Source of the DNA: Ricordea florida
Taxonomy: Eukaryota; Cnidaria; Anthozoa; Corallimorpharia; Ricordeidae
Length of the DNA stretch: 64,000 bases
Direction: 5' to 3'
NCBI GenBank assembly: GCA_949710005.1
Contig: OX453279.1
Span: forward strand, 13,318,578 to 13,382,577
In this document: positions 1 through 64,000 of the stretch, one piece after another
Position numbering within the stretch: position 1 is the stretch's first letter
Layout of the letters: each line of letters begins with the position of its first letter
The notes under the pieces: model-generated
Databases searched by the model: none
What the model was told of the DNA's origin: nothing
Seen by the model: the letters and a program-made list of their open reading frames with translations, nothing else
Translations under genes and position numbers: made by a program

Positions 1-3000
1 CATTTGTAGTAAGTGTAGGAAATTTAGTAGCTATAGTAAGTGTAGTATTTGTAGGAAGTATAGTAGCTGTAGTAAGTAACGTAGCTGTAGTAAGTGTCAT
101 AGCTGTAGTAAGTGTAGTAGCGCTTGTAAGTGTAGTAGCTTTTGTAAGTGTAGTAAGTGAAGTAGCTGTAGTAAGTCTAGTAGCTGTAGTAAGTAAGTGT
201 AGCAGCTGTGGTTAGTGAAGTAAGTGTAGTAACTTTAGTAAGTGTAGAACCTTTAGTAGCTGCAATAAGTGTAGTAAGTTTAGTAACTTAAGAAAGGGTA
301 GTAGCTGTAGTAAGAGTAGTAGCTGTAGTAAGTGTAGCAGCTGTAGTTAGTGTAGTAAGTTTAGTAGCTGTAGGAAGTGTAGTTGCTGTAGTAAAAGTAG
401 TAATTGTAGTAGCTGTAGTAAGTGTAGTAGCTGTAGTAAGTGTAATAAGTGTAGTAGCTGAAGAAAGTGTAGTAGCTGTAGTAAGTGTAGTAGCTGTAGT
501 AAGTGTAATAAGTGTAGTAGCTGAAGTACGTGAAGTAGATGTAGTAAGTGGATTAGCTGTAGTAAGTGTAGTAGCTCTAGTAAGTGTAGTAAGTGTAATA
601 GCTCAATGGAGTAAATGTTGTAGCTGTGGTAGGTGTAGTAAGGATAGTAGCTGTAGTAAGTGTCTTAACTGTCGTAAGAGTAATAGCTGCAGTAGGTGTA
701 GTAAGTGTAGTAGCTTAATGTAGTAAGTGTAGTAGCTGTAGTAAGTGTAGTAAATGCTGTAGCTGTAGTAAGTGTAGTACGTGTAGTAGCTGTAGTAAGT
801 GCAGTAGCTGTAGTAAGTATAGTACCTGTAGTTAATGTAGTAGCTGTTGTTACTGTAGTAAATGTAGTATCTGTAGTAAGTGTAGTAAGTGTAGTAGCTT
901 TAGTAAATCTAGTAGCTATAGTAAGTGTGGTAGCTGTAGTAAGTAGTGGTAGTAGGTGTAATAAGTGTAGAAGCTTTAGTACGTGTAGTAAGTGTAGTAG
1001 CTGTAGTAAGTGTAGTTAGTGTAGTTGCTGTAGTAATTGTAGTAAGTCTAGTAGCTGTACTAAATGTGGCAAGTTTAGTACCTTTAGTTATTGTAGTAGC
1101 GTTAGTCAGTGTAATAAGTTTAGTAGCTGCAGTAGCTGTAGTAAGTATAGCATCTGTAGGAGCGGTAGTAAGAGTAGCAGCTGTGTAGTTGCTGTAGTAA
1201 CTGTGGTACCTGCACTAAGTGTATTAAGTGTAGTAAGTTTAGTAATTGTAGAAACTTTAGTTGCTGCAATAAGTGTAGTAAGTTAAGTAACGAAAGAAAG
1301 CGTTTTAGGTGTAGTAAGAGTAGTAGCTGTAGTAAGTGTAGCTGCTGTATTTAGTGTAGTAAGTGTAGTAGATGTAGGAAGTGTAGCAGCTGTAGTATGT
1401 GTAGCAGCTGAAGTAAGTGTAGTAGGTGTAGTTACTGTAGTAAGTTAGTAGTTGTAGTAAGTGTAGTGCTGTAGTAAGTGTAGTAGATGTAGTAAGTGTA
1501 ATAACTGTAGTAGCTGTAGTAAGTGTAGTAGCTGTAGTAAGAGTAGTAGCTGTAGTAAGTGTAGTAGCTGTAGTAAGTGTACTAAGTTTAGTAGCTGGAG
1601 TAAGTGTAGTAAGTGTTGTAAGTGTAGTAAGTGTAGTAGCTGTAGTAAGTGTAGTAAGTATAGTAAGTGTAGTAGCTGTATTAAGTGTAGTATGTGTAGA
1701 AGCTGAAAAAAGTGTTAAGGCTGTAGTAAGAGTAGTAGCTTTAGTACGTGTAGCAGCTGTAGTTAAAGTAGTAAGTGTAGTAGCTGTAGAAAGTGTAGTA
1801 GCTGTAGTACTTGTTGTTGCTGTAGTGTAGTAAGTGTAGTAAGTTTAGTAGCTGTAGTTGCTGTAGTAAGTGTAGTAGCTGTAGTAGCCTTAGTAAGTGT
1901 ATTGGCTGTAGTAAGTGTAGTAGCTGTAGTAAGTGTATTAGCTGTAGTAAGTGTAGTACGTGTAATACCTCAATGGAGTAAATGTAGTATATGTAGTAAG
2001 TATAGTAAGTGTAGTATCTGTAGTAATTGTAGTAGCTGTAGTCAGTTTAGTAAGTGTAATAAGTTTAGTAGTAAGTTTACTAGCTTTAGTAGCTTTAGTA
2101 AGTATAGCACCTGTTGTAAGTGTAGTATGTGTAGTAGCTTTAGTAAGTGTAGTAGCTGTATTAAATGTGGTAAGTGTAGTAAGTGTAGTAATTGTTGTAA
2201 CTGAAATGAGTGTAGTAAATGTAGTAAGTATAGTAGCTGTTGTAAGTGTAGTAGATGTAGTAAGTGTAGTAAGTGTAGTAAGTTTTGAAGCTGTGATAAC
2301 TGTAGTAAGTGTAATAGATCTAGTAAGTGAAATAGCTGTAGTAAGTGTAGTAGCTGTTGTAACTGTAGTAAGTTTTGTCGCTTAATGTTATTAGTGTTTT
2401 AGCTGTAGTAAGAAGAGTCGCTGTAATAAATGTAGTATCCGTCGTAAGTGTAGTAGGTGTAGTAGCTGTAGTAAGTGTTGTCGCTGTAGTAACTGTAGTA
2501 GGTGTAGTAAATGTAGTAAGTGTGGTAAGTGTAGTAATTGTAGTAGCTGCAGTAAGTGTAGTAAATGTAGTAGCTGTACTAGGTGTAGTAGCATTAGTAA
2601 GTGTACTAGCTGTACTAACCGTAGTAAGTATAGTAAGTGCAGTAGCTGTAATAAGTGTAGTAACTGAAATAGATGTTGTAATTGTAGTAGATGTAGTAAG
2701 CGTAGAGCAGCAGTAAGTGTAGTAGCTGTACTAAGTGTTGTAAGTGTAGTAGCTGTAGTAATTGTAGTAAGTGTAGTAGCTGTAGTAAGTGTAGTAAGTG
2801 TAGTAGCTGTAGTAACTGTAGTAAGTCTAGTAATTGTCACAATGCAATAGTTGTAGTAAGTGTAGTAAGTGTAGTATCTGTAGTAACTGTAGTAGCTGTA
2901 GTAAGTGTAATAAGTGTAGCAAGTGTCGTAAGTGTAGTATCTCTAGTAACTGTAGTAAGTGTAATATCTGTAGTAGGTGTAGTAGGTGTAGTTGCTATAG

Positions 3001-6000
3001 TAAGTGTATTAGCACTAGTCAGTGTAGTAGCTGTAGTAAGTGTATTAGCTGTAGTAAGATTAGTAAGGGTAGTAGCTTTAGTAAGTGTAGTAATTGTAGT
3101 AGCTTTAGTAAGTAGAGTAGCTGTAGTAAGTATAGTAGCTGTAGTAAGTGTAGTAGCAGTAGTAAGTGAAGTAGCTGTAGTAGCTGTAGTAAGTGTAGTA
3201 AATGTAGTATCTGTAGTAAGTGTTGTTGGCGTAGTAAGTGTAGTAAGTGTAGTAGCTGTAGTAAGTGTAGTAAGTTTAATAGCTGTAGTAACTGTAGTAG
3301 CTCTGGTAAAAGTAGTAGCTGTAGCAAGTGTAGTAAGTGTAGTACCTTAAGTAAGTGTAGTAGCTGTAGTAAGTGTAGTAGCTGTAGTAAGTCTAGTAAC
3401 TGTAGTAGCTGTAGTAAATGTTGTAGCTGTAGTAGGTGTAGTAGGTGTAGTAGCTGTACTGGCTGTAGTAAGTTTAGTAAGTAAAGTAATGTAGTAGCTG
3501 TAGTAAGTGTAGTAAGTGTAGCAGGTGTTGCAACTGTAGCAACTGTAGTAAGTGTTGTATCTGTAGTAAGTTTAGTAAGTGTAGTAGCTGTAGTAAGTGT
3601 AGTAGCTGTAGTAAGTGTAGTAGCTGTAGTAAGATTAGTAAGTGTAGTAGCTTTAGTAAGTAGAGTAGCTGTAGTAAGTATAGTAGCTGTAGTAAGTGTA
3701 GTAGCAGTAGTAAGTGAAGTAGCTGTAGTAGCCGTAGTAAGTGTAGTAAGTGTAGTATCTGTAGTAAGTGTGGTTGGCGTAGTAATTGTAGTAAGTGTAG
3801 TAGCCGTAGTAAGTGTAGTAAGTGTAGTAGCTGTAGTAAATGTGGTAGCTCTAGTAAGTGTAGTAAGTGTAGTAGCTGTACTGGCTGTAGTAAGTTTAAT
3901 AAGTAAAGTAATGTAGTAGCTGTAGTAAGTGTAGTAAGTGTAGCAAGTGTAGCAACTGTAGCAACTGTAGTAAGTGTTGTATCTGTAGTAAAATTAGTAA
4001 GTAAAGTAATGTAGTAGCTGTAGTAAGTGTAGTAAGTGTAGCAAGTGTAGCAACTGTAGCAACTGTAGTAAGTGTAGTATCTGTAGTAACTGTAGTAAGT
4101 TTAGTGAGTGTAGTACTTGTAATGGCTGTAGTAAACATAGTAAGTGTAGTAAGTGTAGTATCTGTTGTAACTGAAGTAAGTGTAGTATCTGTAGTAAGTG
4201 TAGTAAGTGTAGTAGCTTTAGTAAGTGTAGTAGCTGTAGTAAGTGTAATAAGTGTAGTAAGTGTAGTAAAACTATAAGCTCTAGTAAGTGTAATATCTGT
4301 AGTAACTGTAGTAGCTGTAGTAAGTGTAATAAGTGTAGCAAGTGTCGTAAGTGTAGTATCTCTAGTAACTGTAGTAAGTGTAATATCTGTAGTAGGTGTA
4401 GTAGGTGTAGTTGCTATAGTAAGTGTATTAGCTGTAGTCAGTGTAGTAGCTGTAGTAAGTGTATTAGCTGTAGTAAGATTAGTAAGGGTAGTAGCTGTAG
4501 TAAGTGTAGTAATTGTAGTAGCTTTAGTAAGTAGAGTAGCTGTAGTAAGTATAGTAGCTGTAGTAAGTTTAGTAGCAGTAGTAAGTGAAGTAGCTGTAGT
4601 AGCTGTAGTAAGTGTAGTAAGTGTAGTATCTGTAGTAAGTGTTGTTGGCGTAGTAAGTGTAGTAAGTGTAGTAGCTGTAGTAAGTGTAGTAAGTGTAATA
4701 GCTGTAGTAACTGTAGTAGCTGTGGTAAATGTAGTAGCTGTAGCAAGTGTAGTAAGTGTAGTGCCTTTAGTAAGTGTAGTAGCTGTAGTAAGTGTAGTAG
4801 CTGTAGTAAGTGTAGTAAGTGAAGTAGCTGTAGTAAATGTGGTAGCTGTAGTAAGTGTAGTAAGTATTGTAGCTGTACTGGCTGTAGTAAGTTTAGTAAG
4901 TAAAGTAATGTAGCAGCTGTAGTAAGTGTAGTAAGTGTAGCAAGTGTAGCAACTGTAGCAACTGTAGTAAGTGTAGTATCTGTAGTAAGTTTAGTAAGTG
5001 TAGTAGCTGTAGTAAGTGTAGTAGCTTTAGTAAGTGTAGTAGCTTTAGTAAGTGTATTAGCTTTAGTAAGTGTAGTAGCTGTATATTAAGTGTAGTAAGT
5101 GTAGTAAGTGTAGTAAAACTATAAGCTCTAGTAAGTGTATTAGCTGTAGTAAGTGTAGTAGCTGTAGTAAGTGTTGTAGCTGCAGTAAGTATAGTAAGTG
5201 TAGTAGCAGTAGGATGTGTAGTAGCTGTAGTAAGTGCAGTAAGTGTAGTGGCTGTACAAAGTGTAGTAAGTTTAGTAGCTGTAGTAAGTGTAGTAAGTGT
5301 GGTAAGTGTAGTAGTCGTATTAGCTATAGTAAGTGAACCAAGTGTAGTAAGTGTACTAAGTGTAGTAAGTATAGTAGCTGTAGTAAGTGTAGTAGCTGCA
5401 GTAAGTGTAGTAGCTGCAGTAAGTGTAGTAAATGTAGTAGCTGTAGTAAGTGTAGTAGCTGTAATAAGTGTAGTAGCTGTAGTAGCTGTAGTAAGTGTAG
5501 TAGCTTTAGTAAGTGTAGTAGCTGTATATTAAGTGTAGTAAGTGTAGTAAAACTATGACTCTAGTAAGTGTATTAGCTGTAGTAAGTGTAGTAGCTGTAG
5601 TAAGTGTTGTGGCTGCAGTAAGTATAGTAAGTGTAGTAGCAGTAGGATGTGTAGTAGCTGTAGTAAGTGCAGTAAGTGTAGTGGCTGTACAAAGTGTAGT
5701 AAGTGTAGTAGCTGTAGTAAGTGTAGTAAGTGTGGTAAGTGTAGCTGTCGTATTAGCTGTAGTTAGTGTACCAAGTGTAGTAAGTGTACTAAGTGTAGTA
5801 AGTATAGTAGCTGTAGTAAGTGTAGTAGCTGCAGTAAGTGTAGTAGCTGCAGTAAGTGTAGTAAATGTAGTAGCTGTAGTAAGTGTAGTAGCTGTAGTAA
5901 GTGTAGTAGCTGCAGTAAGTGTAGTAGCTGTAGTAACTGTAGTAAGTGTAGTAAAAGTAGTAGCTGTAGTAAGTGTTGTAAGTGTAGTAAGTGTAGTAGC

Positions 6001-6181
6001 TGTAATAAGTGTAGTAACTGTAATAAATATTGTAATTGTAGTAGATGTAGTAAGCGTAGTAGCAGTAGTAAGTGTAGTAGCTTTAGTAGCTGTAGTAGCT
6101 GTAGTAAGTGTAGTAATTGTAGTAGCTGTAGTAAGTGTAGTATCTGTAGTAAGTGTAGTAGCTGTATTAAGTGTAGTAAGT
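1..6181 (+). repeat. Satellite A array, forward, copy 1
   Basis: This is a tandem array of triplet-structured 9-mers, GTAGTAAGT and GTAGTAGCT, mostly alternating as the 18-mer GTAGTAAGTGTAGTAGCT. Variant words mark higher-order repetition, for example TAAAACTATAAGCTC at 4267 and 5114 and TAAAACTATGACTC at 5548, or GATTAGTAAGGGTAG near 3057 and 4476. The plus strand is G/T/A rich with about one C per 18 bases. Open frames inside (VVSVVA, CSSCSK, LLHLLQ, TTATTL patterns) are artefacts of the unit. No gene, RNA gene or mobile element is visible in it. Confidence 0.95.
5114..5930 (+). repeat. About 434-bp tandem duplication within satellite A
   Basis: The block starting TAAAACTAT at 5114 recurs at 5548. 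Both copies continue with the same series of variant units (CTCTAGTAAGTGTATTAGC, then GCAGTAGGATGTGTAG, then GTGGCTGTACAAAGTG). This shows that A is amplified in blocks of hundreds of bases as well as by 9- and 18-bp steps. Block ends are approximate. Confidence 0.75.
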
Positions 6182-7318
6182 GGTGCATCAGAAAGAACGA
6201 AGTGGTCAGCAGAAGAGGCTGGAGAGCAAGGTGGTTGGACAATAACTACAAGTAATGGGTGGAAGATCCTTGGAAAGTGTAAGTTCATGCACACGTGGTG
6301 GAACCGTGACGTTTTCATAAACTGGAGGCTGCGTAACCTCTTGAGAAGGCGCAGAGACGTGCAGTGTCTGTTTGTAAAATAACAGGGTGTGCGTCATTAT
6401 CGGAGTCTTGTGGCAATAGTCTGTGAAGGCCACTAATTGGACCCTAGGGGAACTAAGCCAAACTGTCAAGGCCACTGGATAACATTTGGAGATAAGCACC
6501 TAGTAGACTTAGCGGCCAAACTGAGAGGCTTTTAGCTTCCGGAGCCCAGAAGAAATGTCCTCAATAACGTAGACCGTGAGGTATTTCTCACGAGCTTTCA
6601 AGCTCTTACTAAGTCGCCGGCAGAGACAGCAGCAGATTATATGTTGGTAAGGCATGAGCCGTAAAAACTATACAGCCTGGCGGAGGAGGCGAAGACCATG
6701 CGAGAAATTGCACCGGTGTGCAGGGCCAGTATCACGGGGTGATCATGATAGCGTTAAGAACAGGTGATTGGACTATGCTAACGCGAATGGCTGTTGCCTC
6801 GTTGCTCAGGACTGATGGGACTGTAAGGTCGCTGCTCTCATCAAAAGGCTGTCACCTTACACCGATATCTTCAGTGTCATCCATCACCATGCGTGACCGA
6901 GCCCAAGGTCGGCGGACATGGTTAGGTAGGTAATGGTAATCCACAGGTTGAGTGGTATGTGGGCGTCCAGCAATTTTGCAGAGGATGCAGGACGAGAGGG
7001 GACTGCATTCCACGTTGGCTCCAACCACTATTGGGATTTCGCCTTGCAGTGGTCCTCCCAATGCTCATAGCTTTGGTATCTTCAATGCAAAGTAACTCAT
7101 CGAGAGGAGATCCAAGTGTCTGGGAGATCTCATTTCATTTGGAGCCATATATTTTTCACTAAAAGAGGTAATCCTGGGTGTATCAACAGGAGTAGTAGGT
7201 ATTTTACAATCCTAGGACATTTACCAAGTCCTCGAAAAATCATCTTTTAAATCTTGTTCCAAAATCAGCAACACTTACCAATAAATCAAAATCCAATCCA
7301 TGTAAGCCTAACCCTCGG
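6182..7318. other. Non-satellite module M, copy 1
   Basis: About 1.14 kb of ordinary-complexity sequence joins the end of satellite A (AGTGGTGCATCAG) to the start of satellite B. Base composition is near balanced, unlike either satellite. I recognise no gene, tRNA, 5S rRNA or snRNA in it. Short open frames exist on both strands, for example 6206-6499 minus (97 codons) and 6852-7061 minus (69 codons). In the 6206-6499 frame, the four differences from copy 2 include three amino-acid changes, so I see no sign of coding constraint. It may be a degraded gene or transposon piece that became part of the amplified unit. The last 150 bases are a gradual transition into B-like words. Confidence 0.85.
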
Positions 7319-7639
7319 ATAGGCTTATACTCTACATACACAATCAGGTAAGCCCATCAGACAATCAGGTAAATACATAGGCTAAGTAGGCAAGTTCATA
7401 GGCCAATGATGAAAATTTCAGAGTACTTGTGAGCGGATAGGCTAATCCTCTGAATATATAGACTAATAAGGTAAACACGTCAGCTAATAAAGGGCATCAT
7501 AGGCCAGTCAAGTGACTCCAGAAAATCAGGTAGACACATAGGCTAATCGGGTAATCATAGCGGCTAATCAAGTAAATAAGTAGGCTAACTAGATAAACCC
7601 ATCAAGCAATCTGTCAAATAGATAGTCTAATCAGATAAA

Positions 7640-9830
7640 TAGATTAATTAATCAGGTAAATATATAGGCTAATCAGATAAATACTTACGCTAACCAGGTA
7701 TATAAAGGGCCCGATAACGTAAATAAATGAAATAATTAGGCAAACACATGGCCTAATTAGATAAATAGATAAACTAACTAGATAAATATATAATCCACTG
7801 AGGTAAGGGGATACGTTAAATAGGTATATAAGTAGACCAATCAGATAAGCCCAGAAGAAAAATAAATAAATACATAGGTTAATCCGATAAATAAATAAAG
7901 AAATAAAATAAACATATATGTTAATCAAGTACATAAATAGGCAAACTAGATAAACCCATCAGGCAATCAGGTAAATAGATAGGCTAATTAGGCAAATACA
8001 TAGGCTAATTAAACAAATAGATAAACTAATTCGGGAAATATATAGTCTTATCAGGTAAATAGTTAGGCTAATGAGTAATATCAATGGGCCAGTTAGTGAA
8101 ACCCATCAGATAATCGGGTGGATAGATAGACTAATTTGGCAAAGACACAGCCTAATTAGATAAGCCAATAAGGGAGATATATAGTCTAATCAGGTAAATA
8201 GTTAGGCGAATCAGGTATATTATTGGGCAATTCAGGTAAGCCCATCAGACAATCAGGTAAACAGGTTGAAAAGGTACACTAATTAGGCAAAGACATGGCT
8301 AATTAAATACATAGATAAGCCAATTAGGGATATCTATAGTCTAATCAGGTGAATAGTTAAGCTAGAAATAGTTAGGCTAAAAATAGGTAGATACATAGGG
8401 TAATCTGGTAAGTAGATAGGCTAAATGTAAGCATATATGCTTATTAAGTAATTACATAGGTTAATCAGGTAAACTTATCATGCATTTAATTAAATAGACA
8501 GGGAAATAGGCAAATGGATCGGTTAATTAGGTAAAAAGATAAACTAACAATGTAAATATATAGGCTAATAAGATATATAAATAGGCTTATTAAATAAAAC
8601 CCATTAGGCAATCAGGTAAATAGATGGGCTAGTTATGCAACAACATAGACTAATCAGATAAATAGATAAACGTATTAGATAAAAATATAATCTAATTAGA
8701 TAAATAGATAAGTTACGCCGGTCTGTAACTTGGCCAATCAGGTAAACCCGACAGCCAAATAAGAAAATACATAGGCTAATCAAGTGAAAAGATGAACTTA
8801 ATAAGTAAATTTATAGGCTAATCAGGTAAATAGATAGGCTAGTTAGGCAAAGACATAGGCTTATTAGATATATAGGTAAACTAATTAGAAAGGTATATAG
8901 TCTAATGAAGTGAATAGTTAGGCTAAACATGTATATAAATAGGCCATTCAAGTAAACCCAGTTAGGTGAACCCATCAGACAATCGTGTAAATTGATAGAC
9001 TAATTAGAAAAAGACACAGGCTAATTAGATAATCCAATTAGGAAGATAAATAGTTAGGCGAATCAGGTATATCAATGGGCAACTCAGGTGAACCCATCAG
9101 AAAATCAGGTAGAGAGTTACACTAATTAGGCAAGGACATGGCTAATTAAATACATAGATAAGCCAATTAGGGAAATATATAGTCGAATTAGGAGAATAGT
9201 TACTAAAAAGATATATAAATAGGGCAATCAGGTAAACCCATAAGCCAAATAGGTAGATACAGAGACCAATCAGGTAAATGCAGACACTAATTAACTAAGC
9301 ATATATGCTAATTAAGTACAAACATAGTTTAATCAGGTAAATATATTAGGCAATCAGGTAAGTTGATAAAACAATTTGGCAAACACGAAGGGTAATCAGA
9401 TAAATAGATAATTAGTAATAATAATAGTAATTAGGTAAGTACATAGGCTAATCAGATATATAAATAGGCTACCTAAAAAAAACATTAGGCAATTAGGTAA
9501 ATAGATGGGCTAGTTAGGCCAGGAGAGAGGCTAATCAGATGAATAGAGAAACTAATTAGGAAAATATATAGTCTAATCAGGTAAATAATTAGGTTAAACC
9601 TGTCTGTAACTAGACCAATCAGGTAAACCAGACAGCCAAATAAGAAAATACATAGGCTAATCAAGTAAATACATAGAGTGGTCAAATAAGGATATATGGA
9701 AATGAAATAGATACATATGTTCATTAGGTAAGGTCATCAGGTAATCAAATAAATAGATACGCCAATTCAGCAAATACATAAGGTCATCAATTAAATAGAT
9801 AAACTAATTAGGTAAATATATAGGCTTATC
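7640..9830 (+). repeat. Long block in satellite B, repeated at 20.68-22.84 kb
   Basis: The block beginning near 7640 (TTAATTAATCAGGTAAATATATAGG) matches a block near 20683 at an offset of about 13,043 bp. The same order of variant monomers follows for about 2.1 kb, including the CCGGTCTGTAACTTGG variant and the TAATTAGTAATAATAATAG variant. It is an older segmental copy within the array, not adjacent to its partner. Confidence 0.8.
8428..8443. repeat. 16-bp perfect palindrome in satellite B
   Basis: TAAGCATATATGCTTA is a perfect palindrome. Its 12-bp core AGCATATATGCT recurs once per long satellite B block, for example at 9298, 10295, 11102, 11952, 13138 and 13582. The 16-bp form also occurs at 11950-11965. 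Confidence 0.9.
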
Positions 9831-11949
9831 AGGTAAATAGATAGGCTAGTTAGGCATGGACATAGGCTAGTTAGATATATTGGTAAATTAATTAAGAACG
9901 TTTATAGTCTAATAAGGTAAATAGGTAGGCTAAAAAGGTATATAAATAGGGATATCAGGTATACCCATCATCCAAATAGGTAGATACATACGCCAACTAG
10001 GCAAATATATAGGGTAATCAGATAAATAGATAAACTAATTAGGTAATTACATAGTCTTATCAAGTAAATAGAAAAACCAATAAGCAAATGTATACGATAC
10101 TCAGATAAAAAGATAAACTAATTATTTATATATAGGCTTATCAGGTAGATAGATAGGCTAATCAGATATGTAAATAGGCTACATAGGCACAGCTAACAGG
10201 CAATCAGGTAAATAGATAGGCTAATTGAGAAAAGAGATAAGGTAATAAGAGAAATAGATAAACTAATTAGGTAAATATATACAGTAATCAAATAAGCATA
10301 TATGCTAATCAAGTAGATACATAGGTTAATTAAGTAAAAATATTATGCAATCAGATAAATAGATAGGCTAATTAATAAAATACATAGCTTAATTAGATAG
10401 ATAGATAAAGTAATTAAATCAATATATAATCTAATCAGTTAAGGGAATCAGGGAATCAGGTAATGATATCTGCTAATGATGTAAATACTAGGGCAAACTA
10501 GGAAAGCTCATCAGGCAAACAGCTAAAGAAAGAGGCTAATTAGGCAAATACATAGGCTAATCAGATATATATATATAAACTAATTAGGAAAATATATAAT
10601 TTAATCAGGTAAATAGGCTAATTAGGTATATAAATGGGCCAATAAGGTAAACCCATCAGGCAATCAGCTAAATGGATAGGCTAATTAGGCATAAGCTAAT
10701 AAGACATAGGTTAATTAGATAAATATCTTATGTAATCAGGTAAATAGATAGGCTAAATGGGTATATAAATAGGCCAGTTAGATAAACCCAACAGTCAAAT
10801 AAATAGCTACATAGGCTAATCAGGTAAATACATAGTTTAATCAAATAAGTATATATGCTAATATAGTACATACATAGGCTTACTAGATAAACTCATGTGG
10901 CAATCAGAAGAATAGATAGGCCAATTACGCAAATACATTACCTAATTAGATAGATAGATAAAGTAATTAGGTCAATATATAATCTTATCAGATAAATAGA
11001 TTGATTAGGCAGGTATATATAAATAGGCTTATCAGGTAAATCCAACAGTCAAATTGGTAGATACGTGCTCTAATCTGTTAAGTACATAGACTAATTAAAT
11101 AAGCATATATGCTAATCAAGTACTTACATAGGTGATCTGCTAATCAATGCCATCATAGGCCACTCAGGTAATTCCATCAGCCAAGGTTGGTAAGCTCATC
11201 AGGGAAACGGCTAATTAAATAGGCTAATTAGCCAAATACATAGGCTAATCAGATAAATAGATAAACTAGTTAGGAAAATATATAATATAATCAGGTAAGT
11301 AGGCTAAATAGGTATATAAATGGGCCAATAAGGTAAACCCATCAGGCAATCCGGTAAATAGATAGGCTAATTAAGCATAGGCTTATAAGACATACGCTAA
11401 TTAGATAAATAGATAAACTAATTAGATAAATATCTTATGTAATCAGGTAAATAGATAGGCTAAACAGGTATATAAATAGGCCAATCAGATAAATCCAACA
11501 GTCAAATAAATAGGTACATAGGCTAATAAATAAATACATAGTTTAATCAAATAAGATATATGCTAATATAGTACATACATAGGCTAACTAGATAAACTCA
11601 TCAGGCAATCAGAAGAATAGATAGAGTAATGACGCAAATACATAGGCTAATTAGATGAATAGATAAACTAATTAAGGAAATATATAGTTTAATCAGGTAA
11701 ATATTTTAGGACTGTCAGGTATATAATGGGGCCATTCAGGTTAACACATCAGGATATCAAGTAAACAGATAGGGTAATTAGACAAGTACATAGGCTAATT
11801 CATTAAATAGATAGCTAATTAGATAAATATATAATCTGATCACTTACAGGGATAGGCTTAACAGGTATATAAATAGGCCAATTAGATAAACCCAACAGAC
11901 AAATAGATAGGTACGTAGGCTAATCAGGTAAATACATAGACTAATTAAA

Positions 11950-11965
11950 TAAGCATATATGCTTA
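11950..11965. repeat. 16-bp perfect palindrome in satellite B (second site)
   Basis: This is the same TAAGCATATATGCTTA palindrome as at 8428, in the equivalent position of another long B block. It sits between a GACTAATTAAA monomer and a TCAAGTACATT monomer. Confidence 0.9.
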
Positions 11966-12019
11966 TCAAGTACATTTACATAGGTTAATCAAGTGAGCCC
12001 ACCAGGTAGTCAGGTAGAT

Positions 12020-14497
12020 AGATAAAGTAATTAAGGAAATATACAGGCTAATCAGGTATACAAATAGGCCAATCAGGTTAAACCAACAGCCAAATAGGTA
12101 GATAAATAAAGTAAACAGGTAAACACATACACTACTCAAGTACATACATAGGTTAATCAAGTAAAGTTATCAGGCAATCAGGTAAATAGATAGGCCAATT
12201 AAGCAAATATATAGGCTATTCAGATAAATTGATAAAGTAATTAGGAAAATATTTAGGCTAATCAGGTAAACAGATAGGCTAATCGGATATATAAAAAGGC
12301 TAATTAGGTAAACCCATCAGGCAATCAGGTAACTAGATATGCCTTGTTAGGCAAATACATAGGCCAACCAGATAAATAGATAATATAATTAGGAAAATAT
12401 GTAGTCTAATCAGGTAAATAGTTAGGCTAAAGTGGTATAGAAATAGGCCAGTCAGGTAAAGCCAACAGCCAAAACGGTTATTTTATAGGCTAGTGAGGTA
12501 AATACATAGACTGTTCAAAGAAGGATATATGCAAATCGAGTAGATACATATGTTAACTAGGTAAGGTTATCAGGCAATCAGGCAAATACATAGGCTAATC
12601 AGATATATATATAAACTAATTAGGAAAATATATAATTTAATCAGGTAAATAGGCTAATTAGGTATATAAATGGGCCAATAAGGTAAACCCATCAGGCAAT
12701 CAGCTAAATAGATAGGCTAATTAGGCATAAGCTAATAAGACATAGGTTACTTAGATAAATATCTTATGTAATCAGGTAAATAGATAGGCTAAATGGGTAT
12801 ATAAATAGGCCAGTGAGATAAACCCAACAGTCAAATAAATAGGTACATAGGCTAATCAGGTAAATACATAGTTTAATCAAATAAGTATATATGCTAATAT
12901 AGTACATACATAGGCTTACTAGATAAACTCATGTGGCAATCAGAAGAATAGATAGGCCAATTACGCAAATACATTACCTAATTAGATAGATAGATAAAGT
13001 AATTAGGTCAATATATAATCTTATCAGATAAATAGATTGATTAGGCAGGTATATATAAATAGGCTTATCAGGTAAATCCAACAGTCAAATTGGTAGATAC
13101 GTGCTCTAATCTGTTAAGTACATAGACTAATTAAATAAGCATATATGCTAATCAAGTACTTACATAGGTGATCTGCTAATCAATGCCATCATAGGCCACT
13201 CAGGTAATTCCATCAGCCAAAGTAGGTAAGCTCATCATTGAAACAGCTAATTAAATAGGCTAATTAGCCAAATACATAGGCTAATCAGATAAATAGATGA
13301 ACTAGTTAGGAAAATATATAATATAATCAGGTAAATAGGCTAATTAGGTATATAAATGGGCCAATAAGGTAAACCCATAAGGCAATCAGGTAAATAGATA
13401 GGCTAATTAGGCAAAGACATAGGCTAATAAGATAAAAAGATAAACTAGTTAGATAAATATATAATGTAATCAGGTAAATAGATAGGCTAAACAGGTATAT
13501 AAATAGGTCAATCAAATAAACCCAACAGCCAAATAAATAGGTACATAGGCTAACCAGGTAAATACATGGTTTAATCAAATAAGCATATATGCTAATATAG
13601 TACATACATAGGCTAACTAGATAAACTTATCGGGCAATCAGAAGAGTAGATAGGCTAATTACGCAAATATATAGGGTAATTACTTGAATAGATAAACCAA
13701 CTGAAGGAAATATATAGCTTAATCAGGGAAATAGTTGGGACTCTAAGGTATATAATGGGGCCATTCAGGTAAACACATCAGGATATTAGGTAAATAGATA
13801 GGGTAATTAGACAAGTACATAGGCTAATTAATTAACTAGATACCTAATTAGATAAATATATAATCTGATCACTTATAGAGATAGGCTTAACAGGTATATA
13901 AATGGGCCAATCAGATAAACCCAACAGACAAATAGATAGGTACGTAGGCTAATCAGGTAAATACATAGACTAATTAAATAAGCATACATCCTTATCAAGT
14001 ACATACATAGGTTAATCAATTGAGCCCACCAGGTAGTCAGGTAATTAAGTAGCCTAATTAGCAAATTAATTGACTATTTAAATAATTAGATAAACTAATT
14101 ACGTTAATTTATAGGCTAATCGGGCAAATACCTGTCTTATTCTAGGTAAATACATAAGCCAATCAAGTAGATACATAGGTTAATCATTTAAAGCTATCAG
14201 CCAATCAGGTAGATGGATAGACTAATGATTTAAATACAATAACTGAATAGATAAATAGAAAAACTAACAGGTAAATTTTTGTACTAATTAGGTAAATAGA
14301 TAGGCTAATCAGATATATAAATAGGCCAATCAGGCAGGTCCATCAGCCAATTGGGCAGATAAATCGGCTAATCAGGTAAATATATACACTAATCAAATAA
14401 CCAAATATTCTAATTAAGTGCAATTATAGGTTAATCAGGTACAGTTATCAGGCATTCAGGTCAGTAGATAGGCCAATTAGGCAAATATTAGATAGAT
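12020..14497 (+). repeat. 2,478-bp tandem duplication in satellite B, first member
   Basis: The segment from about 12020 (GTAGATAGATAAAGTAATTAAGG) to about 14497 is followed directly by a nearly identical copy. The offset is 2,478 bp (a shared open frame at 13327 recurs at 15805). I noticed only a few differences, such as GGCTAAACAGG against GGCCAAACAGG. Copy 2 of the macro-repeat has a single version (about 47.48-49.96 kb). End points are uncertain by some tens of bases because both ends lie in repeats. Confidence 0.9.
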
Positions 14498-16975
14498 AGA
14501 TAAAGTAATTAAGAAAATATACAGGCTAATCAGGTATACAAATAGGCCAATCAGGTTAAACCAACAGCCAAATAGGTAGATAAATAAATTAAACAGGTAA
14601 ACACATACACTACTCAAGTACATACATAGGTTAATCAAGTAAAGTTATCAGGCAATCAGGTAAATAGATAGGCCAATTAAGCAAATATATAGGCTATTCA
14701 GATAAATTGATAAAGTAATTAGGAAAATATTTAGGCTAATCAGGTAAACAGATAGGCTAATCGGATATATAAAAAGGCTAATTAGGTAAACCCATCAGGC
14801 AATCAGGTAACTAGATATGCCTTGTTAGGCAAATACATAGGCCAACCAGATAAATAGATAATATAATTAGGAAAATATGTAGTCTAATCAGGTAAATAGT
14901 TAGGCTAAAGTGGTATAGAAATAGGCCAGTCAGGTAAAGCCAACAGCCAAAACGGTTATTTTATAGGCTAGTGAGGTAAATACATAGACTGTTCAAAGAA
15001 GGATATATGCAAATCGAGTAGATACATATGTTAACTAGGTAAGGTTATCAGGCAATCAGGCAAATACATAGGCTAATCAGATATATATATAAACTAATTA
15101 GGAAAATATATAATTTAATCAGGTAAATAGGCTAATTAGGTATATAAATGGGCCAATAAGGTAAACCCATCAGGCAATCAGCTAAATAGATAGGCTAATT
15201 AGGCATAAGCTAATAAGACATAGGTTACTTAGATAAATATCTTATGTAATCAGGTAAATAGATAGGCTAAATGGGTATATAAATAGGCCAGTCAGATAAA
15301 CCCAACAGTCAAATAAATAGGTACATAGGCTAATCAGGTAAATACATAGTTTAATCAAATAAGTATATATGCTAATATAGTACATACATAGGCTTACTAG
15401 ATAAACTCATGTGGCAATCAGAAGAATAGATAGGCCAATTACGCAAATACATTACCTAATTAGATAGATAGATAAAGTAATTAGGTCAATATATAATCTT
15501 ATCAGATAAATAGATTGATTAGGCAGGTATATATAAATAGGCTTATCAGGTAAATCCAACAGTCAAATTGGTAGATACGTGCTCTAATCTGTTAAGTACA
15601 TAGACTAATTAAATAAGCATATATGCTAATCAAGTACTTACATAGGTGATCTGCTAATCAATGCCATCATAGGCCACTCAGGTAATTCCATCAGCCAAAG
15701 TAGGTAAGCTCATCATTGAAACAGCTAATTAAATAGGCTAATTAGCCAAATACATAGGCTAATCAGATAAATAGATGAACTAGTTAGGAAAATATATAAT
15801 ATAATCAGGTAAATAGGCTAATTAGGTATATAAATGGGCCAATAAGGTAAACCCATAAGGCAATCAGGTAAATAGATAGGCTAATTAGGCAAAGACATAG
15901 GCTAATAAGATAAAAAGATAAACTAGTTAGATAAATATATAATGTAATCAGGTAAATAGATAGGCCAAACAGGTATATAAATAGGTCAATCAAATAAACC
16001 CAACAGCCAAATAAATAGGTACATAGGCTAACCAGGTAAATACATGGTTTAATCAAATAAGCATATATGCTAATATAGTACATACATAGGCTAACTAGAT
16101 AAACTTATCGGGCAATCAGAAGAGTAGATAGGCTAATTACGCAAATATATAGGGTAATTACTTGAATAGATAAACCAACTGAAGGAAATATATAGCTTAA
16201 TCAGGGAAATAGTTGGGACTCTAAGGTATATAATGGGGCCATTCAGGTAAACACATCAGGATATTAGGTAAATAGATAGGGTAATTAGACAAGTACATAG
16301 GCTAATTAATTAACTAGATACCTAATTAGATAAATATATAATCTGATCACTTATAGAGATAGGCTTAACAGGTATATAAATGGGCCAATCAGATAAACCC
16401 AACAGACAAATAGATAGGTACGTAGGCTAATCAGGTAAATACATAGACTAATTAAATAAGCATACATCCTTATCAAGTACATACATAGGTTAATCAATTG
16501 AGCCCACCAGGTAGTCAGGTAATTAAGTAGCCTAATTAGCAAATTAATTGACTATTTAAATAATTAGATAAACTAATTACGTTAATTTATAGGCTAATCG
16601 GGCAAATACCTGTCTTATTCTAGGTAAATACATAAGCCAATCAAGTAGATACATAGGTTAATCATTTAAAGCTATCAGCCAATCAGGTAGATGGATAGAC
16701 TAATGATTTAAATACAATAACTGAATAGATAAATAGAAAAACTAACAGGTAAATTTTTGTACTAATTAGGTAAATAGATAGGCTAATCAGATATATAAAT
16801 AGGCCAATCAGGCAGGTCCATCAGCCAATTGGGCAGATAAATCGGCTAATCAGGTAAATATATACACTAATCAAATAACCAAATATTCTAATTAAGTGCA
16901 ATTATAGGTTAATCAGGTACAGTTATCAGGCATTCAGGTCAGTAGATAGGCCAATTAGGCAAATATTAGATAGAT
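14498..16975 (+). repeat. 2,478-bp tandem duplication in satellite B, second member
   Basis: This is the second member of the tandem pair. Downstream of it the offset to macro-repeat copy 2 drops from 35,465 to 32,987, exactly the length of the duplication. That confirms the extra segment is present in copy 1 only. Confidence 0.9.
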
Positions 16976-19900
16976 AGATAAAGTAATTAAGAAAATATAC
17001 AGGCTAATCAGGTATACAAATAGGCCAATCAGGTTAAACCAACAGCCAAATAGGTAGATAAATAAATTAAACAAGTAAACACATACACTACTCAAGTACA
17101 TACATAGGTTAATCAGGTAAATTTATCAGGCAATCAGGTAAATAGGTAGGTTAATTAGGCAAAGAGATAAGGTAATAAGAAAAATAGATAAACTAATTAG
17201 GTAAATATATGCAGTAATCAAATAAGCATACATGCCAATCAAGTAGATACATAGTTTAATTAGGTAAGGGTATTATGCAATCAGATAAATAGATAGGCCA
17301 ATAAATAAAATACATAGGCTAATTAGATAGATAGATAAAGTAATTAGATCAATATATAATCTAATCAGTTAAATACATTGATTTAGCAGGTATTTGTAAA
17401 TAGGCCAATCAGATAAACCAAACAGTCAAATAATTAGGTACATAGGCTAATTAGGTAAATAAATAGTTTAATAAAATAAGCATATATGCTAATATAGTAC
17501 ATACATAGGCTAACTAGATAAACTCATCGGGCAATCAGAAGAATAGATAGACTAATTAGATGAATAGATAAAGTAATTAGGGAAATATATAGTTAAATCA
17601 GGTAAATAGGTAGGACGCTCAGGTATATCATGGGGCCATTCAGGTAAACACATCAGGGTATCAGGTAAATAGATAGGTTAATTAGACAAAGACATAGGCT
17701 AAGTAATTAACTAGATAGCTAATTACATAAATATATAATCTGATCACTTAAAAAGATAGGCTTAAAAGGTATATAAATAGGCCAATCAGATAAACCCAAC
17801 AGCCAAATAGGTAGATGCATAAGCTAAACAGGTAAATAGATACACAAATGAAATAAGAATATATCCTACTCAAGTACATACATAGGTTACTTAGGAACTA
17901 TGGTAAATAGATAGACCAAGTTAGTCAAATACATGGGCTAACCAGATAAATAGACAAACTAATTAGGTAAATATAAGAGCTAATAAGGTATATAGATAGG
18001 CTAATTAGGCAAATACATAGGCTAATTACATAAAAAGATAAACTAATTAAGTAAATATATAGTGTAATCAGGTGAATAGTTAGGCTAATCAGGAATATAA
18101 ATGGCCAATAAGGTAAACCAATCAAGCAATCACGTAAATAGATAGGCTAATTAGGCGAAGACATAGGCTAATCAGATAAATAGATAAAGTAATTAGGTAA
18201 ATACATAGGCTAATCAGATATATAAATAGGCTACCTAAATAAAACCCATCAGGCAATTAGGTAAATAGATGGGCTAGTTAGGCAAGGACACAGGCTAATC
18301 AGATGAATAGAGAAACTAATTAGGGAAATATATAGTCTAATCAGAGAAATAGATAGGTTAAACCTGTCTGTAACTAGGCCAATCAGGTAAACCAGACAGC
18401 CAAATAAGAAAATACATAGGCTAATCAAGTGAATACATAGACTGATCAAAAAAGGATATATGGAAATTAAATATATACATATGTTGATTACGTAAAGTTA
18501 TCAGTCAATCAGATAAATAGATACGCAATTTCGGCAAATACATAGGCTAAGCAAATAAATAGATAAACTAATTAGGTAAATATATAGGCTGATCAGGTAA
18601 ATAGATAGCCTAGTTAGGCAAAGACATAGGCTAATTATATATATAGGTAAACTAATTAGGAACGTTTATAGTCTAATCAGGTGAATAGTTAGGCTATAAA
18701 GGTATATAAATAGGGATATCAGGTAAACCCATCAGCCAAATAGGTAGATACATACATACACTAATTAACTAAGCGTATATGCTAATTAAGTACAAACACA
18801 CCTTAATCAGGTAAGGTTATTATGCAATCTTGTAAGTAGATAGCACAATTACGCAAATACATAGGGTAATCAGATAAATAGAGAAACTAATTAGGTAAAT
18901 ATATAGGCTTATCAAGTAAATAGACAAGCCAATAACCAAATGTATACGCTACTCAGATAAAAAGATAAACTAATTATTTATATATATAGGCTTATCAGGT
19001 AGATAGATAGGCTAATCAAATATGTAAATAGGCTACTTAGGCCCCGCTAACAGGTAATCAGGTAAGTAGATAGGCTACTTAGGCAAAAAGGTAAGGTAAT
19101 AAGAGAAATAGATAAACTAATTAGGTAAACATATACAGTAATCAAATAAGCATATATGCTAATCAAGTAGATACATAGGTTAATTAGGTAAAGTTATTAT
19201 GCAATCAGTTAAATAGATAGGCTAATTAATAAGAGACATTGCTTAATTAGATAGATAGATAAAGTAGTTAGATCAATATATAATCTAATCAGTTAAGGGA
19301 ATCAGGGAATGAGGTAAGCATATCTGCTAATGATGTAAATACAAAGGCAAACTAGGTAAGCTCATCTGGCAAAAAAGCTAAATAAATAGGCTAATTAGGG
19401 AAATACATAGGCTAATCAGATATATAGATAAACTAGTTAGGAAAATATATAATATAATCAGGTAAGTAGGCTAAATAGGTATATAAATGGGCCAATAAGG
19501 TAAACCCATCAGGCAATCCGGTAAATAGATAGGCTAATTAAGCATAGGCTTATAAGACATACGCTAATTAGATAAATAGATAAACTAATTAAATAAATAT
19601 CTTATGTAATCAGGTAAATAGATAGGCTAAACAGGTATATAAATAGGCCAATCAGATAAATCCAACAGTCAAATAAATAGGTACATAGGCTAATAAATAA
19701 ATACATAGTTTAATCAAATAAGATATATGCTAATATAGTACATACATAGGCTAACTAGATAAACTATTCAGGCAATCAGAAGAATAGATACACTAATGAC
19801 GCAAATACATAGGCTAATTAGATGAATAGATAAACTAATTAGGTAAATATAAAGTGTAATCAGGGAGAAAGTTAGGCTAATAGGGAATATAAATGGGCCA

Positions 19901-20679
19901 ATAAGGTAAACCAATCAGGCAATTAGGTAAATAGATAGGCTAATTAGGCGAAGACATAGGCTAATCAGATAAATAGATAAAGTAATTAGGTAAATACATA
20001 GGCTAATCAGATATATAAATAGGCTTCCTAAATAAAACCCATCATTCAAATTGGTAAATAGATAAACTTATCGGGCAATCAGAAGAGTAGATAGGCTAAT
20101 TACGCAAATACATAGGCTAATTAGTTGAATAGATAAACTAACTAGGAAAATATATAGTTTAATGAGGTAAATAGTTGGGACTCTCAGGTATATAATGGGG
20201 CCATTCAGGTAAACATATCAGGATATTAGGTAAATAGATAGGGTAATTAGACAGAGACATACCTTAATTAATTAACTAGATAGCAAATTACATAAATATA
20301 TAATCTGATCACTTAAAAAGATAGTCTTAACAGGTATATAAATGGCCTTTCAGATAAACCAAACAGCCAAATAGGTAGATGCATAAGCTAAACAGGTAAA
20401 TAGATACACTAATGAAATAAGAATACGTCCTACTCAAGTACATACATAGGTTACTTAGGAAATATGGTAAATAGATAGACCAAGTTAGTCAAATACATGG
20501 GCTAACCAGATAAATAGACAAACTAATTAGGTAGATATAAGGGCTAATAAGGTAAATACATGGGCTAATTAGATAAAAAGATAAACTAATTAGGTAAATA
20601 TAAAGTGTAATCAGGGAGAAAGTTAGGCTAATAGGGAATATAAATGGGCCAATAAGGTAAGCCAATCAGGCAATCAGAT

Positions 20680-22840
20680 AAATAGATTAATTAATCAGGT
20701 AAATATATAGGCTAATCAGATAAATACTTACGCTAACCAGGTATATAAAGGGCCCGATAACGTAAATAAATGAAATAATTAGGCAAAGACATGGCCTAAT
20801 TAGATGAATAGATAAACTAACTAGATAAATATATAATCCACTGAGGTAAGGGGATACGTTAAATAGGTATATAAATAGACCAATCAGATAAGCCCAAAAG
20901 CTAAATAAATAAATACATAGGTTAATCCGGTAAATAAATAAAGAAATAAAATAAACATATAGGTTAATCAAGTACATAAATAGGCAAACTAGATAAACCC
21001 ATCACGCAATCAGGTAAATAGATAGGCTAGTTAAGCAAATACATAGGCTCATTAAACAAATAGATAAACTAATTCGGGAAATATATAGTCTTATCAGGTA
21101 AATAGTTAGGCTAATGAGTAATATCAATGGGCCAGTGAGTGAAACCCATCAGATAATCGGGTAGATAGATAGACTAAATTGGCAAAGACACAGGCTAATT
21201 AAATAAGCCAATGAGGGAGATATATAGTCTAATCAGGTAAATAGTTAGGCGAATCTGGTATATTATTGGGCAATTCAGGTAAGCCCATCAGACAATCAGG
21301 TAAACAGGTTAAAAAGGTACACTAATTAGGCAAAGACATGGCTAATTAAATACATAGATAAGCCAATTAGGAAAATATATAGTCTAATCAGGTGAATAGT
21401 TAAGCTAGAAATAGTTAGGCTAAAAATAGGTAGATACATAGGGTAATCTGGTAAGTAGATAGGCTAAATATAAGCATATATGCTTACTAAGTAATTACAT
21501 AGGTTAATCAGGTAAAGTTATCAGGCATTTAATTAAATAGACAGGGAAATAGGCAAATGGATCGGTTAATTAGGTAAAAAGATAAACTAACAATGTAAAT
21601 ATATAGGCTAATCAGATATATAAATAGGCTTATTAAATAAAACCCATCAGGCAATAAGGTAAATAGATGGGCTAGTTATGCAACAACATAGACTAATCAG
21701 ATAAATAGATAAACGTATTAGATAAATATATAATCTAATTAGGTAAATAGGTAAGTTACGCCGGTCTGTAACTTGGCCAATCAGGTAAACCCGACAGCCA
21801 AATAAGAAAATACATAGTCTAATGTGGTAAATAGATAGGCTAGTTAGGCAAAGACATAGGCTTATTAGATATATAGGTAAACTAATTAGAAAGGTATATA
21901 GTCTAATGAAGTGAATAGTTAGGCTAAACATGTATATAAATAACCAATTCAAGTAAAGCCAATTAGGTGAACCCATCATACAATCGTGTAAATGGATAGA
22001 CTAATTAGAAAAAGACATAGGCTAATTAGATAATCCAATTAGGGAGATATATGGTGTAATTAGGTAAATAGTTAGGCGAATCAGGTATATCAATGGGCAA
22101 CTCAGGTGAACCCATCAGAAAATCAGGTAAACAGGTACACTAATTAGGCAAAGACATGGCTAATTAAATACATAGATAAGCCAATTAGGGAAATATATAG
22201 TTGAATCAGGTAAATAGTCAGGCTAAAAAGATATATAAATAGGGCAATGAGGTAAACCCATAAGTCAAATAGGTAGATACATAGACCAATCAGGTAGATA
22301 CAGACACTAATTAACTAAGCATATATGCTAATTAAGTACAAACATAGCTTAATCAGGTAAATATATTAGGCAATCAGGTAAGTTGATAAAACAATTTGGC
22401 AAACACGAAGGGTAATCAGATAAATAGATAATTAGTAATAACAATAGTAATTAGGTAAATACATAAGCTAATCAGATATATAAATAGGCTACCTAAAAAA
22501 ATTATTAGGCAATTAGGTAAATAGATGGGCTAGTTAGGCCAGGACAGAGGCTAATCAGATGAATAGAGAAACTAATTAGGAAAATATATAGTCTAATCAG
22601 GTAAATAAATAGGTTAAACCTGTCTGTAACTAGGCCAATCAGGTAAACCAGACAGCCAAATAAGAAACTAGATAGGCTTATCAAGTGAATACATAGACTG
22701 ATCAAATAAGGATATATGGAAATTAAATATATACATATGTTCATTAGGTAAAGTCATCAGGTAATTAAATAAATAGATACGCCAATTCAGCAAATACATA
22801 AGCTAATCAATTAAATAGATGAACTAATTAGGTAATATAG
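20680..22840 (+). repeat. Partner block of 7.64-9.83 kb in satellite B
   Basis: This is the second member of the dispersed pair described at 7640. A part of it (TAACTAAGCATATATGC to TAATTAGTAATAATAATAG) occurs once more at about 22.89-23.04 kb, just before the array ends against inverted satellite A. Confidence 0.8.
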
Positions 22841-23075
22841 TTAGGTTAATATAATTAGGTAATATAGGCTAATCAGGTCAATACAGACACTAATTAACTA
22901 AGCATATATGCTAATTAAGTACAAACATAGCTTAATCAGGTAAATATATTAGCCAATCAGGTAAGTTGATAAAACAATTTTACAAACACGAAGGGTAATA
23001 AGATAAATAGATAATTAGTAATAATAATAGTAATTAGGTAAATACATAAGCTAATCAGATATATAAATAGGCTTA

Positions 23076-24773
23076 ATACTGCACTTATTACAGCTACAAC
23101 ACTTACTACACTTACTAATGCTACTACACTTACTACAGCTACTACAGATGCTAGACTTACTACAATTACTACAGATACTACACTTACTACAGTTACTAAA
23201 GATGCTAGACTTACTACACTTACTACACTTAATACACTTACTAAAGTTACTACAGACGCTACACTTACTACTCTTACGACACTTGCTACAGCTACTACAC
23301 TTACTAAAGCTACTACACTTACTAAACGTACTACAGCTACTACACTTACTGCAACTACTACACTTACTACAGCTACTACACCTACTACAGCTACTACAGT
23401 TACTACACTTACTACAGCTCCTACACTTACTACAGCTACTACACTTTTTACAGCTACTACACTTACTACAGATACTACATTTAACACAGTTACTACACTT
23501 ACTACAGTTACTACAATTACTACACTTACTAAAGCTGCTATACTTACTACAGCTACTATACTTACTACACTACTACAGCCTTTGCACTTACTACACTTAC
23601 TACAGGTACTACAGCTGATACCCTTAATAGAGCTACTACACTTACTACAGCTACTGCACTTACTATAGCTACTACACGTACTGCACGTATTACAGCTACT
23701 ACACCTACTAAAGCCACTACACTTACTAAAGCTACGACACTTACTAAACTCGCTACAGCTACTACACTTACTACAGTTACTACGATTACTACACTTACTA
23801 CATTTACTACAGCTACTACACTTACTACACTTACTATAGCTTTTACACTTACTACACGTACTACTGCTAATACAGCTACTACACTTGCTACAGCTACTAC
23901 ACTTACGGCAGCTAAAAAACTCACTACAACTACTACACTTACTACACCTACTAGATCTATTAAACTTACTACACTTACTACAATTACTACACCGACTACA
24001 GCTAATACAATTACTACACTTTCCACACTTGCTACACTTACTGCAGCTACTACACTTACTACAGCAACTACACTTACTACACTTACTACAGCTGCAACAC
24101 TTTCTATTGCTACTACACTTACTACACGTACTACAGCTACAACACTTACTACAGCTGCTACACTTACTACAGCTACTACTCTTACTACACTTACTACAGA
24201 CACTACACTTACTACACTTACTACACTGACTACCGCTACTACAACTACTACACGTACGACACTTACTACACTTACTAAAGCTACTAAACTTACTACACTT
24301 ACTACAGCTACTACTCTTACTACACCCTCTACACTTTCTACTGCTAGTACACTTACTACACTTACTACAGCTATAACGATTACTACAGCTAGCACACTTA
24401 CTACACCTACTACCCTTACTACACTTACTCCAGACACTACACCTACAACAGTTACTAGACTTACAACAGTAACTACACTTACTACAGTTACTAGAGATAC
24501 TACGCTTACTACACTTAATGCACTTACTACATTTACTACACTTACTACAGTTGCTACAATTACTAGATTTACTAAACTTACTAAGGCTACTACACTTAAT
24601 ACACTTACTAGAGCTACTACACTTACTACAGCTAATACACTTACTACACTTACTACAGCTACTGCACTTACCACACTTACTACTGCTACTACACTTACTA
24701 ATGCTACTACATTTACTACAGCTACTACACTTACTACAGCTACTATATTTACTACACTTACTGCAGCTACTAC
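23076..24773 (-). repeat. Satellite A array, inverted (A'), copy 1
   Basis: Satellite B ends at AAATAGGCTTA and is followed at once by ACTGCACTTATTACAGC, the reverse complement of satellite A. The array reads CTTACTACAGCTACTACA on the plus strand for about 1.7 kb. It flips to the forward orientation at a hairpin centred near 24775. The 369-codon minus-strand frame at 23565-24674 is the VVSVVA pattern of the satellite and not a gene. Confidence 0.95.
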
Positions 24774-24785
24774 AAGTGTAGTAGC
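24766..24785. repeat. Hairpin centre of the A'/A inverted repeat, copy 1
   Basis: GCTACTAC, a 4-base spacer AAGT, and GTAGTAGC form a perfect stem at the point where A' turns into A. Pairing continues outward with few mismatches, since both flanks are satellite A in opposite orientation. The same centre occurs at 57752-57771 in copy 2. Confidence 0.9.
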
Positions 24786-27700
24786 TGTAGTAAGTGTAGT
24801 AGCTGTAGTAAGTGTAGTAGATGTACCAAGTGTAGTAGCTGTAGTAAAAGTAGTAAGATTAGTAGTTCAATGTGGTAAGTGTAGAGGTGTAGTAGCTTAA
24901 GTAAGTGCAGTAGCTGTAGTAAGTTTAGTAGCTGCAGTAAATGTAGTATCTGTAGTAATTGTAGTAAGTGTAGTAGCTGTAGTAAGTAAAGTGAGAGTAG
25001 TAGTTGTAGTAATTGTAGTAAGTGTTGTAATTGTAGTAGCTGTAGAAAGTATAATAAGTGTAGGAAGTGTAGTATCTGTAGTTACTGTTGTAAGTGTAGT
25101 ATTTGTAATAAGTGTAGGAAGTTTAGTAGCTATAGTATGTGTAGTATTTGTAGAAAGTGTAGTAGCTGTAGTAAGTAAAGTAGCTGTAGAAAGTGTAGTA
25201 ATTGTACTAGCTGTGGTCAGTGTAATCAGTGTAGTAAGTTTAGTATGTGCAGTAAGTCTGGTTGCAATCGTAAGTGTTGTACTGTAGTTAGTGTAGTAGT
25301 TGTATTAGCTGTAGTAAGTGTAGTAGTTGTAGTAAGTGTTGTTGCTAAAGTAAGTGTGGTATGTGTATTAACTGTAGTAAGTGTAGTAGCTGTAGTCGTT
25401 GTACTAAGTGTAGTAGCTGTAGTAAGTAAGTGTAGCAGCTGTAGTCAGTGTAGTAAGTGTGGTAATTGTAGTAGCTGTAGAAAGTATAATAAGTTGAGTA
25501 AGTGTAGTATCTGTACTTACTGTTGTAAGTGTAGTATTTGTAGTAAGTGTTGGAAGTTTAGTAGCTATAGTAAATGTAGTACTTGTAGGAAGTGTAATAG
25601 CTGTAGTAAGTAAAGTTGCCGTAGTAAGTGTAGTAGCTGTAGTAAGTGTAGTAGCGCTTGTAAGTGTAGTAGCGTTTGTAACTGTAGTAGCTTTTGTAAG
25701 TGTAGTAAGTGAAGTAGCTGTAGTAAGTCTAGTTGCTGTAGTAAGTAGGTGTAGCAGCTGTATTCAGTGTAGTAAATGTAGTAACTTTAGTAAGTGTAGA
25801 ACCATTAGTAGCTGCAATAAATGTAGTAAATGTAGTTACTGAAGAAAGGGTAGTAGCAGCTGTAGCAGCTGTAGTTAGTGGAGTAAGTTTAGTAGCTGTA
25901 AGAAGTGTAGTAGCATTAGTAAAAGTAGTAATTGTAGTAGCTGTAGTAAGTGTATTAGCTGTAGTAAGTGTTATAAGTGTAGTAGCTGAAAAAAAGTGTA
26001 GTAGCTGTAGCAAGTGTAGTAGCTGTAGTAAGTGTAATAAGTGTAGTAGCTGAAATAAGTGCAGTAGATGAAGTAAGTGGATTAGCTGTAAGAAGTGTAG
26101 TAGCTCTAGTAAGTGTAGTAAGTGTAATAGCTTAATGGAGTAAATGTAGTAGCTGTGGTACGTGTAGTAAGTATAGTAGCTGTAGTAAGAGTCTTAGCTG
26201 TCGTAAGAGTAGTAGCTGCAGTAGGTGTAGTAAGTGTAGTAGCTTAATGTAGTAAGTGTAGTAGCTGGAGTAAGTGTAGTAAATGCAGTAGCAGTAGTAA
26301 GTGTAGTACGTGTAGTAGCTGTAGTAAGTGGAGTAGCTGTAGTAAGTGTAGTAGCTGTATTTAATGTAGTAGCTGTAGTTACTTTAGTAAGTGTTGTATC
26401 TGTAGTAAGTGTAGTAAGTTTAGTAGCTTTAGTAAGTCTAGTAGCTGTAGTAAGCGTGGTAGCTGTAGTAAGTAAAGTAGGTGTAGAAAGAGTAGCAGCT
26501 TTAGTAAGTGTAGGAAGTGTAGTAGCTGTAGTAAAAGTAGTTAGTGTAGTAGCTGTAGTAATTGTAGTAAGTCTAGTAGCTGTACTAAATGTGGCAAGTT
26601 TAGTACGTTTAGTTATTGTAGTAGCGTTAGTCAGTGTAGTAAGTGGAGTAAATTTAGTAAGTGTAATAAGTTTAGTAGCTGCAGTAGCTGTAGTAGCTGT
26701 GAAGATGCTGTAGTAACTGTGGTACCTGCACTAAATGTAGTAAGTGTAGTAGCTGTAGTAAGTGTAGTAAGTGTAGTAGCTGGAGTAAGTGTAGTAAGTG
26801 TTGTAAGAGTAGTAAGTGTAATAGCTGTAGTAAGTGTAGTAAGTGTAGTAGCTGTATTAAGTGTAGTAAGAGTAGTAGCTGTAGAAAGTGTAGTAGCTGT
26901 AGTATGTTAAGTAGCTCTAGTAAAAGTAGTAATTGTAGTAGCTGTAGTAGGAGTAGTACCTGTAGTAAGTGTAGTAAGAGTAGTAGCAATAGTAAGTGTA
27001 GTACCTGTAGTAAGTGTAGTAGCTCTAGTACTTGTTGTGGCTGTAGTCAGTGTAGTAAATGTAGTAAGTTTAGTAGCTGTAGTAGCCGTAGTAAGTGTAG
27101 TACCTGTAGTAGCCTTAGTAAGTGTATTGGCTGTAGTAAGTGTAGTAGCTGTAGTAAGTGTAGTAAGTGGAATAGATGTAGTAAGTGTAGTAGCTGTAGT
27201 AAGTGTATTAGCTGTAGTAAGTATAGTACGTGTAATAGCTCAATGGAGTAAATGTAGTATCTGTGGTAAGTGTGGTAAGTGTAGTAGCTGTAGTAATTGT
27301 AGTAGCTGTAGTCAGTTTAGTAAGTGTAATAAGTTTAGTAGTAAGTTTACTAGCTGTAGTAGCTGTAGAAGTATAGTAGCTGTTGTAAGTGTAGTAAGTG
27401 TAGTAGCTCTAGTAAGTGTAGTAGCTGTTGTAAGTGTAGTAGATGTAGTAAGTGTAATAAATGTAGTAAGTTTTATAGCTGTGATAAGTGTAGTAAGTGT
27501 AATAGATGTAGTAAGTGAAGTAGCTGTAGTAAGTGTAGTAGCTGTAGTAAGTGTAGTAAGTTTTTTAGCTTAATGTTGTTAGTGTTTTAGCTGTAGTAAG
27601 TAGATTCGCTGTAGTAAATGTAGTTGTCGTCGTAAGTGTAGTAGGTGTAGTAGCTGTAGTAACTATAGTAGCTGTAGTAAATGTAGTAAATGTAGTAAGT

Positions 27701-28452
27701 GTAGTAGCTGTAGTAAGTGTAGTAGTCGTATTAAGTAAAGTAGCTTTAGTAAGTGTAGTAGCTGTAGTAAGTATAGTAAGTGGAGTAGTTCAATGTAGTA
27801 AGTGTAGTAGCTGTAGTAAGTGTATTAAGTGTAGTAGCTGCAGTAAGTGTAGTAAGTGTTGTAGCTCTAGTAACTGTAGTAAGTTTAGTTACTGTAGTAA
27901 GTGTAGTATCTGTAGAAAGTGTAGTTTGTGTTGTAGCTGTAGCAAGTGTAGCTGCTGTAGGAAGTGTAGTAAGTGTAGTATCTGTAGTACGTTAAGTAAG
28001 TGTAGTAGCTGAAGTAAGTGTAGTAAATGTAGTAGCTCTAGTAAGTGTAGTAAGTGTAGTTACTGTAGATGGTATAGTAGCTTTAAGAGCTGTAGTAAGT
28101 GTAGTAGCATTAGTAAGTGTCGTAGCTGTAGTAAGTGTAATAAGCGTAGTATTTTTAGTAAGTGCAGTAGCTGCTGTAAGTGTAGTTATTGTAGTAGCTG
28201 TATTAAGTGAAGTATCTGTAGTAAGTGTAGTAGCTGTAGTAAGTGTAGTAAGTGTAGTACTTGTAGTGGCTGTAGTAAACATACTAAGTGTAGTAAGTGT
28301 AGTAGCTGTAGTAACTGTAGTAGCTGTAGTAAGTTTAGTAGCTGTAGTAAGTGTTGTAGCTGTAGTAAGTGTAGTAACTGTAGTAGCTGTAGTAAATGTA
28401 ATAGCTATGTAAGTGTAGTATCTGTAGTAAGTCTAGTAGCTGTAGTAAATGT
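24778..28452 (+). repeat. Satellite A array, forward, between hairpin and LINE (copy 1)
   Basis: About 3.7 kb of forward satellite A with the usual GTAGTAAGT/GTAGTAGCT units and block-specific variants such as GCTCAATGGAGTAAATG at about 27240. It ends abruptly at GTAGTAAATGT, where the LINE fragment begins. No gene is visible. Confidence 0.95.
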
Positions 28453-29116
28453 ATCACTGAAACAAATTATTTAGCTTTTTGCGGGCTGTTATCCGTTTCA
28501 AAACAAAAAGCTAAAGTACGCTTATGCAACAATACAAATATACAATACGAAAGCTTTTATACCAAATTTATGAAAGCAAGTAAACCAAGCAGACAGGCCT
28601 ATAAAAAAATAACTGGTCTTAAACAAAGGTGTCCAACTAATAGTCAAGAAAAGTTGGCTAGGGATTGTGCATGTAAGGGGTGTTGCGTACCAGCTATCTT
28701 TCCAGTGTACAAGATCTACAAAACTAATTGTATTTCAATTTAAATTGCTGCATAGACGATTGGCAACTAATGACTTTCGTAAAAAAGTAGGAATAAAAGA
28801 TAACGATCTTTGTAGTTTCTGCAAAATTGAGAAAGAAAGCCTAATTCATCTTTTCTGGTCCTGTAGAGTTGTCTCTACTTTCTGGCAAAGCTTTAAGAAG
28901 CTTCTTGTAAGTCAAAATCTTGCCTTGAGAACATACAACCTTTCTTTAAATACAGTTTTAGGTCTAAGGCCAGATACATCAAAGAATAAACAGAAACTTA
29001 ATTTTAATCTTCTTGTAGCGAGATATTATATATGGTCCTGTAGGACACGCAACTTGTCCCCTGAAGTGAGACATTTCTCTGTCTTTCTGGCGTGTTACAA
29101 CAGCCTCAAAACTTGA
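28453..29116 (+). pseudogene. Non-LTR retrotransposon ORF2, C-terminal fragment, frameshifted (copy 1)
   Basis: This is the decayed 3' end of a LINE reverse transcriptase gene. One frame runs from 28453, and a homologous but shifted frame ends at TGA 29114-29116. The first part contains FCGLLSVS and ASKPSRQAYKKI, typical of the segment after the polymerase core. The second part contains QLSFQCTRSTKL and FKLLHRRLATNDF, then the zinc-knuckle C-x2-C-x8-H-x4-C (LCSFCK to HLFWSC), which fits the zf-RVT family found downstream of LINE reverse transcriptases. The catalytic domain and endonuclease are absent. Compared with the copy at 61787, a 20-bp deletion near 28674, flanked by GG on both sides, shifts the frame. 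The element is 5'-truncated, as LINE insertions often are, and sits inside satellite A. It cannot encode a working protein. The family assignment is firm; the clade (CR1/L2/Jockey-like) is inferred. Confidence 0.88.
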
Positions 29117-29387
29117 GCAGCGTCACATGATAATCTTTAGAATTCTAAGAGGGTGATAATTAAAAATTGAACGTATATACCAACAAGCAACTGCTAAAAA
29201 AGAAAGTAAACGAACAAACAAAGAAAACCCCAAGGCTAACACGTGTATTGTATGTAAGTAGTAACTAGCTTTTTAAATTAATTAATTAATTAATACAATG
29301 TAACATATTGTAGTGTAAGTAATATCAATAGGTGTAGTAAGTAATTGTATTGTATTGTTGAGACAAATAAAGATTGAAAAAAAAAAA
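29117..29387 (+). mobile_element. LINE 3' untranslated region and poly(A) tail, copy 1
   Basis: The 3' UTR of the LINE runs from the stop codon to an 11-base A tract at 29377-29387, after which satellite A resumes. It contains satellite-like words: GTAAGTAGTAACTAGCT at 29254-29270 and GTGTAGTAAGTAATTG at 29332-29347. A short ATTA microsatellite at 29278-29294 differs in length between copies. No clear target-site duplication can be assigned because both flanks are satellite. Confidence 0.85.
29366..29371 (+). promoter_or_regulatory. Polyadenylation signal AATAAA of the LINE, copy 1
   Basis: A canonical AATAAA lies 6 bases before the A tract. That spacing is short but compatible with a retrotransposed, polyadenylated 3' end. 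Confidence 0.7.
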
Positions 29388-30649
29388 GTGTAGTAAGCGT
29401 AGTAGTTGTAGTAAGTGTAGTTTGTGTAGTAAGTGTAGTAAGTGTAGTAAGTGTAGTAGCTGTAGTAAGTTTAGTTAATGTAGTAGCTGTAGTAAGTGTA
29501 CTATCCTTGGAAAGTGTAGAAGCTCTGGCAAGTGTAGAAAGTGTAGTACCTTTGGTAAATGTAGTAGCTGTAGTAAGTGTAGTAGCTGTAGTAAGTGTAG
29601 TAGCTGTAGTAAGTGTAGTAAGTTTAGTAGCTGTAGTAAGTGTAGCATGTGTAGAAGCTGTAGTAAGTGTAGTAGCTGTAGTAAGTCTAGTAGCTGTAGT
29701 AAGTGTAGTAGCTGTGGTAAGTGTAGTAGCTGTAGCAAGTGTAGTAAGTGTAGTAACTTTAGTAAGTGCAGTAGCTGCTGTAAGTGTAGTTATTGTAGTA
29801 GCTGTATTAAGTGAAGTATCTGTAGTAAGTGTAGTAGCTGTAGTAAGTGTAGTAAGTGTAGTACTTGTAGTGGCTGTAGTAAACATAGTAAGTGTAGTAA
29901 GTGTAGTAGTTGTAGTAACTGTAGTAGCTGTAGTAACTGTAGTAGCTGTAGTAAGAGTAGTAGCTGTAGTAAGTGTAGTAGCTCTATTAAGTATAGTTAA
30001 TGTAGTAGCTGTAGTAAGTGTACTATCCTTGGAAAGTGTAGTAGCTCTGGCAAGTTTAGTAAGTGTAGCACCTTTGGTAAATATAGTAGCTGTAGTAAGT
30101 GTAGTAGCGTTAGTAAGTGTAGTAAGTTTAGTAGCTGTAGTAAGTGTAGCATCTGTAGGAGCTGTAGTAAGTGTAGTAGCTGTAGTAAGTCTAGTAGCTG
30201 TAGTAAGTGTAGTAGCCGTGGTAAGTGTTGTATCTGTAGCAAGTGTAGTAAGTGTAGTAACTTTATTAAGTGCAGTAGGTGCTGTGAGAGTAGTTATTGT
30301 AGTAGCTGTATTAAGTAAAGTATCTGTAGTAAGTGTAGTAGCTGTAGTAAGTGTAATACTTGTAGTGGCTGTAGTAAACATAGTAAGTGTAGTAAGTGTA
30401 GTAAGTGTAGTAGCTGTAGTAACTGTAGTAGCTGTAGTAAGTGTAGTAACTGTAAGTGTAATATCTATGTAAGTGTAGTATCTGTAGTAAGTCTAGTAGC
30501 TGTAGTAAATGTAGTAAGTTTAGTAAATGTAGTAATTCTAGTAATTGTAGTAAGTGTAGTAACTGTTGTCAGTGTAGTATCTGTAGTAAGTGTAGTAAGT
30601 GTAGTAGCAGTTGAAAGTGTAGTAGCTGTAGTAAGTGCAGTAAGTGTAG

Positions 30650-33600
30650 TAGCTGGAATAAGTGTAGTAACTGTAATAGATGTTGTAATTGTAGTAGATG
30701 TAGTAAGCGTAGAGCAGTAGTAAGTGTAGTAGCTGTAATAAGTGTAGTAAGTTAAGTAAGTGTAGTAGGTCAAGTAGCTATAGTAGCTGTAGTAATTGCA
30801 GTATCTGTAATAGCTGTAGTAAGTGTAATATTTGTTGTAAGTTTAGTAGCTGAAGTAAGTGTAGTAGCTGTAGTAAGTTTTGTATCTGTAGTAGCTGTTG
30901 TAAGTTTAGTAGCTGTAGTAAGTTTAGTAAGTTTAGTAAGTGTAGTAGCTTAATGTAGTAAGTGTAGTAAGTGTAGTAGCTGTAGTAAGTGTTGTAGCTG
31001 TAGTAAGTGTAGTAAGTGTAGTAGCTGTAGTAAGTGTAGTAAGTCTAGTAGCTGTAGTAAGAATAGTAAGTCAAGTAAGTTTAGTAATTGTAGTACTATA
31101 TTAAGTGTATAAAGTGTAGTAGGTTTAGTAAGTGTAATAAGTTTGGTAGCTGTAGTAGCTGTAGTAAGTGTAGCATCTGTAGGAGCTGTAGTAAGTGTAG
31201 TACCATTTGTAAAAGTAGTAGCTGTAGTAAGTGTAGTAGCATTAGTAAGTGTGCTTGCTGTACTAAGTGTAGTAAGCTTAGTAGTTGTAGTAAGTTTAGT
31301 TGGTGTAGTAAGTGTAGTAAGTGTAATAGCTCTGGTAAGTTTAGTTAGTCTAGTAGCTGTAGTAAGTTTACTAGCCTTGCAAAGTGTAGTAGCTCTGGCA
31401 AGTTTAGTAAGTGTAGTACCTTTAGTAAGTGTAGTAGCTGTAGTAAGTGTAGTAGCTGTAGTAAGTGTAGTAACTGTAGTAGCTGTAGTAAGTGTAATAG
31501 CTATGTAGGTGTAGTATCTGTAGTAAGTCTAGTAGCTGAAGTAAATGTAGTAAGTGTAGTAAGTGTAGTAATTATAGTAATTGTAGTAATTGTAGTAGCT
31601 GTAGTAAGTGTAGTAGCTGAAGAAAGTGTAGTAAATGTACTAAGTGTAGTTAGATTAGTAGCTATAGAAGCTGTAGTAAGTGTAGTAGCATTAGTAAGTG
31701 TAGTAGCTGTAATAAGTGTAGTAACTGTAATAGATGTTGTAATTGTAGTAGATGTAGAAAGCGTAGTAGTAGTAGTAAGTGTTGTAGCTATAGTAGGTGT
31801 GGTAGCCGTAGTAAGTGTAGTAATTGTAGTAGCTGGATTAAGTGTAGTATCGTAGTAAGGTTAGTAGCTGTAGGAAGTGTAATAAGTGTAGTAAGTTTAG
31901 TAACTGTAGCAGCTGTAGTAAGTGTAAAATCTGCGTAAGTGTAATATCTGTAGTAACTGCAGTAGCTGTAGTAAGTGTAATAAGTGTAGCAAGTGTCGTA
32001 ATATTAGTATCTCAAGAAACTGTAGTAAGTGTAATATCTGTAGTAGGTGTAGTAGGTGTAGTTGCTATACTAAGTGTATTAGCTGTAGTCAGTGTAGTAG
32101 CTGTAGTAATTGTAGTAGCTGCAGTAAGTTTAGTAAGTGTAGTAGCTGTAGTAAGTGTAGTAGCATTAGTAAGTGTAGTAGCTGTCGTAAGTTCAGTAAG
32201 TATAGTAAGTGTAGCAGCTGTAGTCAGTGTAGTAAGTGTAGTAATTGTAGTAGCTGTAGAAAGTATAATAAGTGTAGTAAGTGTAGTATCTGTAGTTACT
32301 GTTGTAAGTGTAGCATTTGTAGTAAGTGTAGGAAGTTTAGTAGCTATAGTAAGTGTAGTATTTGTAGGAAGTATAGTAGCTGTAGTAAGTAACGTAGCTG
32401 TAGTAAGTGTCATAGCTGTAGTAAGTGTAGTAGCGCTTGTAAGTGTAGTAGCTTTTGTAATTGTAGTAAGTGAAGTAGCTGTAGTAAGTCTAGTAACTGT
32501 AGTAAGTAAGTGTAGCAGCTGTTGTTGGTGAAGTAAGTGTAGTAACTTTAGTAAGTGTAGAACCTTTAGTAGCTGCAATAAGTGTAGTAAGTTTAGTAAC
32601 TTAAGAAAGGGTAGTAGCTGTAGTAAGAGTAGTAGCTGTAGTAAGTGCAGCAGCTGTAGTTAGTGTAGTAAGTTCAGTAGCTGTAGGAAGTGTAGTTGCT
32701 GTAGTAAAAGTAGTAATTGTAGTAGCTCTAGTAAGTGTAGTAGCTGTAGTAAGTGTAGTAAGTTTAGTAGCTGTAGTAAGTTTAGCATGTGTAGGAGTTG
32801 TAGTAAGTGTAGTAGCTGTAGTAAGTCTAGTAGCTGTAGTAAGTGTAGTAGCTGTTGTAAGTGTAGTAGCTGTAGCAAGTGTAGTAAGTGTAGTAGCATT
32901 AGTAAGTGTAGTAGCTGTAATAAGTGTAGTAACTGTAATAGATGTTGTAATTGTAGTAGATGTAGTAAGCGTACAGCAGTAGTAAGTGTAGTAGCTGTAA
33001 TAAGTGTAGTAAGTTAAGTAAGTGTAGTAGGTCAAGTAGCTCTAGTAGCTGTAGTAAGTGCAGTATCTGTAATAGCTGTAGTAAGTGTAATATTTGTTGT
33101 AAGTTTAGTAGCTGAAGTAAGTGTAGTAGCTGTAGTAAGTTTTGTATCTGTAGTAGCTGTTGTAAGTGTAGTAGCTGTAGTAAGTTTAGTAAGTGTAGTA
33201 AGTGTAGTAGCTTAATGTAGTAAGTGTAGTAAGTGTAGTAGCTGTAGTAAGTGTTGTAGCTGTAGTAAGTGTAGTAAGTGTACTAGCTGTAGTAAGTGTA
33301 GTAAGTCTAGTAGCTGTAGTAAGAATAGTAGGTAAAGTAAGTTTAGTAATTGTAGTACTATATTAAGTGTATAAAGTGTAGTAGGTTTAGTAAGTGTAAA
33401 AAGTTTAGTAGCTGTAGTAGCTGTAGTAAGTGTAGCATCTGTAGGAGCTGTAGTAAGTGTAGTAGCTGTTGTAAAAGTAGTAGCTGTAGTAAGTGTAGTA
33501 GCATTAGTAAGTGTGCTTGCTGTACTAAGTGTAGTAAGCTTAGTAGTTGTAGTAAGTTTAGTTGGTGTAGTAAGTGTAGTAATTGTAATAGCTCTGGTAA

Positions 33601-35100
33601 GTTTAGTTAGACTAGTAGCTGTAGTAAGTTTACTAGCCTTGCAAAGTGTAGTAGCTCTGGCAAGTGTAGTAAGTGTAGTACCTTTAGTAAGTGTAGTAGC
33701 TGTAGTAAGTGTAGTAGCTGTAGTAAGTGTAGTAAGTTTAGTGAGTGTAGTATCTGTTGTAACTGAAGTAAGTGTAGTATCTGTAGTAAGTGTAGTAAGT
33801 ATAGTAGCTGTAGTAAGTGTAGTAGTTATAGTAAGTGTAGTAGCTGTAGTAAGTGTAGTAGCTGTAGTAAGTGTAGTAACTGTAGTAGCTGTAGTAAGTG
33901 TAATAGCCATGTAAGTGTAGTATCTGTAGTAAGTCTAGTAGCTGAAGTAAATGTAGTAAGTGTAGTAAGTGTAGTAATTATAGTAATTGTAGTAATTGTA
34001 GTAGCTGTAGTAAGTGTAGTAGCTGAAGTAAGTGTAGTAAATGTACTAAGTGTAGTTAGATTAGTAGCTATAGAAGCTGTAGTAAGTGTAGTAGCATTAG
34101 TAAGTGTAGTAGCTGTAATAAGTGTAGTAACTGTAATAGATGTTGTAATTGTAGTAGATGTAGAAAGCGTAGTAGTAGTAGTAAGTGTTGTAGCTATAGT
34201 AGGTGTAGTAGCCGTAGTAAGTGTAGTAATTGTAGTAGCTGGATTAAGTGTAGTATCGTAGTAAGGTTAGTAGCTGTAGGAAGTGTAATAAGTGTAGTAA
34301 GTTTAGTAACTGTAGCAGCTGTAGTAAGTGTAAAATCTGCGTAAGTGTAATATCTGTAGTAACTGCAGTAGCTGTAGTAAGTGTAATAAGTGTAGCAAGT
34401 GTCGTAATATTAGTATCTCAAGAAACTGTAGTAAGTGTAATATCTGTAGTAGGTGTAGTAGGTGTAGTTGCTATAGTAAGTGTATTAGCTGTAGTCAGTG
34501 TAGTAGCTGTAGTAATTGTAGTAGCTGCAGTAAGTTTAGTAAGTGTAGTAGCTGTAGTAAGTGTAGTAGCATTAGTAAGTGTAGTAGCTGTCGTAAGTGC
34601 AGTAAGTATAGTAAGTGTAGCAGCTGTAGTCAGTGTAGTAAGTGTAGTAATTGTAGTAGCTGTAGAAAGTATAATAAGTAAAGTAAGTGTAGTATATTTA
34701 GTTACTGTTGTAAGTGTAGCATTTGTAGTAAGTGTAGGAAGTTTAGTAGCTATAGTAAGTGTAGTATTTGTAGGAAGTATAGTAGCTGTAGTAAGTAACG
34801 TAGCTGTAGTATTTGTCATAGCTGTAGTACGTGTAGTAGCTTTTGTAATTGTAGTAAGTGAAGTAGCTGTAGTAAGTCTAGTAACTGTAGTAAGTAAGTG
34901 TAGCAGCTGTTGTTGGTGAAGTAAGTGTAGTAACTTTAGTAAGTGTAGAACCTTTAGTAGCTGCAATAAGTGTAGTAAGTTTAGTAACTCAAGAACGGGT
35001 AGTAGCTGTAGTAAGAGTAGTAGCTGTAGTAAGTGTAGCAGCTGTAGTTAGTGTAGTAAGTTTAGTAGCTGTAGGAAGTGTAGTTGCTGTAGTAAAAGTA
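30650..35100 (+). repeat. Tandem pair of about 2.3-kb blocks in satellite A
   Basis: Variant words recur in the same order at an offset of 2,262 bp early in the block (GCGTAGAGCAGTAG 30707 and GCGTACAGCAGTAG 32969; GTACTATATTAAGTG near 31092 and 33354). The offset is about 2,406 bp later (TCTCAAGAAACTG near 32011 and 34417). The change in offset shows a further insertion of about 144 bp in the second member. End points are approximate. Confidence 0.75.
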
Positions 35101-36227
35101 GTAATTGTAGTAGCTCTAGTAAGTGTAGTAGCTGTAGTAAGTGTAATAAGTGTAGTAGCTGAAGGAAGTGTAGTAGCTGTAGTAAGTGTAGTAGCTGTAG
35201 TAAGTGTAATAAGTGTAGTAGCTGAAGTACGTGCAGTAGATGTAGTAAGTGGATTAGCTGTAGTAAGTGTAGTAGCTCTAGTAAGTGTAGTAAGTGTAAT
35301 AGCTCAATGGAGTAAATGTTGTAGCTGTGGTAGGTGAAGTAAGGATAGTAGCTGTAGTAAGTGTCTTAACTGTCATAAGAGTAATAGCTGCAGTAGGTGT
35401 AGTAGCTTAATGTAGTAAGTGTAGTAGCTGTAGTAAGTGTAGTAAATGCTGTAGCTGTAGTAAGTGTAGTACGTGTAGTAGCTGTAGTAAGTGCAGTAGC
35501 TGTAGTAAGTATAGTACCTGTAGTTAATGTAGTAGCTGTTGTTACTGTAGTAAATGTAGTATCTGTAGTAAGTGTAGTAAGTGTAGTAGCTTTAGTAAGT
35601 CTAGTAGCTATAGTAAGTGTGGTAGCTGTAGTAAGTAGTGGTAGTAGGTGTAGAAAGTGTAGAAGCTTTAGTACGTGTAGTAAGTGTAGTAGCTGTAGTA
35701 AGTGTAGTTAGTGTAGTAGCTGTAGTAATTGTAGTAAGTCTAGTAGCTGTACTAAATGTGGCAAGTTTAGTACCTCTAGTTATTGTAGTAGCCTTAGTCA
35801 GTGTAATAAGTTTAGTAGCTGCAGTAGCTGTAGTAAGTATAGCATCTGTAGGAGTGGTAGTAAGAGTAGCAGCTGTGTAGTTGCTGTAGTAACTGTGGTA
35901 CCTGCACTAAGTGTATTAAGTGTAGTAAGTTTAGTAATTGTAGAAACTTTAGTAGCTGCAATAAGTGTAGTAAGTAAAGTAACGGAAGAAAGCGTTTTAG
36001 CTGTAGTAAGAGTAGTAGCTGTAGTAAGTGTAGCTGCTGTATTTAGTGTAGTAAGTGTAGTAGATGTAGGAAGTGTAGCAGCTGTAGTATGTGTAGCGGC
36101 TGAAGTAAGTGTAGTAAGTGTAGTTACTGTAGTAAGTTAGTAGTTGTAGTAAGTGTAGTGCTGTAGTAAGTGTAGTAGATGTAGTAAGTGTAATAACTGT
36201 AGTAGCTGTAGTAAGTGTAGTAGCTGT

Positions 36228-36720
36228 AGTAGGAGTAGTAGCTGTAGTAAGTGTAGTAGCTGTAGTAAGTGTACTAAGTTTAGTAGCTGGAGTAAGTGTA
36301 GTAAGTGTTGTAAGTGTAGTAAGTGTAGTAGCTGTAGTAAGTGTAGTATGTGTAGAAGCTGAAAAAAGTGTAAAGGCTGTAGTAAGAGTAGTAGCTTTAG
36401 TACGTGTAGCAGCTGTAGTTAAAGTAGTAAGTGTAGTAGCTGTAGAAAGTGTAGTAGCTGTAGTACTTGTTGTGGCTGTAGTGTAGTAAGTGTAGTAAGT
36501 TTAGCTGTAGCAAGTGTAGTAGCTGTAGTAGGAGTAGTAGCTGTAGTAAGTGTAGTAGCTGTAGTAAGTGTACTAAGTTTAGTAGCTGGAGTAAGTGTAG
36601 TAAGTGTTGTAAGTGTAGTAAGTGTAGTAGCTGTAGTAAGTGTAGTATGTGTAGAAGCTGAAAAAAGTGTAAAGGCTGTAGTAAGAGTAGTAGCTTTAGT
36701 ACGTGTAGCAGCTGTAGTTA
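36228..36720 (+). repeat. About 300-bp tandem duplication within satellite A, copy 2
   Basis: The variant series beginning TAGGAGTAGTAGCTG, with GTACTAAGTTTAGTAGC and GCTGAAAAAAGTGTAAAGG, occurs twice in succession here. The matching part of copy 1 (about 1.53-1.75 kb) has it once, so the duplication followed the macro-repeat split or was lost in copy 1. Confidence 0.7.
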
Positions 36721-39700
36721 AAGAAGTAGCTGTAGTAGCTGTAGTAAGTGTAGTAGCTGTAGTAGCCTTAGTAAGTGTATTGGCTGTAGTAAGTGTAGTA
36801 GCTGTAGTAAGTGTATTAGCTGTAGTAAGTGTAGTACGTGTAATACCTTAATGGAGTAAATGTAGTATCTGTAGTAAGTGTAGTAAGTGTAGTATCTGTA
36901 GTAATTGTAGTAGCTGTAGTCAGTTTAGTAAGTGTAATAAGTTTAGTAGTAAGTTTACTAGCTTTAGTAGCTTTAGTAAGTATAGCAGATGTTGTAAGTG
37001 TAGTAAGTGTAGTAGCTTTAGTAATTGTAGTAGCTGTATTAAATGTGGTAAGTGTAGTAAGTGTAGTAATTGTTGTAACTGAAATTAGTGTAGTAAATGT
37101 AGTAAGTGTAGAAAGTGTAAAAAGTTTTGTAGCTGTGATAACTGTAGTAAGTGTAATAGATCTAGTAAGTGAAATAGCTGTAGTAAGTGTAGTAGCTGTT
37201 GTAACTGTAGTAAGTTTTGTCGCTTAATGTTATTAGTGTTTTAGCTGTAGTAAGAAGAGTCGCTGTAATAAATGTAGTATCCGTCGAAAGTGTAGTAGGT
37301 GTAGTAGCTGTAGTAAGTGTAGTACCTGTAGAAAGTGTAGTTTGTGTTGTAGCTGTGTTAAGTGTAGTTTTTTAGTAAGTGTAGTAGCTGTTGTAAGTGT
37401 AGTAGCGTTAAAAAGTATAGTAAGTGTAGTAGCTGTTGTAAGTGTAGTAGATGTAGTAAGTTTGGTAAGTGTAGTAAGTTTTGTAGCTGTGATAAGTGTA
37501 GTAAGTGTAATAGATGTAGTAAGTAAAGTAGCTGTAGTAAGTGTAGTAGCTGTAGTAAGTGTAATAAGTTTTGTAGCTTTATGTTGATAGTGTTTTAGCT
37601 GTAGTAAGTAGAGTCGCTGTAGTAAATGTAGTATCCGTCGTAAGTGTAGTAGGTATAGTAGCTCTAGTAAGTGTAGTAGCTGTAGTAACTGTAGTAGCTG
37701 TATAAATGTAGTAAAGGTAGTAAGTGTAGTAGCTGTACTAAGTGTAGTAGCTGTATTAAGTAAAGTAGCTTTAGTAAGTGTAGTATCTGTAGTAAGTGTA
37801 GTAAGACTAGTAGCAGTAGAAAGTGTAGTAGCTGTAGTAAGTGTAGTAGCTGTAGTAACTGTAGTAGCTGTATAAATGAAGTAAAGGTAGTAAGTGTAGT
37901 AGCTGTACTAAGTGTAGTAGCTGTATTAATTAAAGTAGCTTTAGTAAGTGTAGTATCTGTAGTAAGTGTAGTAAGTCTAGTAGCAGTAGAAAGTGTAGTA
38001 GCATTAGTAAGTGTAGTAGCTGTACTAACCGTAGTAAGTATAGTAAGTGCAGTAGCTGTAATAAGTGTAGTGACTGAAATAGATGTTGTAATTGTAGTAG
38101 ATGTAGTAAGCGTAGAGCAGCAGTAAGTGTAGTAGCTGTACTAAGTGTAGTAAGTGTAGTAGCTGTAGTAAGTGTAGTAGCTGTAGTAAGTGTATTAAGT
38201 GTAGTAGCTGTAGTAACTGTAGTAAGTCTAGTAAGTGTCACAATGCAATAGCTGTAGTAAGTGTAGTAAGTGTAGTATCTGTAGTAACTGTTGTAAGTGT
38301 AGTATCTGTAGTAAGTGTAGTAAGTGAAGTAGCTTTAGTAGGTGTAGTAGCTCTAGGAAGTGTGGTAGCTTTAGTAAGTGCAGTAGCTGTAGTGAGTGTA
38401 GTAGCTGTAGTAAGTGCAGTAAGTGTAGTAGCTGTAAAAAGTGTAGTAAGTGTAGTAGCTGTAGTAAGTGTAGTAAGTGTACTAAGTGTAGTTAGATTAG
38501 TAGCTATAGTAGCTGTAGTAAGTGTAGTAGCTCTAGTAAGTGTAGTAGCATTAGTAAGTGTAGTAGCCGTCGTAAGTGTTGTAGGTATAGTAAGTGTAGT
38601 AGCTGTAATAGGTGTAGTAACTGAAATAGATGTTGTAATTGTAGTAGATGTAGTAAGCCTAGAGCAGCAGTAAGGGTAGTAGCTGTACTAAGTGTAGTAA
38701 GTGTAGTAGCTGTAGTAAGTGTAGTAAGTGTAGTAGCTCTAGGAAGTGTGGTAGCTTTAGTAAGTGAATTAGCTGTAGTGAGTGTAGTAGCTGTAGTAAG
38801 TGCAGTAAGTGTAGTAGCTGTAAAAAGTGTAGTAAGTGTAGTAGCTGTAGTAAGTGTATTAAGTGTACTAAGTGTAGTTAGATTAGTAGCTATAGTAGCT
38901 GTAGTAAGTGTAGTAGCTCTAGTAAATGTAGTAGCATTAGTAAGTGTAGTAGCTGTCGTAAGTGTAGTAAGTATAGTAAGTGTAGTAGCTGTAATAGGTG
39001 TAGTAACTGTAATAGATGTTGTAATTGAAGTATATGTAGTAAGCGTAGTAGCAGTAGTAAGTGTTGTAGATATAATAGGTGTAGTAGCTGTAGTAAGTGT
39101 AGTAATTGTTGTAGCTGGATTAAGTGTAGTATCGTAGTAAGTGTAGAAGCTGAAGTAGCTGTAGTAATTGTAAAAACTGTGTAAGTGTAATATCTGTAGT
39201 AACTGTAGTAGCTGTAGTAAGTGTAATAAGTGTAGCAAGTGTAGTAAGTTTAGTATCTCTAGTAACTGTAGTAAGTGTAATATCTGTAGTTGGTGTAGTA
39301 GGTGTAGTTGCTATAGTAAGTGTAATAGCTATAGTCAGTGTAGTAGCTGTAGTAGGTGTAGTAGCTGTAGTAAGATTAGTAAGTGTAGTAGCTGTAGTAA
39401 GTGTAGTAATTGTAGTAGCTTTAGTAAGCAGAGAAGCTGTAGTAAGTATAGTAGCTGTAGTAAGTGTAATAAGCTGTAGTAAGTAAGGTAATGTAGTAGA
39501 TGTAGTAAGTGTAGTAAGTGTAGCAAGTGTAGCAACTGTAGCAACTGTAGTAAGTGTAGTATCTGTAGTAAGTTTAGTAAGTAAAGTAATGTAGTAGCTG
39601 TAGTAAGTGTAGTAAGTGTAGCAAGTGTAGCAACTGTATTAACTGTAGTAAGTGTAGTATCTGTAGTAAGTGTAGTAAGTTAAGTTAGTGTAGTACTTCT

Positions 39701-41640
39701 AGTGGCTGTAGTAAACATAGTAATTGTAGTAAGTGTAGTAAGTGTAGTATCTGTTGTAACTGAAGTAAGTGTAGTATCTGTAGCAAGTGTAGTAAGTGTA
39801 GTAGCTTTAGTAAGTGTAGTAGCTGTAGTAAGTGTAGTAGCTGTAGTAAGTGTAGTAAGTGTAGTAGCTGTAGTAAATGTGGTAGCTGTAGTAAGTGTAG
39901 TAAGTGTAGTAGCTGTACTGGCTGTAGTAAGTTTAGTAAGTAAAGTAATGTAGTAGCTGTTGTAAGTGTAGTAAGTGTAGCAAGTGTAGCAACTGTAGCA
40001 ACTGTAGTAAGTGTAGTATCTGTAGTAAGTTTAGTAAGTGTAGTAGCTGTAGTAAGTATAGTAGCTGTAGTAAGTGTAGTAGCAGTAGTAAGTGAAGTAG
40101 CTGTAGTAGCTGTAGTAAGTGTAGTATCTGTAGTAAGTGTGGTTGCCGTAGTAAGTGTAGTAAGTGTAGTAGCTGTAGTAAGTGTAGTAAGTGTAATAGC
40201 TGTAGTAAATGTAGTAGCTGTGGTAAATGTAGTAGCTGTAGCAAGTGTAGTAACTGTAGTACCTTTAGTAAGTGTAGTAGCTGTAGTAAGTGTAGTAGCT
40301 GTAGTAAGTTTAGAAAGTGTAGTAGCTGTAGTAAGTGTGGTAGCTGTAGTAAGTGTAGTAAGTGTAGTAGCTGTACTGGCTGTAGTAAGTTTAATAAGTA
40401 AAGTAATGTAGTAGCTGTAGTAAGTGTAGTAAGTGTAGCAAGTGTAGCAACTGTAGCAACTGTAGTAAGTGTAGTATCTGTAGTAAGTGTAGTAAGTTTA
40501 GTGCGTGTAGTACTTGTAGTGGCTGTAGTAAACATAGTAAGTGTAGTAAGTGTATTAAGTGTAGTATATGTTGTAACTGAAGTAAGTGTAGTATCTGTAG
40601 TAAGTGTGGTTGGCGTAGTAAGTGTAGTAAGTGTAGTAGCTGTAGTAAGTGTAGTAAGTGTAATAGCTGTAGTAACTGTAGTAGCTGTGGTAAATGTAGT
40701 AGCTGTAGCAAGTGTAGTAAGTGTAGTACCTTTAGTAAGTGTAGTAGCTGTAGTAAGTGTAGTAGCTGTAGTAAGTGTAGTAAGTGTAGTAGCTGTAGTA
40801 AATGTGGTAGCTGTAGTAAGTGTAGTAAGTGTTGTAGCTGTACTGGCTGTAGTAAGTTTAGTAAGTAAAGTAATGTAGTAGCTGTAGTAAGTGTAGTAAG
40901 TGTAGCAAGTGTAGCAACTGTAGCAACTGTAGTAAGTGTATTATCTGTAGTAAGTTTAGTAAGTGTAGTAGCTGTAGTAAGTGTAGTAGCTTTAGTAAGT
41001 GTAGTAGCTGTAGTAAGTGTAGTAGCTTTAGTAAGTGTAGTAGCTGTATATTAAGTGTAGTAAGTGTAGTAAAACTATGACTCTAGTAAGTGTATTAGCT
41101 GTAGTAAGTGTAGTAGCTGTAGTAAGTGTTGTGGCTGCAGTAAGTATAGTAAGTGTAGTAGCAGTAGGATGTGTAGTAGCTGTAGTAAGTGCAGTAAGTG
41201 TAGTGGCTGTACAAAGTGTAGTAAGTGTAGTAAGTGTGGTAAGTGTAGTTGTCGTATTAGCTGTAGTTAGTGTACCAAGTGTAGTAAGTGTACTAAGTGT
41301 AGTAAGTATAGTAGCTGTAGTAAGTGTAGTAGCTGCAGTAAGTGTAGTAGCTGCAGTAAGTGTAGTAAATGTAGTAGCTGTAGTAAGTGTAGTAGCTGTA
41401 GTAAGTGTAGTAGCTGCAGTAAGTGTAGTAGCTGTAGTAACTGTAGTAAGTGTAGTAAAAGTAGTAGCTGTAGTAAGTGTTGTAAGTGTAGTAAGTGTAG
41501 TAGCTGTAATAAGTGTAGTAACTGTAATAAATATTGTAATTGTAGTAGCTGTAGTAGCTGTAGTAAGTGTAGTAATTGTAGTAGCTGTAGTAAGTGTAGT
41601 ATCTGTAGTAAGTGTAGTAGCTGTATTAAGTGTAGTAAGT

Positions 41641-42777
41641 GGTGCATCAGAAAGAACGAAGTGGTCAGCAGAAGAGGCTGGAGAGCAAGGTGGTTGGACA
41701 ATAACTACAAGTAATGGGTGGAAGATCCTTGGAAAGTGTAAGTTCATGCACAGGTGGTGGAACCGTGAGGTTTTCATAAACTGGAGGCTGCGTAACCTCT
41801 TGAGAAGGCGCAGAGACGTGCAGTGTCTGTTTGTAAAATAACAGGGTGTGCGTCATTATCGGAGTCTTGTGGGAATAGTCTGTGAAGGCCACTAATTGGA
41901 CCCTAGGAGAACTAAGCCAAACTGTCAAGGCCACTGGATAACATTTGGAGATAAGCACCTAGTAGACTTAGCGGCCAAACTGAGAGGTTTTTAGCTTCCG
42001 GAGCCCAGAAGAAATGTCCTCAATAACGTAGACCGTGAGGTATTTCTCACGAGCTTTCAAGCTCTTACTAAGTCGCCGACAGACACAGCAGCAGATTATA
42101 TGTTGGTAAGGCATGAGCCGTAAAAACTATACAGCCTGGCGGAGGAGGCGAAGACCATGCGAGAAATTGCACCGGTGTGCAGGGCCAGTATCACGGGGTG
42201 ATCATGATAGTGTTAAGAACAGGTGATTGGACTATGCTAACGCGAATGGCTGTTGCCTCGTTGCTCAGGACTGATGGGACTGTAAGGTCGCTGCTCTCAT
42301 CAAAAGGCTGTCACCTTACACCGATATCTTCAGTGTCATCCATCACCATGCGTGACCGAGCCCAAGGTCGGCGGACATGGTGAGGTAGGTAATGGTAATC
42401 CACAGGTTGAGTGGTATGTGGGCGTCCAGCAATTTTGCAGAGGATGCAGGACGAGAGGGGACTGCATTCCACGTTGGCTCCAACCACTATTGGGATTTCG
42501 CCTTGGAGTGGTCCTCCCAATGCTCATAGCTTTGGTATCTTCAATGCAAAGTAACTCATCGAGAGGAGATCCAAGTGTCTGGGAGATCTCATTTCATTTG
42601 GAGCCATATATTTTTCACTAAAAGAGGTAATCCTGGGTGTATCAACAGGAGTAGTAGGTATTTTACAATCCTAGGACATTTACCAAGTCCTCGAAAAATC
42701 ATCTTTTAAATCTTGTTCCAAAATCAGCAACACTTACCAATAAATCAAAATCCAATCCATGTAAGCCTAACCCTCGG
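41641..42777. other. Non-satellite module M, copy 2
   Basis: This is the second copy of the module at 6182-7318, at a constant offset of 35,459. I count about ten substitutions by eye, including three C-to-G changes in the first 300 bases, giving about 99% identity. The 97-codon minus-strand frame persists at 41665-41958 with three residue changes. There is no recognisable gene. Confidence 0.85.
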
Positions 42778-45700
42778 ATAGGCTTATACTCTACATACAC
42801 AATCAGGTAAGCCCATCAGACAATCAGATAAATACATAGGCTAATTAGGCAAGTTCATAGGCCAATGATGAAAATTTCAGAGTACTTGTGAGCGGATAGG
42901 CTAATCCTCTGAATATATAGACTAATAAGGTAAACACGTCAGCTAATAAAGGGCATCATAGGCCAGTCAAGTGACTCCAGAAAATCAGGTAGACACATAG
43001 GCTAATCGGGTAATCATAGCGGCTAATCAAGTAAATAAGTAGGCTAACTAGATAAACCCATCAAGCAATCTGTCAAATAGATAGTCTAATCAGATAAATA
43101 GATTAATTAATCAGGTAAATATATAGGCTAATCAGATAAATACTTACGCTAACCAGGTATATAAAGGGCCCGATAACGTAAATAAATAAAATAATTAGGC
43201 AAACACATGGCCTAATTAGATAAATAGATAAACTAACTAGATAAATATATAATCCAATGAGGTAAGGGGATACGTTAAATAGGTATATAAATAGACCAAT
43301 CAGATAAGCCCAAAAGAAAAATAAATAAATACATAGGTTAATCCGATAAATAAATAAAGAAATAAAATAAACATATATGTTAATCAAGTACATAAATAGG
43401 CAAACTAGATAAACCCATCACGCAATCAGGTAAATAGATAGGCTAATTAGGCAAATACATAGGCTAATTAAACAAATAGATAAACTAATTCGGGAAATAT
43501 ATAGTCTTATCAGGTAAATAGTTAGGCTAATGAGTAATATCAATGGGCCAGTTAGTGAAACCCATCAGATAATCGGGTGGATAGATAGACTAATTTGGCA
43601 AAGACACAGGCTAATTAGATAAGCCAATAAGGGAGATATATAGTCTAATCAGGTAAATAGTTAGGCGAATCAGGTATATTATTAAGCAATTCAGGTAAGC
43701 CCATCAGACAATCAGGTAAACAGGTTGAAAAGGTACACTAATTAGGCAAAGACATGGCTAATTAAATACATAGATAAGCCAATTAGGGATATCTATAGTC
43801 TAATCAGGTGAATAGTTAAGCTAGAAATAGTTAGGCTAAAAATAGGTAGATACATAGGGTAATCTGGTAAGTAGATAGGCTAAATGTAAGCATATATGCT
43901 TATTAAGTAATTACATAGGTTAATCAGGTAAACTTATCATGCATTTAATTAAATAGAAAGGGCAATAGGCAAATGCGTCGGTTAAAATGCGTCAGGTAAA
44001 AAGATAAACTAATAATGTAAATATATAGGCTAATAAGATATATAAATAGGCTTATTAAATAAAACCCATTAGGCAATCAGGTAAATAGATGGGCTAGTTA
44101 TGCAACAACATAGACTAATCAGATAAATAGATAAACGTATTAGATAAAAATATAATCTAATTAGATAAATAGATAAGTTACGCCGGTCTGTAACTTGGCC
44201 AATCAGGTAAACCCGACAGCCAAATAAGAAAATACATAGGCTAATCAAGTGAAAAGATGAACTTAATAAGTGAATTTATAGGCTAATCAGGTAAATAGAT
44301 AGCCTAGTTAGGCAAAGACATAGGCTTATTAGATATATAGGTAAACTAATTAGAAAGGTATATAGTCCAATGAAGTGAATAGTTAGGCTAAACATGTATA
44401 TAAATAGGCCATTCAAGTAAACCCAGTTAGGTGAACCCATCAGACAATCGTGTAAATTGATAGACTAATTAGGAAAAGACACAGGCTAATTAGATAATCC
44501 AATTAGGAAGATAAATAGTTAGGCGAATCAGGTATATCAATGGGCAACTCAGGTGAACCCATCAGAAAATCAGGTAAAGAGTTACACTAATTAGGCAAAG
44601 ACATGGCTAATTAAATACATAGATAAGCCAATTAGGGAAATATATAGTCGAATTAGGAGAATAGTTACTAAAAAGATATATAAATAGGGCAATCAGGTAA
44701 ACCCATAAGCCAAATAGGTAGATACAGAGACCAATCAGGTAAATGCAGACACTAATTAACTAAGCATATATGCTAATTAAGTACAAACATAGCTTAATCA
44801 GGTAAATATATTAGGCAATCAGGTAAGTTGATAAAACAATTTGGCAAACACGAAGGGTAATCAGATAAATAGATAATTAGTAATAATAATAGTAATTAGG
44901 TAAGTACATAGGCTAATCAGATATATAAACAGGCTACCTAAAAAAAACATTAGGCAATTAGGTAAATAGATGGGCTAGTTAGGCCAGGAGAGAGGCTAAT
45001 CAGATGAATAGAGAAACTAATTAGGAAAATATATAGTCTAATCAGGTAAATAAATAGGTTAAACCTGTCTGTAACTAGACCAATCAGGTAAACCAGACAG
45101 CCAAATAAGAAAATACATAGGCTAATCAAGTAAATACATAGACTGGTCAAATAAGGATATATGGAAATGAAATAGATACATATGTTCATTAGGTAAAGTC
45201 ATCAGGTAATCAAATAAATAGATACGCCAATTCAGCAAATACATAAGGTCATCAATTAAATAGATAAACTAATTAGGTAAATAGATAGGCTTATCAGGTA
45301 AATAGATAGGCTAGTTAGGCATGGACATAGGCTAGTTAGATATATTGGTAAATTAATTAAGAACGTTTATAGTCTAATAAGGTAAATAGGTAGGCTAAAA
45401 AGGTATATAAATAGGGATATCAGGTATACCCATCATCCAAATAGGTAGATACATACGCCAACTAGGCAAATATATAGGGTAATCAGATAAATAGATAAAC
45501 TAATTAGGTAATTACATAGTCTTATCAAGTAAATAGAAAAACCAATAAGCAAATGTATACGATACTCAGATAAAAAGATAAACTAATTATTTATATATAG
45601 GCTTATCAGGTAGATAGATAGGCTAATCAGATATGTAAATAGGCTACATAGGCACAGCTAACAGGCAATCAGGTAAATAGATAGGCTAATTGAGAAAAGA

Positions 45701-48700
45701 GATAAGGTAATAAGAGAAATAGATAAACTAATTAGGTAAATATATACAGTAATCAAATAAGCATATATGCTAATCAAGTAGATACATAGGTTAATTAAGT
45801 AAAGTTATTATGCAATCAGATAAATAGATAGGCTAATTAATAAAATACATAGCTTAATTAGATAGATAGATAAAGTAATTAAATCAATATATAATCTAAT
45901 CAGTTAAGGGAATCAGGGAATCAGGTAATGATATCTGCTAATGATGTAAATACTAGGGCAAACTAGGAAAGCTCATCAGGCAAACAGCTAAAGAAAGAGG
46001 CTAATTAGGCAAATACATAGGCTAATCAGATATATATATATATACTAATTAGGAAAATATATAATTTAATCAGGTAAATAGGCTAATTAGGTATATAAAT
46101 GGGCCAATAAGGTAAACCCATCAGGCAATCAGCTAAATAGATAGGCTAATTAGGCATAAGCTAATAAGACATAGGTTAATTAGATAAATATCTTATGTAA
46201 TCAGGTAAATAGATAGGCTAAATGGGTATATAAATAGGCCAGTTAGATAAACCAAACAGTCAAATAAATAGGTACATAGGCTAATCAGGTAAATACATAG
46301 TTTAATCAAATAAGTATATATGCTAATATAGTACATACATAGGCTTACTAGATAAACTCATGTGGCAATCAGAAGAATAGATAGGCCAATTACGCAAATA
46401 CATTACCTAATTAGATAGATAGATAAAGTAATTAGGTCAATATATAATCTTATCAGATAAATAGATTGATTAGGCAGGTATATATAAATAGGCTTATCAG
46501 GTAAATCCAACAGTCAAATTGGTAGATACGTGCTCTAATCTGTTAAGTACATAGACTAATTAAATAAGCATATATGCTAATCAAGTACTTACATAGGTGA
46601 TCTGCTAATCAATGCCATCATAGGCCACTCAGGTAATTCCATCAGCCAAGGTAGGTAAGCTCATCAGGGAAACGGCTAATTAAATAGGCTAATTAGCCAA
46701 ATACATAGGCTAATCAGATAAATAGATAAACTAGTTAGGAAAATATATAATATAATCAGGTAAGTAGGCTAAATAGGTATATAAATGGGCCAATAAGGTA
46801 AACCCATCAGGCAATCCGGTAAATAGATAGGCTAATTAAGCATAGGCTTATAAGACATACGCTAATTAGATAAATAGATAAACTAATTAGATAAATATCT
46901 TATGTAATCAGGTAAATAGATAGGCTAAACAGGTATATAAATAGGCCAATCAGATAAATCCAACAGTCAAATAAATAGGTACATAGGCTAATAAATAAAT
47001 ACATAGTTTAATCAAATAAGATATATGCTAATATAGTACATACATAGGCTAACTAGATAAACTCATCAGGCAATCAGAAGAATAGATAGAGTAATGACGC
47101 AAATACATAGGCTAATTAGATGAATAGATAAACTAATTAAGGAAATATATAGTTTAATCAGGTAAATATTTTAGGACTGTCAGGTATATAATGGGGCCAT
47201 TCAGGTTAACACATCAGGATATCAAGTAAACAGATAGGGTAATTAGACAAGTACATAGGCTAATTCATTAAATAGATAGCTAATTAGATAAATATATAAT
47301 CTGATCACTTACAGGGATAGGCTTAACAGGTATATAAATAGGCCAATCAAATAAACCCAACAGACAAATAGATAGGTACGTAGGCTAATCAGGTAAATAC
47401 ATAGACTTATTAAATAAGCATATATGCTTATCAAGTACATTTACATAGGTTAATCAAGTGAGCCCACCAGGTAGTCAGGTAGATAGATAAAGTAATTAAG
47501 GAAATATACAGGCTAATCAGGTATACAAATAGGCCAATTAGGTTAAACCAACAGCCAAATAGGTAGATAAATAAAGTAAACAGGTAAACACATACACTAC
47601 TCAAGTACATACATAGGTTAATCAAGTAAAGTTATCAGGCAATCAGGTAAATAGATAGGCCAATTAAGCAAATATATAGGCTATTCAGATAAATGGATAA
47701 AGTAATTAGGAAAATATTTAGGCTAATCAGGTAAACAGATAGGCTAATCGGATATATAAAAAGGCTAATTAGGTAAACCCATCAGGCAATCAGGTAACTA
47801 GATATGCCTTGTTAGGCAAATACATAGGCCAACCAGATAAATAGATAATATAATTAGGAAAATATGTAGTCTAATCAGGTAAATAGTTAGGCTAAAGTGG
47901 TATAGAATTAGGCCAGTCAGGTAAAGCCAACAGCCAAAACGGTTATTTTATAAGCTAGTGAGGTAAATACATAGACTGTTCAAAGAAGGATATATGCAAA
48001 TCGAGTAGATACATATGTTAATTAGGTAAGGTTATCAGGCAATCAGGCAAATACATAGGCTAATCAGATATATATATAAACTAATTAGGAAAATATATAA
48101 TTTAATCAGGTAAATAGGCTAATTAGGTATATAAATGGGCCAATAAGGTAAACCCATCAGGCAATCAGCTAAATAGATAGGCTAATTAGGCATAAGCTAA
48201 TAAGACATAGGTTACTTAGATAAATATCTTATGTAATCAGGTAAATAGATAGGCTAAATGGGTATATAAATAGGCCAGTCAGATAAACCCAACAGTCAAA
48301 TAAATAGGTACATAGGCTAATCAGGTAAATACATAGTTTAATCAAATAAGTATATATGCTAATATAGTACATACATAGGCTTACTAGATAAACTCATGTG
48401 GCAATCAGAAGAATAGATAGGCCAATTACGCAAATACATTACCTAATTAGATAGATAGATAAAGTAATTAGGTCAATATATAATCTTATCAGATAAATAG
48501 ATTGATTAGGCAGGTATATATAAATAGGCTTATCAGGTAAATCCAACAGTCAAATTGGTAGATACGTGCTCTAATCTCTTAAGTACATAGACTAATTAAA
48601 TAAGCATATATGCTAATCAAGTACTTACATAGGTGATCTGCTAATCAATGCCATCATGGGCCACTCAGGTAATTCCATCAGCCAAGGTAGGTAAGCTAAT

Positions 48701-51700
48701 CATTGAAACGGCTAATTAAATAGGCTAATTAGCCAAATACATAGGCTAATCAGATAAATAGATGAACTAGTTAGGAAAATATATAATATAATCAGGTAAA
48801 TAGGCTAATTAGGTATATAAATGGGCCAATAAGGTAAACCCATAAGGCAATCAGGTAAATAGATAGGCTAATTAGGCAAAGACATAGGCTAATAAGATAA
48901 AAAGATAAACTAGTTAGATAAATATATAATGTAATCAGGTAAATAGATAGGCCAAACAGGTATATAAATAGGTCAATCAAATAAACCCAACAGCCAAATA
49001 AATAGGTACATAGGCTAACCAGGTAAATACATGGTTTAATCAAATAAGCATATATGCTAATATAGTACATACATAGGCTAACTAGATAAACTTATCGGGC
49101 AATCAGAAGAGTAGATAGGCTAATTACGCAAATATATAGGGTAATTACTTGAATAGATAAACCAACTGAAGGAAATATATAGCTTAATCAGGGAAATAGT
49201 TGGGACTCTAAGGTATATAATGGGGCCATTCAGGTAAACACATCAGGATATTAGGTAAATAGATAGGGTAATTAGACAAGTACATAGGCTAATTAATTAA
49301 CTAGATACCTAATTAGATAAATATATAATCTGATCACTTATAGAGATAGGCTTAACAGGTATATAAATGGGCCAATCAGATAAACCCAACAGACAAATAG
49401 ATAGGTACGTAGGCTAATCAGGTAAATACATAGACTAATTAAATAAGCATACATCCTTATCAAGTACATACATAGGTTAATCAATTGAGCCCACCAGGTA
49501 GTCAGGTAATTAAGTAGCCTAATTAGCAAATTAATTGACTATTTAAATAATTAGATAAACTAATTACGTTAATTTATAGGCTAATCGGGCAAATACCTGT
49601 CTTATTCTAGGTAAATACATAAGCCAATCAAGTAGATACATAGGTTAATCATTTAAAGCTATCAGCCAATCAGGTAGATGGATAGACTAATGATTTAAAT
49701 ACAATAACTGAATAGATAAATAGAAAAACTAACAGGTAAATTTTTGTACTAATTAGGTAAATAGATAGGCTAATCAGATATATAAATAGGCCAATCAGGC
49801 AGGTCCATCAGCCAATTGGGCAGATAAATCGGCTAATCAGGTAAATATATACACTAATCAAATAACCAAATATTCTAATTAAGTGCAATTATAGGTTAAT
49901 CAGGTACAGTTATCAGGCATTCAGGTCAGTAGATAGGCCAATTAGGCAAATATTAGATAGATAGATAAAGTAATTAAGAAAATATACAGGCTAATCAGGT
50001 ATACAAATAGGCCAATCAGGTTAAACCAACAGCCAAATAGGTAGATAAATAAATTAAACAGGTAAACACATACACTACTCAAGTACATACATAGGTTAAT
50101 CAGGTAAATTTATCAGGCAATCAGGTAAATAGGTAGGTTAATTAGGCAAAGAGATAAGGTAATAAGAAAAATAGATAAACTAATTAGGTAAATATATGCA
50201 GTAATCAAATAAGCATACATGCCAATCAAGTAGATACATAGTTTAATTAGGTAAGGGTATTATGCAATCAGATAAATAGATAGGCCAATAAATAAAATAC
50301 ATAGGCTAATTAGATAGATAGATAAAGTAATTAGATCAATATATAATCTAATCAGTTAAATACATTGATTTAGCAGGTATTTGTAAATAGGCCAATCAGA
50401 TAAACCAAACAGTCAAATAATTAGGTACATAGGCTAATTAGGTAAATAAATAGTTTAATAAAATAAGCATATATGCTAATATAGTACATACATAGGCTAA
50501 CTAGATAAACTCATCGGGCAATCAGAAGAATAGATAGACTAATTAGATGAATAGATAAAGTAATTAGGGAAATATATAGTTAAATCAGGTAAATAGGTAG
50601 GACGCTCAGGTATATCATGGGGCCATTCAGGTAAACACATCAGGGTATCAGGTAAATAGATAGGTTAATTAGACAAAGACATAGGCTAAGTAATTAACTA
50701 GATAGCTAATTACATAAATATATAATCTGATCACTTAAAAAGATAGGCTTAAAAGGTATATAAATAGGCCAATCAGATAAACCCAACAGCCAAATAGGTA
50801 GATGCATAAGCTAAACAGGTAAATAGATACACAAATGAAATAAGAATATATCCTACTCAAGTACATACATAGGTTACTTAGGAACTATGGTAAATAGATA
50901 GACCAAGTTAGTCAAATACATGGGCTAACCAGATAAATAGACAAACTAATTAGGTAAATATAAGAGCTAATAAGGTATATAGATAGGCTAATTAGGCAAA
51001 TACATAGGCTAATTACATAAAAAGATAAACTAATTAAGTAAATATATAGTGTAATCAGGTGAATAGTTAGGCTAATCAGGAATATAAATGGCCAATAAGG
51101 TAAACCAATCAAGCAATCACGTAAATAGATAGGCTAATTAGGCGAAGACATAGGCTAATCAGATAAATAGATAAAGTAATTAGGTAAATACATAGGCTAA
51201 TCAGATATATAAATAGGCTACCTAAATAAAACCCATCAGGCAATTAGGTAAATAGATGGGCTAGTTAGGCAAGGACACAGGCTAATCAGATGAATAGAGA
51301 AACTAATTAGGGAAATATATAGTCTAATCAGAGAAATAGATAGGTTAAACCTGTCTGTAACTAGGCCAATCAGGTAAACCAGACAGCCAAATAAGAAAAT
51401 ACATAGGCTAATCAAGTGAATACATAGACTGATCAAAAAAGGATATATGGAAATTAAATATATACATATGTTGATTACGTAAAGTTATCAGTCAATCAGA
51501 TAAATAGATACGCAATTTCGGCAAATACATAGGCTAAGCAAATAAATAGATAAACTAATTAGGTAAATATATAGGCTGATCAGGTAAATAGATAGCTTAG
51601 TTAGGCAAAGACATGGGCTAATTATATATATAGGTAAACTAATTAGGAACGTTTATAGTCTAATCAGGTGAATAGTTAGGCTATAAAGGTATATAAATAG

Positions 51701-54700
51701 GGATATCAGGTAAACCCATCAGCCAAATAGGTAGATACATACATACACTAATTAACTAAGCATATATGCTAATTAAGTACAAACACACCTTAATCAGGTA
51801 AGGTTATTATGCAATCAGGTAAGTAGATAGAACAATTAGGCAAATACATAGGGTAATCAGATAAATAGAGAAACTAATTAGGTAAATATATAGGCTTATC
51901 AAGTAAATAGACAAGCCAATAACCAAATGTATACGCTACTCAGATAAAAAATAAACTAATTATTTATATATATAGGCTTATCAGGTAGATAGATAGGCTA
52001 ATCAGATATGTAAATAGGCTACTTAGGCCCCGCTAACAGGTAATCAGGTAAATAGATAGGCTACTTAGGCAAAAAGGTAAGGTAATAAGAGAAATAGATA
52101 AACTAATTAGGTAAACATATACAGTAATCAAATAAGCATATATGCTAATCAAGTAGATACATAGGTTAATTAGGTAAAGTTATTATGCAATCAGTTAAAT
52201 AGATAGGCTAATTAATAAGAGACATTGCTTAATTAGATAGATAGATAAAGTAGTTAGATCAATATATAATCTAATCAGTTAAGGGAATCAGGGAATGAGG
52301 TAAGCATATCTGCTAATGATGTAAATACAAAGGCAAACTAGGTAAGCTCATCTGGCAAAAAAGCTAAATAAATAGGCTAATTAGGGAAATACATAGGCTA
52401 ATCAGATATATAGATAAACTAGTTAGGAAAATATATAATATAATCAGGTAAGTAGGCTAAATAGGTATATAAATGGGCCAATAAGGTAAACCCATCAGGC
52501 AATCCGGTAAATAGATAGGCTAATTAAGCATAGGCTTATAAGACATACGCTAATTAGATAAATAGATAAACTAATTAAATAAATATCTTATGTAATCAGG
52601 TAAATAGATAGGCTAAACAGGTATATAAATAGGCCAATCAGATAAATCCAACAGTCAAATAAATAGGTACATAGGCTAATAAATAAATACATAGTTTAAT
52701 CAAATAAGATATATGCTAATATAGTACATACATAGGCTAACTAGATAAACTATTCAGGCAATCAGAAGAATAGATAGACTAATGACGCAAATACATAGGC
52801 TAATTAGATGAATAGATAAACTAATTAGGTAAATATAAAGTGTAATCAGGGAGAAAGTTAGGCTAATAGGGAATATAAATGGGCCAATAAGGTAAACCAA
52901 TCAGGCAATTAGGTAAATAGATAGGCTAATTAGGCGAAGACATAGGCTAATCAGATAAATAGATAAAGTAATTAGGTAAATACATAGGCTAATCAGATAT
53001 ATAAATAGGCTTCCTAAATAAAACCCATCATTCAAATTGGTAAATAGATAAACTTATCGGGCAATCAGAAGAGTAGATAGGCTAATTACGCAAATACATA
53101 GGCTAATTAGTTGAATAGATAAACTAACTAGGAAAATATATAGTTTAATGAGGTAAATAGTTGGGACTCTCAGGTATATAATGGGGCCATTCAGGTAAAC
53201 ATATCAGGATATTAGGTAAATAGATAGGGTAATTAGACAGAGACATACCTTAATTAATTAACTAGATAGCAAATTACATAAATATATAATCTGATCACTT
53301 AAAAAGATAGTCTTAACAGGTATATAAATGGCCTTTCAGATAAACCAAACAGCCAAATAGGTAGATGCATAAGCTAAACAGGTAAATAGATACACTAATG
53401 AAATAAGAATACGTCCTACTCAAGTACATACATAGGTTACTTAGGAAATATGGTAAATAGATAGACCAAGTTAGTCAAATACATGGGCTAACCAGATAAA
53501 TAGACAAACTAATTAGGTAAATATAAGGGCTAATAAGGTAAATACATGGGCTAATTAGATAAAAAGATAAACTAATTAGGTAAATATAAAGTGTAATCAG
53601 GGAGAAAGTTAGGCTAATAGGGAATATAAATGGGCCAATAAGGTAAGCCAATCAGGCAATCAGATAAATAGATTAATTAATCAGGTAAATATATAGGCTA
53701 ATCAGATAAATACTTACGCTAACCAGGTATATAAAAGGCCCGATAACGTAAATAAATGAAATAATTAGGCAAAGACATGGCCTAATTAGATGAATAGATA
53801 AACTAACTAGATAAATATATAATCCACTGAGGTAAGGGGATACGTTAAATAGGTATATAAATAGACCAATCAGATAAGCCCAAAAGCTAAATAAATAAAT
53901 ACATAGGTTAATCCGGTAAATAAATAAAGAAATAAAATAAACATATAGGTTAATCAAGTACATAAATAGGCAAACTAGATAAACCCATCACGCAATCAGG
54001 TAAATAGATAGGCTAGTTAAGCAAATACATAGGCTCATTAAACAAATAGATAAACTAATTCGGGAAATATATAGTCTTATCAGGTAAATAGTTAGGCTAA
54101 TGAGTAATATCAATGGGCCAGTGAGTGAAACCCATCAGATAATCGGGTAGATAGATAGACTAAATTGGCAAAGACACAGGCTAATTAGATAAGCCAATGA
54201 GGGAGATATATAGTCTAATCAGGTAAATAGTTAGGCGAATCTGGTATATTATTGGGCAATTCAGGTAAGCCCATCAGACAATCAGGTAAACAGGTTAAAA
54301 AGGTACACTAATTAGGCAAAGACATGGCTAATTAAATACATAGATAAGCCAATTAGGAAAATATATAGTCTAATCAGGTGAATAGTTAAGCTAGAAATAG
54401 TTAGGCTAAAAATAGGTAGATACATAGGGTAATCTGGTAAGTAGATAGGCTAAATATAAGCATATATGCTTACTAAGTAATTACATAGGTTAATCAGGTA
54501 AAGTTATCAGGCATTTAATTAAATAGACAGGGAAATAGGCAAATGGATCGGTTAATTAGGTAAAAAGATAAACTAACAATGTAAATATATAGGCTAATCA
54601 GATATATAAATAGGCTTATTAAATAAAACCCATCAGGCAATAAGGTAAATAGATGGGCTAGTTATGCAACAACATAGACTAATCAGATAAATAGATAAAC

Positions 54701-56061
54701 GTATTAGATAAATATATAATCTAATTAGGTAAATAGGTAAGTTACGCCGGTCTGTAACTTGGCCAATCAGGTAAACCCGACAGCCAAATAAGAAAATACA
54801 TAGGCTAATGTGGTAAATAGATAGGCTAGTTAGGCAAAGACATAGGCTTATTAGATATATAGGTAAACTAATTAGAAAGGTATATAGTCTAATGAAGTGA
54901 ATAGTTAGGCTAAACATGTATATAAATAACCAATTCAAGTAAAGCCAATTAGGTGAACCCATCATACAATCGTGTAAATGGATAGACTAATTAGAAAAAG
55001 ACATAGGCTAATTAGATAATCCAATTAGGGAGATATATGGTGTAATTAGGTAAATAGTTAGGCGAATCAGGTATATCAATGGGCAACTCAGGTGAACCCA
55101 TCAGAAAATCAGGTAAACAGGTACACTAATTAGGCAAGGACATGGCTAATTAAATACATAGATAAGCCAATTAGGGAAATATATAGTTGAATCAGGTAAA
55201 TAGTCAGGCTAAAAAGATATATAAATAGGGCAATGAGGTAAACCCATAAGTCAAATAGGTAGATACATAGACCAATCAGGTAGATACAGACACTAATTAA
55301 CTAAGCATATATGCTAATTAAGTACAAACATAGCTTAATCAGGTAAATATATTAGGCAATCAGGTAAGTTGATAAAACAATTTGGCAAACACGAAGGGTA
55401 ATCAGATAAATAGATAATTAGTAATAACAATAGTAATTAGGTAAATACATAAGCTAATCAGATATATAAATAGGCTACCTAAAAAAATTATTAGGCAATT
55501 AGGTAAATAGATGGGCTAGTTAGGCCAGGACAGAGGCTAATCAGATGAATAGAGAAACTAATTAGGAAAATATATAGTCTAATCAGGTAAATAAATAGGT
55601 TAAACCTGTCTGTAACTAGGCCAATCAGTTAAACGAGACAGCCAAATAAGAAACTAGATAGGCTAATCAAGTGAATACATAGACTGATCAAATAAGGATA
55701 TATGGAAATTAAATATATACATATGTTCATTAGGTAAAGTCATCAGGTAATTAAATAAATAGATACGCCAATTCAGCAAATACATAAGCTAATCAATTAA
55801 ATAGATGAACTAATTAGGTAATATAGTTAGGTTAATATAATTAGGTAATATAGGCTAATCAGGTCAATACAGACACTAATTAACTAAGCATATATGCTAA
55901 TTAAGTACAAACATAGCTTAATCAGGTAAATATATTAGCCAATCAGGTAAGTTGATAAAACAATTTTACAAACACGAAGGGTAATAAGATAAATAGATAA
56001 TTAGTAATAATAATAGTAATTAGGTATATACATAAGCTAATCAGATATATAAATAGGCTTA
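42778..56061 (+). repeat. Satellite B array, copy 2
   Basis: About 13.3 kb of the same 21-bp-monomer satellite as 7319-23075. It has the same order of variant blocks but only one version of the 2,478-bp segment (about 47.48-49.96 kb). Small differences include an altered stretch at 43957-44000 (AAATGCGTCGGTTAAAATGC), where copy 1 has ATGGATCGGTTAATTAGG. No gene is seen. Confidence 0.95.
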
Positions 56062-57759
56062 ATACTGCACTTATTACAGCTACAACACTTACTACACTTA
56101 CTAATGCTACTACACTTACTACAGCTACTACAGATGCTAGACTTACTACAATTACTACAGATACTACACTTACTACAGTTACTAAAGATGCTAGACTTAC
56201 TACACTTACTACACTTAATACACTTACTAAAGTTACTACAGACGCTACACTTACTACTCTAACGACACTTGCTACAGCTACTACACTTACTAAAGCTACT
56301 ACACTTACTAAACGTACTACAGCTACTACACTTACTGCAACTACTACACTTACTACAGCTACTACACCTACTACAGCTACTACAGTTACTACACTTACTA
56401 CAGCTCCTACACTTACTACAGCTACTACACTTTTTACAGCTACTACACTTACTACAGATACTACATTTAACACAGTTACTACACTTACTACAGTTACTAC
56501 AATTACTACACTTACTAAAGCTGCTATACTTACTACAGCTACTATACTTACTACACTACTACAGCCTTTGCACTTACTACACTTACTACAGGTACTACAG
56601 CTGATACCCTTAATAGAGCTACTACACTTACTGCAGCTACTGCACTTACTATAGCTACTACACGTACTGCACGTATTACAGCTACTACACCTACTAAAGC
56701 CACTACACTTACTAAAGCTACGACACTTACTAAACTTGCTACAGCTACTACACTTACTACAGTTACTACGATTACTACACTTACTACATTTACTACAGCT
56801 ACTACACTTACTACACTTACTATAGCTTTTACACTTACTACACGTACTACTGCTAATACAGCTACTACACTTGCTACAGCTACTACACTTACGGCAGCTA
56901 AAAAACTCACTACAACTACTACACTTACTACACCTACTAGATCTATTAAACTTACTACACTTACTACAATTACTACACCGACTACAGCAAATACAATTAC
57001 TACACTTTCCACACTTGCTACACTTACTGCAGCTACTACACTTACTACAGCAACTACACTTACTACACTTACTACAGCTGCTACACTTTCTATTGCTACT
57101 ACACTTACTACACGTACTACAGCTACAACACTTACTACAGCTGCTACACTTACTACAGCTACTACTCTTACTACACTTACTACAGACACTACACTTACTA
57201 CACTTACTACACTGACTACCGCTACTACAACTACTACACTTACGACACTTACTACACTTACTAAAGCTACTAAACTTACTACACTTACTACAGCTACTAC
57301 TCTTACTACACCCTCTACACTTTCTACTGCTAGTACACTTACTACACTTACTACAGCTATAACGATTACTACAGCTAGCACACTTACTACACCTACTACC
57401 CTTACTACACTTACTCCAGACACTACACCTACAACAGTTACTAGACCTACAACAGTAACTACACCTACTACAGTTACTAGAGATACTACGCTTACTACAC
57501 TTAATGCACTTACTACATTTACTACACTTACTACAGTTGCTACAATTACTAGATTTACTAAACTTACTAAGGCTACTACACTTAATACACTTACTAGAGC
57601 TACTACACTTACTACAGCTAATACACTTACTACACTTACTACAGCTACTGCACTTACCACACTTACTACTGCTACTACACTTACTAATGCTACTACATTT
57701 ACTACAGCTACTACACTTACTACAGCTACTATATTTACTACAGTTACTGCAGCTACTAC
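56062..57759 (-). repeat. Satellite A array, inverted (A'), copy 2
   Basis: This is the counterpart of 23076-24773, at an offset of 32,986. It starts directly after the last satellite B monomer and turns to forward A at the hairpin near 57761. Confidence 0.95.
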
Positions 57760-57771
57760 AAGTGTAGTAGC
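57752..57771. repeat. Hairpin centre of the A'/A inverted repeat, copy 2
   Basis: The same stem GCTACTAC, spacer AAGT, and GTAGTAGC as at 24766-24785. Its identical sequence shows that the inversion preceded the macro-duplication. Confidence 0.9.
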
Positions 57772-60700
57772 TGTAGTAAGTGTAGTAGCTGTAGTAAGTG
57801 TAGTAGATGTACCAAGTGTAGTAGCTGTAGTAAAAAAAGTAAGATTAGTAGTTCAATGTGGTAAGTGTAGTAGCTTTAGTAAGTGTAGAGGTGTAGTAGC
57901 TTAAGTAAGTGCAGTAGCTGTAGTAAGTTTAGTAGCTGCAGTAAATGTAGTATCTGTAGTAATTGTAGTAAGTGTAGTAGCTGTAGTAAGTAAAGTGAGA
58001 GTAGTTGTTGTAGTAATTGTAGTAAGTGTTGTAATTGTAGTAGCTGTAGAAAGTATAATAAGTGTAGTAAGTGTAGTATCTGTAGTTACAGTTGTAAGTG
58101 TAGTATTTGTAGTAAGTGTAGGAAGTTTAGTAGCTATAGTATGTGTAGTATTTGTAGAAAGTGTAGTAGCTGTAGTAAGTAAAGTAGCTGTAGAAAGTGT
58201 AGTAATTGTACTAGCTGTGGTCAGTGTAATCAGTGTAGTAAGTTTAGTATGTGCAGTAAGTCTGGTTGCATTCGTAAGTGTTGTAGCTGTAGTTAGTGTA
58301 GTAGTTGTATTAGCTGTAGTAAGTGTAGTAGTTGTAGTAAGTGTTGTTGCTAAAGTAAGTGTGGTATGTGTATTAACTGTAGTAAGTGTAGTAGCTGTAG
58401 TCGTTGTACTAAGTGTAGTAGCTGTAGTAAGTAAGTGTAGCAGCTGTAGTCAGTGTAGTAAGTGTGGTAATTGTAGTAGCTGTAGAAAGTATAATAAGTT
58501 AAGTAAGTGTAGTATCTGTACTTACTGTTGTAAGTGTAGTATTTGTAGTAAGTGTTGGAAGTTTAGTAGCTATAGTAAATGTAGTACTTGTAGGAAGTGT
58601 AATAGCTGTAGTAAGTAAAGTTGCTGTAGTAAGTGTAGTAGCTGTAGTAAGTGTAGTAGCGCTTGTAAGTGTAGTAGCGTTTGTAAGTGTAGTAGCTTTT
58701 GTAAGTGTAGTAAGTGAAGTAGCTGTAGTAAGTCTAGTTGCTGTAGTAAGTAGGTGTAGCAGCTGTAGTCAGTGTAGTAAATGTAGTAACTTTAGTAAGT
58801 GTAGAACCATTAGTAGCTGCAATAAATGTAGTAAATGTAGTTACTGAAGAAAGGGTAGTAGCAGCTGTAGCAGCTGTAGTTAGTGGAGTAAGTTTAGTAG
58901 CTGTAAGAAGTGTAGTAGCATTAGTAAAAGTAGTAATTGTAGTAGCTGTAGTAAGTGTATTAGCTGTAGTAAGTGTTATAAGTGTAGTAGCTGAAGTAAG
59001 TGTAGTAGCTGTAGCAAGTGTAGTAGCTGTAGTAAGTGTAATAAGTGTAGTAGCTGAAATAAGTGCAGTAGATGTAGTAAGTGGATTAGCTGTAAGAAGT
59101 GTAGTAGCTCTAGTAAGTGTAGTAAGTGTAATAGCTCAATGGAGTAAATGTAGTAGCTGTGGTACGTGTAGTAAGTATAGTAGCTGTAGTAAGAGTCTTA
59201 GCTGTCGTAAGAGTAGTAGCTGCAGTAGGTGTAGTAAGTGTAGTAGCTTAATGTAGTAAGTGTAGTAGCTGTAGTAAGTGTAGTAAATGCAGTAGCAGTA
59301 GTAACTGTAGTACGTGTAGTAGCTGTAGTAAGTGGAGTAGCTGTAGTAAGTATAGTAGCTGTATTTAATGTAGTAGCTGTAGTTACTTTAGTAAGTGTTG
59401 TATCTGTAGTAAGTGTAGTAAGTTTAGTAGCTTTAGTCAGTCTAGTAGCTGTAGTAAGCGTGGTAGCTGTAGTAAGTAAAGTAGGTGTAGAAAGAGTAGC
59501 AGCTTTAGTAAGTGTAGGAAGTGTAGTAGCTGTAGTAAATGTAGTTAGTGTAGTAGCTGTAGTAATTGTAGTAAGTCTAGTAGCTGTACTAAATGTGGCA
59601 AGTTTAGTACGTTTAGTTATTGTAGTAGCGTTAGTCAGTGTAGTAAGTGGAGTAAATTTAGTAAGTGTAATAAGTTTAGTAGCTGCAGTAGCTGTAGTAG
59701 CTGTGAAGATGCTGTAGTAACTGTGGTACCTGCACTAAATGTAGTAAGTGTAGTAGCTGTAGTAAGTGTAGTAAGTGTAGTAGCTGGAGTAAGTGTAGTA
59801 AGTGTTGTAAGAGTAGTAAGTGTAATAGCTGTAGTAAGTGTAGTAAGTGTAGTAGCTGTATTAAGTTTAGTAAGTGTAGAAGCTGAAGAAAGTGTAGTGG
59901 CTGTAGTATGTTAAGTAGCTCTAGTAAAAGTAGTAATTGTAGTAGCTGTAGTAGGAGTAGTACCTGTAGTAAGTGTAGTAAGAGTAGTAGCAATAGTAAG
60001 TGTAGTACCTGTAGTAAGTGTAGTAGCTGTAGTACTTGTTGTGGCTGTAGTCAGTTTAGTAAATGTAGTAAGTTTAGTAGCTGTAGTAGCTGTAGTAAGT
60101 GTAGTACCTGTAGTAGCCTTAGTAAGTGTATTGGCTGTAGTAAGTGTAGTAAGTGGAATAGATGTAGTAAGTGTAGTAGCTGTAGTAAGTGTATTAGCTG
60201 TAGTAAGTATAGTACGTGTAATAGCTCAATGGAGTAAATGTAGTGTCTGTGGTAAGTGTGGTAAGTGTAGTAGCTGTAGTAATTGTAGTAGCTGTAGTCA
60301 GTTTAGTAAGTGTAATAAGTTTAGTAGTAAGTTTACTAGCTGTAGTAGCTGTAGAAGTATAGTAGCTGTTGTAAGTGTAGTAGCTCTAGTAAGTGTAGTA
60401 GCTGTATTAAATGTAGTAAGTGTAGTAAGTGTAGTAATTGTTGTAACTGAAGTTAGTGTAGTAAATGTAGTAAGTGTTGTTGCTGTAGTAAGTGTATTAG
60501 CTGTAGTAAGTATAGTACGTGTAATAGCTCAATGGAGTAAATGTAGTATCTGTGGTAAGTGTGGTAAGTGTAGTAGCTGTAGTAATTGTAATAGCTGTAG
60601 TCAGTTTAGTAAGTGTAATAAGTTTAGTAGTAAGTTTACTAGCTGTAGTAGCTGTAAAAGTATAGTAGCTGTTGTTAGTGTAGTAAGTGTAGTAGCTGTA

Positions 60701-61786
60701 GTAAGTGTAGTAGCTGTTGTAAGTGTAGTAGATGTAGTAAGTGTAATAAATGTAGTAAGTTTTATAGCTGTGATAAGTGTAGTAAGTGTAATAGATGTAG
60801 TAAGTGAAGTAGCTGTAGTAAGTGTAGTAGCTGTAGTAAGTGTAGTAAGTTTTTTAGCTTAATGTTGTTAGTGTTTTAGCTGTAGTAAGTAGATTCGCTG
60901 TAGTAAATGTAGTTGTCGTCGTAAGTGTAGTAGGTGTAGTAGCTGTAGTAAGTGTAGTAGCTGTAGTAACTGTAGTAGCTGTAGTAAATGTAGTAAATGT
61001 AGTAAGTGTAGTAGCTGTAGTAAGTGTAGTAGTCGTATTAAGTAAAGTAGCTTTAGTAAGTGTAGTAGCTGTAGTAAGTATAGTAAGTGTAGTTGTTCAA
61101 TGTAGTAAGTGTAGTAGCTGTAGTAAGTGTATTAAGTGTAGTAGCTGCAGTAAGTGTAGTAAGTGTTGTAGCTCTAGTAACTGTAGTAAGTTTAGTTACT
61201 GTAGTAAGTGTAGTATCTGTAGAAAGTGTAGTTTGTGTTGTAGCTGTAGCAAGTGTAGCTGCTGTAGGAAGTGTAGTAAGTGTAGTATCTGTAGTACGTT
61301 AAGTAAGTGTAGTAGCTGAAGTAAGTGTAGTAAGTGTTGTAGCTGTAGTAAGTGTAGTAAATGTAGTAGCTCTAGTAAGTGTAGTAAGTGTAGTTACTGT
61401 AGATGGTGTAGTAGCTTTAAGAGCTGTAGTAAGTGTAGTAGCATTAGTAAGTGTCGTAGCTGTAGTAAGTGTAATAAGCGTAGTAACTTTAGTAAGTGCA
61501 GTAGCTGCTGTAAGTGTAGTTATTGTAGTAGCTGTATTAAGTGAAGTATCTGTAGTAAGTGTAGTAGCTGTAGTAAGTGTAGTAAGTGTAGTACTTGTAG
61601 TGGCTGTAGTAAACATACTAAGTGTAGTAAGTGTAGTAGCTGTAGTAACTGTAGTAGCTGTAGTAAGTTTAGTAGCTGTAGTAAGTGTTGTAGCTGTAGT
61701 AAGTGTAGTAACTGTAGTAGCTGTAGTAAATGTAATAGCTATGTAAGTGTGGTATCTGTAGTAAGTCTAGTAGCTGTAGTAAATGT
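57764..61786 (+). repeat. Satellite A array, forward, between hairpin and LINE (copy 2)
   Basis: About 4.0 kb of forward satellite A, some 350 bp longer than the equivalent stretch of copy 1. Most of the excess is a 303-bp tandem duplication near 60.2-60.8 kb. No gene is visible. Confidence 0.95.
60191..60800 (+). repeat. 303-bp tandem duplication within satellite A, copy 2 only
   Basis: The marker GCTCAATGGAGTAAATG occurs at 60223 and again at 60526, 303 bp apart, with the same following variants (GTGGTAAGTGTGGTAAG, then TAGTAAGTTTACTAGC). Copy 1 has a single version near 27240. Because 303 is a multiple of 3, the satellite frames stay open across it and produce a 273-codon open frame that is not a gene. 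Confidence 0.8.
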
Positions 61787-62470
61787 ATCACTGAAACAAA
61801 TTATTTAGCTTTTTGCGGGCTGTTATCCTTTTCAAAACAAAAAGCTATAGTACGCTTATGCAACAATACAAATATACAATACGAAAGCTTTTATACCAAA
61901 TTTATGAAAGCAAGTAAACCAAGCAGACAGGCCTATAAAAAAATAATTGGTCTTAAACAAAGGTGTCCAACTAATAGTCAAGAAAAATTGGCTAGGGATT
62001 GTGCATGTAAGGCCCATGAACCAATAGACTAGGGTGTTGCGTACCAGCTATCTTTCCAGTGTACAAGATCTACAAAACTAATTGTATTTCAATTTAAATT
62101 GCTGCATAGACGATTGGCAACTAATGACTTTCGTAAAAAAGTAGGAATAAAAGATAACGATCTTTGTAGTTTCTGCAAAATTGAGAAAGAAAGCCTAATT
62201 CATCTTTTCTGGTCCTGTAGAGTTGTCTCTACTTTCTGGCAAAGCTTTAAGAAGCTTCTTGTAAGTCAAAATCTTGCCTTGAGAACATACAACCTTTCTT
62301 TAAATACAGTTTTAGGTCTAAGGCCAGATACATCAAAGAATAAACAGAAACTTAATTTTAATCTTCTTGTAGCGAGATATTATATATGCTCCTGTAGGAC
62401 ACGCAACTTGTCCCCTGAAGTGAGACATTTCTCTGTCTTTCTGGCGTGTTACAACAGCCTCAAAACTTGA
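61787..62470 (+). pseudogene. Non-LTR retrotransposon ORF2, C-terminal fragment, in-frame stop (copy 2)
   Basis: This is the second copy of the LINE fragment: 228 codons in a single frame ending at TGA 62468-62470. It keeps the 20 bp that are deleted in copy 1, so the two halves stay in frame, but codon 82 (62030-62032) is TAG. It carries the same landmarks in order: FCGLLSVS, ASKPSRQAYKKI, QLSFQCTRSTKL, FKLLHRRLATNDF, then the C-x2-C-x8-H-x4-C knuckle. In full-length LINEs this region lies after the reverse transcriptase domain and is thought to help bind template RNA. With no polymerase core and an internal stop, this copy is dead. It shares the 5' truncation point and satellite flank with the copy at 28453, so both come from one insertion later copied with the macro-repeat. 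Confidence 0.88.
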
Positions 62471-62736
62471 GCAGCGTCAAATGATAATCTTTAGAATTCT
62501 AAGAGGGTGATAATTAAAAATTGAACGTATATACCAACAAGCAACTGCTAAAAAAGAAAGTAAACGAACAAACAAAGAAAACCCCAAGGCTAACACGTGT
62601 ATTGTATGTAAGTAGTAACTAGCTTTTTAAATTAATTAATTAATAAAATGTAACATATTGTAGTGTAAGTAATATCAATAGGTGTAGTAAGTAATTGTAT
62701 TGTATTGTTGAGACAAATAAAGATTGAAAAAAAAAA
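62471..62736 (+). mobile_element. LINE 3' untranslated region and poly(A) tail, copy 2
   Basis: Equivalent to 29117-29387, ending in a 10-base A tract at 62727-62736. AATAAA lies at 62716-62721. The ATTA microsatellite is one unit shorter than in copy 1 and is followed by AAAATG instead of ACAATG. Confidence 0.85.
62716..62721 (+). promoter_or_regulatory. Polyadenylation signal AATAAA of the LINE, copy 2
   Basis: The same canonical hexamer just upstream of the A tract as in copy 1. Confidence 0.7.
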
Positions 62737-63877
62737 GTGTAGTAAGCGTAGTAGTTGTAGTAAGTGTAGTTTGTGTAGTAAGTGTAGTAAGTGTAGTAGC
62801 TGTAGTAAGTTTAGTTAATGTAGTAGCTGTAGTAAGTGTACTATCCTTGGAAAGTGTAGAAGCTCTGGCAAGTGTAGAAAGTGTAGTACCTTTGGTAAAT
62901 GTAGTAGCTGTAGTAAGTCTAGTAGCTGTAGTAAGTGTAGTAAGTTTAGTAGCTGTAGTAAGTGTAGCATGTGTAGAAGCTGTAGTAAGTGTAGTAGCTG
63001 TAGTAAGTCTAGTAGCTGTAGTAAGTGTAGTAGCTGTGGTAAGTGTAGTAGCTGTAGCAAGTGTAGTAAGTGTAGTAACTTTAGTAAGTGCAGTAGCTGC
63101 TGTAAGTGTAGTTATTGTAGTAGCTGTATTAAGTGAAGTATCTGTAGTAAGTGTAGTAGCTGTAGTAAGTGTAGTAAGTGTAGTACTTGTAGTGGCTGTA
63201 GTAAACATAGTAAGTGTAGTAAGTGTAGTAGTTGTAGTAACTGTAGTAGCTGTAGTAACTGTAGTAGCTGTAGTAAGAGTCGTAGCTGTAGTAAGTGTAG
63301 TAGCTCTATTAAGTATAGTTAATGTAGTAGCTGTAGTAAGTGTACTATCCTTGGAAAGTGTAGTAGCTCTGGCAAGTTTAGTAAGTGTAGCACCTTAGGT
63401 AAATATAGTAGCTGTAGTAAGTGTAGTAGCGTTAGTAAGTGTAGTAAGTTTAGTAGCTGTAGTAAGTGTAGCATCTGTAGGAGCTGTAGTAAGTGTAGTA
63501 GCTGTAGTAAGTCTAGTAGCTGTAGTAAGTGTAGTAGCCGTGGTAAGTGTTGTATCTGTAGCAAGTGTAGTAAGTGTAGTAACTTTATTAAGTGCAGTAG
63601 GTGCTGTAAGAGTAGTTATTGTAGTAGCTGTATTAAGTAAAGTATCTGTAGTAAGTGTAGTAGCTGTAGTAAGTGTAATACTTGTAGTGGCTGTAGTAAA
63701 CATAGTAAGTGTAGTAAGTGTAGTAAGTGTAGTAGCTGTAGAAACTGTAGTAGCTGTAGTAAGTGTAGTAACTGTAAGTGTAATATCTATGTAAGTGTAG
63801 TATCTGTAGTAAGTCTAGTAGCTGTAGTAAATGTAGTAAGTTTAGTAAATGTAGTAATTCTAGTAATTAGTAGTAGT
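62737..63877 (+). repeat. Short satellite A stretch between LINE copy 2 and M copy 3
   Basis: Only about 1.14 kb of forward satellite A separates this LINE from the next M module, against 12.25 kb at the equivalent place after LINE copy 1. The stretch follows copy 1 unit for unit up to TAATTCTAGTAATT (about 63870, equal to about 30548) and then passes through TAGTAGT into M. Confidence 0.92.
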
Positions 63878-64000
63878 GGTGCATCAGAAAGAACGAAGTG
63901 GTCAGCAGAAGAGGCTGGAGAGCAAGGTGGTTGGACAATAACTACAAGTAATGGGTGGAAGATCCTTGGAAGGTGTAAGTTCATGCACAGGTGGTGGAAC
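63878..64000. other. Non-satellite module M, copy 3, cut by the window end
   Basis: The first 123 bases of M are present, starting GGTGCATCAGAAAGAACG. It shares CACAGGTGG with copy 2 (copy 1 has CACACGTGG) and has one private change (GGAAGGTGTAAG for GGAAAGTGTAAG). It shows that the macro-repeat continues beyond the window. Confidence 0.88.

What the first reader, a model, noticed from the sequence alone, without database searches (positions are those of the whole stretch)
1..64000. A composite 35-kb macro-repeat built from two unrelated satellites, a unique module and a dead LINE
Seen: the order A-M-B-A'-A-L-A is repeated, with M-to-M distances of 35,459 and 22,237 bp and about 99% identity in the non-satellite parts. 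Known: higher-order arrays usually repeat one satellite family on a scale of hundreds to thousands of bases. A unit of this size with two interleaved families, an inverted block and a trapped LINE is unusual. Inference: it is amplified as a unit, as in a heterochromatic block, knob, B or sex chromosome, or centromere-flanking region.
Basis: partly seen in the sequence, partly recalled or inferred. Interest (0 to 1): 0.7.

Follow-up and report, generated by a model that had tools for sequence, protein, structure and literature searches.

The report
Composite satellite macro-repeats at chromosome middles
A long stretch of DNA in the middle of a chromosome is built of units of 20 to 40 thousand letters that each combine two different repeats, a spacer and often a dead jumping gene; related units sit in the middle of several other chromosomes, so this may be how this organism builds the regions around its centromeres.

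Summary
In detail: order A-M-B-A'-A-L-A, M-to-M distances exactly 35,459 and 22,237 bp, M copies 99% alike. The window is C8:13,318,578-13,382,577 of a 538-Mb eukaryotic assembly with 16 chromosome-scale contigs.

The array reaches far beyond the window: at least 19 M copies over 522 kb, 99% alike in the core, 89-93% at the outer edges. Core units are 21-39 kb (one is 56 kb, with a Polinton inserted). Unit junctions recur at the same base. Similarity between units is mosaic, with nested recent duplications, as unequal exchange or conversion gives.

It is not unique to C8. A B word occurs 4,913 times; its 81 exact copies form one mid-chromosome cluster on each of seven chromosomes. The A|M junction word occurs 95 times on five chromosomes, alternating strand without exception on C5 (24) and C7 (18). 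The B|A' junction is C8-only (10).

Best reading: chromosome-specific composite megasatellites marking (peri)centromeric heterochromatin. Structure and amplification are shown; centromere function is inferred (about 0.5). Human megasatellites are precedents, so this is a new variant of a known kind. Assembly artefact is unlikely, but a 5-kb N run makes copy numbers provisional.

The parts
1..6183 (+). A satellite array (9/18-bp units, strong G-over-C strand bias), end of the previous unit
   Evidence: TRF, composition, autocorrelation
6184..7300 (+). M1, 1,117-bp non-satellite module; A|M junction at 6183/6184
   Evidence: M begins at the same base, with A on its left, in 7 other C8 copies (in some of them the A flank differs); M family on C8 and, diverged, on C2, C9, C11, C15, C16
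7301..23077 (+). B satellite block 1 (21-bp period, 54% match at that period) with nested duplications (offsets 2,478 and 2,038 bp, 94-95%)
23078..24774 (-). A' block 1: A satellite in inverted orientation; B|A' junction at about 23077/23078
   Evidence: junction word found 10 times, all on C8
24775..28453 (+). A array 2
28454..29385 (+). L1: 3' fragment of a LINE (zf-RVT domain, poly-A tail) inserted in A
   Evidence: Pfam PF13966 E 2.2e-9; same 5' junction in 6 C8 copies, same 3' flank in the 5 complete ones; dispersed family elsewhere
29386..41642 (+). A array 3 (12.3 kb)
41643..42759 (+). M2
   Evidence: 99.1% to M1
42760..56061 (+). B satellite block 2
56062..57760 (-). A' block 2 (inverted A)
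57761..61787 (+). A array 4
61788..62735 (+). L2: LINE fragment at the homologous site
62736..63879 (+). A array 5, shortened to 1.1 kb (about 11 kb shorter than A array 3); its match to A array 3 ends within about 10 bp of M
63880..64000 (+). M3, first 121 bp (complete outside the window: C8:13382457-13383573)

Best explanation
A chromosome-specific composite megasatellite (a macro higher-order repeat) in mid-chromosome, probably (peri)centromeric, heterochromatin. The unit is M-B-A'-A, with L in many copies; core units are 21-39 kb, and one is 56 kb because a 16.5-kb Polinton sits in it. Shown: (1) the unit is inherited as a block; (2) it is repeated in tandem, and units are mosaics of one another; (3) the core is homogenised and the edge copies are diverged; (4) blocks with the same A, B and/or M parts lie in the middle of other chromosomes, with junction patterns that differ between chromosomes. 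Inferred: unequal crossing over, conversion or break-induced replication between long satellite tracts drives expansion, contraction and unit-length changes; parts pass now and then between chromosomes; the site persists because it lies in or beside the centromere.
For: Block map of 260 kb shows M-B-A'-A(-L-A) repeating seven to eight times. B|A' junction at the same base in 7 of 7 units, A'|A turn in 7 of 7. LINE 5' junction the same in 6 of 6 and 3' flank in 5 of 5 complete copies, substitutions 0.1-1.3%. 19 M copies on C8 over 522 kb; identity to M1 falls with distance from the core (Spearman -0.90 without M1; 8 of 8 other core copies 99%, outer edges 89-93%). Nearest neighbour changes along the unit: unit 2 resembles unit 1 in A' but units 3 and 4 in the next A. 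Units 3 and 4 are 99.91-99.96% alike over 20.9 kb of aligned sequence, nearly all B, and B of unit 4 holds an 8,268-bp duplication. B word: 4,913 matches, control 0; 81 of 81 exact ones in one mid-chromosome cluster on each of C2, C5, C7, C8, C9, C15, C16. A|M junction word: 95 matches with up to 3 mismatches, control 0, on C5, C7, C8, C9, C16 at 0.41-0.58 of chromosome length. B|A' junction: 10 of 10 on C8. The LINE, as a dispersed control, is near the middle in 9 of 34 places outside the array, 6.4 expected.
Against: No CENP-A, FISH, methylation or read data. A also forms isolated arrays far from the middle (for example C2 35.3 Mb, C4 1.1 and 30.9 Mb, C10 4.3 Mb), and the C3 A cluster is at 0.64. 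C1, C10, C13 and C14 were not shown to have a block: the lists are truncated or only partly scored. On C3, C4, C6 and C12 only A was seen. Full M was scored on neither C5 nor C7 (40 of 140 candidates scored), so beyond the junction word their units may differ. One M place on C2 lies at 0.33. The 8e-6 figure for mid-chromosome placement uses a limit chosen after seeing the data. Strand alternation was not seen on C8 or C16.
Confidence: 0.7

Rival explanations
1. Interstitial heterochromatin without centromere function: satellite-rich segments that accumulate in low-recombination mid-chromosome regions and amplify neutrally by unequal exchange. (Shares the structural part of the best explanation, so the two confidences overlap.)
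For: A has non-central arrays; no functional data; a homogenised core with diverged edges can arise in any tandem array. Samples beside the block hold TE genes.
Against: One compact cluster near the middle for exact B words on 7 of 7 chromosomes that have them, and the same A|M junction word on five chromosomes.
Confidence: 0.35
2. Assembly artefact: false duplication or collapse-and-repeat of one locus.
For: A 5,000-N run lies in the array, directly before the window. Units 3 and 4 are 99.9% identical in B. No read depth available.
Against: 19 graded M copies, distinct unit lengths, a 16.5-kb insertion present in unit 3 and absent from unit 4, with a matching empty site, and the same junction word in blocks on four other chromosomes.
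Confidence: 0.06
3. Spread by a mobile element or by circular DNA: M or A is part of an element whose end is the A|M boundary, and units were added by insertion or rolling-circle reintegration.
For: The A|M word recurs on five chromosomes with perfect strand alternation on C5 and C7. In C8 two different A contexts meet M within about 10 bp of the same base. M0 starts at the same base beside non-satellite DNA.
Against: No coding capacity seen in M (longest ATG frame 64 aa in 8 copies; no Rfam match to E 1; no Pfam match above cut-off). On C8 the units sit head to tail in one block. Terminal repeats or target duplications at M were not looked for.
Confidence: 0.12
4. M is a functional gene or RNA, and the array is a gene cluster with satellite spacers, like rDNA.
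For: M is 99% alike in the core.
Against: M (0.6% mean pairwise difference) is no more conserved than the adjacent B (0.5%) in 7 units. No long ATG frame, no RNA family in M, no tRNA in the window.
Confidence: 0.03

Closest known systems
Human megasatellites, above all the ~6-kb ACRO array at 4p11 (Warburton et al. 2008, PMC2588610; abstract and passages seen)
   Same: Tandem unit that combines a satellite block, LINE and other TE pieces and non-transposon DNA, with an inversion in the array; expansion presumed by unequal crossing over; relatives on several chromosomes
   Different: Units in the rows and passages I saw are mostly 1.5-12 kb (one two-copy array has a 21.3-kb unit); here core units are 21-39 kb, with two unrelated satellites per unit and related blocks near the middle of several chromosomes
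Alpha-satellite higher-order repeats and the layered-expansion picture of centromeres (search listing; two passages of PMC10910784; otherwise recalled)
   Same: Chromosome-specific unit variants of a shared family; homogenised core with diverged edges; TE insertions
   Different: There one ~171-bp family and HOR units of kilobases (recalled); here two families plus spacer M, and tens of kilobases. CENP-A not tested here
Tandem composite repeats of ape sex chromosomes (PMC11168930; passages seen)
   Same: Tandem composite repeats found by self dot plot
   Different: Their unit make-up and lengths were not in the passages I saw; no sequence was compared
rDNA-type arrays (recalled)
   Same: Unit of tens of kilobases with repeat-rich spacer, concerted evolution
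   Different: No RNA family in M

Membership tests
Megasatellite / composite tandem repeat | Unit above 2 kb repeated in tandem | tested here: met
   core M-to-M spacings 20.9-39.1 kb and one of 56.0 kb; 19 M copies in one block
Megasatellite / composite tandem repeat | Units carry the same pattern of TE pieces and/or satellites | tested here: met
   block map and shared junctions; L not found in units 5 and 6
Megasatellite / composite tandem repeat | Copy number variable between individuals | not testable with these tools
   one assembly, no reads
Centromeric satellite with chromosome-specific higher-order units | One compact block per chromosome | tested here: inconclusive
   A, B or M cluster at 0.33-0.64 of length on 12 of 16 chromosomes (C2-C9, C11, C12, C15, C16; only A seen on C3, C4, C6, C12); four not shown, lists truncated or partly scored
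Centromeric satellite with chromosome-specific higher-order units | Unit variants specific to chromosomes | tested here: met
   B|A' junction only on C8; strand pattern of A|M differs between chromosomes
Centromeric satellite with chromosome-specific higher-order units | Homogenised core, diverged edges | tested here: met
   C8 only
Centromeric satellite with chromosome-specific higher-order units | CENP-A (CENH3) chromatin | not testable with these tools
   no ChIP data
Non-LTR retrotransposon (L) | zf-RVT domain and poly-A 3' end | tested here: met
Non-LTR retrotransposon (L) | Intact reverse transcriptase | tested here: not met
   0.93-kb 3' fragment; its 167-aa frame gave only zf-RVT
Polinton/Maverick (insert in unit 3, outside the window) | Integrase, A32-type ATPase, long terminal inverted repeats, short target duplication | tested here: met
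   rve E 1.8e-9, Pox_A32 E 1.3e-11; TIR about 0.4 kb at 86%, 5-bp target duplication with empty site in unit 4
Polinton/Maverick (insert in unit 3, outside the window) | Protein-primed DNA polymerase B and capsid genes | tested here: inconclusive
   1,462-aa frame present, no Pfam match for the 1,244 aa scanned; Capsid_N below cut-off

The most novel reading that the evidence does not exclude
The centromeres of this organism are built of composite higher-order units of tens of kilobases (two unrelated satellites, an inverted satellite block and a spacer). Each chromosome has its own version, several share one A|M boundary, and that boundary acts as a preferred exchange point. On C5 and C7 the boundary alternates strand without exception, as palindrome-like unit pairs. 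That would be a centromere architecture about ten times coarser than classical higher-order repeats.
Probability: 0.3. Interest if true: 0.8.

Novelty: new variant of a known kind. Interest (0 to 1): 0.58.

Why it matters
If these blocks are centromeric, they show higher-order repeat evolution on the scale of tens of kilobases with mixed satellite families. The rules known from alpha satellite (homogenised core, diverged edges, chromosome-specific units) would then not depend on one small monomer. The C8-only B|A' junction and the shared A|M junction are ready probes for FISH and read-based copy counting.

Tried and rejected
M as gene or RNA: no Rfam match up to E 1, no Pfam match above cut-off, longest ATG frame 64 aa in the 8 copies checked, no extra conservation over B. 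Excess divergence of A before M (6.6%) came mostly from one unit with a different A flank and is not a hotspot. Long open frames in A and A' (up to 633 aa) are what a stop-poor 9-bp repeat gives in several frames; rejected as genes by inference. A|M as the breakpoint of the C8 tandem duplication was my reading; one search shows the junction word on five chromosomes, so it is probably older and I dropped that. A clean empty LINE site in units 5 and 6 was sought and not found. Polinton enrichment at the satellite block was considered and dropped: the 150 scored ATPase matches are spread over all 16 chromosomes. CENP-B-like box and TTAGGG repeats: none in the window. A borne by one dispersed element: flanks of the A arrays on C3 and C12 are unrelated to each other and to the array in the stretches held. 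Two B words gave 0 matches, because those exact words do not occur. The long B query was scored for 1 of 267 candidates and says nothing on distribution. PMC9005458 (coral karyotype) was seen as outline and abstract only and not used. The organism was not identified; an animal, perhaps a cnidarian, is a guess from recall.

Full report
Setting. The window is C8:13,318,578-13,382,577 of G000, 537.8 Mb in 48 contigs. Sixteen contigs of 24.7-48.6 Mb hold 99.8% of the bases. C8 is 32.7 Mb, so the window lies at 41% of it.

Observation. Self-comparison and block mapping confirm the order A-M-B-A'-A-L-A and both M-to-M distances, 35,459 and 22,237 bp. A is a 9/18-bp satellite, B a degenerate 21-bp satellite, with no similarity between them. 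A' is A in inverted orientation, 75-76% alike to its neighbour. L is a LINE 3' fragment with a zf-RVT domain.

Beyond the window. I fetched 200 kb around it, 4 kb of which overlaps the window, and joined it with the window to 260 kb. It contains a 5,000-N run at 13,313,578-13,318,577, directly before the window, most likely an assembly gap; the tool also shows withheld stretches as N, so I cannot be certain. In these 260 kb the order M-B-A'-A, with L in five units, repeats seven to eight times. In 7 of 7 units the B|A' junction lies at the same base, and the A'|A turn is present in all 7. In 6 of 6 L copies the 5' junction is the same, and in 5 of 5 complete ones the 3' flank is the same; substitutions between L copies are 0.1-1.3%. 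The LINE therefore most likely landed once and was copied with the unit. Genome-wide it is a dispersed family: 40 matches, 40 of 55 candidates scored, six of them in the C8 array.

Extent on C8. A search with M gave 49 rows (40 of 140 candidates scored, so a lower bound). Twenty rows are C8, amounting to 19 M copies from 13,231,625 to 13,753,807. The eight copies besides M1 between 13.32 and 13.58 Mb score 99%; the two next to that core score 96% (one of them, M0, in two pieces of 91 and 96%), and the eight outermost 89-93%. Identity against distance from the core gives Spearman -0.90 without M1; since identity is measured to a core copy, this shows that the core is homogenised, not the age of each edge copy. 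Core M-to-M spacings are 35.5, 22.2, 56.0, 39.1, 24.6, 23.9, 27.4, 24.7 and 20.9 kb; the 56-kb one holds a 16.5-kb Polinton. Edge spacings run from 6.2 to 47.9 kb. Samples of 1-1.5 kb found B at 13.20 (inverted), 13.25, 13.625, 13.655, 13.67, 13.69, 13.72 and 13.74 Mb, and none at or below 13.15 or at or above 13.76 Mb; samples in between at 13.22, 13.23, 13.24, 13.26, 13.615, 13.635 and 13.645 Mb were not B.

How it evolves. The closest relative of a unit changes along its length: unit 2 pairs with unit 1 in A' (0.5%) but with units 3 and 4 in the following A (0.2-0.4%); unit 0 is identical to units 5 and 6 over one 700-bp stretch and closest to unit 3 in another. Units 3 and 4 are 99.91% and 99.96% alike over two aligned stretches of 10.5 and 10.4 kb, nearly all B, and unit 4 holds an 8,268-bp duplication inside B. 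M and the adjacent B differ about equally between copies (0.6% and 0.5%), so M shows no extra constraint. This is what unequal crossing over or conversion in an active array gives; the exact pathway is inferred.

Other chromosomes. The B 28-mer has 4,913 matches with up to 3 mismatches and 0 in the control. All 81 exact matches fall in one cluster on each of C2, C5, C7, C8, C9, C15 and C16, centred at 0.41-0.58 of chromosome length; the placement probability of 8e-6 uses a limit set after seeing the data. Repeated offsets such as 21,456 bp on C16 (5 pairs), 24,580 bp on C15 (3 pairs) and 60,446 bp on C9 (3 pairs) point to macro-repeats there too, and a 623-bp spacing recurs on five chromosomes, so B segments seem to be shared between chromosomes. 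The exact A 45-mer has 186 matches, control 0; the 100 listed (C2 to C10) include clusters on C3 to C9 at 0.41-0.64 of length and also isolated arrays elsewhere. M relatives (main pieces 77-95%) lie on C2, C9, C11, C15 and C16, at 0.33-0.50 of length. Together 12 of 16 chromosomes show a cluster of A, B or M between 0.33 and 0.64 of length; on C3, C4, C6 and C12 only A was seen. C1, C10, C13 and C14 were not shown to have one, and the lists are incomplete.

Junctions. The B|A' word is found 10 times (9 exact, 1 with one mismatch), all on C8, control 0. The A|M word is found 95 times with up to 3 mismatches, control 0: C5 24, C7 18, C8 10, C9 30, C16 13. On C5 and C7 its strand alternates without exception (23 of 23 and 17 of 17 steps), on C9 in 27 of 29; on C8 all 10 are +, and C16 is mixed (5 of 12). 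So the composite plan is shared in part and each chromosome has its own form, as in classical higher-order repeats. Whether full M follows each word on C5 and C7 was not established. In C8 unit 2, A is about 11 kb shorter than in unit 1 and its match ends within about 10 bp of M; and M0 starts at the same base beside non-satellite DNA. I regard the boundary as a possible exchange hotspot, not as shown.

Comparison. The closest described kind is the megasatellite: the human ACRO array has ~6-kb units with satellite blocks, TE pieces and an inversion, and expansion by unequal crossing over is presumed for such families (PMC2588610, abstract and passages). Composite repeats in ape sex chromosomes are similar in kind (PMC11168930, passages). 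The homogenised core with diverged edges matches the layered-expansion picture (PMC10910784, two passages). Unit size, two satellites per unit and recurrence on several chromosomes are the differences.

Verdict. Centromere function and true copy number remain open.

Noticed in passing
C8:13394631-13411158 (loci L015-L017), outside the window: About 16.5-kb Polinton/Maverick-like insertion in B of unit 3, with integrase and A32-type ATPase genes, terminal inverted repeats of about 0.4 kb and a 5-bp target duplication; unit 4 shows the empty site.
   Followed up: partly
genome-wide, query L016:3145-3786: The ATPase of that element has 5,039 first-look candidates; all 150 that were scored are 96-100% identical with open frames, on all 16 chromosomes. 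This suggests a very large, young Polinton expansion.
   Followed up: no
C8:13313578-13318577, directly before window position 1: A run of 5,000 N inside the array, cutting an L copy after 198 bp.
   Followed up: partly
C5:20.50-20.82 Mb and C7:14.46-15.25 Mb: The A|M junction word alternates strand without exception (24 and 18 copies), mostly at 18-33 kb same-strand spacing, unlike C8, where all copies face one way.
   Followed up: partly
C8:13281700-13286900 (L010): A third, diverged tandem repeat (weak period near 233 bp, BLAST copies 65-81% alike) next to M0 at the left side of the array; by eye a similar repeat was sampled at 13.26 Mb.
   Followed up: partly
L009:5413-7248, C8:13275413-13277248: 612-aa open frame between B stretches, no Pfam match; it reminds me of a Penelope-like reverse transcriptase, from recall only.
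   Followed up: partly
C2:35.252 Mb, C4:1.09 and 30.95 Mb, C5:7.02 Mb, C6:11.56 and 24.15 Mb, C10:4.297 Mb: Isolated A-satellite matches away from the chromosome middle; those on C2, C6 (24.15) and C10 are dense and regular.
   Followed up: no
window 62736-63879: In unit 2 the A array is about 11 kb shorter, and its match to unit 1 ends within about 10 bp of M, in the last A repeat.
   Followed up: partly
window, A arrays: A has a very strong strand bias, GC skew about 0.6 with G on the + strand.
   Followed up: no
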